This document shows positions 1-64,000 of a DNA stretch of 64,000 nucleotides, piece by piece. Under the pieces are notes generated by a model. It was not told the DNA's origin. It did no database searches and worked only from the letters and a program-made list of their open reading frames with translations. Made by a program: the position numbers and the translations under genes. Location: IMG/VR virus record IMGVR_UViG_3300025137_000028, positions 1 to 64,000 of that record. The stretch is one strand, 5' to 3'. Position 1 is the first letter of the stretch; each line of letters starts with the position of its first letter. Origin of the DNA: a virus.

Positions 1-74
1 ATAATAGTACAATCAGTAGCACTTTCAGCTAACGCAAGTTTTAAAATATCTTTTTTTAATTGTGTATCTTTCAT
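1..74 (-). CDS. Partial small protein, cut by window edge
   Basis: Only the first 24 codons are visible, reading leftward from an ATG and running off the window. The visible peptide begins MKDTQLKKDILKLALAES. It starts three bases after the stop of the next leftward gene, which fits a tightly packed operon of small early-type phage genes. Function is unknown. Confidence 0.5.
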   Translation of the reverse strand, partial: MKDTQLKKDILKLALAESATDCTI

Positions 75-77
75 AGT

Positions 78-239
78 CTATTTCCTCATATCGTTTAAGT
101 TCATTTCATCATAAGATAAAACTTTTTTTAAATGTGTCTTACATAGATCAACAGGTATTATACCTAATTTACCTACAAGTGATTCACCTTTCTTTACTGT
201 GAATACTTTTTTACATACTGTACATTTACCTTTTTTCAT
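78..239 (-). CDS. Small CxxC protein (53 aa)
   Basis: A 53-residue leftward reading frame starts MKKGKCTVCKKVFTVKKGE. The C-x-x-C near the N-terminus and a single Cys in the middle (DLCKTH) suggest half of a zinc-ribbon or treble-clef-like site, but the second metal-binding pair is not obvious. Its ATG overlaps the stop of the upstream gene (TAATG), which is typical translational coupling in this cluster. I do not recognise the family; a small host-interaction protein is plausible but unproven. Confidence 0.6.
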   Translation of the reverse strand: MKKGKCTVCKKVFTVKKGESLVGKLGIIPVDLCKTHLKKVLSYDEMNLNDMRK

Positions 240-493
240 TAAGCTGCCTCCAACATAGACATTGGTACTCTGTACACTCTACCATTTAAATCAACTAAAC
301 ATCTAGCATTCATTATTTTTGTAATAACACCAGGTGTCTTTTTAGTTTTCTGAACAACATTAACTTTCATGCCGACTCTCATCATTGATTTAACTTTAGT
401 CTTAATAAGATCAGTAATATAATCTTTTGTAATATTCAAATCTTCAACATTAAGACTTGATAATTGTTTGTTTATTTCAGTTAGTAGTATCAT
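239..493 (-). CDS. Conserved-type phage hypothetical protein (84 aa)
   Basis: The start chosen is the ATG preceded by GGAGAAAACACT, a good Shine-Dalgarno; the frame is open 16 codons further upstream but without such a site. The protein has a polar, helical-looking first half and a C-terminal half (VGMKVNVVQKTKKTPGVI then CLVDLNGRVYRVP) that reads like a small beta-barrel of the KOW/SH3 type. That fold guess is inference. It is coupled to the CxxC gene downstream by a TAATG overlap. Function unknown. Confidence 0.6.
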   Translation of the reverse strand: MILLTEINKQLSSLNVEDLNITKDYITDLIKTKVKSMMRVGMKVNVVQKTKKTPGVITKIMNARCLVDLNGRVYRVPMSMLEAA

Positions 494-513
494 AGTGTTT
501 TCTCCTTTATTGT

Positions 514-870
514 TTATCTTAAATATAATGGTCCTGTCCATTGAATAGCATAGTTACCAGTAAGTACATTACCTCTAGCGGAGTTAAGTGCTGGTGCTCT
601 CCAACCGGCAGGTTTTAAAATATCACCCATTTTAAAATGTTTAAAGTCTTTCATAACGATAAAAGCTTTTACACTACCACCGTTTACAACTTTAATAAAC
701 TTTTTCATTGTTTTGATTTCAAAACCAGTGGCATATTCTTTCCACATTTTTTCTTTTACTTCTTTATTATCACTACGACCAAAGTTATTACCATAGTCTT
801 CATTCATAGCATTGGTCATATTCATAATACCTTCATTTAAGGTTTCTGCTGTTTTATTTACTGTAATCAT
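514..870 (-). CDS. Hypothetical phage protein (118 aa)
   Basis: The start is supported by GGAGAT upstream of the ATG, and the ATG overlaps the stop of the preceding gene. The N-terminal half is charged and helical (NEDYGNNFGRSDNKEVKEK); the C-terminal half carries GDILKPAGWRAPALNSARGN, rich in Gly, Pro and Trp. No signal peptide or membrane segment is visible. Family not recognised; position suggests an early or host-takeover gene. Confidence 0.6.
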   Translation of the reverse strand: MITVNKTAETLNEGIMNMTNAMNEDYGNNFGRSDNKEVKEKMWKEYATGFEIKTMKKFIKVVNGGSVKAFIVMKDFKHFKMGDILKPAGWRAPALNSARGNVLTGNYAIQWTGPLYLR

Positions 871-1058
871 TATTTTATCTCCATAGCTTTGTAGTCGTTA
901 ATAATTTTATTAATAGCATTTTTCATATTAATATCAATCATGTTTAAAAGTGTTTCATCAACTTCAATAACTTCTTTTATTGTTGACTTCATTTTTCTAA
1001 TTTTATTGTAAGCAACATTTCTTACAATTGAAAGGTTTAAGTTATTCATTTTTTTCAT
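870..1058 (-). CDS. Small helical, charged hypothetical protein (62 aa)
   Basis: The start shown is the ATG preceded by GAGGAGAAAAACAAT, a strong Shine-Dalgarno. The frame is open further upstream, and an in-frame ATG at 1136 sits one base after the stop of the previous gene but has no ribosome-binding site; it would give 88 residues. The product is Lys/Ile/Asn-rich and looks wholly alpha-helical. Function unknown. Confidence 0.55.
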   Translation of the reverse strand: MKKMNNLNLSIVRNVAYNKIRKMKSTIKEVIEVDETLLNMIDINMKNAINKIINDYKAMEIK

Positions 1059-1137
1059 ATTGTTTTTCTCCTCTTGTTCTCTCAACTCGTTATATTTCTC
1101 AATATCACTCAATGCGTTTTTAGATAATATATTCATA

Positions 1138-1320
1138 TTATTTGTCAGCATATAATGATTGAGAAAATAGAGACATTGTAAAACTAGCAATACCTACACA
1201 AACTGCCGAAGCACCTAGTAAATATTGATCTGTTTCTATAGCACCTACAGCAGATACCATAGCCAATGTACCTACAACAGCAAATACTACTGTCATATAT
1301 TCATATATCTTTTTTTTCAT
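1138..1320 (-). CDS. Small membrane protein with two TM segments
   Basis: Sixty residues from the ATG that follows GGAAAAACATT. After a short basic N-terminus come two hydrophobic stretches, roughly residues 8-27 (TVVFAVVGTLAMVSAVGA) and 34-54 (LLGASAVCVGIASFTMSLFS), separated by a polar turn. This predicts a hairpin inner-membrane protein. It is the first gene behind the leftward promoter, so it is probably expressed early. The topology resembles some small holins or superinfection-exclusion proteins, but nothing in the sequence decides between them. Confidence 0.6.
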   Translation of the reverse strand: MKKKIYEYMTVVFAVVGTLAMVSAVGAIETDQYLLGASAVCVGIASFTMSLFSQSLYADK

Positions 1321-1363
1321 AATGTTTTTCCTTTTGTTACTGTTTTTGTTTTTCATATATACT

Positions 1364-1392
1364 ATTATACCATAGATTCGTTTTAAAATCAA
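1364..1392 (-). promoter_or_regulatory. Sigma70-like promoter for the leftward small-gene cluster
   Basis: Read on the minus strand: TTGATT, a 17-base spacer, then TATAAT. The -10 box is preceded by TGG, giving an extended -10 (TG-N-TATAAT). It lies directly upstream of the membrane-protein gene and points into the cluster of six small leftward genes. Confidence 0.75.
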
Positions 1393-1420
1393 GCGAAAAA
1401 AGCATAAAAATCAAAAAAAA

Positions 1421-1600
1421 ATGATAAAATCCCTAATTTTTCTTACGTTTGTTCTTATTTTGTTCTCATCTTGTTCTAAAAAACCAGTAAATTGTAAAAT
1501 TTCGCCTGATTTAGAGAAAATAGGCGAATCAGCAGTTGAAAATTTAGAAAATTTATCAGAGACTAACTTAAAAAGTGGCAAAATGCGTTGTAATTTTTAA
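1421..1600 (+). CDS. Small lipoprotein (59 aa), possible outer-membrane spanin type
   Basis: The protein has a textbook lipoprotein signal: MIKS, a hydrophobic core (LIFLTFVLILF), then a lipobox ending SSC at residues 16-18, so the mature protein would start at Cys18 and be only about 42 residues. Two further Cys (NCKI and RCNF) flank a polar, helix-prone segment. Small phage lipoproteins of this size are often o-spanins (Rz1-like) that disrupt the outer membrane at lysis, but no partner i-spanin is adjacent, and exclusion lipoproteins look similar. The start is the first ATG after an A-rich stretch; no clear Shine-Dalgarno is seen. Confidence 0.7.
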   Translation: MIKSLIFLTFVLILFSSCSKKPVNCKISPDLEKIGESAVENLENLSETNLKSGKMRCNF

Positions 1601-1613
1601 GATAAATAATCTT

Positions 1614-1772
1614 ATGAGTATTAATTGTCAAAATTGTGGACATGACTGTCATTGTGGCAAAAATTGTGAAAAAGATTACGGTGAATTGAAGAAAACAGTT
1701 TGTTGTACACATTGTCGTTGTGAAAAAGTTGACGATTCTTGGAAAGATCAAGTAAAATACGATAATATTTAA
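1614..1772 (+). CDS. Cys-rich metal-binding-like peptide (52 aa)
   Basis: Nine cysteines in the first 37 residues, in tight patterns: CQNCGHDCHCGKNC near the start and VCCTHCRCE later. This spacing is typical of zinc- or copper-binding peptides or metallothionein-like proteins. An upstream in-frame ATG at 1575 would overlap the lipoprotein gene and adds a non-Cys-rich stretch, so the internal ATG is preferred. Binding of a metal is inferred; the family is not recognised. Confidence 0.6.
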   Translation: MSINCQNCGHDCHCGKNCEKDYGELKKTVCCTHCRCEKVDDSWKDQVKYDNI

Positions 1773-1787
1773 TAATGGAGATATAAA

Positions 1788-2042
1788 ATGGCAAAAATGA
1801 GAATATTTAAGTTTTGGAATGAAGCAGGTGATGAAAAAGAAAAAGAAGATTTAAGTTTAAAGAAAGCTGTTAGATCGGTACAAGGGGATTTTAAAGATAA
1901 AATTATTGGCGTTGAATATGTCACTAAAAAAGGCAAAAAAATTATTGATTCTGTACAAATACCGATAGGAAGAAAAATTAGACAAGCATTAATAGCAGAA
2001 AATGAAAAGAAGCGTTTAAAGGCGCTTAAAGAGGCAAGATAG
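1788..2042 (+). CDS. Small conserved-type hypothetical protein (84 aa)
   Basis: The start is supported by GGAGATATAAA before the ATG. The protein is highly charged, with an N-terminal MAKMRIFKFWNEAGDEKEK segment and a basic C-terminal helix (ALIAENEKKRLKALKEAR). It looks soluble and possibly nucleic-acid binding. It precedes another small basic protein and the PAAR gene. Function not known. Confidence 0.65.
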   Translation: MAKMRIFKFWNEAGDEKEKEDLSLKKAVRSVQGDFKDKIIGVEYVTKKGKKIIDSVQIPIGRKIRQALIAENEKKRLKALKEAR

Positions 2043-2043
2043 T

Positions 2044-2187
2044 ATGGCTAAATTATCAAAATCTTTTGTGGCTCATGTTAGTCAACCTAAAAAGACTTCT
2101 CAAAATACGAGAAAAGGTGCTAAAATGAGTTCTATGAACAAACATAAGAAAAGATCGTTTAAAGTTTACAACTCACAAGGAAAATAA
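2044..2187 (+). CDS. Short basic protein (47 aa)
   Basis: A 47-residue, Lys/Arg/Ser-rich peptide beginning MAKLSKSFVAHVSQPKK and ending NKHKKRSFKVYNSQGK. The stop codon overlaps the ATG of the PAAR gene (TAATG), and its start lies one base after the preceding stop, so it is clearly part of the same operon. Short basic peptides of this kind are common beside structural genes of marine T4-like phages; a role in DNA binding or virion assembly is a guess. Confidence 0.65.
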   Translation: MAKLSKSFVAHVSQPKKTSQNTRKGAKMSSMNKHKKRSFKVYNSQGK

Positions 2188-2486
2188 TGCCAGCAGTTAG
2201 TCGTCAAGGTGATAGTTTAAGTACAGGTCACATATGTACAGGTACAACAACTCTTTCTACACCTGGACAATCAACTGTACGAGCAAATAGTATATTGATT
2301 GCTAGAATAGGCGATCCTACTGTATCACATCCTTTTCCACCTAACCCTCCTTGCGCCCCACATGTAGCAAATGTAAACGCAGGTTCTTCAACAGTAAAAG
2401 TACACGGAATTGCTGTGGCAAGAGTAGGAGACTCAGCAGACGCAGGTTCTATGACAAGTGGAAGTTCTAACGTAAACGCAGGATAA
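2187..2486 (+). CDS. PAAR-repeat spike tip protein
   Basis: The protein matches the PAAR pattern: an N-terminal MPAVSRQGDSLSTGHICTG, then alternating short strands with ILIARIGDPTVSHP, a CAPH motif, and GIAVARVGDSADAG. His15, Cys17, Cys56 and His58 are candidates for the zinc site at the tip apex. PAAR proteins form a sharpened cone on the VgrG/gp5 central spike and help pierce the outer membrane; T4's counterpart is gp5.4. It precedes the late promoter and baseplate genes, which fits. Confidence 0.85.
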   Translation: MPAVSRQGDSLSTGHICTGTTTLSTPGQSTVRANSILIARIGDPTVSHPFPPNPPCAPHVANVNAGSSTVKVHGIAVARVGDSADAGSMTSGSSNVNAG

Positions 2487-2490
2487 GTAG

Positions 2491-2498
2491 TATAAATA
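2491..2498 (+). promoter_or_regulatory. T4-type late promoter box TATAAATA
   Basis: Exact TATAAATA eight bases before the gene 25 start codon. T4 late promoters place this box at about -13 to -6, so transcription should begin within a few bases of the ATG. No Shine-Dalgarno sequence lies between box and ATG. Confidence 0.8.
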
Positions 2499-2506
2499 TT
2501 ACTGTC

Positions 2507-2935
2507 ATGGCAAGTTATAGCGCAGAAAATACAAGTAATAATAGTACCCGAGCAAATAGAATCTATAAAGATTTAGATTTAGACTTTGGTCGTAATGTTG
2601 TAACTAATGATGTAAATAGTTTGAAAGATGTTGAAGCTGTAAAAAGAAGTGTTAGAAATTTAATTAATCTAAATCACTTTGATAAACCTTTTCATCCTGA
2701 AATAGGAAGTAATATTCGTGCTTTATTATTTGAAAATATGACACCTCTTACTTCTTTAAATTTACAAAGACAAATAGGTAACGTTTTGGCAAACTATGAA
2801 CCAAGAGCAAGAATTTCACAGATACTTGTTAGAGATTTAATTGATCAAAATAGATACCACGTTAGAATAAGTTTTTATGTAGTAGGTACACCAGATCCTG
2901 TAACAGTAGAAACATTTTTAGAAAGATTAAGATAA
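2507..2935 (+). CDS. 25: Baseplate wedge protein gp25
   Basis: Member of the GPW/gp25 family, 142 residues against 132 in T4. The diagnostic stretch GSNIRALLFENMTPLT sits around residues 67-82, followed by IGNVLANYEPRARI, the typical EPR-containing second half. gp25 joins the wedge gp6 ring to the inner baseplate and is structurally related to the sheath-polymerising part of contractile tails. It is first in a run of wedge genes (25, 6, 7-position) separated by one or two bases. The start follows directly behind a late box. Confidence 0.93.
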   Translation: MASYSAENTSNNSTRANRIYKDLDLDFGRNVVTNDVNSLKDVEAVKRSVRNLINLNHFDKPFHPEIGSNIRALLFENMTPLTSLNLQRQIGNVLANYEPRARISQILVRDLIDQNRYHVRISFYVVGTPDPVTVETFLERLR

Positions 2936-2936
2936 A

Positions 2937-4793
2937 ATGGCAAGTAATAAACTTAACGTATCAGATTTAGATTTTGATGATATAAAATCAAATTTAAAAA
3001 CATTCTTACAAAATCAAGCAGAGTTTTCAGATTATAATTTTGAAGGTTCAGGCTTTAATATTCTTTTAGATTTATTAGCATACAATACACACTATCTAGG
3101 TTTCAATGCTAATATGTTAGCAAATGAAATGTATTTAGATTCTGCTGACATAAGAAAAAATATTGTATCAATAGCAAAAATGTTAGGCTATACTCCTACA
3201 TCACCTAAATCTCCTGTTGCTGATATATCAATAAAATTAAATAATGCCTCAGGCGCTTCAGTTACTATGGATAAAGGCACAATTTTTTCAACAACTGTTG
3301 ATGGTGTTTCTTATCAATTTTTAACTAACGAAGATATTACAATATCACCTACTAACGGTGTTTATAATTTTTCAAATGTTTCAATTTTTGAAGGCACATT
3401 AATTACTTTTAAATATACAGTTGACACATCTGATCCTGACCAAAAATTTATTATACCTAGTGAGTTAGCTGATACTACATCTTTAAAAGTTAGTGTACAA
3501 AATTCTTCTAGTGATAGTACGACAGCAATTTATACAAAAACATCTGGACTAACTTCAATAGATTCTACTTCTAAAGTTTACTACTTACAAGAAAATGAAG
3601 ACGCTAGATATGAAGTTTACTTTGGCGATGGCGTTTTAGGTAAAGCTGTTGAAGATGGTAATATTGTAATCTTAGAATATATTGTTTCAAACAAAGACGC
3701 TTCTAACGGCGCTTCTAGTTTTGCTTTATCAGGTACAATCGGTGGATTTTCAGACGTTACAATTACAACTAACTCTAGTGCTCAAGGCGGTTCTGATAGA
3801 CAATCAAAAGAGTCAATTAGATTTAACGCACCTTTACAATATTCAGCACAAGACAGAGCTGTAACAACTAGTGATTATGAAAGTTTAGTTAGATCATTAT
3901 ATCCTAATACACAAGCCGTTTCTGCTTGGGGTGGTGAAGATGATGAAACACCACAATATGGTAAAGTTATAATTGCTTTAAAAGCAAAATCAGGTTCTAC
4001 ACTAACTACTCAAACAAAAACGAATTTAATTGCTCAATTAAAAAAATATAATGTAGCAGCTGTTACACCTGAAATTGTTGATCCTGAAACAACAAGTTTA
4101 TTATTAACATCAACAATTAAGTATGATGAAAGAGCAACAATTAAAACATCTGACACAATAAAATCAAACGTTATAACAACACTCTCAAACTACAACTCAA
4201 CAACTTTACAAAAGTTTGATAGTGTCTTTAGATATTCAAAAGTTATTAGAGAAATAGACAATACTGATCCTTCAATTCTTTCTAATATAACAACTATTAA
4301 AATGAGAAAAGAATTTACACCTACTTTATCAACTTCAACAAAATATGATATTTACTTTAGAAATGCTTTATTTAATCCACACTCTGAACATAATAAATCA
4401 GGTGGCGGTATTTTAATTTCAACAGGATTTAAAATAGATGGCGATACTACTAATGAAATGTTTTTAGATGATGATGGTAATGGTAATGTTAGAAGATATT
4501 ACTTAGTAGGTTCAGTTAGAACATACTCTAATAATACACAAGGTACAATTGATTACACAACAGGTCAAATAACATTAAACTCATTAAACATTGCTTCTAT
4601 ATCTAATATAAGAGGTTCATCATCAACTGTAATTGAGTTAACTGTTACACCTAGTTCAAATGATGTTGCGCCTGTAAGAGCCCAAATTTTAGAAATAGAT
4701 ACATCAAACTCTACAATAACAGTTGAAGCAGATACTTTAATAGGTGGTTCATCTGACGCAGGAGTAGGTTACACAACAACTACTAGCTACTAA
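2937..4793 (+). CDS. 6: Baseplate wedge protein gp6 (baseplate J family)
   Basis: 618 residues (T4 gp6 is 660). The N-terminus reads DLDFDDIKSNLKTFLQNQAEFSDYNFEGSG, the typical start of gp6-type proteins in marine T4-like phages; DLLAYNTHYLGFNANMLANEMYLDSA follows at residues 44-69. The central part (residues about 170-400, including YEVYFGDGVLGK and the APLQYSAQDRAVT segment) is the baseplate J-like domain. gp6 forms the dimeric ring that ties the six wedges to the hub. It starts one base after gp25 ends. Confidence 0.92.
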   Translation: MASNKLNVSDLDFDDIKSNLKTFLQNQAEFSDYNFEGSGFNILLDLLAYNTHYLGFNANMLANEMYLDSADIRKNIVSIAKMLGYTPTSPKSPVADISIKLNNASGASVTMDKGTIFSTTVDGVSYQFLTNEDITISPTNGVYNFSNVSIFEGTLITFKYTVDTSDPDQKFIIPSELADTTSLKVSVQNSSSDSTTAIYTKTSGLTSIDSTSKVYYLQENEDARYEVYFGDGVLGKAVEDGNIVILEYIVSNKDASNGASSFALSGTIGGFSDVTITTNSSAQGGSDRQSKESIRFNAPLQYSAQDRAVTTSDYESLVRSLYPNTQAVSAWGGEDDETPQYGKVIIALKAKSGSTLTTQTKTNLIAQLKKYNVAAVTPEIVDPETTSLLLTSTIKYDERATIKTSDTIKSNVITTLSNYNSTTLQKFDSVFRYSKVIREIDNTDPSILSNITTIKMRKEFTPTLSTSTKYDIYFRNALFNPHSEHNKSGGGILISTGFKIDGDTTNEMFLDDDGNGNVRRYYLVGSVRTYSNNTQGTIDYTTGQITLNSLNIASISNIRGSSSTVIELTVTPSSNDVAPVRAQILEIDTSNSTITVEADTLIGGSSDAGVGYTTTTSY

Positions 4794-4795
4794 TT

Positions 4796-7363
4796 ATGGC
4801 AAAGTTCACTGATAAAATATCAAACCTGATAAATCAACAGGCGCCTGATTTTGTCTTAGCAGATCATCCTCAGTTTTTATCTTTTATTAAAACTTATTAT
4901 TCCTTCATGGAATCTGCTGAGTTAACTTTAACAAATGTTGAGGTAACAGACGGTATTTTATTAGAGACAGAAACAAATCAATCAAACAATTTATTATTAG
5001 ATGGCACAAGAGTAGATAACAGTAGAGCTGTTGTTGATGGTGATGATAAAGTTTTACAAGAACAAACTACATATGGTAAATTTGAAAGAAATGAAATTAT
5101 TACAGGTGCTACTTCAGGTGCTACAGCAACAATACTTGCTGAAGATTTATCTAATAATAGACTTTATATATCATCACAAAATAAATTTAAAGATGGCGAA
5201 GTAATTACAGGTAATAATTCAGGTGGTCGTGCTACAATTAGTAATTATAGACCTAATCCTGTAAATACAATTCAAAACCTTTTAGAGTTTAGAGATCCTG
5301 ACAAAGTAGTATCTAACTTTTTAACTAAATTTAGAAATGAATTTTTAAATACTTTACCAGAAAATTTAAATAATAATGTCAATAAAAGAAAATTAATTAA
5401 AAATATTAAATCTATGTACCGATCAAAAGGTACGGCTAGAGGGCATGAAATATTTTTTAAATTATTATTTAATTTAAATTCTGAAACATCTTATCCTAAA
5501 GAAAATATGTTAAGAGTTTCTGACGGTAAATTTAATACTAAAAAAATAATAAGAGCAATTGCTACTGTAGGTCAAACGGAAGATTTGATAGGTAGAACAA
5601 TTACAGGTAACACATCTAAAGCTACAGCAGTTGTAGAAAACGTATTTAAATTTCAGATAGGTGCTAATGAAGTTTCTGAATTTATTATTAACGAAGATAC
5701 TTTAACAGGCACTTTTCAAACTAGTGAAGTAATACAAGGTACTCTATCAGACGAGTCTGATACTTTTATAAAAGCAACTGTTTCAGGTAGTTTATCCACT
5801 CCGTCAATAACTAATGACGGTGCTTTACATTCAGCGAATGAGTCATTAACTATAACGGCAGCTGGTGAAGGTGGTAACGTTACTGTCGGCACAGTAGGTA
5901 CAGGTGGTATAACTAATTTTGTAATTGGTGCTGCTGGTTCAGGTTATGCTATAGGTGATGATCTTACTTTTAGTGCCGGAAACGCAAAGGCAAAAGTTTC
6001 AGTTGTAAATGGTGGTATAACTTTAGAAGATGGTACTGAAGCAAATTCTACAAGTCACATAGTATTAGAAGATGAAACAGTTAGAGGTGATCCTTACACA
6101 GGAGACAAAATTGTACAAGACGCAGGTACAGGTAATGAAGATATAACAGATATTAGAATTATAAATCAAGGTAACAATTATGAAAGTTTACCTACTGTTA
6201 CAGTTTCAACAGCAAGTGGCGGATCAGGTGCTAGTGTTTTTTGTTTTGGTAGTGAAATAGGTAGAGTACAAGAATTAAAAATTATTGAACATGGAAATGG
6301 GTTTGAACAATCGCCTGCTGCTACTCTCGCATTTAATAACAAAATTATTATTTCAGATTTATCAGGCACATTTACAGCAGCCGAAACTATAACAGGTATA
6401 GATTCAAGTTCAACTGCTGTGACAGCAACATTTGTATCTTTAGATACTGATAGAAATTTATTAACAGTTAAAGACTCAGATGGCAACTTTGATACTGATA
6501 CAACAATAACAGGCAGTTTATCTAGTGTAACAGCAACTGTAAAATTTTTAGATAATCCTACTGCTACAATTTCTAACAATGCTGTTGTTGATACAGATGG
6601 TGTTAGTTTAAATGAAGATGGTTTTTTATCTGAAACAACAATGAAAGTACAAGATAGTTTGTACTACCAAGATTATTCATATGTTTTAAAAGTAGGTCGT
6701 TCAATAAGTGACTGGCGAGATTCATTTAAGTCAACAATGCACGGTGCTGGTTTTTATTTTACAGGTCAAGTAGATGTAGAAAATCAATTAAATGTTAAAT
6801 TGAAATCTATTACAGGAGTAAATTCAGGTGTAGAGTACGATGGTCCTGCTTTAATTATTAATACATTATTCTCTACAATATTCGGTAGAAGATTAGGAAC
6901 TGAAACAGATGGTACATCATTAAGATCATCGCCACAAGCTGGTGTAGATCCTGACTTTAATGATAGTACGATTGAAAACTTTACAGCAAATACTAGAGAC
7001 GTAACATTAACACAAAGAATTGTATTAAAATTACCAGAGTATAAACAGTTTCCTGTGACAATTAGAGGAAACTCTACAAAATTCGGTATACCTGTGGCAG
7101 GTCCTACATTTAAAAGTGTGGGTGATTTTGTATTAGGCGGCAACTTCGGTAATTTAACACAAATAAGTGATCTAAATAATCTAAGATTAGGTAACACTTT
7201 TAATACAAGTGTTGATGGTATTGTGAATAGATTAAGTGATTTTAACTTTAGACTAAAAACGGCTTATGCGATACCGGCTGAGATATTTCAACTATCAGAG
7301 GACAGCTTTGATGAAAACCAAACATTCTTTGACGCAACGGATGTTTCTTTTGACGCTGTATAA
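4796..7363 (+). CDS. Large baseplate/virion structural protein in the gp7 position
   Basis: 855 residues, beginning MAKFTDKISNLINQQAPDFV and then HPQFLSFIKTYYSFMESAEL, an N-terminus typical of a structural protein found after gp6 in marine T4-like phages. It contains repeated short beta modules of the type ITGATSGATATI (residues about 100-112, 136-148, 262-276) and a central Gly/Thr/Ser-rich beta section; the C-terminal 170 residues are less repetitive. T4 places gp7, the wedge protein at the junction to gp10 and gp8, at this locus, but I cannot show homology from sequence alone. Two bases separate it from gp6. Confidence 0.75.
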   Translation: MAKFTDKISNLINQQAPDFVLADHPQFLSFIKTYYSFMESAELTLTNVEVTDGILLETETNQSNNLLLDGTRVDNSRAVVDGDDKVLQEQTTYGKFERNEIITGATSGATATILAEDLSNNRLYISSQNKFKDGEVITGNNSGGRATISNYRPNPVNTIQNLLEFRDPDKVVSNFLTKFRNEFLNTLPENLNNNVNKRKLIKNIKSMYRSKGTARGHEIFFKLLFNLNSETSYPKENMLRVSDGKFNTKKIIRAIATVGQTEDLIGRTITGNTSKATAVVENVFKFQIGANEVSEFIINEDTLTGTFQTSEVIQGTLSDESDTFIKATVSGSLSTPSITNDGALHSANESLTITAAGEGGNVTVGTVGTGGITNFVIGAAGSGYAIGDDLTFSAGNAKAKVSVVNGGITLEDGTEANSTSHIVLEDETVRGDPYTGDKIVQDAGTGNEDITDIRIINQGNNYESLPTVTVSTASGGSGASVFCFGSEIGRVQELKIIEHGNGFEQSPAATLAFNNKIIISDLSGTFTAAETITGIDSSSTAVTATFVSLDTDRNLLTVKDSDGNFDTDTTITGSLSSVTATVKFLDNPTATISNNAVVDTDGVSLNEDGFLSETTMKVQDSLYYQDYSYVLKVGRSISDWRDSFKSTMHGAGFYFTGQVDVENQLNVKLKSITGVNSGVEYDGPALIINTLFSTIFGRRLGTETDGTSLRSSPQAGVDPDFNDSTIENFTANTRDVTLTQRIVLKLPEYKQFPVTIRGNSTKFGIPVAGPTFKSVGDFVLGGNFGNLTQISDLNNLRLGNTFNTSVDGIVNRLSDFNFRLKTAYAIPAEIFQLSEDSFDENQTFFDATDVSFDAV

Positions 7364-7378
7364 ATATGAATATAAATA
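7359..7378 (+). promoter_or_regulatory. Tandem late promoter boxes (two TATAAATA)
   Basis: Two exact TATAAATA octamers, four bases apart. The first spans the stop codon of the preceding gene and the second lies within the first codons of the next small gene. Either could drive the fibre-like operon that follows. Confidence 0.6.
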
Positions 7379-7530
7379 ATAATGAGATAAAATTTGTTGT
7401 ATTAAAAAACGAAGAAGTTTTGAAACCAGGTGTTGATTTTATACTAGAAGAAGACAACATAGTATTAAAAACACCTTTACAACCAAATGAGAGATTATCA
7501 GTTAGAAAATTAGAGGAAAATAATGGGTAG
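7366..7530 (+). CDS. Small virion-like protein with a single beta module (54 aa)
   Basis: After MNINNNEIK the peptide reads FVVLKNEEVLKPGVDFI and then IVLKTPLQPNERLSVRKL. This is the same pattern as the C-terminal module of the next gene and of two other virion proteins in this window (V-x-x-NG-x-x-x-x-P-x-x-D-[FY], then L-x-F-x-x-AP-x-x-x-x-I-x-V). It overlaps the following start codon by eight bases. Whether it is translated alone or the late box lies too far inside it is uncertain. Confidence 0.55.
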   Translation: MNINNNEIKFVVLKNEEVLKPGVDFILEEDNIVLKTPLQPNERLSVRKLEENNG

Positions 7531-8482
7531 ACAAGTAATTCAGATAGGTACAACCGCCAATGACGGAACAGGTACTACTATACGAGCTGGTGGTGATCTT
7601 ATCAATAATAACTTTAACGAGATATATTCAACTTTGGGTGATGGTTCTACTCTCGCCTTTACAATATCAGGTGTATCTAACGGACAAGCACTAGTATATA
7701 ATAGTTCAACAAGTAAATTTGAACCAGGAACGCCAGGCGTTTCTTCAGCATTTACAATCGCAGGAGATGGTGGTTCAAATCAAACAATTTCATCTAATGA
7801 CACACTAACAGTACAAGGTGGTACAGGTATCACTACGACAGGTGTTGCTACAGATAAACTATCAATTGCTATAGATAGTTCAGTTGCTACTTTAACTGGC
7901 TCACAAACTTTAACAAATAAAACTATTAACGGTCCTGATAACACTTTAACAAATATCGCTAATGGTTCATTAGCAAACTCTTCAATCGCAATAGGTGGGG
8001 TAACACTTGCCTTAGGTGCTACAGACGCTACACCAGCACTTGAATTATCTGACGCAACAGCATATCCTACATCATCTTTAGTAGGTACAATTTCTAATGC
8101 TCAATTGGGTGGTTCAATAGCAAACGCAAAATTAGCAAATTCAACAATTTCAGTTGCTGCTGATTCTGGTTCAACTGATCCTGTTTCTTTAGGTGAAACT
8201 TTAACATTTACAGGCGCTGGAGGTTTAACAACAGCAGTTTCAGCTAACACTATAACTTTAACGACAGGCGCATTAACTTATACAAAAAGTAAATTGACAG
8301 GTGACGGATCAACAACAGCATTCACTATAAATAGTGGTAGAGCGGTTGATAATTTATTAGTATTTGTAAATGGTATTTGTTTAGTACCGACAGATGATTA
8401 CACAGTTTCAGGAACAACATTAACTTTTGTAACGGCACCAGCAGCCTCAGCAGAAATAACTGTAAGGTTTTTACCGATATAG
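7523..8482 (+). CDS. Tail-fibre-like virion protein
   Basis: 319 residues with an N-terminal motif common in marine phage fibres: MGRQVIQIGTTANDGTGTTI then LINNNFNEIYSTLG, an attachment-type segment. The middle is Ser/Thr/Asn-rich beta repeats (GSQTLTNKTINGPDNT, SIAIGGVTLALG), as in trimeric fibres. The last 60 residues form a shared module starting LTGDGSTTAFTI and ending EITVRFLPI. GAGGAAAAT lies before the ATG. It probably extends from the baseplate; the receptor is unknown. Confidence 0.75.
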   Translation: MGRQVIQIGTTANDGTGTTIRAGGDLINNNFNEIYSTLGDGSTLAFTISGVSNGQALVYNSSTSKFEPGTPGVSSAFTIAGDGGSNQTISSNDTLTVQGGTGITTTGVATDKLSIAIDSSVATLTGSQTLTNKTINGPDNTLTNIANGSLANSSIAIGGVTLALGATDATPALELSDATAYPTSSLVGTISNAQLGGSIANAKLANSTISVAADSGSTDPVSLGETLTFTGAGGLTTAVSANTITLTTGALTYTKSKLTGDGSTTAFTINSGRAVDNLLVFVNGICLVPTDDYTVSGTTLTFVTAPAASAEITVRFLPI

Positions 8483-8490
8483 GATAAAAT

Positions 8491-9618
8491 ATGGGAACAA
8501 TTACACGAACAATAGCAAATAATATAACAACCGGTTTAGGTGGAGCTAGTGTTCCAACAACATTCAGAAACCTTATCATCAATGGAGATATGAGCGTTGC
8601 TCAAAGACCAACTACCACTGGAATAACTAATGCTAGTGGTGATGTTTATGTATGTGATAAATTTTGTTGGTCAGAAAGTGGTGGTATGACATCTACATTT
8701 ACAATGTCACAAGACAATGACGTTCCGGATGGATATGGTTTTGCTAAATCATTAAAATTAGATTGTACTGCTACAGACACACCAGCTACAAATGAAAGAA
8801 TAAGAATAGAAACAAGATTTGAAGGTCAACATTTACAATTACTTAAAAAAGGAACTAATAATGCTGAAAGTTTTACACTTTCTTTTTGGGTACAATCAGT
8901 AAAAACTGGAACTTACATTGTCAATTTCCTAGATGAGGATAATAGTAGGCATGTTTCTAAAGCATATACAATAAGTTCAGCTAACACTTGGGAAAAGAAA
9001 ACAATGACTGTGACACCTGACGGTAATGGTAGATTTGATAATGATAACGCACATAGTTTAACTATTGCTTGGCTTTTAGCTGCTGGTGATAGTTTAAAAT
9101 CTGGCTCTTTAGCAGATGTTTGGGCAGATTATGCCAATGCTAATTATGCTGCTGGTCAAGTTAACTTTGCTGATAACACAAACAATAACTTTTTTCTTAC
9201 AGGAGTACAATTAGAAGCTGGAACAACAGCATCGGATTTTGAGTTCTTGCCTTTTGATGTGACTAAAACAAGGTGTTTAAGATATTATCAAAAAAGTTAT
9301 GAGTATGCTACAGCACCTGGAACAAACACAACAAATGGACAACACACAACAGATGGCGGCGCTGGAGGAACAACAACTGGTGAATTATCTGGAGATATAG
9401 ATTTTAAAGAAATTATGAGAGCAGCTCCAACTGTAACTCTTTATGATAAAGCTGGTACAAGTGGAAAAAGTGCCAGACTTAGGTCTGGAGTATCCAGAAC
9501 AGATGGTCAAAATGGTACAGCTGGAGATATAACTCAAAAAGGTTTTACATTAACATCAACAGGAACAGCTCTTGCTAATTCTATTGATGTTCACTTTGAA
9601 GCAAAGGCAGATATTTAA
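8491..9618 (+). CDS. Tail protein with NLIINGDMSVAQR-type binding domain
   Basis: 375 residues. After a short N-terminus comes NLIINGDMSVAQRP at about residues 28-41, a signature seen at the start of jelly-roll, carbohydrate-binding-like domains in phage tail proteins, followed by YVCDKFCWSESG and LKLDCTATDTP. The middle (FTLSFWVQSVKTGTYIVNF, GVQLEAGTTASDFEFLPFD) matches such a domain. The C-terminal third is Gly/Thr-rich and may bind sugars. It lies between two fibre-like genes; receptor-binding or accessory fibre is the likely role. Confidence 0.7.
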   Translation: MGTITRTIANNITTGLGGASVPTTFRNLIINGDMSVAQRPTTTGITNASGDVYVCDKFCWSESGGMTSTFTMSQDNDVPDGYGFAKSLKLDCTATDTPATNERIRIETRFEGQHLQLLKKGTNNAESFTLSFWVQSVKTGTYIVNFLDEDNSRHVSKAYTISSANTWEKKTMTVTPDGNGRFDNDNAHSLTIAWLLAAGDSLKSGSLADVWADYANANYAAGQVNFADNTNNNFFLTGVQLEAGTTASDFEFLPFDVTKTRCLRYYQKSYEYATAPGTNTTNGQHTTDGGAGGTTTGELSGDIDFKEIMRAAPTVTLYDKAGTSGKSARLRSGVSRTDGQNGTAGDITQKGFTLTSTGTALANSIDVHFEAKADI

Positions 9619-9795
9619 ATGATTAATACAGTAGAAAAAATATATAATTGGGAAAATAGATTTGTAAGTTATAAAGTTACTTTTGGTGATGGTAAAATAT
9701 CATTTGTATCATTAGATACAGAAAACAAAGATTACAAAGCAATTCAGACATGGGCAGCAATTGATGGAAATAATATTACAGACCCAGGAGAATAA
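9619..9795 (+). CDS. Small hypothetical protein (58 aa)
   Basis: Starts MINTVEKIYNWENRFVSYKV and ends DGNNITDPGE. Its ATG directly follows the stop of the tail gene before it, with no gap, so it is probably coupled. The C-terminal AIQTWAAIDGNNITDPGE resembles short phage peptides that accompany tail fibre genes. Function unknown. Confidence 0.6.
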   Translation: MINTVEKIYNWENRFVSYKVTFGDGKISFVSLDTENKDYKAIQTWAAIDGNNITDPGE

Positions 9796-9829
9796 CATAA
9801 TGAACAGTAAAAATAATACTAAAAACTTG

Positions 9830-9837
9830 TATAAATA
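9830..9837 (+). promoter_or_regulatory. Late promoter box TATAAATA before gene 8
   Basis: Exact octamer about 20 bases before the gene 8 ATG. It gives gene 8 and the giant gene behind it their own late start point. Confidence 0.75.
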
Positions 9838-9856
9838 TAACAAAGAATAGAGAATT

Positions 9857-11317
9857 ATGCCAGCAATAATAACAAATAAATTTAGAATACACAACTCAGA
9901 GCAGTTTTCTGAATCTTTTTCAGAATCAGCTGCCTCAGTGTATTATCTAGCTATGGGTAGATCGTATGCTTTTAGTACATCTACAAGACCAGACGGTAGA
10001 ACAGAAGCAGAGGGATCTGATACTTCAGCTCCTACACCAATAGATTCAATACAAGAAGAATTTTATTCTTTTGACGATTTCATGGCTGCTAAAAAAGTAA
10101 CAAGTAATGACGTATCTTTCTCTATACCGAGAAGAAACTGGACGACTGGCACAGTCTATGATTATTACAGACACGATTATGGTAATTTTGTTACAGGTGG
10201 TACAACAGTTCAATCAGCAAATAGTGGTGCTGTAACATTATTTGACGCTACTTTTTATGTAATGTCATCCGACTTTAATATTTACAAAGTTTTAGATAAT
10301 AATGGCAACGCTGCCTCAACAGTAGAACCATCAGGAACATCTAACTCTATTTTAACAACTGGTGACGGATACAAATGGAAATATATGTATTCTTTATCAG
10401 CTGCTCAAAGACAAAACTTTTTATCTACTGACTTTATGGCAGTAGCAACAAACTCAACAGTATCATCTGCTGCTACAGACGGTGCTGTAAATATTGTAAA
10501 AATTAAAACAGCAGGATCAGGTGGTTCTAACGGTTCACACACTAGTGTGCCAATTAGAGGCGATGGTTCAAGTGGCGCTGCTACTGTAACTGTATCAGGT
10601 GGAGCTGTGACGGCTGTAACTGTAACAAACGCAGGATCAGGTTACACATTTGCTTATATTAGAAACGCTGATATAGTAACTGCTGGTGCTACAAGTTTAT
10701 CAGGTTCTGAATTAGACGTAATAATTGAACCAAAAGGCGGACACGGATTTAATGCTGTAAAAGAATTAGGTGGATTTTTTGTAATGTGTAATGTTAACTT
10801 TGAAGGAACAGAATCATCTAACTCAGGTGACTTTACAGTAGGACAAGATTTTAGAAGAATTGCTTTATTAAGAGATATACAAACAAGTGGATCAGCTTCT
10901 ACAGCAACTACTTTAAGAGGTTCAAAAGCAATATTACTTGCTAGTAACTCTGGTAACTTTACAGTAGATGAAGAAATAAATCAAGCTTCAACAGGTGCTG
11001 TAGGTGTAGTTGTTGAATGGGATTCATCAAACAAAATTTTGTATTATGTACAGACAAGGCACAATGACGCAGGTGCCGATACAAATGGTAATCTAACAGC
11101 ATTTTCTGGAACAAATGGTATAACAGGTCAAAGTTCTAGTGCCACAGGTACACCATCTAGTTCAACTTCAACAGTTGACAGTGTATCTTTTTCTAGTGGC
11201 TATGCTGCTCCAGAAATAGACGCAGACACAGGTGATGTATTATACATAGAAAATAGATCGCCAATAACAAGAGCTGCCGATCAAACAGAGAACGTAAAAT
11301 TAATAATTGAGTTTTAG
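9857..11317 (+). CDS. 8: Baseplate wedge protein gp8
   Basis: The beginning, MPAIITNKFRIHNSEQF with YYLAMGRSYAF, corresponds to T4 gp8's start (AIVTSKFR, then FGRSEPW). IPRRNWTTG at about residues 90-98 matches T4 IPRRDWG, GDGYKWKYMYSL matches GDGYVWEYLFEI, and the end, VLYIENRSPITRAADQTENVKL, matches T4's MIYMENRPPIIMAMDQTEEINI. At 486 residues it is longer than T4 gp8 (334); the extra length is a Gly/Ser/Thr-rich insert around residues 210-260 and 340-440. gp8 dimers sit at the wedge periphery. Confidence 0.9.
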   Translation: MPAIITNKFRIHNSEQFSESFSESAASVYYLAMGRSYAFSTSTRPDGRTEAEGSDTSAPTPIDSIQEEFYSFDDFMAAKKVTSNDVSFSIPRRNWTTGTVYDYYRHDYGNFVTGGTTVQSANSGAVTLFDATFYVMSSDFNIYKVLDNNGNAASTVEPSGTSNSILTTGDGYKWKYMYSLSAAQRQNFLSTDFMAVATNSTVSSAATDGAVNIVKIKTAGSGGSNGSHTSVPIRGDGSSGAATVTVSGGAVTAVTVTNAGSGYTFAYIRNADIVTAGATSLSGSELDVIIEPKGGHGFNAVKELGGFFVMCNVNFEGTESSNSGDFTVGQDFRRIALLRDIQTSGSASTATTLRGSKAILLASNSGNFTVDEEINQASTGAVGVVVEWDSSNKILYYVQTRHNDAGADTNGNLTAFSGTNGITGQSSSATGTPSSSTSTVDSVSFSSGYAAPEIDADTGDVLYIENRSPITRAADQTENVKLIIEF

Positions 11318-11326
11318 AGGAAAATA

Positions 11327-14300
11327 ATGCCAAGTCCAACTGACTTTAACCTCACGCCTTATTATGATGACTTTACTGAAAGTAAAAACTTTCATAGAGT
11401 TTTATTTAGACCAGCGTTTGCTGTTCAGGCGAGAGAGTTAACACAATCACAATCGATATTACAAAATCAAATTGAAAGATTTGGTGATCATATGTTCAAA
11501 CAAGGAGCTATGGTTATCCCAGGACAAGTCGGATTAGATACCTCATATTACGCTTTAAAATTAACTTCTAAATCAGCTGCTTCAATAAACACATATTTAA
11601 ATACAACATTAACAGGTGCTTCATCTGGTGTTGTTGCTGATATTGTAGGAGTTGCCGCTACAGACGGTACTGATCCTGATACACTATTTGTTAAATATAA
11701 TAAAACAGGTTCAAATAATACTGCTATAGAATTTACAGATGGAGAAACTGCCACATCAAGTGCTGACGGTTCACCAACAGTTGTAGTTGCTACAACACAT
11801 ACTGGTTCTGCTGTCGGAGTAAAACAAGGTGTATATTACATTAATGGATTTTTTGTTCAAATAGCTGACACAACACTTGTTTTAGATAAGTACACAAACA
11901 CACCATCTTACAGAATAGGATTTACAGTTACAGAATCATTTGTAAACCCAGCAGACGATTCAAGTTTAAATGATAATGCCGCTGGTAGTTCAAATGTAAA
12001 TGCTCCTGGTGCTCATAGATTTAAAATTTCATTAACACTTGCTAAGAAAACATTATCAAGTACCGAAGACTCTAACTTCTTTGAAGTAATGAGAGTTGAA
12101 GATGGTCAAATTAGATCACAAATAAGATCAACAGAATATAACGTATTAGAAGACACACTTGCTCGTAGAACATTTGACGAATCAGGTGATTATGTTTTAA
12201 CAAATCCAGATTTTGATGTTAGACAACATTTAAGTTCAGGTAATAACAGAGGTATATTTACATCTGGTAACGGTGGTTCTGAGGCAAAACTTTCAATAGG
12301 TGTTTCACCATTTAAAGCTTATGTAAAAGGTTATGAATCAGAAATTTTATCAACAACATTTGTTGATGTAGATAAAGCCAGAGATTTTGATACTCAAAAT
12401 AATAATAAAACAAGATTTAATTTAAAAAACTTTGTTAATGTTACAAACGTTTTCGGATCACCTGATATAGGTTTTGTATCTGGTGACGTTGAAGCATTTA
12501 AAAAAGTTAGTTTATATAAAGACCCTACAGTTGCTAGAGGTACGGAAGTATCTACAGTAGGTAATAATGTACCTACAATAGGTAGAGCAAAGTCTCGTGG
12601 TTTTGAATATGTAACAGGTAGTGAAACAGATGATATATTTGCTACAACAAATACTTACAGACATTATCTATTTGATGTAGAAATGTTTACTCATGTTGAT
12701 TGTATAGGTTCTGCTTCATACACAACAGGTGAAATAGTTTCAGGTGCTACTTCAGGCGCAACTGCTACAGTTATGGCTGCTACAGTTACAAGATCAGTTG
12801 CTATAACTTCAATAACTGCTTCTAATACAGACATGTCCGGAACATTTACTACAGCTGTTGTAACTTTAAACAATCACGGTTTAGTAGACGGACAACAAAT
12901 TAATGTATCAGGTGGTTCTTTTCAAATAGACTCAACTGCTTACACTGAAGGAACTTTTACTGCTAGAAATACTACAACTAATACATTTGAATTGTTTGAC
13001 GCAACTGGTGATGATCCTGGGATGAACGTAACTTCATTCTCTTCAGCACCTACAATAAAACATACAACACTTGTTTTAGCAAACGTAAGTGGATCATTTA
13101 GTGCTGGTGAAGTTATTACAGGACAATCTTCTAACGCTTCTTTATCAAGTCAGGCAGATAGAATTGGATTTAAAGCTGTAACTAGTTTTGACTTTAATCA
13201 AACTAAACAAATTGGTATGGCAGGATCACCTACTTATACTGCTGACACAGTAACAAATTCAACTTATGGATCAAACACTGATTTAACAGGTCAAATTTCA
13301 ATAGCTGCCTCTGGTCAAACATTATTTGGTAAAGGTACTTTATTTAATTCAGAATTAAAAATTGGTGACAATGTATCATTTGTTAATGACGCAGGTACAA
13401 CTATTAACAAAAGAATAAAATATATTCATTCTAATATTAAGGCACAAATAGATTCAGCAGTAACTAGTAGTGATGAAACAACTGGTTCGCCTATAACAAG
13501 AAAAAGAGCAAAATTACAAAATCCTGAAAATAATATTTCATTATTTAAGTTACCTAACATTACAATTAAAACTTTAAAAACAACTGATAACTCAGGCTTA
13601 ACAGATACTAACTTTGGTGTAAGAAGACACTTTACAGGTACTTTATCATCTAATGGTGATGTAACGATTACAGCTGGTACTAACGAAGTATTTTCTTCTC
13701 AGTTAGAAAAAGATATTACAGCAACTGTTATGACAACAGGCTCTGGTGGTACTGGTGCTATAGGTGATGTATTAAATACAAGTGGTAATAACCACGAAGG
13801 TGACGCTATCTATAACTTAGGTGGTTCGCCAACAGGCAAAACTTTACAATTAGATTTTGGTGCTAACTTTGCTGGTCATAAAGTAAAAATTTTAGCAACA
13901 GTAAGTAGATCAGTTGCTAACTCAAAATCAAAAACATTAAATTCAAGTTCAACAGTAAATATTACTTCACAATCTTTTATAGAAAACGGAATATTAGGAT
14001 TAGGAAAAGCAGACGTTAAGACAATTAATAATGTTTACATGTCTCCAGCATTCGGTACAACTGCTACAACTTCACATACAGACGTTACAGATAGATTTAG
14101 TTTAGATACAGGTCAAAGAGATAACTTTTACGATATAGGAAGAATTAAATTAAAACCAGGTGCTTTAAAACCTACAGGTGAATTATTAGTTAATTTTGAT
14201 TTCTTCTCTCATGGTTCTGGCGATTACTTTGATGTTGATTCATATTCAGGTGTTGTAGATTATGAAGATATACCTAGTTACACATCTGATACATCTGGTA

Positions 14301-17300
14301 AAAAATTTGAATTAAGAGATACAATAGATTTTAGACCTAGAGTTGATGACGCTTCAACAGTTCCAGGTAATACTTCAGGTTCAGATTTTGAAAGAAGTTA
14401 TGATGGTACTGGTTCTGCTTCACATGATATTGTAAAATTTGATACAGACGTTACAACAGATTTTGAGTTTTACTTAAACAGAATAGACAAAATTTTTATC
14501 ACTAGAGAAGCTAAAATAAAAATATTAAAAGGTGCTTCAGCATTAAATCCTTTAGTGCCAGGCGATTTAGACGGACATTTACATTTAGCAACTTTAGATA
14601 TACCTAGTTATACATTAGACACAAGAGACGTTATTGTAACTGAACAAGACAATAGACGTTTCACTATGAGAGACATAGGTAATTTAGAACAAAGAATACA
14701 AAACGTTGAATACTATACTCAACTTTCTTTATTAGAAGCTAGTGCTCAATCTTTACAAATACAAGATTCAAATGGTTTAGATAGATTTAAAAACGGATTT
14801 ATCGTTGATAACTTTACTGGTCACAATATAGGTGATGTAGGTAATAACGATTATAAAATTTCTATTGACAGAGGTAGAGGTGAAGGAAGACCTATGTTCA
14901 ATGAAGACATTATTGAATTTGAAGAAGTTGATGATGACGGTACAGCGATAGTAGCAGCTGATAGAACAGCAGCTAGTTATCAAAAAACTGGCGATTTAAT
15001 TACACTACCTTACACAGAGGTAACTGCTATAGATCAACCATTAGCAACTAAGACAGAAAATTTACAACCATTTATGATTTTCAATTGGATAGGTAGTATT
15101 GAATTAGATCCACCATTAGATGAATGGAAAGAAACTAATAGAGCACCTGAGTTAGTTGTTAACATGAATGGTACTTTTGATAACTTGGCTATATCCAGAG
15201 GTTTAGATAATACTAATATTACATCAATACCTTTCGGTACAGAGTGGAATGAATGGCAAGATCAATGGACAGGTAATCCTAGAACGACTAGCAGACGGAT
15301 AGGAAATCAAATTACTACAACAAGCACAGTTGATGTAGTTCAAACAAGAGGAGGAATTAGAACAAATATAATTCCTCAAACTCAAAGACAAAGTTTAGGT
15401 GATAGAGTTTTAGCAGTTAACTTTGTACCATTTATTAGAAGTAGAGATATTACTTTTACTGCTCAAGGTATGAGACCAAACACAAGAGTTTTTGGTTTCT
15501 TTGATAATATAGACGCTTCAACTTATATAACTCCTAGTGGGGGATCGTTAGGTGGTAATGTAGTTACAGATTCAAACGGTGCCGTAACAGGTACTTTTTC
15601 TATACCTGATCCAACAGTTGACGCAAATCCAAGATGGCGTACAGGTACAAGAGTATTCAGATTAACAAACTCATCTACAAATGCTGATTTAACATCTTCA
15701 AGTACGGCAACATCTGCTGAAGCAGATTATGTTGCTAGAGGTTTACAAGAAACTGTAGGAGATGTAGTTGTTTCAACTAGAGAGGCAAGAGTTGTTAGAA
15801 CAAATGTATCTGATACAAGTAGAACAACTAGAATTACAGGAAGATCAGTAAGAAATGTACCTAATCCAGATCCACTAGCTCAATCATTTTTAATAGATGA
15901 TCCAGAAGGTATTTTTGTAACTAGTGTTGATTGTTTCTTTGCTACTAAATCAACTACTATACCTGTTAAAGTTCAACTTAGAACAATGGTAAACGGTTAT
16001 CCTAGTGATGAATTATTACCATTTGCTGAAAAATATTTAAATCCTGGTTCAGTAAATACTAGTACAGACGGAACAAGTGCTACTACATTTACATTTGATT
16101 CACCTGTTTACTTAAAAGAAGGTACTGAATATTGTTTAGTATTAAAATCTGACTCAGACGATTATACTACTTACGTTGCTAGATTAGGTGGTACTAATTT
16201 AAGTTCAGATAGAACAGTATCAAAACAACCTGCTACAGGTATCTTATTCAAATCAGCAAACAATAGAACTTGGAATGCTGAACAATTAGAAGATTTAAAA
16301 TTCAAATTAAAAAAAGCCTCGTTTACAACAAACACAACAGGTACATTAACTTTAGCAAATAAAGATAATCCTGTTAGAACATTAGGCACAAATCCATTAA
16401 GAACATTTAACGGTACAGGTCTTATCAGAGTATTCCATAAAAATCACGGTTTACATTCTACAAGTGATAATGTAACTATTGCTGGTATATCTTCAGGCAC
16501 ATACAACGGTATTGCTCATAGTGCTATAAATGGTACATATACAAGTATTTCAAACATCACATTAGATAGTTACGATATAACGACTGGCGGTACTGCCAAT
16601 GCGACTGGTGATGTAGGTGGTACAACTGTAACAGCAACGGAGAATAGACAATTTGATGTTTTACAATTACAATTAGGAACGATTACTCAACCTGATACTA
16701 CTTTAACTACAACACTTAGAACAACAAGCGGTAAATCAGTTCACGGAACAGAAACACCATTTACTGTACAAAGTTCTTCAAACGCTACAACAGTTGTGTT
16801 AAAAGATAACATTTACTTTAATGAACCTAAATTAGTTGCTAGTTCTATAAATCAAACTAACGAAATGTCAAGTTCTAAATCTATGTTTGTAAATGTATCT
16901 TTAATAACTACAAAAGCAAACGTATCTCCTGTTATTGATTTAAAAAGAGTTAATGCTTTTGCTATACAAAACAGATTAAATAATCCTTCAGTTTCATCAA
17001 CTAATACATTTACAGGTGATGGTTCAACAACAGGATTTACACTATCAGGCACACCAACAAGTGTTCACATATTGTCAATTAAAAAAGACGGATTAAAATT
17101 ACAACCTGTTGATGACTTTACAGTTTCAGGTACAACTTTAACAATGGGTACAGCACCAGCAAGTGGGGCAAAAGTAATTGCTAAAATTACAAATACGGTA
17201 GACTTTGAAGAAGATACAGCAATAGAGGGTGGATCATCTGCTGGTTCTTACTTAACAAGACCAATAAATTTAGAAAATCCATCAACTGCTTTAGACATAA

Positions 17301-17605
17301 GAATTGCTGCTAGTATAAGAACAACATCTAGTTTAAAAGCTTTCTTTAGAATTACAGGTGGTGAAGTAACTGAAAGAATAGAAGATATAGAATATACGCC
17401 GTTTAATACAGACGGTTCATCTGATACAACAATCACACCAAGTGAAAATGATCAAGTATTAGATGATGAATTTAAAGATCATAAGTTTTCTGTATCAGGT
17501 TTACAAGAATTTACATCTTTTCAAATTAAATTTGTATTCACAGGTACTAACTCTTGTTTACCAGCAAGAATTAAAGATTTAAGAGGTATTGCTTTGGCGG
17601 TTTAA
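11327..17605 (+). CDS. Giant virion protein (2092 aa), DUF4815-type N-terminus
   Basis: The N-terminal region (YYDDFTESKNFHRVLFRPAF then VQARELTQSQSILQNQIERF) is the signature of DUF4815, a domain of large structural proteins in marine T4-like phages. Later come SGATSGATATV-type repeats (around residue 475), a long beta-rich middle, LEQRIQNVEYYTQLSLLEA near residue 1123 (coiled-coil-like), and close to the C-terminus the shared module beginning FTGDGSTTGFTL and KKDGLKLQPVDDFTVSG. Its place next to gp8 is where T4 has gp9-gp12, so a gp10-like peripheral baseplate or fibre-connector role is plausible but inferred. It is the largest gene in the window. Confidence 0.8.
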   Translation: MPSPTDFNLTPYYDDFTESKNFHRVLFRPAFAVQARELTQSQSILQNQIERFGDHMFKQGAMVIPGQVGLDTSYYALKLTSKSAASINTYLNTTLTGASSGVVADIVGVAATDGTDPDTLFVKYNKTGSNNTAIEFTDGETATSSADGSPTVVVATTHTGSAVGVKQGVYYINGFFVQIADTTLVLDKYTNTPSYRIGFTVTESFVNPADDSSLNDNAAGSSNVNAPGAHRFKISLTLAKKTLSSTEDSNFFEVMRVEDGQIRSQIRSTEYNVLEDTLARRTFDESGDYVLTNPDFDVRQHLSSGNNRGIFTSGNGGSEAKLSIGVSPFKAYVKGYESEILSTTFVDVDKARDFDTQNNNKTRFNLKNFVNVTNVFGSPDIGFVSGDVEAFKKVSLYKDPTVARGTEVSTVGNNVPTIGRAKSRGFEYVTGSETDDIFATTNTYRHYLFDVEMFTHVDCIGSASYTTGEIVSGATSGATATVMAATVTRSVAITSITASNTDMSGTFTTAVVTLNNHGLVDGQQINVSGGSFQIDSTAYTEGTFTARNTTTNTFELFDATGDDPGMNVTSFSSAPTIKHTTLVLANVSGSFSAGEVITGQSSNASLSSQADRIGFKAVTSFDFNQTKQIGMAGSPTYTADTVTNSTYGSNTDLTGQISIAASGQTLFGKGTLFNSELKIGDNVSFVNDAGTTINKRIKYIHSNIKAQIDSAVTSSDETTGSPITRKRAKLQNPENNISLFKLPNITIKTLKTTDNSGLTDTNFGVRRHFTGTLSSNGDVTITAGTNEVFSSQLEKDITATVMTTGSGGTGAIGDVLNTSGNNHEGDAIYNLGGSPTGKTLQLDFGANFAGHKVKILATVSRSVANSKSKTLNSSSTVNITSQSFIENGILGLGKADVKTINNVYMSPAFGTTATTSHTDVTDRFSLDTGQRDNFYDIGRIKLKPGALKPTGELLVNFDFFSHGSGDYFDVDSYSGVVDYEDIPSYTSDTSGKKFELRDTIDFRPRVDDASTVPGNTSGSDFERSYDGTGSASHDIVKFDTDVTTDFEFYLNRIDKIFITREAKIKILKGASALNPLVPGDLDGHLHLATLDIPSYTLDTRDVIVTEQDNRRFTMRDIGNLEQRIQNVEYYTQLSLLEASAQSLQIQDSNGLDRFKNGFIVDNFTGHNIGDVGNNDYKISIDRGRGEGRPMFNEDIIEFEEVDDDGTAIVAADRTAASYQKTGDLITLPYTEVTAIDQPLATKTENLQPFMIFNWIGSIELDPPLDEWKETNRAPELVVNMNGTFDNLAISRGLDNTNITSIPFGTEWNEWQDQWTGNPRTTSRRIGNQITTTSTVDVVQTRGGIRTNIIPQTQRQSLGDRVLAVNFVPFIRSRDITFTAQGMRPNTRVFGFFDNIDASTYITPSGGSLGGNVVTDSNGAVTGTFSIPDPTVDANPRWRTGTRVFRLTNSSTNADLTSSSTATSAEADYVARGLQETVGDVVVSTREARVVRTNVSDTSRTTRITGRSVRNVPNPDPLAQSFLIDDPEGIFVTSVDCFFATKSTTIPVKVQLRTMVNGYPSDELLPFAEKYLNPGSVNTSTDGTSATTFTFDSPVYLKEGTEYCLVLKSDSDDYTTYVARLGGTNLSSDRTVSKQPATGILFKSANNRTWNAEQLEDLKFKLKKASFTTNTTGTLTLANKDNPVRTLGTNPLRTFNGTGLIRVFHKNHGLHSTSDNVTIAGISSGTYNGIAHSAINGTYTSISNITLDSYDITTGGTANATGDVGGTTVTATENRQFDVLQLQLGTITQPDTTLTTTLRTTSGKSVHGTETPFTVQSSSNATTVVLKDNIYFNEPKLVASSINQTNEMSSSKSMFVNVSLITTKANVSPVIDLKRVNAFAIQNRLNNPSVSSTNTFTGDGSTTGFTLSGTPTSVHILSIKKDGLKLQPVDDFTVSGTTLTMGTAPASGAKVIAKITNTVDFEEDTAIEGGSSAGSYLTRPINLENPSTALDIRIAASIRTTSSLKAFFRITGGEVTERIEDIEYTPFNTDGSSDTTITPSENDQVLDDEFKDHKFSVSGLQEFTSFQIKFVFTGTNSCLPARIKDLRGIALAV

Positions 17606-17606
17606 T

Positions 17607-17828
17607 ATGAGTTTAATTAAAGTAAAAAATTTTGATAGTTTAGGTAGAGATATTAGAAGTGGTGCTATTGTTAATACAAATACAAGTGAATATAGTTTAT
17701 ACATGAATAGATTAAAACTAAGAGAACAACAAAATGATAAGTTAAGAAACGCTTGTAAAGAAATAAATACTTTAAAGATAGAATTAAGAGAAATAAAAAA
17801 TTTATTAAAAAAGGTAGTAGGTAAGTAA
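17607..17828 (+). CDS. Small coiled-coil protein (73 aa)
   Basis: The start used is the ATG one base after the preceding stop; an ATG 18 bases further upstream lies inside the giant gene. The C-terminal half is a heptad-like charged helix (REQQNDKLRNACKEINTLKI). The stop overlaps the next ATG (TAATG). It may be a short assembly factor or fibre chaperone for the neighbouring tail genes; that is inference. Confidence 0.6.
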   Translation: MSLIKVKNFDSLGRDIRSGAIVNTNTSEYSLYMNRLKLREQQNDKLRNACKEINTLKIELREIKNLLKKVVGK

Positions 17829-18376
17829 TGGCTGTAAGATCAGTAGGAACAAATGATACACTAGAAACGTTTAGAAGTACGTTTAATAGTCACGCAACAG
17901 ACACAGGTGATCTATCTAATTTAAATACAACTGACTCAAGTTCGTTAGTTGCTGCTATTAATGAGGCAAAAGCTGGTACATCTACATTTACACTTAGAGA
18001 TACGTCATCATCTACACAAACAATAACAGGTGGTGATACACTGAACGTTGAAGGTTCAGGTGGAGTATCTATGACAGTTAGTGCTACAGACACATTAACT
18101 GCCTCTTTAGACTCAACAATCACAGGTTTAACAAGTTTAACTTCAACTGCTTTAGTAGGTAGTACATCTGTTACAGCAGGAACATTATTTTTAACTGAAA
18201 ATAGAATTAGAACAACTGATAGTTCGATATTGAATTTACAAGATATTATTGGAGTAACAAGTGCTGGTGCGATAAGTGGCGTATCTACTTTAGAAGCTTC
18301 TTCGGATATCACTATAAATAGTATAAGTGTGGCAACAAAACCTTTCGCTATCGCACAAGCAGTAGCATTAGGATAA
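17828..18376 (+). CDS. Tail-fibre-like protein (182 aa)
   Basis: The N-terminus reads MAVRSVGTNDTLETFRSTF and NLNTTDSSSLVAAINEAKAG, an attachment-like segment used by several marine phage fibres. The rest is repeated beta with ITGLTSLTSTALVGSTSVTA, as in fibre shafts, and it ends SVATKPFAIAQAVALG. The final -AIA.AVALG resembles the end of the later gene at 23072-23851 (AFAISSAIALG), so the two are probably paralogous fibre subunits or share a C-terminal tag. Confidence 0.65.
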   Translation: MAVRSVGTNDTLETFRSTFNSHATDTGDLSNLNTTDSSSLVAAINEAKAGTSTFTLRDTSSSTQTITGGDTLNVEGSGGVSMTVSATDTLTASLDSTITGLTSLTSTALVGSTSVTAGTLFLTENRIRTTDSSILNLQDIIGVTSAGAISGVSTLEASSDITINSISVATKPFAIAQAVALG

Positions 18377-18392
18377 TAAATAAAGATAAATA
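18375..18392 (+). promoter_or_regulatory. Possible late promoter variants AATAAATA / GATAAATA
   Basis: Two near-matches to TATAAATA, each with one mismatch, in the 39-base gap before the next virion gene. They stand at a suitable distance (24-34 bases) from its ATG. Weaker than the exact boxes elsewhere. Confidence 0.4.
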
Positions 18393-18415
18393 GTAACAAA
18401 TAAAGGTAATTAACA

Positions 18416-18784
18416 ATGGCTAACGATTTTAAAAGATTCGCTGTACCTAATATAGCAACAGCAACAGGTGCCTCAGGCAATGCTGTCTATACAGTACCAG
18501 CTGGCGCAAGTTCAAGTGCTTTAGAATCTATCGTAATCGGAATAACAATCTGTAATAAAAACTCCTCAGAGAGAACAGTAGGTATATTCTTAGATAACGA
18601 AGATGGTTCTAATGACGTGTATATTACAAATGGATTAAAAGTTCCAGGTAATACTACAGTTGAGATCATGCAAGGTAATAAATTAGTTCTACAAAACGAT
18701 GGTTCAAACGCTGACGTTTTAAGAGCTGAAGCTTCAGCAGGTTCTTCAATTGACGTAACAGTTTCAGTATTAGAAGACGTATAA
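18416..18784 (+). CDS. Small virion protein (122 aa)
   Basis: A beta-rich soluble protein: MANDFKRFAVPNIATATGAS, VYTVPAGASSSALESIVIGI, RTVGIFLDNEDGSNDVYI, then VLRAEASAGSSIDVTVSVLE. This pattern of a single beta-sandwich with an 'IVIGITICN' core occurs in small decorating or fibre-associated proteins of marine T4-like phages. No signal peptide. Precise role unknown. Confidence 0.6.
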   Translation: MANDFKRFAVPNIATATGASGNAVYTVPAGASSSALESIVIGITICNKNSSERTVGIFLDNEDGSNDVYITNGLKVPGNTTVEIMQGNKLVLQNDGSNADVLRAEASAGSSIDVTVSVLEDV

Positions 18785-18796
18785 TAGGGATTCACA

Positions 18797-19039
18797 ATGG
18801 TAAGATATATAAATGGAAAAGATAGACCTACAGAGGTCAATACAAGACAGAATACAGGTGACGGTTCTACAACTGGTTTTACTGTAACACAAGGTATGAC
18901 TGCTAATAAAGTAATAGTTTCTGTAAATGGTCTAGTACAAGAATCTTCTAACGATTTTTCAATCTCAGGCACTACATTAACTTTTGGTACGGCACCAAAC
19001 AGTGGGGATGACGTTAACATAATAGAATTACCAGTATAA
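18797..19039 (+). CDS. Small virion protein made of one shared beta module (80 aa)
   Basis: After MVRYINGKDRPTEVNTRQN the entire protein is the module GDGSTTGFTVTQGM, VIVSVNGLVQESSNDFSISG, TTLTFGTAPNSGDDVNIIEL. The same module ends the fibre protein at 7523-8482 and occurs near the end of the giant gene at 11327-17605. It therefore looks like a stand-alone version of a fibre building block, perhaps capping or joining fibre parts. GGGATTCACA precedes the ATG, a weak ribosome-binding site. Confidence 0.65.
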   Translation: MVRYINGKDRPTEVNTRQNTGDGSTTGFTVTQGMTANKVIVSVNGLVQESSNDFSISGTTLTFGTAPNSGDDVNIIELPV

Positions 19040-19049
19040 GGATTAAACA

Positions 19050-20585
19050 ATGGTTCAAAAAATAAGAAGTAATCAAACAGATTTTACAAGTGATGATGAC
19101 GCTATATTAATACCTAAGGGTACTTCAGCACAAGGCTCTACAGTAACGGCAGGTGCTCTAAGATATAATACAACAACAGGTAGACTAGAAGTAGCCGATG
19201 GTTCTGCTTACGTTGGTGTAGGTATAGAAATTCCTACAATTACTAGTGTTAGCCCTACAAACATAAACGCAAATGTTGACGGTGCTACAACAGACGTTGT
19301 TGTTACAGGTACAGGTTTTACAACAGGTGCTGTTGTTAAATTTATTGGTAATGACGCTTCATCTGTTACAGCAACTACAACAACAAGAAATTCAGCAACA
19401 CAATTAACTGCTCGTGTTACAAATGCTAACTTAGCTTCATCAAAAGAACCATTTGATGTTAAAGTTGAATTAGTTGAAGGTGTACAGACACAAATAGACA
19501 ATCAAATTTCAATTAACGCTACTCCTGCTTTTATTACATCTGCTGGTTCTTTAGGATCATTTGAAGATGATGAAAGATCAGGTATCAGTATAGTAGTAGG
19601 GGCAACAGACGAAGAGTCTGCTGGTCCAGTTTTATTCAGAGTAGCAACTGGTGATTCATTACCAGCTGGTTTAGCTTTAACAAGTAATGACAATGATACT
19701 TGTACAATCGCTGGCGACGCTACAGCAGTAGATGACGATACTACAACAAGTTTTGACATTGAAGCTTCAGACGCTGCTTCAAACGTAACAACAAGATCAT
19801 TTACAATCGCTATCCTTGCTAATAAATCTCAACAATTTAATGCTAACGGTACATTTGCTGTACCAACTGGTGTTACTGCTGTTCAGTTATTAGTTGTAGG
19901 ATCCGGTGGTACTGGAGGAACAGGTGGCGGAGGCGGTGCTGGATTATGTTTCACAAACTCATTCTCAGTTTCCCCTGGTGGTACAGTAGCTGTTACAGTT
20001 GCTGGACTAAACAATAATAGACAAACATTCCCAGCCCCTAATACTCAATCTCGTGGTGCTTCAGGTGACTCATCTGTATTCAATACGACTGTAACTGCCA
20101 TTTCTGGTGGCGGTGGCGGAGGTCCAGGTGGGCAGAATGACGCACAGTTACCAGGTAAAGACGGTGGATCAGGCGGCGGAGGCGGAGCCACGGGCGGTAA
20201 AGGTGGTTTCTATTCTGGTGGTCAAGGTACACAAGGTGCTTCTGGTGGTGTTCCAGGTTTTGGTAATGACGGTGGTGCTGGTTCAGGTACAGGAAATAAC
20301 GGAACAAATGGTGGCGGTGGCGGAGGTGCTGGTGCTGCTGGCGGTAACGCAAATGCTTTACAAAACTCAAAAGGTGCTGGCGGTGACGGTAAACTATTTA
20401 ATATAGCTGACGGTTCAACTAACGTTGGATACGCTGGAGGTATGGGTGGTTCTACTACTAGTACAGCCTTTGGTGCTGTTAACCCAGGTAGTCCAAACAC
20501 AATGACTGATCCTCAACACGCAAACAGAGGTGGTGCTGGAAGCGGACAAGCCGCTGCTGGTGTTGTTATTGTTCGTTGGTCATAA
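19050..20585 (+). CDS. Fibre/adhesin with Ig-like domains and glycine-rich C-terminus
   Basis: 511 residues. The N-terminus is fibre-like (ILIPKGTSAQGSTVTAGALR, YNTTTGRLEVADG). Residues about 58-145 resemble an IPT/TIG domain (ITSVSPTNI, VVVTGTGFTTGAVVKFIG); 160-255 looks like a second Ig-like domain of the putative-Ig type (LPAGLALTSNDND, TFTIAIL analogues). The last 250 residues start FNANGTFAVPTGVTAVQLLV and run into many GGGG tracts. Glycine-rich ends of this type are typical of phage adhesins, for example the polyglycine sandwich of gp38-type adhesins. I infer that this is a candidate receptor-binding protein. Confidence 0.7.
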   Translation: MVQKIRSNQTDFTSDDDAILIPKGTSAQGSTVTAGALRYNTTTGRLEVADGSAYVGVGIEIPTITSVSPTNINANVDGATTDVVVTGTGFTTGAVVKFIGNDASSVTATTTTRNSATQLTARVTNANLASSKEPFDVKVELVEGVQTQIDNQISINATPAFITSAGSLGSFEDDERSGISIVVGATDEESAGPVLFRVATGDSLPAGLALTSNDNDTCTIAGDATAVDDDTTTSFDIEASDAASNVTTRSFTIAILANKSQQFNANGTFAVPTGVTAVQLLVVGSGGTGGTGGGGGAGLCFTNSFSVSPGGTVAVTVAGLNNNRQTFPAPNTQSRGASGDSSVFNTTVTAISGGGGGGPGGQNDAQLPGKDGGSGGGGGATGGKGGFYSGGQGTQGASGGVPGFGNDGGAGSGTGNNGTNGGGGGGAGAAGGNANALQNSKGAGGDGKLFNIADGSTNVGYAGGMGGSTTSTAFGAVNPGSPNTMTDPQHANRGGAGSGQAAAGVVIVRWS

Positions 20586-20616
20586 AAAATTAATTATATA
20601 ATAATAGGAGTATATT

Positions 20617-21165
20617 ATGAGTGAAGAAGAATTTAAGCCGATAGTGGATAATAAAACTGGTGAAAAAAGGGCATTAAAACCGGACGAACCAATTTACGAG
20701 GCAAGTAAAGACCCTAAGGGCAATGGTAAAGTGGTTAGTAATACATCTGGTGAGCCTATCATTCACAGTTTTACATTTGATAAAGTTGATCCAGACGATC
20801 AAAAAGTAGTTGAAGAAGTTATTAGATTATTAAAACATTATCATAACAAACAGTGGCAAATTCCTCAAATTATTGAACAATTAAAACTTAAATTTAAACT
20901 AAAAGATCGTAAGTGGTTTAGAGTTGAAGAATCATTATGGCACAATTTAACTAAAGATAAAAATTTAGGTGCTAGTGTTCAAGGTTATAGAATTTGTGGT
21001 GATACAAACGTACCACATATAGCCTTTTCAGCAGACGCTGATTACTTAGATCATTTTATTATGGAATTAGCAAACGACATTAAAAATGAAGTTATTAATT
21101 CACAAATGAGTGATGAACAGTTTAGACAAAATGTATTAAAGAGGTCAAAAGAAAATAAAGAGTAA
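20617..21165 (+). CDS. Hypothetical protein (182 aa)
   Basis: A highly charged, mostly helical protein with VVEEVIRLLKHYHNKQWQIP and IIEQLKLKFKLKDRKWFRVE in the middle, then a small beta part and a charged C-terminus. ATAATAGGAG precedes the start. It lies between fibre genes but does not look like a fibre protein; an assembly chaperone is one possibility. Family not recognised. Confidence 0.6.
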   Translation: MSEEEFKPIVDNKTGEKRALKPDEPIYEASKDPKGNGKVVSNTSGEPIIHSFTFDKVDPDDQKVVEEVIRLLKHYHNKQWQIPQIIEQLKLKFKLKDRKWFRVEESLWHNLTKDKNLGASVQGYRICGDTNVPHIAFSADADYLDHFIMELANDIKNEVINSQMSDEQFRQNVLKRSKENKE

Positions 21166-21170
21166 ATGTT

Positions 21171-21521
21171 ATGGCAGTTACACAAAAAACAGCACTTAAT
21201 TTTGCGATGGATCAAGGCGCTGATTTTTCTAAAAATTTTACTATAACAACAGACGGCTCTACGGCTTACGATATTTCAAGTCTTACACTTCAAGCAGAAA
21301 TGAGAAAAGGGTACGATAGTACCACAGTTACAGCAACTTTTGCTGCTTCAGTAGTCACTGGTTCAAGTGGCATATACAAACTAGTATTAACAAACGAAGA
21401 AACTGCTGATATAACAGCAGGTCGTTATGTGTATGATGTAGAATTAAGATTAGCAGATTCTACTTTAGAGAAAGTTCATTATGGTATTATAACGGTTCTT
21501 CCAGAAGTAACTAAACTATAA
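21171..21521 (+). CDS. Small virion protein, baseplate-attachment-like (116 aa)
   Basis: Begins MAVTQKTALNFAMDQGADFS and continues with FTITTDGSTAYDISSLTLQA, EMRKGY and RYVYDVELRLADSTLEKVHY. This arrangement (first strand, 'D-Q-G-x-[DT]' turn, Y-D-V-E-L strand) is similar to small beta-sandwich attachment domains found at the N-terminus of baseplate or fibre proteins. The stop overlaps the next start (ATAATG). A linker between fibre and baseplate is my inference. Confidence 0.6.
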   Translation: MAVTQKTALNFAMDQGADFSKNFTITTDGSTAYDISSLTLQAEMRKGYDSTTVTATFAASVVTGSSGIYKLVLTNEETADITAGRYVYDVELRLADSTLEKVHYGIITVLPEVTKL

Positions 21522-23032
21522 TGTCAAATTCACTAGAAGATTTTTTCAACAAACTCGCAGGCAAAGATATTCTCAAAGAAATGAGAGACGAAGAACAATC
21601 GAAGATTGATTCTGAAGCAAAACTTTTAGCAGATCAACAAGAAAAAGAAAAAGTTGAAAAAGAAAAAAAAGAATTATCAGAGTCAGAAAAGTTAAACGCC
21701 TTAGAACAATTATTTGATTTACCTAAATTTGAGGTAATAGCTAAACAAGAAGTAGATAAAACTAGACCATCTACTTTAGAAGAAAAAGAATTAAAAGATA
21801 CTTTAAAAATTTTATCAACATCTGTTGAAGAATATCAAAAACAAAAAGTATCTGAATTAGATATTGATGAAGTCGATTATAAAAAATATTTAGAAACTAA
21901 AAAACCTGTTAGTGAAGATAAACTTGTTACACAAATAGAACAATTTTTAAGTGATACTTATTTTCCTCCTAAAGAAGAAATAACACCTATTGAAGAAGTT
22001 ATAGACGCTAAGTATTTAAATAAAAGAGAAAATGTCTATGAGCCATTAGAGCCAGGTTTAGTAGAAGATGTTAAATCATTTATCGAAACAAAATTAGAAC
22101 CTCAACCTTATATGAAAATGAACGTAGGTGATCCGATTAAACCTACAGAAAATTATGTAAGTAGAGAAGAAATATTAAAAACTCTAACTAAGAGAGCGAG
22201 GTCACTAAAAGAACAATTAGATGGCGGTAGTATATCTATTGAAGAGTTAACAAAAGAATTTAGTAGATTTAAACAATTAACAAATTTACAACTTCAATCT
22301 ATTGGTGGCGGTGGTTCAACTAAAATATCAGAAATGGATGACGTTGATATTTCAGCACAAGCTGATGGCTTTGCTTTAAAATATAATGGTACAACAGGCA
22401 AATATGATTTTGGCGAAGTAGCCTCAGATTTATCTGCTGTAGATCAAAGTATATTACCAGACGCTAGTGGTACAAGAGATATAGGATCAACAGAAAAAAT
22501 ATGGAACAATGGATATTTTAATAATGTTTATGTTTCAGGTTCAACTTTAGAAGTTTCAAATGACGCTGTTTTAAAAGGCGATATTCAATTAGGGGTAAAC
22601 TTAGGCGATTCTACTGAGGATACTATTAATGTTCAAGGTAGATTTATTTCTAGTTTAGAACCTTTAACAACAGAAACATATAATTTAGGATCACAAAATA
22701 AAAGATGGAAAGAAATATTTTTATCTGGTAACACGATTGATTTAGGTGGTGCTACAATAAGTGGCGATGGCACAGGTTCTATTGCTATATCATCAACAGG
22801 TGTTACGTTACCTGCTGGTTCTAAAGTAGGTTCTCAAAACATTGCTGAATCAGACGCAGATACAGGTATCGCAACTAGAAGTGTACCTTTATTTACTGCT
22901 GCTGGTGGTTTAAGTACAGCGGCAAAAACATTTACATTTGCTGCTCAATCAGGTCGTGGTGCTCAAGTGTTTTCATCATTTAAAAAGGCAGATGGTTCAA
23001 CAGCAGGTAAATTTGAGATATTTACATTCTAA
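21521..23032 (+). CDS. Tail fibre protein with N-terminal coiled coil
   Basis: 503 residues. Residues about 15-75 are an extended Lys/Glu coiled coil (DQQEKEKVEKEKKELSESEK). Residues 205-265 carry another helical part (RARSLKEQLDGGSISIEELT), then DVDISAQADGFALKYNGTT and repeated beta segments with LGDSTEDTINVQGRF and YNLGSQNKRWKEIFLSGNTI. The W-K-E-I-[FY]-L-S-G type repeat is common in fibre knobs of marine phages. It probably forms the distal or middle part of a tail fibre. Confidence 0.75.
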   Translation: MSNSLEDFFNKLAGKDILKEMRDEEQSKIDSEAKLLADQQEKEKVEKEKKELSESEKLNALEQLFDLPKFEVIAKQEVDKTRPSTLEEKELKDTLKILSTSVEEYQKQKVSELDIDEVDYKKYLETKKPVSEDKLVTQIEQFLSDTYFPPKEEITPIEEVIDAKYLNKRENVYEPLEPGLVEDVKSFIETKLEPQPYMKMNVGDPIKPTENYVSREEILKTLTKRARSLKEQLDGGSISIEELTKEFSRFKQLTNLQLQSIGGGGSTKISEMDDVDISAQADGFALKYNGTTGKYDFGEVASDLSAVDQSILPDASGTRDIGSTEKIWNNGYFNNVYVSGSTLEVSNDAVLKGDIQLGVNLGDSTEDTINVQGRFISSLEPLTTETYNLGSQNKRWKEIFLSGNTIDLGGATISGDGTGSIAISSTGVTLPAGSKVGSQNIAESDADTGIATRSVPLFTAAGGLSTAAKTFTFAAQSGRGAQVFSSFKKADGSTAGKFEIFTF

Positions 23033-23043
23033 TGAATAAATTA

Positions 23044-23051
23044 TATAAATA
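23044..23051 (+). promoter_or_regulatory. Late promoter box TATAAATA
   Basis: Exact octamer about 20 bases ahead of the next fibre gene, followed by ATAGGAGAG, a good ribosome-binding site. Confidence 0.75.
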
Positions 23052-23071
23052 TTGTAATTAATAGGAGAGTT

Positions 23072-23851
23072 ATGAGTATAAAAACACCAATAAGAACTGT
23101 ATTTGATGATAGTAATAATGCTACAGGTTTAGCAGAATATCAATCAGGTGAATTTATCGGATTGACACATGGTGGTATTGGTGCTTCGTTATCAATAGGT
23201 AGTGCTGGGCAAGTTTTAAAAGTTAATTCAGGTGCTAGTGCTTTAGAGTTTGGTAACGTTGAGGCAGTCTTTAATATTGATGGTATGACAGACGGTTCTG
23301 GCATAACTATCGTAGACGCAGACGACTTTGCCATTTCAGACGCAGGTGTTGAAAAGAGAGTTAATGCTTCACAAATAGCAACGTATGTACAGAGTGGTGT
23401 ATCAGGTGATATTACTATTTCAGGTGGTACAGCTGCTATTGCTTCAGGTGTAATTGTAAACGCAGACGTTAATGCTAGTGCTGCTATCGCATTTAGTAAG
23501 ATGGCAAATTTAACTGTTTCACGTGCTTTAGTATCTGACGGAAGTGGAGATGTATCTGTTAGTGCTGTAACGGCAACAGAAATAGGATATTTAGATGGTG
23601 TTTCATCTGCTATTCAAACACAAATAGATTCAAAACAAGCAACGTTAACAGGAGGTGCGACAACAATCGCTTCTTCAAATTTAACTGTTTCCAGAGCTTT
23701 ACAATCTAATGGCGCAGGTAAAGTGGAAGTTAGTGATGTTACAACAACTGAACTTGGTTACTTAGATGGCGTAACAGGCGCTATTCAAACACAGTTAAAT
23801 ACAAAAACTACGCCAGCATTCGCTATATCATCTGCCATCGCTCTCGGTTAA
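23072..23851 (+). CDS. Tail-fibre-like protein with repeated GYLDGV modules
   Basis: 259 residues. Starts MSIKTPIRTVFDDSNNATGL, includes GQVLKVNSGASALEFGNVEA, and contains two copies of an about 60-residue module: LTVSRALVSDGSGDVSVSAV..EIGYLDGVSSAIQTQIDSK and LTVSRALQSNGAGKVEVSDV..ELGYLDGVTGAIQTQLNTK. The 'YLDGVTS.IQ.Q' signature is frequent in long phage fibres. C-terminal AIALG matches the end of the gene at 17828-18376. GGAGAGTT precedes the start. Confidence 0.75.
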   Translation: MSIKTPIRTVFDDSNNATGLAEYQSGEFIGLTHGGIGASLSIGSAGQVLKVNSGASALEFGNVEAVFNIDGMTDGSGITIVDADDFAISDAGVEKRVNASQIATYVQSGVSGDITISGGTAAIASGVIVNADVNASAAIAFSKMANLTVSRALVSDGSGDVSVSAVTATEIGYLDGVSSAIQTQIDSKQATLTGGATTIASSNLTVSRALQSNGAGKVEVSDVTTTELGYLDGVTGAIQTQLNTKTTPAFAISSAIALG

Positions 23852-23853
23852 TA

Positions 23854-23861
23854 GATAAATA
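23854..23861 (+). promoter_or_regulatory. Variant late box GATAAATA before gene 13
   Basis: One mismatch from TATAAATA, 20 bases before the gene 13 ATG and followed by AGAGGAAT. It likely starts the neck-terminase operon. Confidence 0.5.
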
Positions 23862-23880
23862 GTATAAAGAGGAATAAACA

Positions 23881-24696
23881 ATGGCAAAACCATCAAGCAG
23901 AGCGAATCTAAAAGAATATGCTTTAAGAGCATTAGGTAAACCTGTCATAGAAATAAATGTTGATGACGACCAGTTAGACGATAGACTGGACGAAGCATTA
24001 CAATACTATGCTCAATTTCACTATGATGGTATTAGAAGAACATATTTAAAATATAAATTAACAGCAGCCGATAAAACTCGATTATCAACTGTTAATGGTG
24101 CTACTGAAACAGCAACAGATGCATCAGGCGACACAACAACTTGGTTTGAAGATAACAGTTATCTTTCAGTACCAGAATCCATTATTTCAGTCATTAATAT
24201 TTTTCCTTTTTCAGATAAAGGTAATCTAAACATATTTGATGTTAGATACCAACTTAGATTAAATGATCTTTATGATTTCTCTTCAACGTCTGTAATCAAT
24301 TATGATATAGTAATGAGACAATTAGATTTTTTAGATCATATATTAGTAGGTGAAAAACCAATAAGATTTAATCAACACGATAACAGATTATACATTGATA
24401 TGGATTGGTCAAATGATTTACAAGAAGATGAATTTATTGTTATTGAGTGTTATAGAAAATTAGATCCATCTGTTTACACAGACGTTTTTGATGACATATA
24501 TTTAAAAAGATATGTTACTGCTTTATTTAAAAAACAATGGGGCGCTAACTTATCAAAATTTAATGGGGTAACTATGATAGGTGGTGTAAGTTTAAATGGT
24601 CAACAAATTTACAGTGAAGCATTAACAGATATAGAAAAATTAGAAACAGAAATAAGATCCACATACGAGTTAAACCCTGCTATAATGATAGGATAA
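23881..24696 (+). CDS. 13: Neck protein gp13 (head completion)
   Basis: 271 residues; T4 gp13 is 309. The start, MAKPSSRANLKEYALRALG, followed by KPVIEINVDDDQLDDRLDE and ALQYYAQFHYDGIRRTYL, is the typical N-terminus of marine T4-like gp13. gp13 with gp14 forms the neck connecting the packaged head to the tail. It opens the 13-14-15-16 block in exact T4 order. Four bases separate it from gp14. Confidence 0.9.
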   Translation: MAKPSSRANLKEYALRALGKPVIEINVDDDQLDDRLDEALQYYAQFHYDGIRRTYLKYKLTAADKTRLSTVNGATETATDASGDTTTWFEDNSYLSVPESIISVINIFPFSDKGNLNIFDVRYQLRLNDLYDFSSTSVINYDIVMRQLDFLDHILVGEKPIRFNQHDNRLYIDMDWSNDLQEDEFIVIECYRKLDPSVYTDVFDDIYLKRYVTALFKKQWGANLSKFNGVTMIGGVSLNGQQIYSEALTDIEKLETEIRSTYELNPAIMIG

Positions 24697-24700
24697 TGCC

Positions 24701-25486
24701 ATGCCAGTTAACCATTACTTTCAAGGCGGAAACGGCATAGGCTCAGCTGCTGAAAAAAAACTTTATGAAAATCTTATCATAGAGGGTCTTAAAATATACG
24801 GACATGACGTATATTATTTACCAAGAACATTAGTTAATAAAGATTTAATTTTAGGCGAAGATGTTGCGTCTAAATTTAACTCTGCTTATTTAGCAGAAAT
24901 GTATATGGAAGCTCAGACAGGTTTTGCTGGCGAACAAGAAATAATTAATAAATTTGGTTTAGAAATTAGAGAAGACACAACTTTTTGTGTATCAAAAAGA
25001 AGATGGAATGATTTAGTTGATGACCCTGCTACACTAATTAAAACAGGTAGACCTAATGAAGGCGATATAATTTATATGCCTTTAATGAATAGTTATTTTG
25101 AGATACAGTTTGTTGAAGATCAGGAGCCATTCTTTCAATTAGGCAATCTACCTATTTACAAACTAAGAGTAACACGTTGGGAATACAGTTCAGAAAGATT
25201 AGACACAGGTGTTTCAGATGTTGACGCTGCTGAAGATAAGTATTCTTTAGATCAACTTGCTCATCAAATGAGTTTAGAAAATGAAGACGGCGCAATACTA
25301 TTAGAAAACGATAGTGCTTCATCCGAAAATAATTATCTAATACTAGAAACATATAACTTACAAACTCAATCAACTTATGCTAGTAATAATGATTTAGACG
25401 CTCAAGCTGGTTTTGACACATCATCAACAGCAGATGACATATTAGATTTTACTGAACGTAATCCGTTCGGAGAGGTAGACTTTTAA
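24701..25486 (+). CDS. 14: Neck protein gp14
   Basis: 261 residues (T4 256). GLKIYGHDVYYLPRTLVNKD matches the T4 stretch MRGVECFYVPREYVAPD, followed by LILGEDVASKF (T4 LIFGEDLKNKF). GDIIYMPLMNSYFEIQFVED equals T4 GDLIYFPMDNSLFEINWVE. The C-terminus ends NPFGEVDF, comparable to T4's SPFDNDFMD. gp14 completes the neck collar with gp13. The stop overlaps the start of gp15 (TAATG). Confidence 0.92.
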   Translation: MPVNHYFQGGNGIGSAAEKKLYENLIIEGLKIYGHDVYYLPRTLVNKDLILGEDVASKFNSAYLAEMYMEAQTGFAGEQEIINKFGLEIREDTTFCVSKRRWNDLVDDPATLIKTGRPNEGDIIYMPLMNSYFEIQFVEDQEPFFQLGNLPIYKLRVTRWEYSSERLDTGVSDVDAAEDKYSLDQLAHQMSLENEDGAILLENDSASSENNYLILETYNLQTQSTYASNNDLDAQAGFDTSSTADDILDFTERNPFGEVDF

Positions 25487-26292
25487 TGTTAGGAACATAT
25501 TTTTACAACGAAAGTATGAGAAGAATGACTGTAGGATTCGGTCAAATCTTTAACAATATACAAATCAAAAGAAAAGATAGTAATGGTAGTGTTGTTCAAT
25601 CAATTAAAGTGCCATTAGCTTATGGTCCTAAAGAAAAGTTTTTAGTCAGATTAGATCAACAATCAAGTTTAAATAATAGAGAGTTTGCTATTACTTTACC
25701 TCGTATGGGTTTTGATATTGCTGGTATTACTTATGACGCAAGTAGAAAGTTAACTAGAACACAAAAATTTAAAAAAGTAAAATCAGATACAGATGGTAAA
25801 ATATTAGATTATAATTTCTCACCTGTACCATATAATATATCTTACAATTTATATTCTTTCACAGCGAGTGCTGAGGCAGGTTTACAAGTAATAGAACAAA
25901 TATTACCTTATTTTCAACCTGACTTTACTGTAACTGTAAATGTAATACCTGAATTGGGTATTAAGAGAGACGTGCCAGTAGTTTTAAATACTGTTACTTA
26001 TGAAGACACTTATAATGGTGACTTCACACAAAGAAGATCCGTTATCTATACATTAAATTTTACAGCTAAAATGTACTTATATGGACCGTCTAATACTCAA
26101 AAAGTTATTAAAACAGTTCAGTCTGATTTATATTCAAATACAGATACAACAAATAAAACAAGAGAAGAAAGAATTACAGTAACACCTAGTCCTACAACTG
26201 CTAACGCAGATGATGATTTCGGTTTTACAACTTCAATAGATTTCTTTGAAGATGGCAAAAAATATAACGTGACAACAGATAGTGATGAATAA
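25486..26292 (+). CDS. 15: Tail sheath stabiliser / completion protein gp15
   Basis: 268 residues (T4 272). The start MLGTYFYNESMRRMTVGFGQ and IFNNIQIKRKDS corresponds to T4's MFGYFYNSSFRRYATLMGDLF and NIQIKRQ. The next segment KVPLAYGPKEKFLVRLDQQ is also conserved. gp15 forms the hexameric terminator ring on top of the tail. It overlaps gene 14 by one base and precedes gene 16 by one base. Confidence 0.92.
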   Translation: MLGTYFYNESMRRMTVGFGQIFNNIQIKRKDSNGSVVQSIKVPLAYGPKEKFLVRLDQQSSLNNREFAITLPRMGFDIAGITYDASRKLTRTQKFKKVKSDTDGKILDYNFSPVPYNISYNLYSFTASAEAGLQVIEQILPYFQPDFTVTVNVIPELGIKRDVPVVLNTVTYEDTYNGDFTQRRSVIYTLNFTAKMYLYGPSNTQKVIKTVQSDLYSNTDTTNKTREERITVTPSPTTANADDDFGFTTSIDFFEDGKKYNVTTDSDE

Positions 26293-26293
26293 T

Positions 26294-26752
26294 ATGACAA
26301 AACTAGAAGATACAATGAATGAGATATTAGGTATAGATAGTAAACAACCAGTTGTTCAAAAAGAATTTAAACCTGCTGTACCTAGAGTAGAAAAAAAAGA
26401 AAGTCCAGATGTAGATAATGATTACAAATATAGTAGAGAAAACTATTATAATCTTATTGAAAGAGGACAAGAAGCAATTGAAGGTATATTAGATATTGCG
26501 AGAGAGGGTCAACACCCTAGAGCATATGAAGTTGCTGGTCAATTGATAGGACAAGTAGGTCAAACAGTAGATAAATTACAAGACTTACAAAAGAAACTAA
26601 AAGATTTAAAAGATTTGCCTAAAACAGCAAACGCACAAATTAAAAATGCTTTGTTTGTAGGTTCTACTGCTGAATTACAGAAAATGTTAAAAAATGAAAA
26701 TATTAAAAGCAAAAACATCACACCCAAAGAAACAGACGTTTCAGATAAGTAA
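26294..26752 (+). CDS. 16: Terminase small subunit gp16
   Basis: About 152 residues from the ATG right after the gene 15 stop (TAATATG); a GTG four codons earlier lies in gene 15. The start MTKLEDTMNEILGIDSKQ is the typical gp16 leader. The middle (YSRENYYNLIERGQEAIEGI, GQHPRAYEVAGQLIGQVGQT) is the expected central helical oligomerisation region, with a coiled-coil-like DKLQDLQKKLKDLKDL. gp16 recognises concatemeric DNA and regulates gp17. Identification rests on this and on synteny. Confidence 0.88.
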   Translation: MTKLEDTMNEILGIDSKQPVVQKEFKPAVPRVEKKESPDVDNDYKYSRENYYNLIERGQEAIEGILDIAREGQHPRAYEVAGQLIGQVGQTVDKLQDLQKKLKDLKDLPKTANAQIKNALFVGSTAELQKMLKNENIKSKNITPKETDVSDK

Positions 26753-26996
26753 ATTATCATTTATCAATTATTACTTAGAATATAATACTGGTATTATAAA
26801 AGATATATATAATAAGGGTATTATGAATGATCCTATCGAAATAGAAAAAAGAAAAATAAGTGAAGTGCCTAGATTCGGTGCTGTAGGTGTGAAATATAAA
26901 GAAAAAGATTTAGTTGTATTAAAGGGTAGTCAAAGAATAACTACCGCCATTAAACTAGGGTGTACACATATTGAAGGAGTAATAATAAATGAGTGA
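26694..26996 (+). CDS. ParB-like domain protein between terminase genes
   Basis: 100 residues. The pattern LEYNTGIIKDIYNKGIMNDP with PIEI, followed by KDLVVLKGSQRITTAIKLGC and IEGVII, follows the core of ParB/sulfiredoxin-type domains (helix, GI..PI-x-[IV], strand, GxxRx-x-A). Only a minimal single domain is present, and no helix-turn-helix is seen. The ATG lies 59 bases inside gene 16, in another frame, without a clear Shine-Dalgarno; an alternative ATG at 26824 would delete the first core elements. The insertion splits genes 16 and 17, which are adjacent in T4. ParB-like domains can be DNA-binding, CTPases or nucleases; the role here is unknown. Confidence 0.55.
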   Translation: MKILKAKTSHPKKQTFQISKLSFINYYLEYNTGIIKDIYNKGIMNDPIEIEKRKISEVPRFGAVGVKYKEKDLVVLKGSQRITTAIKLGCTHIEGVIINE

Positions 26997-27603
26997 TGTT
27001 GTATCTGTTGTAACAAAAAATAAAGATAAAGATGAAGACGGAAGAATTATAAAAATTTATGATAACTTTTTAGATCATAATGATAGAGACAATTTAGAAA
27101 ATGGATTATTTAATGAGACTTTTCCGTGGTACTACAATAAACATACAGTTTATCCAGGTAACAAGTATTTTAAAAATGATGAGAAAAATTTATATGACAA
27201 TGATCAGTTTACTCATGGTTTTACAGTGGGTAATAAAGTAAATTCTGATTACGCTAATCTAGCATTAATGGTGTGGACTAACTTTTGTAATAAAGTAGGT
27301 AACAATCATTATCAAGTATTAAGAATGAAAGCAAATTTAGTTTTTTCAAATAATAAAATGAGTAATAATTCTTATTCAATACCTCACATTGACTTAGACG
27401 AAGAACATCAAACTTTAATTTATTATGTAAATCATTGTGATGGTGATTTGTTTTTGTTTAGTAAAGATGATTCTGATAATGTTAAAAAAAGAATTGAAAC
27501 TAAAAGAGGTAGATTAGTTTGGTTTAAAGAGCCAATATTACATGCTGCTGGTCATCCTAATTTATTTGATAAAAGATGTTCAGTAGTTATTAACTTTAAG
27601 TAA
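26989..27603 (+). CDS. 2OG-Fe(II) oxygenase-like protein
   Basis: 204 residues. The facial triad is visible: H133-x-D135 in SIPHIDLDEEHQ, distal His185 in ILHAAGHP, and R196 in DKRCSVVINFK as the 2-oxoglutarate anchor. Surrounding strands (TLIYYVNHCDGDLFLFS, RLVWFKEPIL) fit the jelly-roll of prolyl-hydroxylase-like enzymes. It overlaps the ParB-like gene by eight bases and ends five bases before gene 17. Its substrate is unknown; phage proteins, nucleotides or a host target are all possible. It is one of eight such proteins in this window. Confidence 0.75.
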   Translation: MSDVVSVVTKNKDKDEDGRIIKIYDNFLDHNDRDNLENGLFNETFPWYYNKHTVYPGNKYFKNDEKNLYDNDQFTHGFTVGNKVNSDYANLALMVWTNFCNKVGNNHYQVLRMKANLVFSNNKMSNNSYSIPHIDLDEEHQTLIYYVNHCDGDLFLFSKDDSDNVKKRIETKRGRLVWFKEPILHAAGHPNLFDKRCSVVINFK

Positions 27604-27608
27604 AACAT

Positions 27609-29237
27609 ATGAGTGACGCATATTTAGGAAACCCTAATTTAAAAAAAGTAAATACTCCACAAGAGTTTACTAAAGAACAGATATTAGAATATCAAAAGTG
27701 TAGTAATGATCCTCTGTACTTTATGGAAACTTATGTACAGATTGTATCACTTGATGAGGGTCTTATACCTTTTAAAATGTATGACTTTCAAAAACGTATC
27801 GTAAAAACAATACACGAAAATAGATTTACTATTTGTAAACTGCCTAGACAGTCAGGTAAATCAACAACAACTATTTCTTATCTATTACATTATGCGTTGT
27901 TTAATCCTAATTCAAATATTGCTATACTTGCCAACAAAAGTTCTACTGCTAGAGACATATTAGGAAGACTACAACTTGCTTATGAAAATTTACCTAAGTG
28001 GTTACAACAAGGTGTACTTAACTGGAATAAAGGTAATATTGAATTAGAAAACAAATCAACCATAGTTGCTGCTGCCACATCTTCAAGTGCTATTCGAGGA
28101 GGTTCATATAACATTATATTCCTTGATGAGTTTGCTTTCGTTCCAGCAAATATTGCTGAACAGTTTTTCAGTTCAGTTTATCCTACAATTTCATCTGGTA
28201 AAAAAACAAAAATGGTTATTGTATCTACTCCTCACGGAATGAACATGTACTATAAATTATGGATGGATGCTGACAGTGGAAGAAATGATTACATACCGAT
28301 AGAAGTACATTGGAGTGAAGTTCCTGGTAGAGATGAAGAATGGAAAGAAGCAACTATTAGAAATACAAGTCCTGAGCAGTTTCAGTCTGAGTTTGAATGT
28401 GAGTTTTTAGGTAGTATAGATACTTTAATATCACCATCAAAAATTAAAACTTTAGCTCATAAAACACCTATTGAGTCAAACGCAAGTGTTGATATTTACG
28501 AGAGACCTATAAAGAATCATACTTATGTTTGTACAGTTGATGTAGCAAGAGGTACTATAAAAGATTACTCAGCATTTGTTGTATTTGATGTTACACAAAT
28601 GCCTTACAGAGTTGTAGCAAAATATAGAAACAATGAAATCAAACCATATGTTTTTCCTAATATCATATCTAAAATTGCTAAAGCATATAACACTGCTCAT
28701 CTTTTAGTTGAAGTCAATGATTTAGGACAACAAGTATCAGACGCTTTACATTTTGAAATAGAGTATGATAATTTATTAATGACAACTCAAAGAGGTAGAG
28801 CAGGTCAATTACTTGGTGCTCAATTTAGTGGTAGAGGTACATCACTAGGTGTTAGAATGACTAAACAGATTAAAAAACTAGGTTGTTCTAACTTTAAAAC
28901 GTTAGTAGAAAGTGATAAGTTAATTATTAACGATTTTAATATTATAGAAGAAATGTCAACTTTTAGTAGAAGAGGTACTAGTTGGCAAGCTGAAGACGGT
29001 TGTAATGATGACTTAATTACATGTTTAATTATATTTGGTTGGCTATCTAATCAAGCATATTTTAAAGAAATGACCAATACAAACGTTAGAAATCAATTAT
29101 ATATAGAACAAGAAAAACTAATAGAACAAGATATGGCACCATTTGGTTTCATAGATGATGGTACACCAGACGAAGAACAACCATTTTCAGATGAATATGG
29201 TACAGTATGGCATCCTGTTACACGAAAAGGACTGTAA
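27609..29237 (+). CDS. 17: Terminase large subunit gp17
   Basis: 542 residues (T4 610). ATPase domain: Walker A LPRQSGKST (78-86), Walker B IIFLDE (169-174), coupling motif VSTPHG (205-210). C-terminal RNase H-like nuclease: D311 in CTVDVARG, E368 in LLVEVNDLG, and Asp467/468 in GCNDDLITCL. It packages DNA into the prohead through the portal and cuts headfuls. It follows the oxygenase rather than gene 16, an unusual local arrangement. No intron or inteins seen. Confidence 0.97.
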   Translation: MSDAYLGNPNLKKVNTPQEFTKEQILEYQKCSNDPLYFMETYVQIVSLDEGLIPFKMYDFQKRIVKTIHENRFTICKLPRQSGKSTTTISYLLHYALFNPNSNIAILANKSSTARDILGRLQLAYENLPKWLQQGVLNWNKGNIELENKSTIVAAATSSSAIRGGSYNIIFLDEFAFVPANIAEQFFSSVYPTISSGKKTKMVIVSTPHGMNMYYKLWMDADSGRNDYIPIEVHWSEVPGRDEEWKEATIRNTSPEQFQSEFECEFLGSIDTLISPSKIKTLAHKTPIESNASVDIYERPIKNHTYVCTVDVARGTIKDYSAFVVFDVTQMPYRVVAKYRNNEIKPYVFPNIISKIAKAYNTAHLLVEVNDLGQQVSDALHFEIEYDNLLMTTQRGRAGQLLGAQFSGRGTSLGVRMTKQIKKLGCSNFKTLVESDKLIINDFNIIEEMSTFSRRGTSWQAEDGCNDDLITCLIIFGWLSNQAYFKEMTNTNVRNQLYIEQEKLIEQDMAPFGFIDDGTPDEEQPFSDEYGTVWHPVTRKGL

Positions 29238-29248
29238 GTTAATGGTCT

Positions 29249-29256
29249 TATAAATA
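29249..29256 (+). promoter_or_regulatory. 18: Late promoter box TATAAATA before sheath gene
   Basis: Exact octamer about 83 bases ahead of gene 18. The predicted leader of about 75 bases is the longest late leader in the window and contains a small hairpin. Confidence 0.75.
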
Positions 29257-29282
29257 TCTGTATAAAAAGTTTTGACTATGGG

Positions 29283-29298
29283 CGTAAGAAAACTTACG
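29283..29298 (+). other. Small hairpin in sheath-gene leader
   Basis: CGTAAG, an AAAA loop, then CTTACG: a perfect six-base-pair stem in the leader between late box and the GGAGAA ribosome-binding site of gene 18. It may stabilise the abundant sheath and tube message from the 5' end. A short ATG-started frame of 16 codons overlaps it and I do not count it as a gene. Confidence 0.45.
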
Positions 29299-29338
29299 AT
29301 TAATGACGAAATAATAAGAAAAAATTAGGAGAAACCTT

Positions 29339-31279
29339 ATGGCATTTCAAGTATCACCAGGTGTTCTCGTACAGGAAAGAGATTTAACTAGAATCATTCC
29401 TGCCGTATCAACATCAATAGGGGCAGCAGCGGGTCAATTCGCTAAAGGTCCAGTTGATGATGTTGTGGCAATTTCTAGTGAGCAAGAATTGGTAGACACA
29501 TTTGGAAAACCCGACTCAACTACGTTTGAGTGGTTTTTTTCAGCTGCTAACTTCTTAGCATACTCTAACTCTTTGAGAGTAGTACGAGCTAACAATACTG
29601 GTTTAGTAAACGCAAATACAGGTGGTTCATCTACATTAATTAAAAATATAGACGACTACCGGGACAACTACGCTGATGGTTCTTTAAACACAGGAACTTT
29701 CACAGCAAGAACAGCCGGCGCATGGGGAAACAATTTATTAGTTTCTACATGTCCAAGTGCTTTAGCATTTGAACAAAAAACTGGCGACACAGGTCTTGCT
29801 TCACTAGTAGATGACGCTTCGGCTGCTATCGGAGACACAGTAATTAGTGTTGACGATGGTACTGAGTTTAGTGTAGGAGACATTATAGAGTTTTCTGCTA
29901 CAGCTTCAACAGGCGACTTTACAGTAAACGAAAAATATAGAATAACAGGAATTTCAACAAACGCTTTAACGATAGTACAGCATCCTAGAGGATCTGGTGG
30001 ATTGTTAACGGCAGTTGTTGATAACGCACACGTCAAAAGAAGATGGAGATATTTTGAATCAGTAGACGGCGCACCAGGAACATCACCTTGGACATCTGAT
30101 AGATCAGGTGCTAATGATGAAATACACATTGTCGTAGTAGACGAAGACGGTGGTATATCTGGCGAGCCAGGAAGAGTAATAGAAACTTATTCAAAAGTAT
30201 CTAAAGCTGCTGACGCTAAAACTCCACAAGGTGACACAAACTATTACCCAACAGTAATACAAAATAAATCAAGTAACATTTTCTGGACAGATCATAATTC
30301 ATCAGGATCAAATTGGGGTTCAAACGCAACAGGAGTAACTTTTACTGCTGTAAATGCTCCAACTAATGAATCTTTATCTGCTGGAAGTGATGGTTCTACT
30401 GCTACAGTAGGCGAAATCAAAACTGCTTTTGAAAAATACTCAGACGCAGAAACAGTTGATGTAAGTCTAATTATAGCTGGTAAAGGTAACTCAACTCACA
30501 TTGATAACCTAATTACTATCGCAGAAAACAGAAAAGACGCTGTGGTTTTTGCTTCACCTGAAAGAGCAGACGTTGTAGGAATAACTAACTCAAACACGCA
30601 AACTAATAATGTTATTGACTTCTTTAATAATGTAAGATCATCTTCTTATGTTGTTTTTGATAGTGGTTACAAATATGTGTATGACAGATACAATGACTTA
30701 TACAGATATGTACCATTAAACGGAGATATCGCTGGTTTGGCTGCTAGAACTGATCTAGTCGCAGACACATGGTTCTCACCTGCTGGATTTAACAGAGGTG
30801 TAATCAGAGGTGCCGTGAAACTTGCTTACAATCCTACACAAACACAAAGAGATCAATTGTATCCAAGTAGAATTAATCCAGTATCAACGTTCCCAGGACA
30901 AGGTACTGTTTTATTCGGAGACAAAACTGGTCTAACTTCACCAAGTGCTTTTGACAGAATAAACGTTAGAAGACTGTTTATTACTTTAGAAAAGGCAATA
31001 TCAACTGCTTCTAAATTTCAACTCTTTGAGTTCAATGATGAATTTACAAGAGCTAACTTTAGAAACATTGTAGAACCTTTCCTAAGAGAAGTACAAGGTA
31101 GAAGAGGTATCACAGACTTTTTAGTAGTATGTGATGAAACTAACAACACAGGCGAAGTAATTGATAGAAACGAATTTATTGCTGAGATTTTTGTAAAACC
31201 AGCAAGAAGTATCAATTTTATTACATTACAATTTATCGCAACTAGAACTGGCGTGGCTTTTGAAGAAGTCGCAGGTTAA
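29339..31279 (+). CDS. 18: Tail sheath protein gp18
   Basis: 646 residues (T4 659). The start MAFQVSPGVLVQERDLTRII then PAVSTSIGAAAGQFAKGPVD is the classic contractile sheath N-terminus. The C-terminal half carries PLNGDIAGLAARTD, PWSPAGFNRG-like WFSPAGFNRGVIRGAVKLAY, and RRLFITLEKAISTASKFQLF, FNDEFTRANFRNIVEPFL, all typical of sheath domain I. The middle is a less conserved variable insert exposed on the sheath. It is followed by the tube gene, the standard order. Confidence 0.96.
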   Translation: MAFQVSPGVLVQERDLTRIIPAVSTSIGAAAGQFAKGPVDDVVAISSEQELVDTFGKPDSTTFEWFFSAANFLAYSNSLRVVRANNTGLVNANTGGSSTLIKNIDDYRDNYADGSLNTGTFTARTAGAWGNNLLVSTCPSALAFEQKTGDTGLASLVDDASAAIGDTVISVDDGTEFSVGDIIEFSATASTGDFTVNEKYRITGISTNALTIVQHPRGSGGLLTAVVDNAHVKRRWRYFESVDGAPGTSPWTSDRSGANDEIHIVVVDEDGGISGEPGRVIETYSKVSKAADAKTPQGDTNYYPTVIQNKSSNIFWTDHNSSGSNWGSNATGVTFTAVNAPTNESLSAGSDGSTATVGEIKTAFEKYSDAETVDVSLIIAGKGNSTHIDNLITIAENRKDAVVFASPERADVVGITNSNTQTNNVIDFFNNVRSSSYVVFDSGYKYVYDRYNDLYRYVPLNGDIAGLAARTDLVADTWFSPAGFNRGVIRGAVKLAYNPTQTQRDQLYPSRINPVSTFPGQGTVLFGDKTGLTSPSAFDRINVRRLFITLEKAISTASKFQLFEFNDEFTRANFRNIVEPFLREVQGRRGITDFLVVCDETNNTGEVIDRNEFIAEIFVKPARSINFITLQFIATRTGVAFEEVAG

Positions 31280-31299
31280 TAGTAGAGGAGAAATAAAAA

Positions 31300-31827
31300 A
31301 TGGCAAACATTTCAGACTTCAAAGCTAAACTTGCTGGCGGTGGCGCTAGAAATAATCAGTTTAAGGTTACAATGCCTTTCCCTGGTTACTCGCAAGTTGG
31401 TGGAGAAATAGAAGACTTGGCTTTCTTATGTACAGCAACAAGTATACCGGCAATGAACGTTGCTGAAGTACCTGTTAATTTCAGAGGAAGACCAATTTAT
31501 ATCGCAGGTGACAGATCATTTGACACTTGGCCGATTACTGTACTAAATGATACAGATTTCAAATTAAGAAACGCATTTGAAAGATGGCAAAATGGTATCA
31601 ACAATATGTCAGACAATGAAGGATTAACAAATCCTGCTGACTATCAAGTTGACGCTTTTATAGATCACTTAGACAGAAATGGTAATACTATTAAGTCTTA
31701 CACATTGAGAGGATTATTTCCGATATCAATATCAGAAATAGGACTATCATACGCTCCGACAACGGACGTTGAGACTTTTGGTGTAACGTTTAGATACCAA
31801 TTCTTTGAATCGAATACTACTACTTAA
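31300..31827 (+). CDS. 19: Tail tube protein gp19
   Basis: 175 residues (T4 163). Beta-barrel tube fold markers: NQFKVTMPFP, LCTATSIPAMNVAEVPVNFR, GRPIYIAGDRSFDTWPIT, and DFKLRNAFERWQNGINNMSD. The C-terminus has LRGLFPISISEIGLSYAPTT, as in other gp19 proteins. Hexamers stack into the tube through which DNA leaves. A Shine-Dalgarno GAGGAGAAAT precedes it. Confidence 0.95.
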   Translation: MANISDFKAKLAGGGARNNQFKVTMPFPGYSQVGGEIEDLAFLCTATSIPAMNVAEVPVNFRGRPIYIAGDRSFDTWPITVLNDTDFKLRNAFERWQNGINNMSDNEGLTNPADYQVDAFIDHLDRNGNTIKSYTLRGLFPISISEIGLSYAPTTDVETFGVTFRYQFFESNTTT

Positions 31828-31834
31828 TATCTTG

Positions 31835-31842
31835 TATAAGTA
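31835..31842 (+). promoter_or_regulatory. 20: Late-box variant TATAAGTA before portal gene
   Basis: One mismatch to TATAAATA, 23 bases before gene 20, followed by ACAGGAGAT. Possible extra late start for the head genes. Confidence 0.45.
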
Positions 31843-31864
31843 TTAAGACAGGAGATAAAATATT

Positions 31865-33385
31865 ATGGCTGAACTATTTGGATTTAGTATCACACGTGCT
31901 AAGAAGCAAGAAGATCCTAAACAAAGCTTTACAGTAAAACAAGCGGATGACGGTACTCAAACCGTCGCCGCTGGTGGTTATTTTGGTCAGTACCTTGACA
32001 TGGAAGGTACTGCCAAAACAGAGGCAGATTTAATCCGTAGATACAGAGAGATTTCAATTCATCCTGAATGTGACATGGCAATAGAAGATATTGTTAATGA
32101 AGCAATCGTGGCTAATGAATTGAAAGACGCTGTTAGGATTAACATTGATCAATTGCCTTACGGTAAAGATATAAGAGTTAAAATTGAAGACGAGTTTAAA
32201 CAAGTATTAAGATTATTAAACTTTAATACAAAAGGGCATGACATCTTTAGAAGATGGTATGTTGACGGAAGAATGTTCTATCAAAAGATTATTGATAGAG
32301 ATAGTCCTAAAAAAGGGATTACAGAATTAAAATACATTGATCCTAGAAAGATCAAAAAAATAAGAGAAGTTAGAAAAAAAAGACCTGAGGGTGCTTTAAG
32401 TCCTAACAGTATGTCAGCTATTGATGAGTATGTAGAATACTATCTATTCAATGAAAGAGGCATACCAGGTACTACTTCAGGTATGGGTATTAAAATCGCA
32501 CCCGACACTATCGCATTTTGTCCTTCTGGTTTAATAGATCAGAATAAAAACATGGTGTTATCTTATTTACATAAGGCAATTAAACCTGTCAATCAATTAA
32601 GAATGATTGAAGACGCTGCTGTTATTTACAGAATCGCAAGAGCGCCTGAAAGACGTATCTTTAAAATTGATGTTGGTAATTTACCTAAAGTAAAAGCTGA
32701 ACAATATTTAAGAGACGTAATGGCAAGATATAGAAATAAACTTGTCTATGACGCTTCTACTGGTGAAATAAGAGACGATAGAAACTATATGTCAATGTTA
32801 GAAGACTTTTGGTTACCTAGTAGAGAAGGTGGCAGAGGTACTGATATAACAACTTTACCTGGTGGACAAAACTTAGGTGAGATTACAGACATAGAGTATT
32901 TTCAAAAGAAATTATATAGATCATTAAACGTACCGGCAAGTAGATTAGAAGGCTCACAAGGTTTTAATTTAGGTAGATCAACAGAGATTACTAGAGACGA
33001 ACTTAAATTTACAAAATTTGTACAGAGACTTAGAAAGAAATTTACAGAATTATTTAATGACATATTAAGAACCCAATTAGTATTAAAAGGCATTATTGCT
33101 GAAACTGATTGGTCAACAATAAGAGATAACTTACAATATGACTTCATACAAGATGGTCATTTTTCTGAATTAAAACAAACAGAAATGATGAGAGAACGAT
33201 TAGGTTTAGCCAATGAAATGAGAGATTATATAGGTAAGTTTTACTCAGTTAACTATGTTAGAAAACATGTGTTGAAACAAAACCAAAGAGAAATAGAAGA
33301 TATGGATAAAGATATTAGAAAAGAAATTAAAGATAAAATTATCCAAGATCCTATGGCACAAGTTACTAACAGTGAAGATTTATAA
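31865..33385 (+). CDS. 20: Portal protein gp20
   Basis: 506 residues (T4 524). Recognisable blocks: YREISIHPECDMAIEDIVNE (about residues 59-78), GRMFYQKIIDRDSPKKGITE, ELKYIDPRKIKKIREV, and further IKPVNQLRMIEDAAVIYRI and APERRIFKIDVGNLPK. FNLGRSTEITRDELKF is the conserved part near residue 360-375. The dodecameric portal is the head vertex where gp17 docks and the neck binds. GGAGATAAAA precedes the gene. Confidence 0.96.
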   Translation: MAELFGFSITRAKKQEDPKQSFTVKQADDGTQTVAAGGYFGQYLDMEGTAKTEADLIRRYREISIHPECDMAIEDIVNEAIVANELKDAVRINIDQLPYGKDIRVKIEDEFKQVLRLLNFNTKGHDIFRRWYVDGRMFYQKIIDRDSPKKGITELKYIDPRKIKKIREVRKKRPEGALSPNSMSAIDEYVEYYLFNERGIPGTTSGMGIKIAPDTIAFCPSGLIDQNKNMVLSYLHKAIKPVNQLRMIEDAAVIYRIARAPERRIFKIDVGNLPKVKAEQYLRDVMARYRNKLVYDASTGEIRDDRNYMSMLEDFWLPSREGGRGTDITTLPGGQNLGEITDIEYFQKKLYRSLNVPASRLEGSQGFNLGRSTEITRDELKFTKFVQRLRKKFTELFNDILRTQLVLKGIIAETDWSTIRDNLQYDFIQDGHFSELKQTEMMRERLGLANEMRDYIGKFYSVNYVRKHVLKQNQREIEDMDKDIRKEIKDKIIQDPMAQVTNSEDL

Positions 33386-33397
33386 TAGGAGAATAAA

Positions 33398-33721
33398 ATG
33401 ACAGAGAATACAACTAAAGACTTTATTGACAATTTAGCTCAAGGTAAAAATGATGACGCTGGTGAAGCGTTTAAAAATGCTTTAAGAGGTAAAGTTGGTG
33501 ATAGTTTAGATCAAATGAGAAAAGATTTAGCAGGAAATTTATTTAATGGCGATGGTACAGTAAATACAGATAACGCTGAGCCTTATAGTGATCCTAAACC
33601 AGAGATTGCTGATGTAGGAACATTCAATCAGGATGGAACTATAGCACTTAAAAAAGACGGACAAGCAGATATAGATTTGACTCAGCCGTCTCCAACAGGT
33701 GTTGACATAGAAAATGCCTAA
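33398..33721 (+). CDS. 67: Probable prohead core protein (gp67-like)
   Basis: 107 residues. FIDNLAQGKNDDAGEAFKNA then LRGKVGDSLDQMRKDLAGNL resembles the N-terminal core region of gp67-type prohead core proteins in marine T4-like phages. The C-terminal half is Asp/Gly-rich (DGTVNTDNAEPYSDPKPEI). It stands between gp20 and the protease gene, the position of T4 gp67/68, which supports a role in assembling the internal core of the prohead. Overlaps the next gene by eight bases. Confidence 0.65.
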   Translation: MTENTTKDFIDNLAQGKNDDAGEAFKNALRGKVGDSLDQMRKDLAGNLFNGDGTVNTDNAEPYSDPKPEIADVGTFNQDGTIALKKDGQADIDLTQPSPTGVDIENA

Positions 33722-33953
33722 AGTCAGTAATCTTTTTGAACAAAAAAAGATAGTAAATTCAAAGGCTTACAATTCTTTAACGCCTAAAATGAAAGAGGCA
33801 GTTGAAGAAATGTTTAAAATGATTAACAACAAAGGCAACATTATTTTCAATGTAGAAAATGCTGTTGAAAGAGTTGCTGAAATAAAGAAAATTAATAAAG
33901 AAGAACTATATCAATATATTGAAAAAGAAACAAACGAACAATTAGGAGTGTAA
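33714..33953 (+). CDS. Small helical protein, possibly gp68-like core component
   Basis: 79 residues, helical: KVSNLFEQKKIVNSKAYNSL then LTPKMKEAVEEMFKMINNKG and VERVAEIKKINKEELYQYIE. Its place after the gp67-like gene and before the protease matches T4 gp68. The family identity is not clear from sequence. Basic/acidic balance suits a scaffold-associated protein. Confidence 0.5.
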   Translation: MPKVSNLFEQKKIVNSKAYNSLTPKMKEAVEEMFKMINNKGNIIFNVENAVERVAEIKKINKEELYQYIEKETNEQLGV

Positions 33954-33954
33954 A

Positions 33955-34224
33955 ATGGCATATCAAGGATCTTTCAAATTAAAAGGCGCTACTACATCTG
34001 CTGGGTCAACAATTTCAGCAAGTAATTTCGGTAGAGCTCATTTTGTAAGAGTACAAGCACAGGCAGCCGCTAACACTGTAACAGTTGTTAACTCAGATGA
34101 CGAAGCTATAGGAACTTGTATATTAGTAACAGCAGGTGACTCAATAGTAATAGAAAAATCGCCTGGCGATAAAGTATCAACATCTGGTAATGCTGTAGGC
34201 AGTGCTGTTGCTAGAACTGGTTAA
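33955..34224 (+). CDS. Small beta-rich virion protein (89 aa)
   Basis: MAYQGSFKLKGATTSAGSTI then ISASNFGRAHFVRVQAQAAA and VTVVNSDDEAIGTCILVTAG. A compact beta-barrel-like pattern with alternating hydrophobic residues, similar to small virion or decoration proteins. Three genes of this kind lie between the core proteins and the protease, a region where T4 has none. Candidate capsid decoration protein; unproven. Confidence 0.55.
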   Translation: MAYQGSFKLKGATTSAGSTISASNFGRAHFVRVQAQAAANTVTVVNSDDEAIGTCILVTAGDSIVIEKSPGDKVSTSGNAVGSAVARTG

Positions 34225-34229
34225 TAATT

Positions 34230-34595
34230 ATGGCAATAACTACGACACAAGTGGTTGATGATAGTTTTAAAACTATTACATTTGCTAAGGGCATAGGTAA
34301 TGAAAGTGAACAAACTTTTGTTGAAACACAAAATTTATTAAATGCTTCAAGTGAACCCAAAGTGTCTATTGCTAATTTAGAATTTGAAATAATAGGTACA
34401 GGTACTTGTACTATATTTTTTAAAAATGATACGACAAAAAAGGTTGAGATTAGTGGTAGAGGTAACTATGGTCTTAAACCTAAAGAAGAAAAAATAAAGA
34501 ACGTGATAGGTGATATTTTATTAACAAGTGACAGTAATGTGTCAACTTATAATATTATATTAGAAACACATAAAGAAGAGGGATTTAATGGCTGA
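34230..34595 (+). CDS. Beta-rich virion-like protein, paralog of next gene (121 aa)
   Basis: Starts MAITTTQVVDDSFKTITFAK and has VEISGRGNYGLKPKEEKIKN in the second half, ending GDILLTSDSNVSTYNIILET. The last segment parallels the end of the following gene (GDVLLSTHNFAIGDNYTIVI). No signal peptide or membrane segment. Structural role inferred from place and beta pattern. Confidence 0.55.
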   Translation: MAITTTQVVDDSFKTITFAKGIGNESEQTFVETQNLLNASSEPKVSIANLEFEIIGTGTCTIFFKNDTTKKVEISGRGNYGLKPKEEKIKNVIGDILLTSDSNVSTYNIILETHKEEGFNG

Positions 34596-34980
34596 TACAG
34601 TAACAAGTCAAACTATAGCAGATACATCTGGTCTAAAGTTTACAGTAAAACTTACTAACTTTTCAGATGGTACTGGTGAAACACAAGTTAAAAAAGTAGA
34701 CGCTTCAGAGCTTACTTTTATGACTGAGGATGGCAATAGAAAAATTAGTAAAATATGGTATTCAGTAAATACAGCAAATCCTAAATCAGCTGTTGAGTTA
34801 ATATGGGATGGTGCTACAGACGCAACTGCCGTATTTTTAAGTGGTCAAAGTCACTTTGATTTTAGACCATCAGGTAGTGAAATAACTAACAGTGCTACTA
34901 CACCTACTGGTGATGTATTATTAAGTACACATAACTTTGCTATTGGAGATAATTACACAATAGTTATAGAGTTTAGATAA
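34588..34980 (+). CDS. Beta-rich virion-like protein (130 aa)
   Basis: Starts MADTVTSQTIADTSGLKFTV, with KVDASELTFMTEDGNRKISK and IWYSVNTANPKSAVELIWDG. It overlaps the preceding gene by eight bases and shares the closing motif GD-[IV]-LL-S/T with it. The Trp-containing part (KIWYS.., ELIWDG) is typical of capsid-associated beta proteins. Probable virion component, otherwise unknown. Confidence 0.55.
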   Translation: MADTVTSQTIADTSGLKFTVKLTNFSDGTGETQVKKVDASELTFMTEDGNRKISKIWYSVNTANPKSAVELIWDGATDATAVFLSGQSHFDFRPSGSEITNSATTPTGDVLLSTHNFAIGDNYTIVIEFR

Positions 34981-34987
34981 AAAAACT

Positions 34988-34995
34988 TATAAATA
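34988..34995 (+). promoter_or_regulatory. 21: Late promoter box TATAAATA before gene 21
   Basis: Exact octamer about 25 bases before the protease ATG, with AAGAAGAGAGAAC as ribosome-binding region. Confidence 0.75.
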
Positions 34996-35019
34996 GTAAC
35001 ATATAAGAAGAGAGAACTT

Positions 35020-35664
35020 ATGAAACTAATATCGGAAGAAATACAACAAGCCGAATATCTGATCGAAGAGAAAGACGGTACAAAAGAATATAAGATAAAA
35101 GGTATATTCTTACAGTCTAATATCAAAAACAGAAACGGTCGTATATATCCAAAAGAAATCTTAGACAAAGAAGTCAAAAGATATAACGCAGAATTTATCA
35201 ATAAACACAGAGCATTCGGTGAGTTAGGACATCCTGACGGACCAACTGTCAACTTGGAAAGAGTTAGTCACATGGTGAAAAAACTCTATCCAGACGGTGA
35301 TAATTTTATTGGTGAAGCTAAGATAATGAATACACCATACGGTAAGATTGTAAAAGGTCTTATTGACGAGGGTGCCCAATTAGGAGTATCTAGTCGTGGT
35401 ATGGGTTCGTTACAGCAAAAAAATGGCGCAAACTATGTAGGAAGAGATTTCTACTTAGCTACAGCAGCTGACATTGTAGCTGACCCCTCAGCTCCTGACG
35501 CTTTCGTTGAAGGCATTATGGAAAATAAAGAGTGGGTATGGGACAGTGGTGTTCTAGTTGAAAAAGACGTAGAAGCTTGGAAACTAGAGCTAATTAAAAC
35601 AAAAAAACGAGCATTAGAAGAGAAGAAATTAGAAATCTTTAAATCTATGCTTATAAAACTTTAA
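35020..35664 (+). CDS. 21: Prohead maturation protease gp21
   Basis: 214 residues (T4 212). Catalytic His71 lies in FGELGHPDGPTVNLERVSHM and the nucleophile Ser124/125 in QLGVSSRGMGSLQ, the characteristic blocks of the U9/S78-type phage prohead proteases. It cleaves scaffold, core and the major capsid protein during maturation. The gene has its own late box and sits just before the scaffold gene, as in T4. Confidence 0.95.
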   Translation: MKLISEEIQQAEYLIEEKDGTKEYKIKGIFLQSNIKNRNGRIYPKEILDKEVKRYNAEFINKHRAFGELGHPDGPTVNLERVSHMVKKLYPDGDNFIGEAKIMNTPYGKIVKGLIDEGAQLGVSSRGMGSLQQKNGANYVGRDFYLATAADIVADPSAPDAFVEGIMENKEWVWDSGVLVEKDVEAWKLELIKTKKRALEEKKLEIFKSMLIKL

Positions 35665-35667
35665 TTT

Positions 35668-35675
35668 TATAAATA
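35668..35675 (+). promoter_or_regulatory. 22: Late promoter box TATAAATA before gene 22
   Basis: Exact octamer about 50 bases before the scaffold gene, followed by AAGAGGAGATT as ribosome-binding site. Likely ensures high expression of scaffold and major capsid. Confidence 0.75.
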
Positions 35676-35725
35676 TCTAGCAAAGTAAAAATAACTAGTT
35701 ATTTTAATTAAGAGGAGATTTCTCA

Positions 35726-36856
35726 ATGGCCGAAACAGAAAAACAAGTAGAGGCGTTAGAAAAGGAAATTAGCGAAGCGGGAAATCCGAACGCTGATGCT
35801 CCAAAAAAGAATGCTGTAGCGGCAGAACCAAGCCCATTGAAAAATGACGCTGAGGATCTAGGCGCACCAGTTGTTAAACCAACAGACAGCAATCCTAACG
35901 CAACTAAAAAAGTTAGTCAAGTTTCAGACGTTGTGTCAAAATCAAGTGCCGTTGGCTCAGAGCCATCACATTTGAAGACAGCAAAAGAAGGAACTGACGC
36001 AGAGAAATCAGAAAAAGACGACAAGGCAGAAGCAATGCACGACAAAGATGAGAAGAAAAAAGAAATGAAAGCAGGTTACAAAATGGAATCAGCTGACAAT
36101 TCTGAAGAATCTTATGATGTTAAAGCAGACGTTGACGCATTAGTCGGAGATTCTGATCTATCTGAAGAGTTTAAAGAAAAGGCTGCTACTATTTTTGAAG
36201 CTGCTATTAAATCTAAAGTGAAAGCTGAAACAGCTAAACTTGAAGAAGAATACGCTAAAAAATTAGAAGAAAGCCAAGAATCTTTCAAAGGTGAATTAAG
36301 CGAAAAAGTTGACTCATATCTAAACTACGTTGTAGAAGAGTGGATGAAAGAAAATGAAATCGCTATTGAAAGAGGAATCAAAGGTGAGATCGCTGAAGAC
36401 TTTATCGGTGGTCTTAAAAAACTATTTGAAGATCATTACATTGATGTTCCAGATGAAAAATATAACGTCTTGGAAGATCAAGCTTCTAAAATAGAAGTCT
36501 TAGAGAAGAAACTTAACGAAGAAATCGAAAAGAATGTTGACCTTCATAAGAGTAACAGTGAGTTAAAAAGACAAGACATCATAGATGAAATGTCAACTGA
36601 CCTTGCTGATACTGCTAAAGAAAAGTTTGACGGACTTATTGAATCAGTTGAGTATTCTACTGAGAACGACTTTAGAAAAAAAGTAGTGACAATCAAAGAG
36701 TCTTACTTTGGTGATAAACAAGAAGTTAAAAGTGATGATATAGATGATGTAGCGGCAGGCGGTGAACTAACTGAAAATGTTGATTTATCGAATGCTATGG
36801 CTGCTTATACCGCCGCTATTAAAAAAACAAAAGACATTAAATTGTCTAAAAAATAA
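35726..36856 (+). CDS. 22: Prohead scaffold protein gp22
   Basis: 376 residues, longer than T4's 269. The N-terminal third is low-complexity and Lys/Glu/Pro/Asp-rich, followed by the scaffold coiled-coil region: VDALVGDSDLSEEFKEKAAT, IFEAAIKSKVKAETAKLEEE, YLNYVVEEWMKENEIAIERG, IKGEIAEDFIGGLKKLFEDH. The VEEWMKENE/IAIE..I..E segment is typical of gp22. It assembles the core on which gp23 polymerises and is then degraded by gp21. Starts with GAGGAGATT before the ATG. Confidence 0.93.
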   Translation: MAETEKQVEALEKEISEAGNPNADAPKKNAVAAEPSPLKNDAEDLGAPVVKPTDSNPNATKKVSQVSDVVSKSSAVGSEPSHLKTAKEGTDAEKSEKDDKAEAMHDKDEKKKEMKAGYKMESADNSEESYDVKADVDALVGDSDLSEEFKEKAATIFEAAIKSKVKAETAKLEEEYAKKLEESQESFKGELSEKVDSYLNYVVEEWMKENEIAIERGIKGEIAEDFIGGLKKLFEDHYIDVPDEKYNVLEDQASKIEVLEKKLNEEIEKNVDLHKSNSELKRQDIIDEMSTDLADTAKEKFDGLIESVEYSTENDFRKKVVTIKESYFGDKQEVKSDDIDDVAAGGELTENVDLSNAMAAYTAAIKKTKDIKLSKK

Positions 36857-36879
36857 TAAAATAGAGGGAGAAAACAAAA

Positions 36880-38232
36880 ATGTTTTTATCTGAACAAGTA
36901 GAAAAAAAATGGCAGCCAGTCCTAGAGCATCCTGATTTACCAAAAATCAATGATTCTTACAGACGTGCCGTTACAAGCGTAATCTTGGAAAACCAAGAGA
37001 AAAGTTTAAGAGAAGATAAGGCGTTCATCTCGGAAGCTGCCCCTGCTAACGCAACAGGCGCTAACGTTGACAATTGGGATCCAATCCTAATTTCATTAGT
37101 AAGAAGAGCAATGCCAAATCTTATCGCATATGACATATGTGGAGTACAACCAATGACTGGTCCAACTGGTTTAATATTTGCTATGAGAAGCAGATACACA
37201 AGCCAAACTGGAACAGAAGCGATGTTTGACGAAGCTGATACAGATTTCTCTAGTAGAAATGCTGCTGGTGACTCAACAACAAATACTGGTGTAACTGAAC
37301 AAAGAGGTACTAACCCAGCAATTCTTAACGACAGCCCAACAGCTGGACAAGAATATTCAACTGGTCAAGGTATGACAAGAGCTTACGGCGAAGCATTAGG
37401 TGATTCATCTAACAATGCTTTTGCTGAAATGGCTTTCTCAATTGAGAAATCAACTGTGACTGCTAGAAGTAGAGCTCTTAAAGCTGAGTACACAATGGAA
37501 TTAGCCCAAGACTTAAAAGCTATCCATGGTTTAGACGCTGAGACTGAATTGGCTAACATCCTATCTGCTGAGATCCTTGCTGAGATCAACAGAGAAGTTG
37601 TAAGAACAATTTACATCAATGCTGAAAAAGGTGCTTCTGCTAACACTGGTACAATTAACACAACAACTGAAGGTATCTTTGATTTAGATACAGACTCTAA
37701 CGGAAGATGGTCTGTTGAAAGATTTAAAGGTCTTATGTTCCAAGTTGAGAGAGAAGCTAACGCTATCGCTCAAAGAACAAGAAGAGGAAAAGGAAATATC
37801 CTTATTACTTCTTCGGACGTTGCGTCTGCTTTACAAATGGCAGGTGTACTAGACTATGCTCCAGCATTAAACAACAACCTAAACGTTGACGACACAGGCA
37901 ATACTTTTGCTGGTGTATTAAACGGTAGATACAAAGTATACATTGACCCATATGCTGCTAACCAAACTGGTAAGCAATATTTTGTGGTTGGTTACAAAGG
38001 TACTTCACCGTATGACAGTGGTTTATTCTACTGCCCATATGTACCACTACAAATGGTTAGAGCCGTTGGACAAGACACATTCCAACCTAAAATCGGTTTC
38101 AAAACAAGATATGGTTTACAAGCCAATCCTTTTGCTGAAGCTGGTTCAGGTGATAATGCTGTTATCAATGGTTCTGGAAATGCTAACGCTAACAGATACT
38201 ACAGAAGAGTACAAGTTACAAACTTAATGTAA
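36880..38232 (+). CDS. 23: Major capsid protein gp23
   Basis: 450 residues (T4 521 before cleavage). After an N-terminal delta region come PILISLVRRAMPNLIAYDIC and GVQPMTGPTGLIFAMRSRYT, then TGQGMTRAYGEALGDS, the conserved gp23 core. The second half includes GKGNILITSSDVASALQMAG and YKVYIDPYAANQTGKQYFVV, GYKGTSPYDSGLFYCPYVPL, all diagnostic. A protease site would lie near residue 45-60 (AFISEAAPANATG). The gene is followed by a strong terminator. Confidence 0.97.
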   Translation: MFLSEQVEKKWQPVLEHPDLPKINDSYRRAVTSVILENQEKSLREDKAFISEAAPANATGANVDNWDPILISLVRRAMPNLIAYDICGVQPMTGPTGLIFAMRSRYTSQTGTEAMFDEADTDFSSRNAAGDSTTNTGVTEQRGTNPAILNDSPTAGQEYSTGQGMTRAYGEALGDSSNNAFAEMAFSIEKSTVTARSRALKAEYTMELAQDLKAIHGLDAETELANILSAEILAEINREVVRTIYINAEKGASANTGTINTTTEGIFDLDTDSNGRWSVERFKGLMFQVEREANAIAQRTRRGKGNILITSSDVASALQMAGVLDYAPALNNNLNVDDTGNTFAGVLNGRYKVYIDPYAANQTGKQYFVVGYKGTSPYDSGLFYCPYVPLQMVRAVGQDTFQPKIGFKTRYGLQANPFAEAGSGDNAVINGSGNANANRYYRRVQVTNLM

Positions 38233-38251
38233 TATTTGTTTACAATCTTAT

Positions 38252-38282
38252 AAAAAGGGGGCTTTATGCCCCCTTTTTTTTT
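38252..38282 (+). terminator. Rho-independent terminator after gene 23
   Basis: AAAAAGGGGGC, loop TTTAT, then GCCCCC followed by nine T. A six-base-pair GC stem flanked by A-tract and T-tract, so the structure could work in both directions. It closes the head gene block. Confidence 0.95.
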
Positions 38283-38287
38283 GGTCG

Positions 38288-38295
38288 CATAAATA
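38288..38295 (+). promoter_or_regulatory. Variant late box CATAAATA after terminator
   Basis: One mismatch from TATAAATA, directly after the T-tract of the terminator and about 28 bases before the next ATG. Restarts transcription behind the terminator. Confidence 0.5.
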
Positions 38296-38322
38296 AATTA
38301 AACACATATGATAGGAAGAATA

Positions 38323-38553
38323 ATGAACTACAAATTTACAGCAATTATAATTGTATTATTTGTATTATTTACACTGTTAGTTTCTGATAAAAAAGAAACT
38401 AATTATTTCTGGTTTGTGCCTGGTGTTGATTTAGAGAAAAAGATATTAGAGAAAAAACAAGAACAAGAAAACTTGACTGAAACTGAGAAGAAAATGGAAA
38501 AGGTAGCCACTGAGAAAGAGTGGGAAGAAGTAGATAAAAAAACAGATAAATAG
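38323..38553 (+). CDS. Small membrane-anchored protein (76 aa)
   Basis: An N-terminal segment, FTAIIIVLFVLFTLLV, forms a single membrane helix, followed by a charged, coiled-coil-like C-terminal domain (LEKKILEKKQEQENLTETEK) rich in Lys and Glu. The start is the ATG following AGGAAGAATA; an ATG 15 bases earlier lacks a site. The layout (N-in signal anchor, periplasmic coiled coil) is that of an inner-membrane spanin, but it is shorter than usual and no companion lipoprotein is adjacent. Membrane topology is seen; function is a guess. Confidence 0.55.
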   Translation: MNYKFTAIIIVLFVLFTLLVSDKKETNYFWFVPGVDLEKKILEKKQEQENLTETEKKMEKVATEKEWEEVDKKTDK

Positions 38554-38557
38554 TAGT

Positions 38558-39181
38558 ATGACAACTATTAACAGTTATAATAGACAACCAACAAAACTTG
38601 ATTATGCGTCACCAACGCAGTTTAAGTTTAGTATAATTAAGTTACCTAAAGTAGAGTTTTTTGTGACAGACATTAATTTGCCTGGCATAGAATTAGCTTC
38701 ATTAACACAAAACACTACACTTAAACAAATACCTATACCTGGTAATGATCTACAATACGATCCACTAACACTATCATTTATGGTAGATGAAAACTTTGAA
38801 AACTACCAAGAAATACATGGTTGGTTAGTTGGATTAGGTTATCCTAGAGACAATTCAGAATTTAGAAATCTAGCTCAATCAGGTAATGATAGATTTCCTA
38901 ACTCTTCTCAAAGTGTAAGTACAGAGATAGGTAAAGTTAAATATAAGGCTGCTCAAGCAGGTGGTACTTATAGTGACGCTACTCTTACTACTTTAACAAG
39001 TAAAAATAATTCACAATTAGAAGTAAGATTTAGAGACATATATCCTACTAAATTGTCAGGATTAGCATTTACACAACAAGCAGGTGATATAAATTATCTT
39101 ACTGCTACTGTTGATTTTAATTATTTGGTTTATGACTTTGCTACTGTAGGTAACAGTAGAACAAGTGTGACTACAAGCTAA
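38558..39181 (+). CDS. Tail-tube-fold protein, gp19 paralog-like
   Basis: 207 residues. PTQFKFSIIKLPKVEFFVTD, INLPGIELASLTQNTTLKQI, PIPGNDLQYDPLTLSFMVDE, NFENYQEIHGWLVGLGYPRD: the same order of elements as gp19 in this window (N-x-F-K, IPAMN, G-x-x-x-x-x-x-x-x-x-x-V, F-x-x-W). It probably builds a tube-related cap, initiator or baseplate component such as a gp54/gp48-type or gp3-type role; I cannot say which. It lies outside the main tail block, next to the terminator. Confidence 0.65.
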   Translation: MTTINSYNRQPTKLDYASPTQFKFSIIKLPKVEFFVTDINLPGIELASLTQNTTLKQIPIPGNDLQYDPLTLSFMVDENFENYQEIHGWLVGLGYPRDNSEFRNLAQSGNDRFPNSSQSVSTEIGKVKYKAAQAGGTYSDATLTTLTSKNNSQLEVRFRDIYPTKLSGLAFTQQAGDINYLTATVDFNYLVYDFATVGNSRTSVTTS

Positions 39182-39187
39182 CCAAAC

Positions 39188-39216
39188 TTTACATTTTTAA
39201 AGTTTTGTGTTATAAT
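39188..39216 (+). promoter_or_regulatory. Sigma70-like promoter, extended -10
   Basis: TTTACA, 17-base spacer, TATAAT, with TGT directly before the -10 box (extended). It lies about 20 bases before the carbamoyltransferase ATG; ATGAGG serves as ribosome-binding site. Indicates host-polymerase transcription starting here. Confidence 0.8.
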
Positions 39217-39234
39217 GAAAGAAAATGAGGTTAT

Positions 39235-40845
39235 ATGATTATTATAGGATTAAATAGACATCACAACGGAAATGCCTGTATTTTAGAAGATGGCAAAATC
39301 ACTTATTCAACCGAAGAAGAAAGATTAAATCGTCACAAATACGAGGGCTCACCTTTTTTAAATTTACTAAAAATTAAAGACTTAGCACCACATATAGATG
39401 GTGTAGCTATTGCTGGTTTTGATGGCTTAGTACCATTTGAAAGAAATACAGATATTAATTTCTATGAAATGTTTTTTAACAGATTGTATAAAAATAAATT
39501 TGTAAATAGAACTTATGATAAAGTTCATCATCTAACACATGCTGCTGGTGCTTTTTACAACTCTGGTTTTGAAGAGGCAATATCTGTTGTATTTGATGGT
39601 GACGGCTCTTTTTTTAAAGAAGGTATAGAAAAATATTCTGCTTTTCATTGTAAACATCCTTACGACATAAACAAATTAGAAAAAGAATTTTTTGATTATG
39701 ATGAACCATACAGTAAAACAAATACTCTAAGTTTAGGTAATTACTTCGCTGCTATAGCAGATCATTTTGGAATGAATCCTTTATTTGACGCAGGTAAAGT
39801 TATGGCACTTGCTTCTTATGGCAAAAATATTATAGAAGACTTTGATAGTTTTTTTGATCACAATTATTTTATAGAACCTAGAGTAGTTAGAATGAGTTGT
39901 TTAAATCAAAATCACCCTATGTTTGAGAAAACTAGATTAATGAATGATTTTCAGGCGTCTGCTGATTTAGCATTAACAGTACAAACACTTACTGAAAATA
40001 AAATGATTAAAAAAATACATGATTTAATAGATAAACATAATGTAAAAAATATCTGTTTATCAGGTGGCTATGCTTTAAATTGTGTTGCTAATTTTAAGTT
40101 AAGACAAAGTTTACCTGAAGATATAAACTTGTATGTAGAACCTGTATCACATGACGCTGGTACGGCAATAGGGGCTGCTAAATTATTATACCATGAACTG
40201 AGAAGTATAGAAGGTATAAAAGATGATCCTATTATACCTCAAACAACAATTAAATATGGGTTTCAAAATTATTATCCTAACTCATATGATTTTGCTAGAT
40301 TTAAAAAAACAAAGGTTACAAATAAAGATGTAGCAAAAAAATTATCAGAAAATAAGATAGTTGCTTTGTTTAAGGGTAAATCAGAGTTAGGTCCTAGAGC
40401 ATTAGGCAATAGAAGTATATTGTTTAATCCTAATAATTCAAAAGCAAAAGACACTGTAAACAAAGTTAAAAATAGAGAATCTTATAGACCTTTTGCTGGC
40501 ACAATATTACATGAAGATTGTAAACAGTATTTTGACATGAACGTATTAGATGAGTCGCCATTTATGATGTATGCTGTAAAAGCAAAAAATTATTCTTTAA
40601 AAGGCATTAGACATGTTGACGGAACTTGTAGAATACAAACTTTAAAAAAAGAACAAGACACTGTTTTTTATGACTTAATAAAAGAGTTTAAACAAATAAC
40701 AAATATACCTTGTTTATTAAATACATCATTTAACTTATCAGGTGACCCAATGGTAGAAACGTTAGATGACGCTGTAAAAACATTTGAAAACTCAGAGATA
40801 GATTGTTTATATTTACCTGAGTTATATATATTACTAGAAAAATAA
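39235..40845 (+). CDS. Carbamoyltransferase (NodU/CmcH/TobZ family)
   Basis: 536 residues. N-terminal domain: MIIIGLNRHHNGNACILEDG, STEEERLNRHKYEG, and the metal/carbamoyl-adenylate site HHLTHAAGAFYNSGFEEA with VVFDGDGSFF. C-terminal YrdC-like-linked domain: KGKSELGPRALGNRSILFNP, NRESYRPFAGTILHEDC, NTSFNLSGDPMVETLDDA. The family transfers carbamoyl from carbamoyl phosphate onto hydroxyl groups of sugars or antibiotics via carbamoyl-AMP. Acceptor here unknown; carbamoylated DNA base, sugar or host glycan are possibilities. Behind its own sigma70 promoter; 10 bases before uvsY. Confidence 0.88.
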   Translation: MIIIGLNRHHNGNACILEDGKITYSTEEERLNRHKYEGSPFLNLLKIKDLAPHIDGVAIAGFDGLVPFERNTDINFYEMFFNRLYKNKFVNRTYDKVHHLTHAAGAFYNSGFEEAISVVFDGDGSFFKEGIEKYSAFHCKHPYDINKLEKEFFDYDEPYSKTNTLSLGNYFAAIADHFGMNPLFDAGKVMALASYGKNIIEDFDSFFDHNYFIEPRVVRMSCLNQNHPMFEKTRLMNDFQASADLALTVQTLTENKMIKKIHDLIDKHNVKNICLSGGYALNCVANFKLRQSLPEDINLYVEPVSHDAGTAIGAAKLLYHELRSIEGIKDDPIIPQTTIKYGFQNYYPNSYDFARFKKTKVTNKDVAKKLSENKIVALFKGKSELGPRALGNRSILFNPNNSKAKDTVNKVKNRESYRPFAGTILHEDCKQYFDMNVLDESPFMMYAVKAKNYSLKGIRHVDGTCRIQTLKKEQDTVFYDLIKEFKQITNIPCLLNTSFNLSGDPMVETLDDAVKTFENSEIDCLYLPELYILLEK

Positions 40846-40855
40846 TGGAGATATA

Positions 40856-41284
40856 ATGACACTTGAAGAACTACAAGACTTGGCTGAAAAAGACCTCAAA
40901 ATAAACGATACTGAACTAGATTTAGAATCATTAAAAACTCCTCAGTTACATAACAAATATATGAAACACTTAACAAAGTTTAAGTTGATGTTAAGTAAAT
41001 CAGAGGCTGATTATAGAACAATGAAAAGAGAAAAATGGGAATACTATACAGGCAAAGCACCTGCTGAAGTATATGCTGTAAAACCTTTTGATTTAAAAAT
41101 TATGAGAACTGATTTAGACAAATATTTAGATTCAGATATAGATTTACAAAGAGCAAAACAAAAAGTAGATTACTTAGAAACAGTTATTGATTTTTTAGAT
41201 AGAACAATAAGAGGTATATCAAACCGAGGATTTACAATAAAAAATGCTATTGACTGGCGTAAGTTTACTAGTGGTGCTATTTAA
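40856..41284 (+). CDS. uvsY: Recombination mediator UvsY
   Basis: 142 residues (T4 137). N-terminal MTLEELQDLAEKDLKINDTE, then LHNKYMKHLTKFKLMLSKSE; the segment EYYTGKAPAEVYAVKPFDLK corresponds to T4 DYYSGRGDGDEF. The end, LETVIDFLDRTIRGISNRGF then TIKNAIDWRKFTSG, matches T4's GALDAIKSRGFAIKHIQDMRAFEAG. UvsY loads the UvsX recombinase onto gp32-coated ssDNA. Next gene starts within its stop codon. Confidence 0.92.
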   Translation: MTLEELQDLAEKDLKINDTELDLESLKTPQLHNKYMKHLTKFKLMLSKSEADYRTMKREKWEYYTGKAPAEVYAVKPFDLKIMRTDLDKYLDSDIDLQRAKQKVDYLETVIDFLDRTIRGISNRGFTIKNAIDWRKFTSGAI

Positions 41285-42006
41285 TGACAAACTACTGGTA
41301 TTACTGGCACTTTAAGTCCGTTGTCTCAAAAGAAAACTGTAATCGCATATTAGAGTTAGGTAAAGAAAAACTAGCAAGACAACAATTAAGTGGTAAATCT
41401 ACAGCTGCTACTACAAAAGGCGGTAATACAAAAGATAAAATGGCAGAGGCTATTGCCCAATCAGACAAAACAGTACAAGAAACAAAAGATCAAAAGACTT
41501 ATGTAAGAGATAGTACAACTTGTTTTTTAAATGAACAATGGGTCTATGACATAATTCAACCTTTAGTAAGTCAAGCAAATACAAATGCTGGTTGGGATTA
41601 TGATTATGATTACTTTGAATCTGTACAATTTACAAAATATGATCCAGGTCAATTTTATGGCTGGCACCATGATGGTGGCTCATGTAAACATTCAGCTTAT
41701 AAGTTTAAACATGACTATACACCAAGTGATGGTTTTCAACACACTAACAATCAAAAAATGGCTAATAAAGTTAGAAAGTTAAGTTTTACATTAAACTTAG
41801 TTGATGGTGATGAATATGCTGGTGGTGATTTAAAATTTGATTATGGTCCTCATAGTGATGGTGAGAGATTTAATACCTGTACTGAAATAAGACCACAAGG
41901 TTCAGCAATAGTATTTCCTAGTTATATGTATCATCAAGTAACACCTGTAACTAAAGGCACAAGATATTCACTTGTAAATTGGATAATAGGAAACCCATTT
42001 AGATGA
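41284..42006 (+). CDS. 2OG-Fe(II) oxygenase, prolyl-hydroxylase type
   Basis: 240 residues. Catalytic pattern is clear: YDPGQFYGWHHDGG with H128-x-D130, distal His217 in SYMYHQVTPV, and Arg227 in GTRYSLVNWIIG. The double-stranded helix includes RKLSFTLNLVDGDEYAGGDL and GSAIVFPSYM, like the P4Hc superfamily. The His-x-Asp is preceded by a Tyr/Phe-rich strand (ESVQFTKYDP). Similar proteins in marine phages have unknown substrates. Directly followed by another oxygenase (ATGA overlap) and UvsW. Confidence 0.85.
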   Translation: MTNYWYYWHFKSVVSKENCNRILELGKEKLARQQLSGKSTAATTKGGNTKDKMAEAIAQSDKTVQETKDQKTYVRDSTTCFLNEQWVYDIIQPLVSQANTNAGWDYDYDYFESVQFTKYDPGQFYGWHHDGGSCKHSAYKFKHDYTPSDGFQHTNNQKMANKVRKLSFTLNLVDGDEYAGGDLKFDYGPHSDGERFNTCTEIRPQGSAIVFPSYMYHQVTPVTKGTRYSLVNWIIGNPFR

Positions 42007-42713
42007 AACACGAATATTCAATAAAATATGCTAACGAAGGATACGCTGTTATAAAAAATTATTTAAATGATCAAACTAAAAATTTGTTATTTAATCATAC
42101 ATTGTTAAAAAGACAAGTTAGTAGATATATGTGGAAAGAAAAACAAAAATTATTTTCGCCATATATGTATGGTTATCCTTTTGGTGATGTTCAGGTTAAA
42201 GGTAGTTATTGTCACTATTCAGATCCTATATTTGAGTCTTTACTTTATAGTAGTACAAAAGACATGTCAAATTATACAAATAAAAAATTACATCCTACTT
42301 ATACCTATTATCGTGTATATGAACCAGGTGCTGTTATGAAAGAACATGTAGATAGAGATAGTTGTAAACATTCTATGACATTGTGTTTAGGCTATACAGA
42401 TAAAGTCTGGCCGATATACCTTGAAGGCACACCTATAAATTTAGAGCCAGGTGATTTATTAGTTTATAGAGGTGATAAATTAAAACATTGGCGTGATCCT
42501 TTACCAAGTGGTTATCACTCACAAGTATTTTTACATTATATTGAAGAAGGTGCTGAAAATTGGGAAAGAGATAAGTTTGATACTAGACCTTTATTAATGT
42601 TAGATGGAAGATTTAAAACTTGGTCTGATAAAGGGTTGCCAACTGATAAAAATATAATGGAATATTTAAAACAATCTGAATATGACTACAACAAGATACA
42701 TAATAATAGATAA
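42003..42713 (+). CDS. 2OG-Fe(II) oxygenase-like protein
   Basis: 236 residues. TYYRVYEPGAVMKEHVDRDS holds H115-x-D117, then SMTLCLGYTDKVWPIYLEG; LEPGDLLVYRGDKLKHWRDP carries His162. The third element (RDP, then FLHYIEEG) fits the family. It is the second of two adjacent oxygenase genes and overlaps uvsW by 32 bases. Function unknown; the second pair member may act on the same or a related substrate. Confidence 0.75.
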   Translation: MKHEYSIKYANEGYAVIKNYLNDQTKNLLFNHTLLKRQVSRYMWKEKQKLFSPYMYGYPFGDVQVKGSYCHYSDPIFESLLYSSTKDMSNYTNKKLHPTYTYYRVYEPGAVMKEHVDRDSCKHSMTLCLGYTDKVWPIYLEGTPINLEPGDLLVYRGDKLKHWRDPLPSGYHSQVFLHYIEEGAENWERDKFDTRPLLMLDGRFKTWSDKGLPTDKNIMEYLKQSEYDYNKIHNNR

Positions 42714-44172
42714 AAAAAACGAAGTCTATCTCAAAATAGAAGCGGATGCTGATATTAGAAGAGAGTTAGGTGAATACTTTACATTTGAGGTGCCTGGGTT
42801 TAAGTTTATGCCTCAGTATAGAAGTAGAGTATGGGACGGTAAAATTAGATTGTTTTCATATGCTTCAGGTCAAATATATACAGGTTTATATCCTTATGTA
42901 GTAAATTGGTGTAACGAAAATAAAGTACAAATAGTTGATGGTACAAAAATAAAAGACACTGATATAGACGAAAGTAAATTAGACAATCTTATTAAAGCGC
43001 TTAAGTTACCACACGAAGTTAGAGATTATCAAAGAGAAGCATTTAAACATTCAATAGAAAAAAATCGTTGTTTACTAGTATCGCCTACTGCTTCAGGCAA
43101 ATCACTTATCATATATTTGATGTTAATATTTAATTTATTAAGATTAAAAGATACTAAACAAGATAAGATATTAATAATAGTACCTACAACATCACTAGTA
43201 GAACAATTATATAAAGACTTTAAAGATTATGGGTATAATAGTGACAGAAACGTACATAGAATATATCAAGGACATGATAAAGATACAAATAAAAGAGTAA
43301 TTATATCAACATGGCAGTCGATCTATAAGTTGCCAAAAGTATGGTTTAAACAGTTTGGCATGGTCATAGGTGACGAAGCACACTTATTTAAGGCAGTTAG
43401 TCTATCAAAAATAATGACTAAACTAGAAACTTGTAAATACAGAGTAGGTTTGACAGGTACACTTGATGGCACTAAGACACATAAGTTAGTATTAGAGGGT
43501 CTATTTGGTACAGTTAACAAAGTCGTATCTACAAGTGAATTACAAGAAAAGAAACAATTAGCTGAATTAAAGATAATGTGTCTAGTATTACAACATGATA
43601 AAACTTCACGTCATTTTTTAAAAGATAAAACATATCAGGAAGAAATGGATTATCTTGTTTCAAATACTGCTAGGAATAAATACATACGGAATTTGTGCTT
43701 ATCATTAAGAGGCAACTCACTTTGTCTATTTCAATATGTTGAAAAACACGGCGAAATCCTAAAGAAGTTAATCGAAGAAAAGGCAGGAGACCGTAAAATA
43801 TTTTTCATCTATGGAGGAGTAGAAGCACATGAACGAGAACAAGTTAGAGCCATTACAGAGAAGTCGGATAACGCAATTATTATCGCTTCTTACGGCACCT
43901 TTAGCACTGGTATTAATATCCGTAACTTACACAATATTGTTTTTAGTAGCCCTAGTAAAAGTCCTATAAGAGTTTTACAATCTATCGGTAGAGGATTGCG
44001 ACTAAAAGACAATAAACTAAACGCCACATTATACGACATATCAGACGATTTATCTTACAATGATAAAGAGAATTATACTCTAGCACACTTTAGAGAACGA
44101 ATAAATATATACAATGGTGAAAACTTTGATTATGAAATTCATAACATAGAGATAAAAAATGGCTCAAAATAA
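42682..44172 (+). CDS. uvsW: RNA-DNA/recombination helicase UvsW
   Basis: 496 residues. N-terminal domain like T4 UvsW: FKFMPQYRSRVWDGKIRLFS (T4 FNPRFRYGNWDGRIRLL). Helicase motifs: Walker A SPTASGKS (134-141), DEAH (231-234), RVGLTGTLDGTKTH (motif III region), GTFSTGINIRNLHNIVFSSP and LQSIGRGLRLKD (motifs V/VI). UvsW unwinds R-loops and branched DNA, switching T4 from origin- to recombination-dependent replication. The start lies 32 bases inside the preceding gene, without a clear Shine-Dalgarno. Confidence 0.95.
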   Translation: MTTTRYIIIDKKNEVYLKIEADADIRRELGEYFTFEVPGFKFMPQYRSRVWDGKIRLFSYASGQIYTGLYPYVVNWCNENKVQIVDGTKIKDTDIDESKLDNLIKALKLPHEVRDYQREAFKHSIEKNRCLLVSPTASGKSLIIYLMLIFNLLRLKDTKQDKILIIVPTTSLVEQLYKDFKDYGYNSDRNVHRIYQGHDKDTNKRVIISTWQSIYKLPKVWFKQFGMVIGDEAHLFKAVSLSKIMTKLETCKYRVGLTGTLDGTKTHKLVLEGLFGTVNKVVSTSELQEKKQLAELKIMCLVLQHDKTSRHFLKDKTYQEEMDYLVSNTARNKYIRNLCLSLRGNSLCLFQYVEKHGEILKKLIEEKAGDRKIFFIYGGVEAHEREQVRAITEKSDNAIIIASYGTFSTGINIRNLHNIVFSSPSKSPIRVLQSIGRGLRLKDNKLNATLYDISDDLSYNDKENYTLAHFRERINIYNGENFDYEIHNIEIKNGSK

Positions 44173-44590
44173 TAAAATAGAAATAAAGATAGTTAAACTT
44201 GTAAATGGTGATGACGTTGTTTGTGCTTTTCCTATAGAACAACTACCAGAAAAATCTCCATTAATTAGATTATTTAAACCTCTACAAATTAAATATGTAC
44301 CACAATTAACACCTGCTGGATTTAAAGATTATGTAGCACTAATAAAATGGGCTGCCTATACTCCTGATGTTGTTATTACTATCCCAAAAGATAAGATATT
44401 AACTATAACAAACGCAGGTAATGAAATGATAAAATCATACAATCACATCGCCAATGGGTATGATGATTTGAGAGTGCCGACTCGGGAGACAAATAAACAA
44501 TATGCTAGAGAAAAATTTAGTGATGAAGAACAGGAAGAAATAAATGAGTTGTTTCAGGACTTTGCTGAAGATAAGAAAACAATACATTAG
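44159..44590 (+). CDS. Hypothetical protein, possibly Sm-like fold (143 aa)
   Basis: MAQNNKIEIKIVKLVNGDDV and VVCAFPIEQL read like the first strands of a small Sm/LSm-type barrel (GDDVVC, then a long loop), followed by YVALIKWAAYTPDVVITIPK. The C-terminal third is a charged helix (REKFSDEEQEEINELFQDFA). The gene begins 14 bases inside uvsW. Similar short proteins neighbour uvsW in marine T4-like phages; function not known. Confidence 0.6.
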   Translation: MAQNNKIEIKIVKLVNGDDVVCAFPIEQLPEKSPLIRLFKPLQIKYVPQLTPAGFKDYVALIKWAAYTPDVVITIPKDKILTITNAGNEMIKSYNHIANGYDDLRVPTRETNKQYAREKFSDEEQEEINELFQDFAEDKKTIH

Positions 44591-44624
44591 CTTTAAGCAA
44601 TATTCTATAAACGGCTACACGCCC

Positions 44625-44652
44625 ATTATACATAAAATTTATTAAAAGTCAA
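44625..44652 (-). promoter_or_regulatory. Possible leftward sigma70-like promoter
   Basis: On the minus strand: TTGACT, 16-base spacer, TATAAT. No gene follows leftward; the direction is antisense to the preceding two genes. Its -35 box is part of an inverted repeat (GTCAATGTT...AACATTGAC) whose other arm carries the -35 of the rightward promoter. Confidence 0.45.
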
Positions 44653-44686
44653 TGTTGGTTTATTTGGCAAATATTACGCTAAAACA

Positions 44687-44715
44687 TTGACAATTAAAGT
44701 GAAAGGTGTTATATT
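44687..44715 (+). promoter_or_regulatory. Consensus sigma70-like promoter for gene 55
   Basis: TTGACA, 17 bases, TATATT: near-consensus. The -10 box ends six bases before the gene 55 ATG, so the transcript is predicted to start at or next to the A of ATG. No Shine-Dalgarno is present. Confidence 0.85.
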
Positions 44716-44721
44716 AATACT

Positions 44722-45261
44722 ATGACTATAAAAAGAATTAAAGAGCATTATGTAGATAACAAATTGTTTTTAGAGGCAATGACTGCCTACAAAAAAGAAG
44801 TAAAAAAAGCATTAAGAACAAAAAAAGATAAACCACCTGTAACCGATTACATTGGTAGTTGTTTTTTAAAGATAGCAAATCATTTATCTTACAGACCTAA
44901 TTTCATCAATTATACATTTAGAGACGATATGGTTAGTGACGGTATAGAAAACTGTTTACAATACCTAGACAATTTTGATCCAGCAAAATCTAAGAATCCA
45001 TTTGCTTATTTTACACAAATTATATTCTATGCTTTTGTAAGAAGAATCCAAAAAGAAAAGAAACAAGTTACTATCAAACATAGACTTATTATGGATAATA
45101 ACTTAGATGATTACGCTTTACAACCACAAGATAGAGAAGGCGAATATACTAATCAGTTTAAAGAGTTTTTACAAAAAAATCTAAAGATGGACGAACAACC
45201 TAAAAAAGAAAAGAAACCAAGAAAGAAAAAAACTGTTAAGTCATCTAAATTCTTTATATAA
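44722..45261 (+). CDS. 55: Late transcription sigma factor gp55
   Basis: 179 residues (T4 185). The conserved region FRDDMVSDGIENCLQYLDNF then DPAKSKNPFAYFTQIIFYAF and VRRIQKEKKQV is the sigma region 2-like part that recognises the TATAAATA box and binds core RNA polymerase. The C-terminal tail is Lys-rich (KKEKKPRKKKTVKSSKFFI), which may include the clamp-binding (gp45) end hydrophobic residues FFI. The many late boxes in this window are its expected targets. Confidence 0.93.
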   Translation: MTIKRIKEHYVDNKLFLEAMTAYKKEVKKALRTKKDKPPVTDYIGSCFLKIANHLSYRPNFINYTFRDDMVSDGIENCLQYLDNFDPAKSKNPFAYFTQIIFYAFVRRIQKEKKQVTIKHRLIMDNNLDDYALQPQDREGEYTNQFKEFLQKNLKMDEQPKKEKKPRKKKTVKSSKFFI

Positions 45262-45263
45262 TT

Positions 45264-46337
45264 ATGAAAATAGCCCTATTGAATGATACACACTTTGGTG
45301 TGAGGAATGATAGTCCTGCCTTTAGAGATTATCAAATTAAATTTTATGATGAAGTATTTTTTCCGTACTTAAAAGAAAACAATATTACAAACTTAATACA
45401 TTTAGGTGATGTAACTGATAGAAGAAAGTTTATTAACTTTCATACTTCTAGTGTGTTTAGAGAAAAGTTTTGGAAAAGATTATGGGAAATGAAGATTGAT
45501 ACCCATATAATAATAGGTAACCACGATACTTATTTTAAAAATACAAACAAAGTAAATTCAGTAGATGAGTTGTGTTCAACATTTGATGGTGTACACGAAC
45601 CATTTATCTACACAGGTCCTAAAGAAGTAGAATTAGGTGGTTGTCGTATGTTATTTTTACCATGGATATGTGATGATAATTATGAAGACTCAATTTATGC
45701 GATAGATAATTCAACAGCAGATATTTGTTTTGGGCATTTAGAAGTAAAAGGTTTTGAGATGCAAAAGGGATTATTTAACGAACATGGTTTAGAACCAACA
45801 CAATTTAAAAGATTTGAAAAAGTTATGTCTGGTCACTTTCATAAAAAATCAGATGATGGTCGTATCTATTATCTTGGCTCACAATATGAAATGACTTGGT
45901 CAGATTATAAAGATCCTAAAGGGTTTCATATTTTTGATACAGAAACAAGAGAACTTACAAGAGTAACTAATCCTCTTAGAATGTTTAAAAAGATTCTCTA
46001 TAATGATACTAAAGAAGATTACTCTACAAAAGACTTATCAGATTTTGAAAACAAGATAGTAAAAATCTTTGTTACTAATAGAACAAACGAAGAAATGTTT
46101 AATAATCTATTAGATAAATTACAAAACAAAGTAAATGTACATGAGGTAAATGTTATAGAAGATGTACAAAGTGATATGACATCTAGTGTTAGAGAAGATA
46201 TATTAGATCAAGGCGAAGATACTATAACATTTTTAAATAATTATGTAGATCAAATACAAACAGATTTAGATAGACAAAAACTAAAAGAGTTTATCAAAGA
46301 AACATATGTAGAGGCAAACGATCATTATGCTGGATAA
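45264..46337 (+). CDS. 47: Recombination nuclease subunit gp47 (Mre11/SbcD-like)
   Basis: 357 residues. Metallophosphoesterase motifs: MKIALLNDTHFG (D8-x-H10), LGDVTDRR (48-54), GNHD (85-88), then CFGHLEVKG and MSGHFHKK. With gp46 it degrades DNA ends to start recombination and host DNA degradation. It starts two bases after gene 55 and is separated from gp46 by an oxygenase gene. Confidence 0.95.
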   Translation: MKIALLNDTHFGVRNDSPAFRDYQIKFYDEVFFPYLKENNITNLIHLGDVTDRRKFINFHTSSVFREKFWKRLWEMKIDTHIIIGNHDTYFKNTNKVNSVDELCSTFDGVHEPFIYTGPKEVELGGCRMLFLPWICDDNYEDSIYAIDNSTADICFGHLEVKGFEMQKGLFNEHGLEPTQFKRFEKVMSGHFHKKSDDGRIYYLGSQYEMTWSDYKDPKGFHIFDTETRELTRVTNPLRMFKKILYNDTKEDYSTKDLSDFENKIVKIFVTNRTNEEMFNNLLDKLQNKVNVHEVNVIEDVQSDMTSSVREDILDQGEDTITFLNNYVDQIQTDLDRQKLKEFIKETYVEANDHYAG

Positions 46338-46971
46338 ATCAATATTAAATTATAAAAACTTGAATTGGGGACCATATGTTCTTTGTACATCATTGCCTGA
46401 TTATATAACAGACAAAATGTTAGAAGAAGGACGTAAGTGTAAAGATACAGCTAATCATAAATTAGCAGGTCATCTAAAGTTTCAGTTTTCATATTCTACA
46501 GAAATTCAACAATGGTTTTATAATGAGATAACACCGGTATTAGAATTGTATATAGAAGAACATTGTAAGTTTCACGGACATGACATTGTTCAACAAAGAA
46601 AACTAGAAGCATTAGATTTATGGGTAAACTTTATGAAAAAAGGTGACTTTAATCCTCCTCATACTCACGCAGGTGATTATTCTTTTGTTTATTACCTAGA
46701 TGTGCCAGATGAGTTAAGAAAAGAACAAGAAGATTACAAAGGCTCAGATGTGTCAGGACCAGGTGGTATAACTATATTGTATGGCGAGTCAACTAGACCT
46801 AAATGGACTACTTGTGCTCACGGTTTAAATCCTAAAAAAGGTGCGTTTATGATGTTCCCTGCTTTACTACAACATACAGTAGCGCCTTTTAAATCTGATA
46901 TTACAAGAGTTAGTGTATCAGGTAATTTAAGAACATTAAACCATGAGATAATAACTAACAATTATTTTTAG
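46327..46971 (+). CDS. 2OG-Fe(II) oxygenase (putative, PF13759 type)
   Basis: 214 residues. NFMKKGDFNPPHTHAGDYSF has His112, His114 and Asp117, then VYYLDVPDELRKE; PALLQHTVAPFKSDITRVSV carries His183 and Arg194, with SGNLRT behind. This is the pattern of the phage oxygenase family that often lies near T4-like replication genes. Inserted between 47 and 46, adjacent genes in T4. Substrate unknown. Confidence 0.82.
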   Translation: MLDKSILNYKNLNWGPYVLCTSLPDYITDKMLEEGRKCKDTANHKLAGHLKFQFSYSTEIQQWFYNEITPVLELYIEEHCKFHGHDIVQQRKLEALDLWVNFMKKGDFNPPHTHAGDYSFVYYLDVPDELRKEQEDYKGSDVSGPGGITILYGESTRPKWTTCAHGLNPKKGAFMMFPALLQHTVAPFKSDITRVSVSGNLRTLNHEIITNNYF

Positions 46972-46972
46972 T

Positions 46973-48688
46973 ATGATAAGATTTAAAAAAATTAAGTGGA
47001 AAAATTTTCTGTCAACAGGTAATACACCAATAGAAGTTGACTTAGATAAATCAAACACAACACTTGTTATAGGTACAAACGGTTCAGGCAAGTCAACTTT
47101 ACTAGACGCCATGACTTTTGTTTTATTTAATAGACCATTTAGAATAATAAAAAAAGAACAAATGGTTAATACGATAAACAATGGTGAAGCATTAGTAGAA
47201 ATAGAATTTTCAATAGGTACTAAACAATATAAAGTTATTAGAGGTATTAAACCTAACATATTTGAAATATATGAAGACGATCAATTAATAAACCAAGACG
47301 CTTCTAGTATTGATTATCAAAAGATATTAGAAAGAAATATAATGAGATTAAGTTATAGATCATTTATTCAAGTAGTAATATTAGGGTCATCATCTTACGA
47401 GCCATTTATGAAAATGAAATCTCGTTATAGAAAAGAAGCAGTTGAAGAGATACTTGACATAAAAGTATTTTCACATATGGACTGGATGTTAAGAGATCAA
47501 CAATCTGTTTTAAATAAAAAGATTATAGAAGTTAAACATAATGCTGATCTAGTAAAATCTAAGTATGAATTAGAAAGTAAACACTTTAATGAAATAAAGA
47601 ATAGAAATACAGATGATAAGACACAAAAAGAACAACAGTTAGATAAATTAAACTTAGATAAAAAAGATTACTTAGAAAAGATACAAAAATTAGATGGTGA
47701 ATATACACAACTAAAAGAACAAACAATTGATAAAGGTCCTCAAACAACAAGATTAACTCAATTAGAAAAACTAGAAACAAAGATAGAACAAAATTTAGAA
47801 ACTCATACAAAGAATTTAGAGTTTTTTGAAGAAAATGATACCTGTCCTACTTGTACACAACCAATTGATGAAACATTTAAATTAGGAAAACAAGAAGAAC
47901 TAAAGAGTAAAGTTGTTACCTTAAATGAAGGTATGAAAAAATTAGTAGAAGAAATATCTACTACTGAAACTAAATTATCAGAAATTAATTCTATATCTGA
48001 AAAAATGTCAGATTTAAATATAGAAATGTCAAAAGTTAATACATCAATAAATGAACTTAAAAAATTTAGTGACAATCTACATAATGAGATATTATTGTTA
48101 GATAACAAAAAAGAGGACAGTGATAATATAGAAAAACAATTAGAAGAATTAAAAGTTAATTTAGAACAATCACAAGTTGATTTAGATAAAATTACCGAAG
48201 AAAAAACATATATTGATACAGTTAGAGAAATACTATCTGAAAAAGGTGCTAAAACAAAAATTATTAAAAAGTATTTACCTATAATGAATACTTTAATAAA
48301 TCAATACTTACAAGATATGAACTTCTTTGTTAACTTTCATTTAGATGAAGAGTTTAACGAGACAATAAAAAGTAGATTTAGAGATACTTTTAATTACAAT
48401 AATTTTAGTGAGGGTGAAAAACTAAGAATAGATTTAGCATTGCTATTTACTTGGCGACAGATTGCTAAAATGAAAAATAGTACAAATACAAACGTTTTAA
48501 TATTAGATGAAATATTTGATAGCTCATTAGATGGTCAAGGTACAGATGACTTCTTTAAAATTATTAAATCACTATCAAAAGAAAATATCTTTATTATATC
48601 ACATAAGGGCGATATACTATTTGATAAATTTACTAATATCATAAAATTTGATAAAATAAATAACTTTACGAGGTTACAGAATGTCTAA
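46973..48688 (+). CDS. 46: Recombination nuclease subunit gp46 (Rad50/SbcC-like)
   Basis: 571 residues. Walker A GTNGSGKS (34-41); ABC signature FSEGEKLRIDLALLF and Walker B LILDEIFD (about 509-516) near the C-terminus; zinc hook CPTC (291-294) in the middle of two long coiled-coil arms. ATP-driven partner of gp47. Overlaps peptide deformylase by eight bases. Confidence 0.95.
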   Translation: MIRFKKIKWKNFLSTGNTPIEVDLDKSNTTLVIGTNGSGKSTLLDAMTFVLFNRPFRIIKKEQMVNTINNGEALVEIEFSIGTKQYKVIRGIKPNIFEIYEDDQLINQDASSIDYQKILERNIMRLSYRSFIQVVILGSSSYEPFMKMKSRYRKEAVEEILDIKVFSHMDWMLRDQQSVLNKKIIEVKHNADLVKSKYELESKHFNEIKNRNTDDKTQKEQQLDKLNLDKKDYLEKIQKLDGEYTQLKEQTIDKGPQTTRLTQLEKLETKIEQNLETHTKNLEFFEENDTCPTCTQPIDETFKLGKQEELKSKVVTLNEGMKKLVEEISTTETKLSEINSISEKMSDLNIEMSKVNTSINELKKFSDNLHNEILLLDNKKEDSDNIEKQLEELKVNLEQSQVDLDKITEEKTYIDTVREILSEKGAKTKIIKKYLPIMNTLINQYLQDMNFFVNFHLDEEFNETIKSRFRDTFNYNNFSEGEKLRIDLALLFTWRQIAKMKNSTNTNVLILDEIFDSSLDGQGTDDFFKIIKSLSKENIFIISHKGDILFDKFTNIIKFDKINNFTRLQNV

Positions 48689-49226
48689 AGATTTACAATT
48701 AATACCACCTAACGATCCAAGAGTTTGTTCAGCAATCGCACCATTTAGTGACGATATGTTAAAAGAACACAATCTAAAAGATAGACAAGAACTATCTGAT
48801 AATATGTTTGAATTAATGTTTAAATATGGTGGTATAGGGTTATCAGCAAATCAAGTAGGTTTACCTTTTAATATGTTTGTTATGGGTGGGCATCCTGAAT
48901 TAGAAAAAGGTTTAAGAATGACTTGTTTTAATCCTATGATTATATCAGCTAGTGAAGAAACAATTGTTATGAAAGAAGGTTGTTTAACTTTTCCTTTTAT
49001 GTTCTTATCTATTACAAGACCTAGAAAAGTTGTAGTAAAATATGAAGATGAAAAAGGTGATCTAAAAGAAGGTCATTTAGACGGCATGATTAGTCGTATT
49101 TTTCAACATGAACACGATCACATGTTAGGTAGATTATTTACAGAGAGAGCTAGTAAACTTAAACTAAAGAGGGCAAATATATATGCTAAAAAACAAATCA
49201 AAAAAATATCGAAAAGAAAAAAATAA
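48681..49226 (+). CDS. def: Peptide deformylase
   Basis: 181 residues. Three signature motifs: GIGLSANQVG (51-60), EGCLTFP (99-105; Cys101 is the metal ligand), and QHEHDHMLG (142-150; His143, Glu144, His147). It removes the formyl group from the N-terminal Met of new proteins. Phage-encoded deformylases, also known from marine T4-like phages, may support rapid translation. The metal triad is complete, so the enzyme should be active. Confidence 0.95.
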   Translation: MSKDLQLIPPNDPRVCSAIAPFSDDMLKEHNLKDRQELSDNMFELMFKYGGIGLSANQVGLPFNMFVMGGHPELEKGLRMTCFNPMIISASEETIVMKEGCLTFPFMFLSITRPRKVVVKYEDEKGDLKEGHLDGMISRIFQHEHDHMLGRLFTERASKLKLKRANIYAKKQIKKISKRKK

Positions 49227-49347
49227 AATTTTTGAACATAATCCTAGTACAGGAGTTATTAGATGGCGTTATGTTGGTGAATCACCAGACAAGTTTGGCT
49301 GGCCGAACTATGGAAGAATATTAAAGAATGTCAAAAAACGAAATTAA
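49183..49347 (+). CDS. Small protein (54 aa), possible relic of an HNH-type N-terminus
   Basis: After a basic start (KNKSKKYRKEKNK) comes IFEHNPSTGVIRWRYVGESP then DKFGWPNYGRILKN. The first motif resembles the N-terminus of phage HNH endonucleases ([FY]-x-Y-x-P-x-TG-x-[IL]-x-WR), but no HNH core follows, so it is a small independent peptide or a relic. It overlaps deformylase by 44 bases and the next gene by 20 bases in other frames. Confidence 0.45.
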   Translation: MLKNKSKKYRKEKNKIFEHNPSTGVIRWRYVGESPDKFGWPNYGRILKNVKKRN

Positions 49348-49948
49348 AAAATTATTTCCTACACCCTTATACATAGGTAACATAGGTGTAAATGAAGACT
49401 GGCTAACTTATATTAATTCATTAGATTTTGAGTTAACTTATTTAAAAAACGGTTTACAAACACAAGACAGACATATACTTTTACATAAAGAATTATCATC
49501 ATTAAAGAAAAAAATAGATGATGAGTTTGAGATATATGCTAGAGATAAACTTAGAATAAATAAAAAACATAATTTTGAAATGATAAACTCATGGTGTAAT
49601 ATACATAATCAAGGACATGTAGCACAACCACATCATCATCAAAATAGTATGTTTAGTGGTGTGTATTATTTACAATCAACAGAGAATACAGGTGCTATTA
49701 AGTTTAATCAAAGTCCTTTTAAGAGTTGGAATAATATTATGATTAAATTAGAAATAGATGAAGGAAATGAATTTAATAATGATGAATGTATAATTAATCC
49801 TATGCCTGGTACAGTAGTGTTATTTCCGTCTTGCGTTTCACATGAAACAGATGTAAACAATACAACACATCAAAGATATTCACTTGCCTTTAATTACTTT
49901 CCTAGAGGTCAGTTTGGTGATAAAGAATCATACTTGGAGATAAAATAA
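49328..49948 (+). CDS. 2OG-Fe(II) oxygenase (PF13759 type)
   Basis: 206 residues. First ligands in QPHHHQNSMFSGVYYL (His102-104), second half with VLFPSCVSHETDVN (His172) and RYSLAFNYFPRGQFG (Arg183). IKKLFPTPLYIGNIG at the start is a typical opening (phage 'F-P-T-P-[LV]-[WY]' motif). Second Fe-ligand Asp is replaced by an Asn/Ser-containing turn, unlike classical H-x-D; check needed. First of three adjacent oxygenases. Confidence 0.78.
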   Translation: MSKNEIKKLFPTPLYIGNIGVNEDWLTYINSLDFELTYLKNGLQTQDRHILLHKELSSLKKKIDDEFEIYARDKLRINKKHNFEMINSWCNIHNQGHVAQPHHHQNSMFSGVYYLQSTENTGAIKFNQSPFKSWNNIMIKLEIDEGNEFNNDECIINPMPGTVVLFPSCVSHETDVNNTTHQRYSLAFNYFPRGQFGDKESYLEIK

Positions 49949-50547
49949 TGAATGTAGAAATTACAGATGACTTTATAGGAATATTTGATAATTTTTTTAC
50001 AGACGAATATATTGAAAATTATATTACTTACTTTGAAAAAATGAATAAAAACAATTTAACTTTCAAAAGAGAGTTTAGTCCTAGCCATGAAGTTGATGAC
50101 ACAGCATTTGATGAGCTTTCAGAACCATTTTATATAAAAGAATTACCTGTACATTACATGGCAAAAAATTTTATTGATATATTTTTTAATCAAAAACATG
50201 GACCATATCAAAGATATATTGAAAAGTTTAGTATTTTAAAAACACAAGGTAGACACTCAATATTTGATATAAAGATACAAAAGACAGAGCCAGGTCAAGG
50301 GTATCATATTTGGCATGTAGAAAATAGCCAATTAACTAGTAGAAATAGAGTTACTGCTTTTACATTGTACTTAAATGATGTAGAAGATGGTGGCGAGACA
50401 GAGTTTTTATATCAAAAAAGAAGAATTAAACCTAAGAAAAATAGATTAGTTATTTGGCCTGCTCATTTTACTCATGTACATAGAGGAAATCCACCCTTAT
50501 CAAATGACAAATATATTTTAACTGGTTGGACTGAATACTCTTATTAA
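49948..50547 (+). CDS. 2OG-Fe(II) oxygenase-like protein, H-x-E type
   Basis: 199 residues. YHIWHVENSQLTSRNRVTAF holds His123-x-Glu125, an H-x-E variant of H-x-D; PAHFTHVHRGNPP carries the distal His176/178. FTLYLNDVEDGGETEFLYQK resembles prolyl-hydroxylase strands ('LYLND.EEGGET.F'), which is a strong family hint. Ends ILTGWTEYSY. It overlaps neighbours by one base at each end, so the three oxygenase genes form one operon. Confidence 0.78.
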   Translation: MNVEITDDFIGIFDNFFTDEYIENYITYFEKMNKNNLTFKREFSPSHEVDDTAFDELSEPFYIKELPVHYMAKNFIDIFFNQKHGPYQRYIEKFSILKTQGRHSIFDIKIQKTEPGQGYHIWHVENSQLTSRNRVTAFTLYLNDVEDGGETEFLYQKRRIKPKKNRLVIWPAHFTHVHRGNPPLSNDKYILTGWTEYSY

Positions 50548-51062
50548 TGAAAATACAAGTTGACGATTATAAATTTTACAGACATACAAACTTTATGGAT
50601 AAATCCTATAAAGAAAAGTATATTTCTGATATTGATAAAGTCATATCAGACGGACATGTAGCTAGTAGTAATGTGCCACCTTTACAAACTAAAACAGACT
50701 TATATGATCATGTAAAATTTTTAAATCGTTGGATTGAACTACAAATAAAAATAAAAACAATTATAGAAGAAAATATAGGTAAAGTACAACTCACTGAAAG
50801 TTGGGCAAATATTAGTAGAGAAGATAATAGATTTAGTTTTCATACACACAAAAGAGATATAACTGCTGTATATTATTTAAAAAACAATTATACTAATTAC
50901 GGCACACAAATAGATGATAAAGTAATTATACCTGGTTTAGAAAACTCAGTGTTAATATTTGATGGCAAGATAAATCATAGTATTATTAATATGCCTTTTG
51001 AGTTAGCAGTACACCCACACAACAATAGATATTCAGTAGTATTTGATTATGACACCATATAA
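50547..51062 (+). CDS. 2OG-Fe(II) oxygenase-like protein
   Basis: 171 residues. ISREDNRFSFHTHKRDITAV gives His99, His101 and Asp104, then YYLKNNY; FDGKINHSIIN carries His144 and RYSVVFDY Arg161. The layout parallels PF13759-like oxygenases. It is the third in a row, and its last 14 bases overlap the PLP-type gene. No substrate evident. Confidence 0.7.
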   Translation: MKIQVDDYKFYRHTNFMDKSYKEKYISDIDKVISDGHVASSNVPPLQTKTDLYDHVKFLNRWIELQIKIKTIIEENIGKVQLTESWANISREDNRFSFHTHKRDITAVYYLKNNYTNYGTQIDDKVIIPGLENSVLIFDGKINHSIINMPFELAVHPHNNRYSVVFDYDTI

Positions 51063-51801
51063 TTTTCCTAAATTAGTTATTGAACAACATGATGGCTTTC
51101 ATATAGTAAGAGACGACTTACTAGAAGGTGGTTCTAAAAGAAGATTTGTAGATAGGTATATGAGAGAAGAGATAGAAGAAGGTGCCGAAGAGTTTGTATA
51201 TGGCGGTTGTCCAGCAAACGGTTATGCTCAATTATCTCTTACATTACAAGCGAATCACTATGGTAAAAAAGCTGTTTTTTTCATGGCTAAAAGATCATTA
51301 GATAATTTACACCCTTATCAAAAACAAGCATTAGACTATGGTGCTGACATTAGGTGGGTACCTAATGGTATGTTACAAGTCACAAAAGCAAGAGCCAGAG
51401 AGTATTTTTATGAGGATCCTATAAGACGTAGAATATTACCATTAGGGCTAGAAGAAAAAAGAGTATTTGAAGATATAAGGGACCTTGCCAAAAACATAGA
51501 AATAGTGTATAGTATAAAGATTAGTGAAATTTGGTCAGTAGGATCAAGTGGCACTTTAACAAGAGGATTACAAATGGCGTTTCCAGACAAAGAAGTACAT
51601 TGTGTTTCAGTAGGTCACAAAATGGCTCAACATGAAATAGGAAGAGCAAATTTGTATTTAAGTAAATATAAGTTTACACAAGAAGTTAAAGAAGAAGATA
51701 AACCACCTTTTCCATCTGTGCCGACTTATGACGCAAAAGCATGGTCAATTATGAAAGAACATGCTAAACCAAACGCACTATTTTGGAATGTAGGAAAATG
51801 A
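51049..51801 (+). CDS. PLP-dependent enzyme, ACC deaminase / D-cysteine desulfhydrase-like
   Basis: About 251 residues. VIEQHDGFHIVRDDLLEGGS then KRRF places a Lys (residue 30) after RDDLLEGGS, the pattern (K/R-DD-x-x-x-GG-x-K) that holds the cofactor Lys in fold-type II PLP enzymes of the ACC-deaminase group. SVGSSGTLTRGLQMAF (residues about 163-178) is a phosphate-binding loop. It is shorter than typical members (about 330), so the enzyme may be reduced. The ATG at 51049 is preferred to an upstream TTG. Reaction unknown: deaminase, desulfhydrase or a base-modifying role. Confidence 0.65.
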   Translation: MTPYNFPKLVIEQHDGFHIVRDDLLEGGSKRRFVDRYMREEIEEGAEEFVYGGCPANGYAQLSLTLQANHYGKKAVFFMAKRSLDNLHPYQKQALDYGADIRWVPNGMLQVTKARAREYFYEDPIRRRILPLGLEEKRVFEDIRDLAKNIEIVYSIKISEIWSVGSSGTLTRGLQMAFPDKEVHCVSVGHKMAQHEIGRANLYLSKYKFTQEVKEEDKPPFPSVPTYDAKAWSIMKEHAKPNALFWNVGK

Positions 51802-51983
51802 CATATAAAACACACGAAGAAAAACAAAAAGTATTAGACGAAAAAATGAAAAAGTTTTTAGAGAAAGGTAAGTCAATTGAAAAACTACCACCTGGCTCTG
51901 CTTACAATCTAGGATCACTAGACTTTCATGGCAAACCTAGATATACAGCTTTAGAAATTAAAGCAGGTAAAGACAAAAAATGA
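51798..51983 (+). CDS. Small charged hypothetical protein (61 aa)
   Basis: MTYKTHEEKQKVLDEKMKKF, then LEKGKSIEKLPPGSAYNLGS and PRYTALEIKAGKDKK. AGGAA lies before the ATG, which overlaps the stop of the PLP gene (ATGA). Helical N-terminus, extended C-terminus. No known family seen. Confidence 0.6.
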   Translation: MTYKTHEEKQKVLDEKMKKFLEKGKSIEKLPPGSAYNLGSLDFHGKPRYTALEIKAGKDKK

Positions 51984-52129
51984 GTAGAGGTGTATTAAAA
52001 ATTATAGCTAAGTTAAGAATGCTATGGGCAGACATAAGAGGTCATCATGGCAAAGTATGGGATTATGAACCTGGTGATTATTATATGGGTAGCCATAAAG
52101 GTCATAAAAAACATCAAAAGAAAAAATGA
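51980..52129 (+). CDS. Short basic protein (49 aa)
   Basis: MSRGVLKIIAKLRMLWADIR, then GHHGKVWDYEPGDYYMGSHK and GHKKHQKKK. The end is His/Lys-rich. It has ATGA overlaps with both neighbours, so it is part of the same transcript. Unknown function. Confidence 0.6.
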   Translation: MSRGVLKIIAKLRMLWADIRGHHGKVWDYEPGDYYMGSHKGHKKHQKKK

Positions 52130-53205
52130 GTGATATATTACAAAACACACACGATACAATAAAAGACAAAGGCTTTCCTTATTATCCTAAAGATAAGAAA
52201 TGGCGAGACGACAAGTATAATCTTTTAATGGCATTTAAAAGAGATACTATGATAGATAGAAAAACTAAAGTCATAGGTCAATCTGCTCATGGTTTAAATC
52301 TCGCATGGTCTTATATGGAACATGCTTGGGGTATTAAGTGTGGTAAAATGAAGACACCTATGGAAGTTTGGGATGATGAAGAACATCTTAAAAAAGGTAT
52401 AAACAAAATTTTAACAGGCACATTTTTTACACAAAAGAAACCACACGAAATAACAGACTCAGATATGAGATCAATGTTAAGAAGATACTCAGGCACACAA
52501 ATGGTTTCTAATTTTAGACCTACGGCTGCCGCTGCCTTATATGATGTATTTGTAGAAAAAGATAGTCCTTTAGAAGGCACAACGGCAGGTTTAGTATGGG
52601 ATCCTAGTATGGGTTATGGTGGTAGATTATTAGGGGCAATTGCTGCTGGTGTTAATTACATAGGCACAGATCCTTGTATACCGACATACGATGGTTTACA
52701 AAACATATTAATGGATTATGGTCATACACACAAACAATATTCATTACTAAGACAAGGTAGTGAAACGTATATACCTGAAGAAAATAGTTTAGACTTTGTA
52801 TTTACAAGTCCACCTTACTTTGGTTGGGAAGCATATGGTGATGAGCCAGAACAATCTAGTATTAAGTTTAATACAAGTGATATGTGGAAAGAACACTTTT
52901 TAAAGAAGACAATTGCTAATGCTTATAAAGGTTTAAAACCAGGTAAACATTTAGCACTTAATGTTGCTAATACAAAACAGTATAAAACGTTTGAAGAGGA
53001 TACTGTACAATTAGCCATTGATTGTGGTTTTGAACATACTGATACTTGGTGGTTGTCATTATCTACACAACAAGGTGGATCAGAAACATCAACATTAGAT
53101 GGTGAAATAACTGAAAAGAAACAAACACAAAGATATATGGGCAAGTTTGAAAGACCGAATCAATCAGGTAGAAAGTTTGAACCTACGTTTATATTTACAA
53201 AATGA
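52126..53205 (+). CDS. DNA methyltransferase (N4-cytosine or N6-adenine type)
   Basis: 359 residues. AdoMet motif I: VWDPSMGYGGRLLGA (from Asp159); catalytic motif IV: FTSPPYFGWE (226-235, S-P-P-Y). The order motif I then IV and the S-P-P-Y signature fit N4/N6 methylases of the beta/gamma kind. No restriction partner is next to it, so it is an orphan methyltransferase protecting phage DNA or regulating it. The target recognition part would be residues about 240-300. Confidence 0.8.
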   Translation: MSDILQNTHDTIKDKGFPYYPKDKKWRDDKYNLLMAFKRDTMIDRKTKVIGQSAHGLNLAWSYMEHAWGIKCGKMKTPMEVWDDEEHLKKGINKILTGTFFTQKKPHEITDSDMRSMLRRYSGTQMVSNFRPTAAAALYDVFVEKDSPLEGTTAGLVWDPSMGYGGRLLGAIAAGVNYIGTDPCIPTYDGLQNILMDYGHTHKQYSLLRQGSETYIPEENSLDFVFTSPPYFGWEAYGDEPEQSSIKFNTSDMWKEHFLKKTIANAYKGLKPGKHLALNVANTKQYKTFEEDTVQLAIDCGFEHTDTWWLSLSTQQGGSETSTLDGEITEKKQTQRYMGKFERPNQSGRKFEPTFIFTK

Positions 53206-53219
53206 GAACAAAACAAGAA

Positions 53220-53227
53220 CATAAATA
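53220..53227 (+). promoter_or_regulatory. Variant late box CATAAATA
   Basis: One mismatch from TATAAATA, about 70 bases upstream of the VWA gene. It may add late transcription to the sigma70-like promoter just downstream. Confidence 0.4.
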
Positions 53228-53263
53228 GTCAAAAACCTAGTAAATATAGGGATATATAAACGC

Positions 53264-53292
53264 TTGACTTTTGAAACGTTTTCCTATATTAT
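53264..53292 (+). promoter_or_regulatory. Sigma70-like promoter for the VWA gene
   Basis: TTGACT, 17 bases, TATTAT (or overlapping TATAAT at 20 bases). The ATG follows at 53299, so the RNA would begin at or near the start codon; no Shine-Dalgarno seen. Confidence 0.7.
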
Positions 53293-53298
53293 AATAGT

Positions 53299-55566
53299 AT
53301 GACTACACAAATAAACATTAATACTAAATCTCAATTAGCAAAACTTATTGCTACAGAAAATCTTACAGTACAACATAACAACGTCAAAACTGCTAGTTTT
53401 GATACATTAAATAGAATACTTACTTTACCTATTTTTAAAATACAAACAGGTGACATATACGATATGTTAATAGCACATGAATGTTCACATGCTTTATTTA
53501 CACCTACTAAAAGTTGGCAAACAATTGCTAGTGATGATGAGTTAAGAGCTTATGTAAATGTTATTGAAGATTGTCGTATAGATAAAAAAATTCAAAAGAA
53601 ATATCCAGGTGTTGTTAAAAACTATTTACAAGGGTTTGATGACATGATGTCTAAAAACTTCTTTGGTTTAGATGGCAAAGATGTTAATACAGACTTAATG
53701 TTAATTGATAAAATTAATATGTACTACAAATCTTCAAAAAGATTAGACATTAAATTTAATGCTTCAGATAAACTATGGATTAAAAAAGTTGATGAAGTAA
53801 AATCTTTTAAAGATGTTGTTCAATTAGCCAAAAAGATGTTAGATTGGCAGAAAAAACAATTACAGAAATTAAAAAAACTACCTGATTTTGATACACATCC
53901 TTTAGTTGAAAACTATAATTTAGATAAAAACAAAGACTCAGATAATAATGTTAACACTAAAGATAGTGATTCTGCTGATAACAAATCAGACAATTCTAAT
54001 GAATCAAATGAAGATGGTACAGATGAAAAAGACGGTTCTTCTTTAAATGATACAAATGAAGGTGATTCAAAATCAGATGAAAAAGATAGTGAACAAATTG
54101 CTAATGATCTAGGTGCTGGGTCAGGTGCTACTAAGGGTTTTAGTAAATTGAAAGCAGTAACTAATATTAGTTTAGATAGTAATAAAGAAAGATTATATGA
54201 TAATAGTAAATCATTTAATTATTGTTCTTTGCCAGATGTTAAATTAAAAAATGTTATTATTGATTACAAGAAATTTATTAAAGATATGAGATCACATATT
54301 GCTTTAAAAAGAAAAGAAGGTTTAAGTGGTGATATAACTCAATATATTAATTGGTTAAAAAATGATTTTACTAAGTTTAAAACTGATAACAAAAAAACTG
54401 TAATGTATCTTGTTAAAGAATTTGAAATGAAAAAAGCTGCCACTGCTTATAAAAAATCTTCTACTGATAAAACAGGTGTTATTGATCCTCTTAAATTAAA
54501 AAATTACAAATTTAGTGATGATATATTTAAAAGATTAACTGTATTGCCTGATTCTAAAAATCATGGTATGATAATGTTATTAGATTGGTCAGGTTCTATG
54601 AGTGATATATTGATGAAAACAGTAGAACAATTAATTAACTTAGTTTCATTTTGTCAAAAGATTAATATACCATATGAAGTTTACTTTTTTAATAGTACAA
54701 GAGACTCAACAAGAGGACTTGATAAAACATGTTTTAATTATAAACATGGCGATATGGTATTTGACAATTTTGTGTTAGTTAATATCGCTAGCCATAGAAT
54801 GAATAAAAGAGATTTAGATGAGTCTTTAATGTATCTATACAGTATGGCAGATTATTTTTCTGATAGATATAGTTCTTGGAGAGACTTAAATAATGATTAT
54901 CAAAAAGGTCACAATTACGGTATGCCAGATAACTATTGGTTAGGTAATACACCTTTAAATGAGGCGCTAGTTGCTTGTGATAAAGTAATTAAATTATTCA
55001 AACAAAAATATAATATTGAAAAACTAAGTTTTATTACTCTTACTGACGGTGCTTCAAATTATACTAGAGGTAAAGTTGAGAATACAGATACCGGATTAGA
55101 AAGAGGTGATATGCCTTATGACGGTGTGCTTGTTATTAAAGACGGTAAAAAATCTTATGTTATAGATAAAGATGATGAACACTATTATTCAGGTGAAAAA
55201 GTTACTTCTTCTATTTTACATGTAATTAAGAAAAAACACAATGTTAAAACTATCGGTTTTTATATGATTAAAAGAACAAGAGGTTATGAGACAAGTAGAT
55301 TTTTCAGTACAATGGGTAGAGATAGTGATAAGGCTTTAAAAAGAAAACAAGCTTTTGCTAAAGATAAAGTATGTACAGTTGATAAAAAAGGTTATGATGA
55401 ATACTTTTTAGTTAATGTTAAAAACATGGCAGTACAAAATACTGACTTGTCATCATTAAAAAGTGATATGAAGGCTGGTAGAATCAAACAAATATTCAGT
55501 AAAAGTATGAAAGGACGAATCACTTCCAGAGTGCTTTTAAACAAATTTATACAGAATGTCGCTTAA
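53299..55566 (+). CDS. VWA-domain protein with N-terminal zincin-like motif (CobT-like)
   Basis: 755 residues. N-terminal HECSH (60-64, H-E-x-x-H) followed by VNVIEDCRID (Glu90/Asp91) fits the metal-binding pattern of zincin-like metallopeptidases; a Ser/Asp/Asn-rich acidic stretch lies at about 205-270, then a VWA domain with MIDAS DWSGSMS (429-435), LVNIASHRM, PLNEALVACDKVIKLF and LTDGASN. CobT and its relatives have this architecture and act with a MoxR/CobS AAA+ ATPase. Here the AAA+ gene follows directly. Whether the pair inserts metal, remodels or proteolyses something is unknown. Confidence 0.82.
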   Translation: MTTQININTKSQLAKLIATENLTVQHNNVKTASFDTLNRILTLPIFKIQTGDIYDMLIAHECSHALFTPTKSWQTIASDDELRAYVNVIEDCRIDKKIQKKYPGVVKNYLQGFDDMMSKNFFGLDGKDVNTDLMLIDKINMYYKSSKRLDIKFNASDKLWIKKVDEVKSFKDVVQLAKKMLDWQKKQLQKLKKLPDFDTHPLVENYNLDKNKDSDNNVNTKDSDSADNKSDNSNESNEDGTDEKDGSSLNDTNEGDSKSDEKDSEQIANDLGAGSGATKGFSKLKAVTNISLDSNKERLYDNSKSFNYCSLPDVKLKNVIIDYKKFIKDMRSHIALKRKEGLSGDITQYINWLKNDFTKFKTDNKKTVMYLVKEFEMKKAATAYKKSSTDKTGVIDPLKLKNYKFSDDIFKRLTVLPDSKNHGMIMLLDWSGSMSDILMKTVEQLINLVSFCQKINIPYEVYFFNSTRDSTRGLDKTCFNYKHGDMVFDNFVLVNIASHRMNKRDLDESLMYLYSMADYFSDRYSSWRDLNNDYQKGHNYGMPDNYWLGNTPLNEALVACDKVIKLFKQKYNIEKLSFITLTDGASNYTRGKVENTDTGLERGDMPYDGVLVIKDGKKSYVIDKDDEHYYSGEKVTSSILHVIKKKHNVKTIGFYMIKRTRGYETSRFFSTMGRDSDKALKRKQAFAKDKVCTVDKKGYDEYFLVNVKNMAVQNTDLSSLKSDMKAGRIKQIFSKSMKGRITSRVLLNKFIQNVA

Positions 55567-55597
55567 AATGTCAATAAAACTAGGGTTATTTAATGGC

Positions 55598-55631
55598 TTG
55601 ACAATCGTACAAAAAGGTGATACCATATATT
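55598..55631 (+). promoter_or_regulatory. Possible promoter for the AAA+ gene
   Basis: TTGACA at 55598 with TATATT at 55626; the spacer is 22 bases, longer than ideal. A TATATTAATA-type -10 is shared with the promoters before gene 55 and the DUF3310 gene. Confidence 0.45.
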
Positions 55632-55657
55632 AATAAATGAAGAAAGGACAATACACT

Positions 55658-56881
55658 ATGTTAAATGTAAAACAACAAGACTTTGTTAATCATGCTTATA
55701 AGCTGTTTAATAAAGACGTTTTAACTATTGATGAGTTAAAACAAGCCAATAAAAAGTTTGGCTGTAAGTATCCACCACAATGGTTGACTAAAAATAAAGA
55801 CTATAAAGTTGATACTAAAAAATATAAATTGCCACTAGATGGTGATTTAACTGTATCTACTCAACCAGAGACGGAAAAAGTATTAGATACTAAAGTACCT
55901 GAAGTAGAAAAGACTCAGACCGAGGCTGCCTATGTAGTTTCATCTTTAGTTGGCAATATTGTGCCGAAAAAAGATCCTGTCTTTGTTTCTTTCGGTAACT
56001 ATACAGATGTAAAATCTATTATCAAGTCAGGCAAATTTTATCCTGTGTTTATTACAGGCTTGTCTGGTAACGGTAAAACAATGGGTGTTACTCAGGCTTG
56101 TGCCGAAAACAAAAAAGAATTAATCAGAGTAAACATTACAATTGAAACAGATGAAGATGATTTACTAGGTGGTTATAGACTTAAAGATGGTCATACTGTC
56201 TGGCAGAATGGTCCTGTTATTGAGGCAATGGAGAGAGGTGCTGTCTTGTTATTAGATGAGATTGACCTTGCTTCTAATAAGATAATGTGTTTACAACCGA
56301 TATTAGAAGGTTCAGGTGTGTTTGTTAAAAAGATTAACAAGTATATAAAACCTAAAGACGGCTTTAACGTGTTTGCTACTGCCAATACTAAAGGGCAAGG
56401 TAGTGAAGATGGTAAGTTTATCGGTACTAATATTCTTAATGAGGCATTTTTAGAAAGATTTCCTGTTACTTTTGAACAGAAATATCCTTCAGTTTCAATT
56501 GAGAAAAAAATACTTAACAACACTTTAAAAGTTGCTGGTAAATCAGATGTTAAGTTTGTTGACAAGTTAACTACTTGGGCAGACGTTATCAGAAAAACTT
56601 ATTTTGACGGTGGTGTTGATGAGATTATCTCAACTAGAAGACTGGTTCATATAGTTCAAGCTTTTGCTATCTTTGGCAATAAGATGAAAGCTGTTGAAGT
56701 ATGTACTAATAGATTTGATGATGATACAAAAAATTCGTTTGTTGAGTTATATACTAAAGTTGACGCTGGTGCCAATGCTGAAAGCATTATGGAAGACCAG
56801 AAGAAAGCTGATTTAGCTGAACAATTGGATGACAATGATAGTGAGTCTGATAGTGAGGAAGATGATTCTGATACTATTTAA
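55658..56881 (+). CDS. AAA+ ATPase, MoxR/CobS-like
   Basis: 407 residues from the ATG preceded by AAAGGACAATACACT; an in-frame ATG 21 bases upstream lacks a site. Walker A GLSGNGKT (134-141), Walker B LLLDEIDL (D200/E201), sensor and arginine-finger region in FATANTKGQGS and NEAFLERFPVTFE. N-terminal about 50 residues form a small helical domain (QDFVNHAYKLFNKDVLTIDE); the C-terminus is an acidic tail. It is the partner of the upstream VWA protein, as CobS of CobT. Phages related to T4 from the sea often carry CobS-like genes; cobalt chelation as such is not shown. Confidence 0.85.
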   Translation: MLNVKQQDFVNHAYKLFNKDVLTIDELKQANKKFGCKYPPQWLTKNKDYKVDTKKYKLPLDGDLTVSTQPETEKVLDTKVPEVEKTQTEAAYVVSSLVGNIVPKKDPVFVSFGNYTDVKSIIKSGKFYPVFITGLSGNGKTMGVTQACAENKKELIRVNITIETDEDDLLGGYRLKDGHTVWQNGPVIEAMERGAVLLLDEIDLASNKIMCLQPILEGSGVFVKKINKYIKPKDGFNVFATANTKGQGSEDGKFIGTNILNEAFLERFPVTFEQKYPSVSIEKKILNNTLKVAGKSDVKFVDKLTTWADVIRKTYFDGGVDEIISTRRLVHIVQAFAIFGNKMKAVEVCTNRFDDDTKNSFVELYTKVDAGANAESIMEDQKKADLAEQLDDNDSESDSEEDDSDTI

Positions 56882-56903
56882 ATCTATCCGTAGTGTAGTC
56901 CTT

Positions 56904-56927
56904 GGTGGTGGGGTTGTGCCCACCACC
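56904..56927 (+). other. Strong hairpin between AAA+ and bS21 genes
   Basis: GGTGGTGGG, six-base loop, CCCACCACC: a perfect nine-base-pair stem, very GC-rich in this AT-rich sequence. No T-tract follows, so it is not a classical terminator. It may block RNA decay from the 3' end or act as an attenuator before bS21. Confidence 0.65.
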
Positions 56928-56966
56928 GTTCATACGCTATATAACTTGAAGGGAGGTATATAAATT

Positions 56967-57164
56967 ATGAGAGTTGATGTTAGAAACAATAATGTAGAAC
57001 AAGCATTAAGAGTTTTAAAGAAAAAATTAATGAAAGATGGTCGTCTTAAAGAATTAAAAGAAAGAGCATATTATATTAAACCCTCTGAGTTGAAAAGAGA
57101 AGCAAAAAAACGTGGTATTATTAACTATAAAAAGAACAAAAAAAAACTAGATCAACAACGTTAG
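56967..57164 (+). CDS. rpsU: Ribosomal protein bS21
   Basis: 65 residues. MRVDVRNNNVEQALRVLKKK then LMKDGRLKELKERAYYIKPS and ELKREAKKRGI agree with bS21 (V..NE....ALRRFKR, ..REFYEKPT..RKR...A). bS21 sits at the 30S platform near the anti-Shine-Dalgarno and affects mRNA start selection. GGGAGGTATATAAATT is its ribosome-binding region. Phage-encoded S21 is known from SAR11 phages; it may tune host ribosomes towards phage messages. Confidence 0.9.
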   Translation: MRVDVRNNNVEQALRVLKKKLMKDGRLKELKERAYYIKPSELKREAKKRGIINYKKNKKKLDQQR

Positions 57165-57167
57165 AAG

Positions 57168-57370
57168 TTTTTTACGCTGTTTTTGTTGTATATATATTAT
57201 TGAGGTGGCAATTCATAAGTCCGCTTCAGCGTAAAAAAGGGAGCCAAGAAACCCGATTTATAAAGTCAAACTTGGCGTCGCTAGGTGATATTTGATACTT
57301 TGACACCTTGACAAAATAAAGTATCGTACATATATAAATAACTATGATATGCTCATAAGAGGTATCAAAT
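57168..57370 (+). ncRNA. Possible structured non-coding RNA / leader region
   Basis: The gap between bS21 and Hsp20 genes has no ORF but several perfect inverted repeats: TTTTTTACGCTG (57168-57179) with CAGCGTAAAAAA (57227-57238); GCCAAG (57243) with CTTGGC (57271); GATACTTT (57294) with AAAGTATC (57318); and ATTTGATAC (57290) with GTATCAAAT (57362). The last two pairings compete for the same bases, as in switching leaders. Not a recognised tRNA, tmRNA or known riboswitch by eye. Confidence 0.45.
57333..57340 (+). promoter_or_regulatory. Late promoter box TATAAATA before Hsp20 gene
   Basis: Exact octamer, about 60 bases before the chaperone ATG, inside the repeat-rich gap. It makes Hsp20 a late gene. 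Confidence 0.7.
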
Positions 57371-57398
57371 TTAAACTTGCTTAACAAAGGAGATTAAC

Positions 57399-57851
57399 AT
57401 GACAGATCACAAAGCAATTCACTCAATTTTTACTGGACTAAAACCGTTTACTGTAGGGTTTGACGATATGTTTGACCATTTAGATATGGTACACAATCAC
57501 ATTCCACATTTAACGGCTAATAACTATCCGCCATACAATATTGTAAAGACAGGCTCTTTAACATATGACATAGAAGTGGCATTGGCTGGTTATAATAAGA
57601 AAGATGTACAAGTAACTTATGAGAATAATATGATTAAAATTAACTCTGTAAAAAGTAAAGACGAAAAAGAAGTTGAAGACAATGACGGAATATTACATAA
57701 AGGCATTGCTAAAAGAAACTTCTATAAATCTTTTACTATAGCAGAGGATATTGAGGTAAAAGGTGCTGAATTAAAAGATGGACTTTTAAGAGTATCTTTA
57801 GAAAAAATTGTTCCAGACCATAAGAAGGCTAGAACTATCAATATCAAATAA
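57399..57851 (+). CDS. Small heat-shock protein Hsp20 (IbpA type)
   Basis: 150 residues. A short N-terminal arm (GFDDMFDHLDMVHNHIPHLT), then an alpha-crystallin domain: YPPYNIVKTGSLTYDIEVAL, AGYNKKDVQVTYENNMIKIN, HKGIAKRNFYKSFTIAEDIE, VKGAELKDGLLRVSLEKIVP. The C-terminus ends in TINIK, an I-x-I motif used for oligomerisation. Marine T4-like phages commonly carry Hsp20; it likely helps fold or protect virion proteins late in infection. AAAGGAGAT precedes the start. Confidence 0.93.
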   Translation: MTDHKAIHSIFTGLKPFTVGFDDMFDHLDMVHNHIPHLTANNYPPYNIVKTGSLTYDIEVALAGYNKKDVQVTYENNMIKINSVKSKDEKEVEDNDGILHKGIAKRNFYKSFTIAEDIEVKGAELKDGLLRVSLEKIVPDHKKARTINIK

Positions 57852-57860
57852 TAAATCTTA

Positions 57861-57893
57861 AAGGGCGGAGAGCATTGACTTTCCGCCTTTTTT
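57861..57893 (+). terminator. Rho-independent terminator after Hsp20
   Basis: AAGGGCGGA, about twelve-base loop, TCCGCC(T)TT followed by T's. The loop contains TTGACT, the -35 of the next promoter, so terminator and promoter are interlocked. Confidence 0.85.
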
Positions 57894-57903
57894 AATATAC
57901 TAT
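57875..57903 (+). promoter_or_regulatory. Sigma70-like promoter for the Dam-type gene
   Basis: TTGACT lies in the loop of the terminator; TACTAT follows after 17 bases, with TATACT as an alternative at 15. The ATG is six bases beyond the -10 box, giving a leaderless mRNA. No Shine-Dalgarno. Confidence 0.65.
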
Positions 57904-57909
57904 ATCATT

Positions 57910-58701
57910 ATGTTTAGTTATCTCGGTGGTAAAAAATTTCAAGCCAAATGGATTGGCTCACACTTTCCTACATCTAAAAAATATGTTGAACCTTTTGGTG
58001 GTGCTTTTTGGGTATATTTTCAAAATGGCATAGAGTTTGATAAGAACGTTTATAACGACTACAATAGATTTTTAACTAATATATTTTACTGTGCTAGAAA
58101 TAAAACTAATCAATTTGTAAAAGAATTAAAAAAATATGAAACACAAAAAAGAGATTTATTTGAACAGATAAAAGATGAATTAGTACCCTTAAACTACAAC
58201 TTTGAATTAGGTGATGTAGAAAAGGCAGCGAAATATCTTTATATAGAATTAAATACTTTTAGTGGTTTAACAATAGAAAAAGCAAAATTTGTTGATTTAA
58301 AAGGTAAGTATAAATCAAAGTACACACAATTTATAGAAAAAGTTATACATCCTAGATGGCAGTATAAACTACAAACAATTACTAATATAGAAAATCAATC
58401 ATTTCAAAACTGTATATTAGAACATGATACACCAGATACTCTTTTTTATTGTGATCCACCTTACTTTAAAAAAGAATCATACTATACAAAAGACTTTCCT
58501 CAAACCGAACACAAAAAACTTGCTAAGTTATTAAAGTCAATCAAAGGTAAATTTGTGTTGTCTTATTATGAATTTGATGACTTAGAAAAATGGTTTCCTA
58601 AAGATCAATATACTTGGCAGGAACGAGAGTTTAATAAACAAAACAGTAGTAAAAAAGTAAATACTGACAAAGGTAAAGAAATTATTATAATGAATTTCTA
58701 G
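57910..58701 (+). CDS. dam: DNA adenine methylase (Dam/D12 class)
   Basis: 263 residues. Motif I YVEPFGGAFWVYF (from residue 25; E27-P-F-G-G), catalytic DPPY (182-185) in LFYCDPPYFKKESY, plus the N-terminal SYLGGKKFQAKWI (family 'Y.GGK..L...I'). It transfers a methyl to adenine N6; the target sequence is not predictable here. T4 also has a dam gene, which makes a function in self-marking or protection likely. No restriction gene nearby. Confidence 0.92.
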   Translation: MFSYLGGKKFQAKWIGSHFPTSKKYVEPFGGAFWVYFQNGIEFDKNVYNDYNRFLTNIFYCARNKTNQFVKELKKYETQKRDLFEQIKDELVPLNYNFELGDVEKAAKYLYIELNTFSGLTIEKAKFVDLKGKYKSKYTQFIEKVIHPRWQYKLQTITNIENQSFQNCILEHDTPDTLFYCDPPYFKKESYYTKDFPQTEHKKLAKLLKSIKGKFVLSYYEFDDLEKWFPKDQYTWQEREFNKQNSSKKVNTDKGKEIIIMNF

Positions 58702-58704
58702 TTA

Positions 58705-58712
58705 TATAAATA
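58705..58712 (+). promoter_or_regulatory. Late promoter box TATAAATA
   Basis: Exact octamer five bases before the ATG of the next gene; T4-type late initiation would fall at the start codon. No Shine-Dalgarno in between, so the mRNA should be leaderless. Confidence 0.75.
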
Positions 58713-58717
58713 TTGCT

Positions 58718-60007
58718 ATGATTAGTTTCAAGCAGTATTTAAAAGACGAAAAATTTGATAGACTTTCTGAGTTAGAAGAAGGATTATTCAGTGGTTTTAT
58801 CTCTTTTATAAGAAGTGCTTTTAACAAAGTTGTTAATGCTTTTAAGTCAGCATTTAGAGCCATTGCTTCTAAACTAGGTTTTGGGCAAACTATATCTATG
58901 AAAATAAGTACAGGATTAACTGAAGCAAATGAGACAGGACAAGATAGTAAATCCAGACTAGGTTACTATTCAGAATATGTTTGTGGTGTTGAATTAGCAA
59001 AACTTATTGAAAGTAGAGACTTAAAATTACCTAGTTCTTCAACAAGTAATTCACTTAATAAAGTTAGACAAAATTTTGTAAATACTAAACTAAAAACTTT
59101 ATCTAACTTTAAATCATTAAGTTCAGAAATTAAAAGAATGGAAGACGCTGGTAGGGCGATGGCAGATAAGATATTCTCTGACATGTTAACTGAAACAGCA
59201 GATTTAAAAGTAACACAATTTGATATTACTTTAACAGGTGATAGTTTAAAAGGTACTGGTAAAGCAGACATAGTATTAAGAGCTAGAAAAAAATCTAAGA
59301 ACGAGATAGTGGCAGAAATCGCTGCTTCTTTAAAAGCATACAGAGGTGCTTCAATCAATCTAGCAAACTCAACATTAATTAGTTTCTTTGCTTCACTTAC
59401 AGGTGATAAACAGTTTACTTCAAAAGCATTAGAGAAGTCTCAAACTATTATATTTGACAGTATGGTAAAAGCTGCTGTATCAGATGGCATGAGTAAAGCA
59501 GAAGCGATAGAGTTTCTAGCAAAGAAAACTTTAAATGCTACAGAGAAAAAGAAATTTAAAAAATATAAAGACTTTGGTCGTAAAGTTTCTAAAGAATCAC
59601 AAATCAATACTGCTAAAATAATAGTAGATGAATTTAATAAGATATACAAATCAAGTAAAGCAAAAATTAATACTAACTTAATTAAACTGATAGGTATGGA
59701 CGGCGAAGATGATTTTTATGCTGCTATAGGCGAGGGTAAAAAGATGAGAGTTATATCATCTAAACAAAGTCCTGACATGAAAAAGTTTGTAAAAGACATT
59801 AGAAATAAAAATTTAAATGTAACAATGGTACCAAAACCTGGTTCTGCTGGCAGAGCTAGTGTATCAGTTACATTATCAATAGGTACAGAAATACTTACAA
59901 CATCATCATTAACTATGACCGATACAGGCATAGGTAGTGCTGGTATGACTAAATCAAAAGGTGCGATAAAAACTAACTTTTGGTTTAACTTTAATGACAT
60001 TGCCTAA
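58718..60007 (+). CDS. Unrecognised late protein (429 aa)
   Basis: MISFKQYLKDEKFDRLSELE at the start is a tag-like helix used by several marine T4-like virion proteins, followed by an amphipathic segment (FSGFISFIRSAFNKVVNAFK). The middle has DIVLRARKKSKNEIVAEIAA then SLKAYRGAS (Asp184, Glu200, Lys206), reminiscent of D...E...K nuclease spacing but with atypical gaps. The rest (MRVISSKQSP, SVSVTLSIGTEI) is beta-rich. Late transcription suggests a packaged or assembly protein; no family is recognised. Confidence 0.6.
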   Translation: MISFKQYLKDEKFDRLSELEEGLFSGFISFIRSAFNKVVNAFKSAFRAIASKLGFGQTISMKISTGLTEANETGQDSKSRLGYYSEYVCGVELAKLIESRDLKLPSSSTSNSLNKVRQNFVNTKLKTLSNFKSLSSEIKRMEDAGRAMADKIFSDMLTETADLKVTQFDITLTGDSLKGTGKADIVLRARKKSKNEIVAEIAASLKAYRGASINLANSTLISFFASLTGDKQFTSKALEKSQTIIFDSMVKAAVSDGMSKAEAIEFLAKKTLNATEKKKFKKYKDFGRKVSKESQINTAKIIVDEFNKIYKSSKAKINTNLIKLIGMDGEDDFYAAIGEGKKMRVISSKQSPDMKKFVKDIRNKNLNVTMVPKPGSAGRASVSVTLSIGTEILTTSSLTMTDTGIGSAGMTKSKGAIKTNFWFNFNDIA

Positions 60008-60013
60008 CCAGCA

Positions 60014-60042
60014 TTGACTTTTATTATGACCTGTGATATATT
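60014..60042 (+). promoter_or_regulatory. Sigma70-like promoter for DUF3310/clamp operon
   Basis: TTGACT, 17 bases, TATATT, with TGA before the -10 (extended). The ATG follows eight bases later, with no Shine-Dalgarno; predicted leaderless. It probably also serves the clamp gene behind it. Confidence 0.85.
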
Positions 60043-60050
60043 AATAGATT

Positions 60051-60317
60051 ATGAAATACAATGAAGATAAAATCTTAAAAGAGATAGACGAATATATTAA
60101 ATCTACTTATGGTCAGCATTACTCAAAAGGTAAAGATGGCTTTCAAGTTTTAGATTTACTTAAAACTCTCAACGTAGGACAAGATTTTTGTCATGCTAAC
60201 GCAATTAAATATTTGTGTAGGTATGGTAAGAAGAACGGCCATAATAGAGCTGACTTATTAAAAGCAGTTCATTATGTAATATTATTATTAAATTATGATA
60301 AGGAGAAGGTGAAATGA
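60051..60317 (+). CDS. DUF3310-type protein (88 aa)
   Basis: GFQVLDLLKTLNVGQDFCHA then NAIKYLCRYGKKNGHNRADL and LKAVHYVILLLNYDKEK. The N-A-I-K-Y-L-x-R-Y-G-K-K...D-L-x-K-A signature is typical for DUF3310, a small protein family in phages, sometimes linked to nucleotide metabolism. The stop overlaps the clamp gene (ATGA), whose start follows GGAGAAGGTGAA. Confidence 0.8.
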   Translation: MKYNEDKILKEIDEYIKSTYGQHYSKGKDGFQVLDLLKTLNVGQDFCHANAIKYLCRYGKKNGHNRADLLKAVHYVILLLNYDKEKVK

Positions 60318-60973
60318 ACATAAGCACAGATACAATTGCTGTACTGAAAAATTTTTCAGACATTAATCAAAACATATTGATTAAACCAGGTAATGTGGTA
60401 CAGACAATTTCTACAATGAAGAATATTTTAGCAGAGGCTGAAATAACAGAAAAATTTGATAGTGAGTTTGCTATCTATGATTTACCTGAATTTTTAAGAT
60501 CAGTTGAATTATTTGATAAACCACAACTTAAATTTAATGGCGAATCAAATGTTAAAATTGAGAGTGGCGCTCAATCAGTAAAATACTTTTTTGCTGATAA
60601 ATCAGTTATAGTTGCTCCTAAGAAAAGCATTAATATGCCTGATAAACATGTTACATTTACTTTGAAAAAAGATGTGTTTACTCAGTTAATGAAAGGTGCT
60701 ACAACACTTAACTTACCAGACATTGCTGTTAAAGGTGATGGTAGTAAGATTACATTAGTCGCTACTGATAAGAAAAACAAATCATCAAACGATTATTCAT
60801 TAGTTATAGGTGAAACAGATAAAGAATTTTCTGCTTTCTTTAAAACAGAAAACTTTAAACAAGTTGTTGATGATTATGATGTAGCTATTTCTAAACAAAA
60901 AATATCACATTTTGTTAATAGAAATAAATCAATACAATATTGGATTGCTTTAGAACCTGATTCAGAGTTTTAA
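60314..60973 (+). CDS. 45: Sliding clamp gp45
   Basis: 219 residues (T4 228). MNISTDTIAVLKNFSDINQN then ILIKPGNVVQTISTMKNILA is the typical clamp start, followed by FAIYDLPEFLRSVELFDKPQ and KKDVFTQLMKGATTLNLPDI; it ends with VNRNKSIQYWIALEPDSEF. The trimer is a processivity factor for the polymerase and activates late transcription together with gp55. Followed by an oxygenase gene and then gp44. Confidence 0.93.
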   Translation: MNISTDTIAVLKNFSDINQNILIKPGNVVQTISTMKNILAEAEITEKFDSEFAIYDLPEFLRSVELFDKPQLKFNGESNVKIESGAQSVKYFFADKSVIVAPKKSINMPDKHVTFTLKKDVFTQLMKGATTLNLPDIAVKGDGSKITLVATDKKNKSSNDYSLVIGETDKEFSAFFKTENFKQVVDDYDVAISKQKISHFVNRNKSIQYWIALEPDSEF

Positions 60974-60976
60974 ATT

Positions 60977-61495
60977 ATGAGAGTTGATTTATTTTCAACT
61001 CCCATATTGATAGATGACTTTGATATTACTAAGTTAAAATTTGTAGAAGAAGGTCAGCAAACCCAATTTGGCAGTGAAATAAAAACCAGTCATGGTTTTA
61101 CTAACATTATAGAAAAAGATAGTTTAGATTATTTCTACAATAAGATAGTAAGTAATTTAGATCAAGTTATTTCCCAATCATATCATGTTAAAGCAGATAA
61201 TATATGGCGTAACTACTATAAAGAAGGTGACTGGCAAGAAAAACACACCCATATAGGTTCTGACTTTTCATTTATAATTTATGATAGTGTAAAGTCTAAT
61301 ACTTGGTTTGTTCACCCAGCACACTATTTAATACAAGAAAAATATAAAGATAAAAAACTATTTGATACAGAGGTAAAACCTCATATCAATTATGGTCAGA
61401 TTTGTATTTTTCCTAGTTACTTAGAGCATTATGTGTCTAAAGCTGAAAGTCAATCAACAACTATATCAGGTAATTTAAGTATAGAAATAAAATGA
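60977..61495 (+). CDS. 2OG-Fe(II) oxygenase-like protein (PF13759 type)
   Basis: 172 residues. RVDLFSTPILIDDF opens like other members; DNIWRNYYKEGDWQEKHTHI then GSDFSFIIYD provides His90, His92 and Asp96; IFPSYLEHYVSKAESQSTTI gives His151, then SGNLSIEIK. It is the eighth oxygenase-like gene of the window and sits between clamp and glycosyltransferase. Arg ligand is absent at the usual spot (T-T-I-S-G-N), so activity is uncertain. Confidence 0.75.
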   Translation: MRVDLFSTPILIDDFDITKLKFVEEGQQTQFGSEIKTSHGFTNIIEKDSLDYFYNKIVSNLDQVISQSYHVKADNIWRNYYKEGDWQEKHTHIGSDFSFIIYDSVKSNTWFVHPAHYLIQEKYKDKKLFDTEVKPHINYGQICIFPSYLEHYVSKAESQSTTISGNLSIEIK

Positions 61496-62829
61496 GTTTA
61501 TACGATTTTGATAACCCTACAGCAAAGACTAAAAGAATATTAGTCTATCCTAATATTACTTTTGCTAAAGATTTATCTAAAGATAGTTATATTCAAGTAA
61601 TTAAAAAACACATAACATTGTTAAATGAAATAAGAGACGATCTCTGGTTTTATTTAATATTACCTAAAGAGGTGCCAGAGTTAGCATTTGATAATGTTAC
61701 ACAATTGTTTTTAGATTTGCCTACTCACCCTCCTACTATGAGGGCACATTTTGATTCACAAGCTATTAAAAAACTTGTACCTAAAAACATAGATATAGAC
61801 TTGGTCATGTCACATCTACCAGAACATACCTATGACTTAAAAAATGTTTTGTATAATGTAACTAATCATGTACCTAAATTTTTTGGTTACTGTCATTGGT
61901 TTGATTTAAAAGCAGTAGCAAACTGGCATATGAATAGTTTTAAAAAGAATATTGTAGGTGTTTTAGAAATGGATAGATGTTATTTAAATACAGAGAGTCA
62001 AAAGAAATTAGTTATTGAAGAAGCAAAAGAAACTTTTAGTGACAGAGTAATATGGGATTTAGATAAAAAATTAACAGTTCAACATTTAGGTGTAGATGAA
62101 AAAGATATTGTAAAAGATATAAAAAGAGTAGAAGAAAAAATTATAGTATTCAATCATAGACCAGACACATACAAACATTACAAAGAATTTTTAAAAGTAT
62201 GTGATAAACTATATGAACAAAGACAAGATTTTAAAGTGTGGGTACCTTTGGCAAGTAAAGCAGATAGAGAATATATAACAACTGAAAGTGGTGATAAAGA
62301 TTTTTATTATAAAAAACTACAAGATTGTTACATAGGTTATTCACCTAAACAATCTTATGGTGGGTGGTCTGTTGCGACAACAGATGGTATGATGAATGGT
62401 ATACCTTATTTAATGTATGACGCTGACTATTACAGAGAGTTATGGGATAAGGGTGTCTTTGTAAAAAATGATGATGAATTATTAGAAAAATTAAACTTCT
62501 ATTTAGATAATGAATATAATAGAAATGTTTTAGCAGATGAAAGTTTACAACACATAAGATATAGATTAATTTTTAAAGACGAAGTAAAACAAATGAGTGA
62601 TTACATAGATGAATTACATGATACTTTACCTAAGGTAAAAACCTCAGAAAAGATAAAAGAGATTATAAGTTGGATACAAAAAGAAAAACGTGTATCTAAA
62701 AGTGAAATTATGAAGAGATTAGGTTGGGGAGTAGGTATTAAGTGGACACAATATCGTGCCACACTATTGACTCACCCTAACATTTATGATATACTATCAA
62801 AAGATCCTGTATATTGTTGGATCGATTAA
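61492..62829 (+). CDS. Glycosyltransferase (GT-B-like) with C-terminal DNA-binding-like tail
   Basis: 445 residues. KRILVYPNITFAKDLSKDSY, then a GT-B-like C-terminal half: IIVFNHRPDTYKHYKEFLKV, VWVPLA, YIGYSPKQSYGGWSVATTDG and MMNGIPYLMYDADYYRELWD (the typical donor-binding 'E/D-x-x-x-x-G' region is around TTDG). Residues about 383-445 (KEIISWIQKEKRVSKSEIMK, RLGWGVGIKWTQYRATLLTH) look like a winged-helix domain, unusual for a glycosyltransferase. Lying in the replication cluster, it could glycosylate DNA bases, but a host glycan or protein is also possible. Confidence 0.72.
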   Translation: MSLYDFDNPTAKTKRILVYPNITFAKDLSKDSYIQVIKKHITLLNEIRDDLWFYLILPKEVPELAFDNVTQLFLDLPTHPPTMRAHFDSQAIKKLVPKNIDIDLVMSHLPEHTYDLKNVLYNVTNHVPKFFGYCHWFDLKAVANWHMNSFKKNIVGVLEMDRCYLNTESQKKLVIEEAKETFSDRVIWDLDKKLTVQHLGVDEKDIVKDIKRVEEKIIVFNHRPDTYKHYKEFLKVCDKLYEQRQDFKVWVPLASKADREYITTESGDKDFYYKKLQDCYIGYSPKQSYGGWSVATTDGMMNGIPYLMYDADYYRELWDKGVFVKNDDELLEKLNFYLDNEYNRNVLADESLQHIRYRLIFKDEVKQMSDYIDELHDTLPKVKTSEKIKEIISWIQKEKRVSKSEIMKRLGWGVGIKWTQYRATLLTHPNIYDILSKDPVYCWID

Positions 62830-62848
62830 TTGAAAAGGAGTTTATATT

Positions 62849-63793
62849 ATGTCAGATTTTTTATGGGTTGAAAAGTATCGACCTAAAAAAATTAGTGATT
62901 GTATTCTTACACAAGAACTGAAAGATACATTTACAAAATTTTTAGAACAAAAAGAAATACCTAATTTACTATTATCAGGTACAGCAGGTACAGGTAAAAC
63001 TACTGTTGCTCGTGCTTTATGTGAAGAGTTAGGTACAGATTACATTATCATTAATGGTTCAGATGAAGGTAGACAGATTGATACACTTAGAAGTAAGATC
63101 AAAAACTTTGCCGCCACTGTATCACTTACCGAAGACGCCAATCATAAAGTTGTAATTATAGACGAGGCAGATTACATGAATGCTGACAGTGTTCAACCTG
63201 CTTTAAGAAACTTTATAGAAACATTTTATAATAACTGTAGATTTATATTTACTTGTAATTATAAGAACAAAATTATACCAGCCTTACATAGTCGTTGTAC
63301 AGTTATTGATTTTAAAATTGTAAATGGTCAAAGAGTTAAAACTGCTACTGCCTTTCTTAAAAGACTAGAGGGTATTCTAAATGATGAACAAGTAGGTTTT
63401 GATAAGAAAGTATTAGCAGAGTTAATACAAAAATATTATCCTGACTTTAGAAGAACAATAAACGAGTTACAAAGATATGCTGTAAGAGGTAAGATAGACA
63501 GTGGTATTTTGTTTAGTTTATCTGAGGTAAATCATAAAGAGTTAATGCTGACTTTAAAAGAAAAACGTTTTAATGATATGAGAAAATGGGTTGTACAAAA
63601 CTTAGACAAAGAACCATCACATTTATTTAGAACCATTTATGATGTATTGTATAAAGAATTAGATCCTAAGGCAGTACCACAAGCAATATTAATTATTGCT
63701 GGCTATCAATATAAAGCTGCCTTTGTTGCTGACCAAGAGATTAATATGGTCGCATGTTTAACTGAAATAATGGCGAGTTGTAAGTTTAGGTAA
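62849..63793 (+). CDS. 44: Clamp loader large subunit gp44
   Basis: 314 residues (T4 319). WVEKYRPKKISDCIL at the N-terminus, Walker A GTAGTGKT (44-51), Walker B VVIIDEAD (101-108), sensor FTCNYKNKI, and SRC (148-150) with the arginine finger. ATPase that opens and loads gp45. AAAGGAGTTTATATT is its ribosome-binding site. Confidence 0.96.
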   Translation: MSDFLWVEKYRPKKISDCILTQELKDTFTKFLEQKEIPNLLLSGTAGTGKTTVARALCEELGTDYIIINGSDEGRQIDTLRSKIKNFAATVSLTEDANHKVVIIDEADYMNADSVQPALRNFIETFYNNCRFIFTCNYKNKIIPALHSRCTVIDFKIVNGQRVKTATAFLKRLEGILNDEQVGFDKKVLAELIQKYYPDFRRTINELQRYAVRGKIDSGILFSLSEVNHKELMLTLKEKRFNDMRKWVVQNLDKEPSHLFRTIYDVLYKELDPKAVPQAILIIAGYQYKAAFVADQEINMVACLTEIMASCKFR

Positions 63794-63797
63794 GACT

Positions 63798-63905
63798 ATG
63801 CCTCATAAAAAAAATCCTATAGCAAAAGAAGTAAGAACACCTAAGTATAAACCAAGAGTAGTAAAACCTAAAAAAGGTAAAGGTAGTTTTAAAAGAAAAA
63901 AGTAA
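63798..63905 (+). CDS. Very short basic protein (35 aa)
   Basis: MPHKKNPIAKEVRTPKYKPR then VVKPKKGKGSFKRKK. The sequence is Lys/Arg/Pro-rich, with 'NPIAKEVRTPKYK..VVK.KK', a pattern I know from short basic peptides of marine T4-like phages. Four bases after gp44; the stop overlaps the next start (TAATG). Possible nucleic-acid binding; role unknown. Confidence 0.65.
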   Translation: MPHKKNPIAKEVRTPKYKPRVVKPKKGKGSFKRKK

Positions 63906-64000
63906 TGATAGAAAAAGAAGTAATAAATGAAATGAAAGAGTTACAACCCTTTCACAAAGAGAACCTTATAAAAGGTTTATATTCTTGGCAAGAGTTTGAA
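63905..64000 (+). CDS. Partial gene, cut by window end (clamp-loader position)
   Basis: The first 32 codons are visible: MIEKEVINEMKELQPFHKEN then LIKGLYSWQEFE. In T4 the small clamp-loader subunit gene 62 follows gene 44, so this position suits gp62, but the residues seen are too few to judge. It continues past the window edge. Confidence 0.45.
   Translation, partial: MIEKEVINEMKELQPFHKENLIKGLYSWQEFE

Follow-up and report, generated by a model that had tools for sequence, protein, structure and literature searches.

A predicted class of leaderless mRNAs under sigma70-type and late promoters in a T4-like marine phage and its relatives

Bacterial leaderless mRNAs are already a known kind of transcript, with lambda cI and many genes of Mycobacterium, Deinococcus and Caulobacter as examples. 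As a rule, 6 nt separate the sigma70 -10 box from +1, and leaderless initiation, which is favoured by 70S ribosomes and IF2, takes place on a 5'-terminal AUG and requires AUG as the start codon. To our knowledge, phage leaderless mRNAs are mostly known as single genes. The genes described here resemble the bacterial cases in a -10 box about 6 nt before AUG, in the absence of a Shine-Dalgarno (SD) sequence and in the required AUG, but they differ in that they form a conserved gene set of lytic T4-like phages, fall into two promoter classes (host sigma70 and phage late sigma) and stand beside a large SD-led class. In Prochlorococcus MED4, 6-8% of primary transcription starts are 10 nt or less away from the start codon (PMC5607370). 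This organism is likewise marine, streamlined, AT-rich and SD-independent in initiation; however, its 5' ends were measured and belong to host genes, whereas here the starts of phage genes are predicted from conserved spacing.

T4 and the cyanomyophages Syn9, P-SSM4, S-ShM2 and Syn30 share with the present virus sigma70-type promoters, the late box TATAAATA and orthologous gp55, CobT and gp25. They differ in the distance d, the count of bases that separate the -10 box (or the late box) from the ATG: T4 late boxes lie at least 13 nt before ATG (closest case 13), mostly with an SD leader, and the strong promoters of Syn9, for which a transcription start-site map reportedly exists, are mostly found at d 22-26. 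In T4 and the four cyanophages, of which most of Syn9 and parts of the others were compared, the near arrangement at gp55 is absent (where a promoter is visible, it is far), and that of the window's other predicted leaderless genes was not seen for the same genes. The phage group of the present virus is covered by two surveys. One attempted to find middle and late promoters and failed (PMC7029224), the other scanned Melnitz for sigma70-like early promoters and TATAAAT late sites (PMC9004378), and the spacing to the start codon is, as far as their accessible text goes, described in neither; here, in contrast, the TATAAATA box was located and its spacing measured. No report of leaderless genes in pelagimyophages was found in the literature, a weak negative because coverage was incomplete. 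With that reservation, it appears not to have been described before that T4-like phages have a conserved class of leaderless genes served by host-sigma as well as gp55 promoters.

The window is a stretch of 64,000 nucleotides from an IMG/VR record of 73,930 bases with a GC content of 32%. Its gp55 is closest to those of the Pelagibacter phages Mosig EXVC030M (72% identity) and HTVC008M (63%), followed by Methylophilales phage Melnitz and the cyanomyophages; on this ground the contig is assigned to the T4-like viruses of pelagimyophage type (Kyanoviridae). Pelagibacter myophages are its nearest isolates, and bS21, CobS/CobT and gp55 are all encoded in the contig. Related contigs were compared for each gene (80 each for CobT, gp55, DUF3310 and gp25, 55 for Dam and 23 for gene 58718), together with the genomes of Mosig, HTVC008M and Melnitz.

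The initial annotation had placed a sigma70-like -10 box six to eight bases before the ATG of four genes, had reported no SD at these starts, and had placed a late box eight bases before gene 25 and five bases before gene 58718. All of this was recovered (Table 1). The sigma70-type sites lie at d=6, 6, 6 and 8, both late genes carry an exact TATAAATA, all six genes start with ATG, and none of the six has GGAG, GAGG or AGGA at 4-11 nt before the start. The contig carries both the exact 8-bp box and a gp55 gene, and the boxes before 2507 and 58718 are putative T4-type late promoters, which gp55 would read. The product of gene 58718 had no match in Pfam, PHROG or PADLOC, and its AlphaFold model (pLDDT 56) was too poor for a fold search.

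Table 1. Features of the window with their positions; d as defined in the text.
Feature	Position	Strand	Details
Late box of gene 25	2491..2498	+	T4-type TATAAATA, d=8
Gene 25, baseplate wedge	2507..2935	+	142 aa; PHROG 261, E 2.3e-46; predicted leaderless or leader about 3 nt
Contrast late box	23044..23071	+	TATAAATA, 20 nt before ATG 23072; AGGAG in leader
Gene 55 promoter	44687..44715	+	TTGACA (44687-44692), 17 nt, TATATT (44710-44715); d=6
Gene 55, late sigma factor	44722..45261	+	179 aa; PHROG 234, E 1.4e-62; predicted leaderless
CobT/VWA gene promoter	53264..53292	+	TTGACT-17-TATTAT, d=6
CobT-like/VWA protein	53299..55566	+	755 aa; PHROG 459 'peptidase'; predicted leaderless
CobS look-alike, not counted	55598..55658	+	TTGACA-17-TACCAT, first ATG 55637, d=10
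Phage bS21 gene	56967..57164	+	65 aa; PF01165, E 2e-14; SD-led (AGGGAGG)
Terminator-like hairpin	57860..57891	+	13 bp, loop cattga, then T-run; -19 kcal/mol, z -6.2
dam promoter	57875..57903	+	TTGACT-17-TACTAT, d=6
D12-class adenine methyltransferase (Dam)	57910..58701	+	263 aa; PF02086, E 2.7e-25; predicted leaderless
Late box of gene 58718	58705..58712	+	TATAAATA, d=5
Late gene 58718	58718..60007	+	429 aa; late box at d=5; predicted leaderless
DUF3310 gene promoter	60014..60042	+	TTGACT-17-TATATT, d=8
DUF3310 protein	60051..60317	+	88 aa; PF11753, E 1.7e-11; predicted leaderless or leader 1-2 nt

Hexamers resembling a -10 box are common before ATG in AT-rich DNA, and the arrangement could in principle be a product of chance. 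A lax promoter scan did give 93 matches against 94.6 in shuffles, with no excess, and because such a scan works at chance level in sequence of 32% GC, the strict promoter form was needed. Strict sites (TTGAC-type, 17 nt, -10 box), on the other hand, were found 13 times over the 73.9 kb of the contig, about 4-fold above the 3.1 +/- 2.0 of the shuffles, and those with an ATG at d 5-10 numbered 5, CobS 55637 included, against 0.20 (25-fold; maximum 2 in 30 shuffles). In the contig, Mosig and HTVC008M together, a near promoter was found for 19 of 470 genes, where 3.4 would be predicted from internal ATGs (47/6502); this whole-genome count is free of the bias that the choice of query genes brings to counts by family. 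The near arrangement is also kept in hundreds of related marine phage contigs. A chance origin, already refuted by these comparative data, can therefore be set aside almost completely.

A comparison of promoter-ATG spacing in related genomes had been proposed as a check, and it showed the spacing to be kept per gene. Strong sigma70 promoters in 284 distinct upstream regions of pelagimyophage-like loci have a two-humped distribution: 94 of them stand at d=6, where the peak is sharp, few fall at d 13-23, and a second, broad group covers d 24-40. An SD accompanies 11 of 134 promoters at d<=8 versus 77 of 93 at d>=17 (Fisher 4e-32), and the difference holds with one vote per family (3/20 near versus 23/34 far; p=2e-4). 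By family, in counts biased by the choice of query genes, near promoters make up 60/70 in gp55, 47/48 in DUF3310 (d<=12; d=6 in 35), 23/23 in CobT relatives with a strong promoter (d<=12), 8/8 in Dam (d 5-8) and 7/7 in DruA-like genes, but 0/17 in Hsp20, 0/11 in the sliding clamp and 0/5 in the clamp loader. The split is thus systematic, as the initial annotation had proposed, and membership in the predicted leaderless or the SD-led class is, by these spacings, a property of the gene that is kept gene by gene.

The same relation is seen within a single gene. In gp55 relatives the order TTGACA, 17 nt, TATATT, 6 nt, ATG recurs although the spacer and the first codons vary, while a minority of copies have the promoter about 14 nt further upstream and an SD. 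Among distinct upstream regions, an SD is present in 0/46 at d<=8 versus 7/7 at d>=13; consequently, within one gene the SD is gained or lost along with the leader. Of the two isolates, HTVC008M has its gp55 promoter at d=28 with an SD, and Mosig at d=9. A further 14 upstream regions have d=9, many of them ending in GAGGATATT, and six of these pass the SD test; this form may be transitional. Over codons 2-11 the near class has a GC content of 0.23 versus 0.29 and is less folded. A conserved A at -3 was rejected as a leaderless mark because it is seen equally in SD-led genes (82%).

The late promoters show the same pattern at a different distance. Across 152 distinct upstream regions the TATAAATA spacing peaks at d=5 (38) and then at d=8 (20), with just 3 cases at d 10-15 and a further group from 16 up. 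An SD was found in 0/70 at d 5-9 versus 14/24 at d 16-40. All 27 distinct upstream regions of gp25 relatives have the late box at d 5-9 and no SD, the late-box spacing is unchanged in 8/8 distinct sequences of near relatives of 58718, and gene 2 of Mosig, HTVC008M and Melnitz again has a late-box start of the leaderless type. Other starts predicted to be leaderless in the isolates are Mosig 15683 (DruA-like), 95079 and gp33 (111468) and HTVC008M gene 25. The T4 late box has an exact spacing of 5 nt to +1. It lies about one helical turn upstream of +1 (PMC2988020), and the geometry at 2507 and 58718 agrees with this. With peaks at d=6 for sigma70 and d=5 for the late box, transcription from either class would therefore begin at the A of ATG, and since the two peaks fit two promoter geometries, neither chance nor a general start-codon context accounts for them. 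Candidate late promoters are hereby located in phages where the earlier survey found none.

From these spacings we infer that host RNA polymerase with sigma70 would start gp55, CobT, dam and DUF3310, and with the phage late sigma factor gp55 would start gene 25 and gene 58718, in each case on the first base of the ATG or no more than about 3 nt from it. Without SD pairing, ribosomes would then initiate on the 5'-terminal AUG, while a second gene class of the same phages would have leaders of about 15-30 nt with GGAG-type sites. The proposal that all six transcripts begin at or within a few bases of the ATG is in line with the spacing peaks, the conservation and the absence of SD. It is highly probable that sigma70 and late promoters make leaderless mRNAs in these phages and that the gene class is conserved in pelagimyophage-like viruses.

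Instead of being strictly leaderless, the mRNAs could have very short leaders of 2-6 nt and a non-SD mode of translation. DUF3310 and gp25 (both d=8) may have a leader of 1-3 nt, some copies of CobT, gp55 and primase stand at d 9-12, and genes at d 8-12 in general may carry 2-6 nt of leader. As a reading of the whole class, however, this is somewhat doubtful, as the main peaks fall exactly at d=6 and d=5.

It may also be asked whether useful mRNA comes from upstream promoters or read-through, the proximal RNA being poorly translated and the genes simply non-SD. Short intergenic gaps permit read-through, and the SD 4-mer is present in only 36% of genes without a visible promoter. Such a mechanism, however, would not keep exact spacing gene by gene, nor would it explain why gp55 has an SD exactly where its promoter is further away. 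Moreover, a terminator-like hairpin stands before dam in most relatives, with several different stem sequences and the pairing retained, and it should end the preceding transcript. We regard this alternative as improbable. The dam unit fits its terminator-like hairpin, its promoter and the ATG into about 50 bp: the -35 of the promoter sits in the hairpin loop and 3' arm, and the T-run is part of the spacer. In view of this overlap, compaction of intergenic DNA is probably what fixed the gene class.

A further point is whether the starts themselves are correctly placed. An SD-led ATG further downstream had been named at the outset as the observation that would speak against leaderless starts. 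None was found for gp55 (0/60), DUF3310 (0/46), Dam (0/8) or DruA-like genes (0/7), while they do occur in 6/23 CobT relatives, the CobT copy of the window being without one, and in 3/3 near-promoter copies of CobS. The conserved N-termini MKYNEDK, MFSYLG and EHYV..NK start at or shortly past the ATG. MKYNEDK of DUF3310 is conserved from residue 1, and for gp55, in which EHYV..NK is conserved near the N-terminus, most relatives have no alternative start upstream. The start codons of gp55, DUF3310, Dam and gp25 are secure. CobS 55637 was rejected as a fifth strict member, and CobS was dropped from the set, because of the SD-led second start in all three copies; in the window, AAGGA (55644-55648) is followed after 9 nt by a second in-frame ATG at 55658, and CobS probably starts there, downstream and SD-led. 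Several near-ATG promoters of Melnitz (31067, 37782 and 15375 of its pieces) were also rejected by eye, a later SD-led ATG being likely, and other such sites open very short frames; Melnitz was excluded from the counts on account of these doubtful starts.

The initial annotation had further linked the class to the phage bS21. The gene is indeed present, but the link to leaderless starts found no support. That bS21 retunes ribosomes for leaderless mRNAs would fit its occurrence in the contig, Mosig, HTVC008M and Melnitz and its absence from Syn9, although this distribution is confounded by descent because few lineages are involved; a survey also singles out S21 as the chief feature by which pelagimyophages differ from cyanomyophages in translation (PMC7029224). 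However, bS21 is known to contact the SD:anti-SD helix and is tied to late-stage structural synthesis, not to leaderless mRNA (PMC9723584), Melnitz is mostly SD-led despite its bS21, and the bS21 gene of the window has a strong SD of its own. Such retuning is therefore very unlikely. As to whether the pattern may stem from the host, a single 293-kb SAR11 contig showed low SD use and no clear peak at d 5-9, and the SAR11 16S anti-SD pattern had no match in 21 genomes, where the sequence is perhaps missing.

Taken as proposed, a conserved, gene-specific leaderless class that includes the master switch gp55 would be present, with two unrelated types of promoter, in one of the most abundant ocean virus groups, and the gene-start and promoter annotation of the pelagimyophage group would be corrected. 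With the SD-led orthologues as natural controls, the class would allow a direct test of non-SD initiation by phage and streamlined host. It is conceivable, though unlikely, that the two initiation classes form a control layer, with the late-switch and DNA-metabolism genes leaderless and the clamp and most structural genes SD-led; in that case the leaderless genes would be exempt from RegA-type repression, bS21 and anti-SD competition. The leaderless set of such a layer would comprise gp55, dam and CobT, joined in some phages by gp33, primase and uvsY.

In the window and 14 relatives, the terminator-like hairpin at the dam promoter is formed by stems of 12-16 bp with several different sequences and has a stability of about -19 to -27 kcal/mol; a clear T-run is missing in 2 of these hairpins. 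The same compact arrangement of terminator, promoter and start is found at gene 2 of Pelagibacter phage Mosig, here with a late promoter.

Features of the promoter and start regions and associated genes
Feature	Location	Details
Terminator-like hairpin overlapping dam promoter	57860-57909	-35 hexamer within loop and 3' arm
Mosig gene 2 start region	L005:14670	strong hairpin and T-run, then at once TATAAATA, 5 nt, ATG
DruA-like protein gene (DUF4338, Druantia), Mosig_00022	L002:14385-15683	leaderless-type promoter
Late gene product	58718-60007	429 aa
Imperfect inverted repeat flanking CobT promoter -35	53243-53292	ATATAGG..AAACG / CGTTT.CCTATAT

Upstream of gp55, GAGGATATT precedes the ATG in two settings. 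In the relatives' contigs L140, L143 and L157, the promoter is far and GAGGATATT serves as the Shine-Dalgarno (SD) site, and in L148, L160 and Mosig, the -10 box ends only 9 bases before the ATG, so that the predicted transcript would exclude the GAGG of GAGGATATT. The latter copies are possible intermediates between the leadered and leaderless forms. At three sites in Methylophilales phage Melnitz (31067 and 37782 of piece L329; 15375 of piece L330), a second ATG, with a likely SD ahead of it, follows the promoter-proximal ATG in the same reading frame; calling the start at the first ATG probably places it too far upstream.

SAR11 genomes (G002 and 30 others of the same genus) were scanned for the consensus sigma70 promoter (TTGACW, 16-18 nt, TATAAT) against a reversed control pattern. 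Across these 31 genomes, consensus promoters were approximately six-fold below the control (21 versus ~133), whereas the phages are enriched in close matches to the consensus. In a SAR11-type host, the promoters of these phages would accordingly be expected to have unusual strength.

The product of the late gene had no match in Pfam, PHROG or PADLOC, and its AlphaFold model was poor. The DruA-like gene carries its leaderless-type promoter in Mosig and in relatives among the pelagimyophages. The inverted repeat at the CobT promoter, whose RNA fold is weak (z -1.6), is perhaps an operator.

Follow-up and report, generated by a model that had tools for sequence, protein, structure and literature searches.

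Why should a glycosyltransferase gene be inserted among the replication genes of a marine phage, and what does its product decorate with sugar? The gene in question (hereafter GT; positions 61492-62829, plus strand) was found in a stretch of 64,000 nucleotides, the window, which is part of a 73.9 kb record of an incomplete virus genome from the ocean. Since the window encodes a clamp loader that shares 82% identity with the one in Pelagibacter phage Mosig, the source is, judging from sequence, most likely a T4-like phage infecting SAR11 bacteria. The reading frame begins with ATG and encodes 445 amino acids, the C-terminal part of which contains KEIISWIQKEKRVSKSEIMKRLGWGVGIKWTQYR. Against its nearest relatives dN/dS is about 0.15, which means purifying selection, and at least 431 loci in IMG/VR carry relatives, with identities as low as 40%; thus, GT is not a chance open reading frame. 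It should be kept in mind that these relatives are nearly all metagenomic fragments, kin by descent, and were retrieved via the same genes that are compared here. Homologues are also carried by contigs in bacterial MAGs of Saprospiraceae and Acidiferrobacteraceae (L086 and L087), which are probably phage contigs binned together with bacteria. A tblastn search of the INPHARED phage isolates with GT at an E-value of 0.01 gave no match, and a search of the same collection with a divergent family member gave weak matches to other glycosyltransferases and nothing more. In Pfam, Glycos_transf_1 was matched at an E-value of 4e-5, which is sub-threshold, as are the other glycosyltransferase matches. 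PHROGs returned no match, PADLOC a single weak and partial one and nothing else, and sequence searches of the PDB with two queries (A1 and A2) no significant match.

What kind of enzyme is GT? An AlphaFold2 model of the protein (pLDDT 82, built on a 19-row alignment) has two Rossmann-like domains, that is, a predicted GT-B fold. Residues 12-381 of this model match GT4-type enzymes with Foldseek E-values as low as 1e-13, and the best structural match is BshA, with a Z of 25.3 across 329 residues. In the predicted GT4-like catalytic domain (residues about 12-380; positions 61525-62631, plus strand), H135 and R223 are invariant in the alignment, K228 is kept in at least 97% of the sequences, and D298 is conserved. 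We take R223 and K228 to be the residues that bind the diphosphate of the donor, and H135 to be the histidine of the N-terminal domain, on the basis of GT4 motif alignment, made without superposition; the conservation of these four residues fits an active enzyme. Among solved folds, GT4 enzymes of the BshA, MshA and TarM types come nearest to GT, with Z values of 23-25 across some 330 residues, but they act on small-molecule or cell-wall acceptors and have no winged helix, and in GT the first glutamate of the GT4 motif EX7E is not conserved, the equivalent positions being, by eye, G290 and D298. Therefore, we do not file GT as a member of GT4. The alpha- and beta-glucosyltransferases of T4 are not among the best 50 structure matches listed for GT, while kinship with them is still conceivable.

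The first-pass annotation had seen in the last 60 or so residues a small DNA-binding domain fused to a GT-B enzyme, and had proposed structure prediction of the C-terminus as a check. In the full model the tail (residues about 380-445; positions 62629-62826, plus strand) takes the order H-E-H-H-E-E with a pLDDT of about 90, and when it is modelled alone, the same order is obtained with a pLDDT of 78. Its structural neighbours are nearly all winged helices, including Z-alpha, F-112 of SSV1, TFIIE, Rpa2, MarR-type regulators and the WHB domain of cullin. As the full and the isolated predictions and the structure matches agree on a winged helix, the earlier observation is confirmed at the level of prediction. 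Best Z values reach only 7-8 with the predicted models, because the domain is small (about 60 residues). Although Z-alpha ranks at the top, we rejected membership in that group; its Z is tied with those of many other winged helices, and inspection by eye indicates that the contact residues of Z-alpha are not conserved. Several chains of ribosomal protein S25 are also among the matches. W412, G413, I416, Y421 and R422 are conserved, the tail being marked by conserved lysine, tyrosine and arginine residues, and its mean net charge is +4.4 while that of the enzyme domain is -8.5. Some of the winged helices matched bind proteins instead of DNA, and domains of this kind can also bind RNA.

In the window, the insertion site is flanked on the left by gp45, the sliding clamp (60314-60973), and on the right by gp44, the clamp loader (62849-63793), both on the plus strand. 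A location between these two had already been noted; more exactly, the order is gp45, a 2OG-Fe(II) oxygenase (60977-61495, plus strand, overlapping the start of GT by 4 bases), GT and gp44. Mosig, a cultured relative, has gp45 followed at once by gp44 with no insert, and neither Mosig nor HTVC008M encodes GT. GT sits between gp45 and gp44 in the clade of the window; in other clades its neighbours are gp43 and uvsX, gp46 and a VWA gene, or a PLP-fold enzyme and a methyltransferase, and further places occur. The GT gene is therefore a mobile insert with several insertion sites, the gap that separates clamp from clamp loader among them. The 2OG oxygenase is directly upstream of GT in family members that are almost identical to the window and in no others, and is not a conserved partner for this reason; isolates without GT also encode several such oxygenases. 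Accordingly, a route made of oxygenase and GT was rejected, the suggestion that oxygenases take part in a modification route gained no support, and the one beside GT probably stands outside it. About eight 2OG-Fe(II) oxygenase-like genes are present in 74 kb (window 26989, 41284, 46327, 49328, 49948 and 60977; L031 4511 and 10606). Two other genes of this region may be mentioned. A 429-amino-acid protein encoded at 58718-60007 of the window is conserved in part of its clade and has no convincing match in Pfam or PHROGs, and an ATP-grasp gene (RimK or glutathione-synthetase-like) between regA and gp43 (L031:5925-7421, record position about 65924-67420) is conserved in a large part of the clade and also in Mosig.

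What accompanies GT when it moves? The gene directly upstream of it is DruA/DUF4338 at 29 loci, a GIY-YIG/ParB-like gene at 19 and a GmrSD_N-HNH gene at 13, and further genes at this position encode other ParB-like proteins and an N4/N6 methyltransferase. The upstream gene often overlaps GT by a four-base stop-start. When GT proteins were merged at 90% identity, 40 clusters had enough upstream DNA, and 30 of these have DruA no farther than 4.5 kb upstream. DUF4338 is described as a GNAT-type acetyltransferase domain (PMC10853773). DruA corresponds to phrog_19197, and a homologue in one cyanophage bears the annotation Mom. These GNAT proteins are the favoured upstream neighbour of the GT family, yet they are proteins distinct from GT; Mosig and cultured cyanophages have DruA with neither GT nor g330, as we call a family that lacks annotation and whose members have about 330 residues. 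DruA, g330 and TAGT, to be described below, are all absent from the 73.9 kb of the source phage.

A search seeded with DruA brought out two interchangeable TRANSFERASES: the position after DruA holds either GT or g330. Among 80 loci obtained in this way, 27 have GT, 44 have g330, 9 have neither, and none has both (Fisher p about 6e-14, ignoring shared ancestry and the contigs that had previously been in the set). Likewise, 15 of 34 larger records contain GT and 14 contain g330, again with no case of both. The same alternation is met in a second context. In the window, a PLP-fold (PALP-like) enzyme (51043-51801, plus strand) and an N4/N6-type DNA methyltransferase (52126-53205, plus strand) lie side by side and are candidate partners, while in relatives GT or g330 is found between them. 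The PLP-fold enzyme of the window itself has no match in Pfam; in Erythrobacter phage R6L, its homologue forms one protein with an N4/N6 methyltransferase, and this fusion matches both PALP and N6_N4_Mtase (window 51043-51801; L222 2816-5236). In a search seeded with the PLP-fold enzyme, g330 was found between enzyme and methyltransferase in about a dozen loci, and GT fills the gap in L012-L014 and L043. L230, L240 and L251 have neither in the gap and carry GT between gp45 and gp44 instead, which is the layout of the window (PLP-fold enzyme at 51043, methyltransferase at 52126, GT at 61492). This set comprises 3 loci with GT, 13 with g330 and none with both, numbers too few by themselves to prove exclusion (p 0.25). 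In L012, L014 and L043 the order is PLP-fold enzyme, GT, methyltransferase, carbamoyltransferase (in two frames) and nucleotidyltransferase, so that relatives support the earlier proposal, which linked GT with the PLP-type enzyme, with methyltransferases such as the one at 52126 and with a carbamoyltransferase; the carbamoyltransferase of the window (39235-40845, plus strand) is far from GT and of a kind common in cyanophages. As for g330 (L154:7110-8093, L157:4522-5514 and L190:8459-9442), motif resemblance pointed to T4 beta-GT, and this assignment was rejected: in pairwise profile comparisons the E-values were 0.05-0.12 for beta-GT and 0.008-0.026 for alpha-GT, and the glycosyltransferase match in Pfam is sub-threshold. 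Because these profile signals are weak, we call g330 GT-like only.

Another neighbour is TAGT (TET-associated glycosyltransferase, PF20691), a known family of DNA hypermodification, whose members in T2 and T6 put a further glucose on a base that carries one already (PMC13216743). In L038-L041, TAGT lies two genes downstream of GT, and in compact operons of DruA, nucleotidyltransferase, GT and TAGT it follows GT directly. The clearest cassette found is the four-gene operon at L221:3837-7557 (record G049). TAGT likewise follows g330. In the clade of the window, record G002 has TAGT next to thyX, the gene lying about 250 bases downstream of thyX (L219:9697-11356). GT shares cassettes with TAGT, a beta-glucosyl-HMC-alpha-glucosyltransferase that presumably acts later, whereas the two are unrelated in sequence; TAGT has a GT-A fold (PMC13216743), GT a predicted GT-B fold and no PF20691 match in Pfam. 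With the alpha- and beta-GT of T4 (PF11440 and PF09198), GT has in common the GT-B fold (in GT a predicted one), a setting of replication and recombination genes, and the existence of alternative families for the first sugar. The interval from gp43 to uvsX contains gene 42, beta-gt and the nuclease gene segA in T4, and DruA, a nuclease gene and GT in many relatives, in which GT thus occupies the same slot as beta-gt. Moreover, T4 alpha-GT co-purifies with gp45 (PMC13216743), and this gives a precedent for a DNA glycosyltransferase working with the clamp. GT differs from the T4 enzymes in its fused winged helix and in that no gene 42-type hydroxymethylase was found alongside, and it has no Pfam match to either family (hhalign E-values of 0.8 and 0.32).

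On what chemical handle could the sugar be placed? The search covered viral records, mostly fragments, that carry GT or g330, and in these there is no hydroxymethylase of the thymidylate synthase family (dCMP hydroxymethylase, PF00303) and no C5-cytosine methyltransferase (PF00145); Mosig and HTVC008M also have no enzyme of the thymidylate synthase family and no C5-methyltransferase. Therefore, neither the T-even route nor a route based on 5-methylcytosine is supported, in line with what the first-pass annotation had said about the 5mC/TET route. The 5mC/TET and 5-carboxymethylcytosine routes are multi-gene hypermodification systems of marine or phage DNA (PMC12783734), and differ in starting with an enzyme of the C5-methyltransferase family, which is absent from the GT-bearing records checked. 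Candidates for preparing the handle are, for most relatives, DruA and, for the clade of the window, the PLP-fold enzyme with its methyltransferase.

Because relatives keep GT beside known or suspected DNA-modifying genes, GT probably decorates the phage's own DNA with sugar, and the early suspicion of a connection with DNA modification has gained ground, as the cassettes with GT also contain genes for TAGT, DruA, an N4/N6 methyltransferase and a PLP-fold enzyme. We consider it likely that GT is a DNA glycosyltransferase which adds the first sugar to phage DNA, on a handle that comes from neither dCMP hydroxymethylase nor 5mC oxidation. We infer the acceptor and the order of steps from gene context, and they would be as follows. 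A handle enzyme would prepare the base, namely the GNAT-type DruA protein in most relatives or the PLP-fold enzyme with the N4/N6-type methyltransferase in the clade of the window. GT, as a soluble GT-B enzyme, would then move a sugar from a nucleotide-sugar onto the modified bases, with its winged helix possibly holding the DNA during the transfer; GT or, alternatively, g330 would thus provide the first sugar within an exchangeable hypermodification cassette. In some genomes the nucleotidyltransferase may supply the sugar donor, and in some TAGT may add a second sugar. The probable benefit, and so the presumed purpose, would be resistance to nucleases.

It might be possible to explain GT in other ways. 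Most GT4-type phage glycosyltransferases act on a surface glycan or a virion protein, and enzymes that modify surfaces often have GT4-like folds; since the best structural matches of GT are enzymes of the BshA, TarM, WaaG and PglA types, GT could glycosylate a virion protein or a glycan on the host surface, such as lipopolysaccharide or capsule, with the winged helix as a module for protein interaction or regulation. However, GT is found in replication and recombination clusters with DruA, methyltransferases, nucleases and TAGT, not with tail or surface genes, it excludes g330 in the same DNA-modification slots, and its tail is basic on an acidic enzyme. We regard this explanation as unlikely. 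With an acceptor of another kind, either a small nucleotide or an RNA such as tRNA or mRNA, the neighbourhood would be no more than a hotspot of accessory genes. The Z-alpha fold binds Z-DNA or Z-RNA, and its place at the top of the winged-helix matches, as well as the S25 chains, could be read in this direction, but a hotspot predicts neither the strict alternation of GT and g330 in two contexts nor the linkage to TAGT, and we think such an acceptor very improbable.

Bacterial enzymes of the GmrSD type cut glycosylated DNA, so that a phage copy beside GT is odd; GmrSD_N-HNH proteins whose genes overlap GT are encoded at L050:2179-3669 and L047:6037-7500. Could GT and the adjacent GmrSD-HNH or GIY-YIG/ParB-like nuclease form a selfish pair that tells self from non-self, in which GT marks the DNA of the phage so that the nuclease hits competitors only? 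The frequency of such genes upstream of GT (the 13 and 19 loci counted above, besides other ParB-like ones), often with a stop-start overlap, speaks for it, and so does T4, in which b-gt has segA as its neighbour and a-gt has mobB. On the other hand, many GT loci, including those in the clade of the window, have no adjacent nuclease of this kind, the same nuclease families also adjoin g330, and homing nucleases insert near replication genes in any case. Such a pair seems improbable to us, and since it is compatible with glycosylation of DNA, it would add a purpose to that mechanism and would not replace it.

If GT indeed puts the first sugar on DNA, what does it mean for phages in the ocean? 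In a survey in 2026, 288 of 753 phage genomes with glycosyltransferases have TAGT without alpha- or beta-GT, and the authors predict unknown transferases (PMC13216743). GT and g330 are concrete candidates for these, in widespread ocean phages, and the candidate handle genes linked to them differ in kind from those of T4. It is a tentative picture, possible rather than probable in our eyes, that abundant uncultured T4-like marine phages glycosylate their DNA in a modular way, with DruA or the PLP-fold enzyme and N4/N6 methyltransferase for the handle and GT or g330 for the first sugar, using neither a pool of hydroxymethylated nucleotides nor 5mC oxidation; GT and g330 would then be the missing first-sugar enzymes of phages having TAGT only. 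The cassette model can be tested directly, since g330 is present in one isolate, HTVC008M (NC_020484, 84548-85552), which also has DruA. If it is true, DruA/DUF4338 would gain a possible role in base modification, a large unannotated family would be explained, and new enzymes for labelling DNA would become available.
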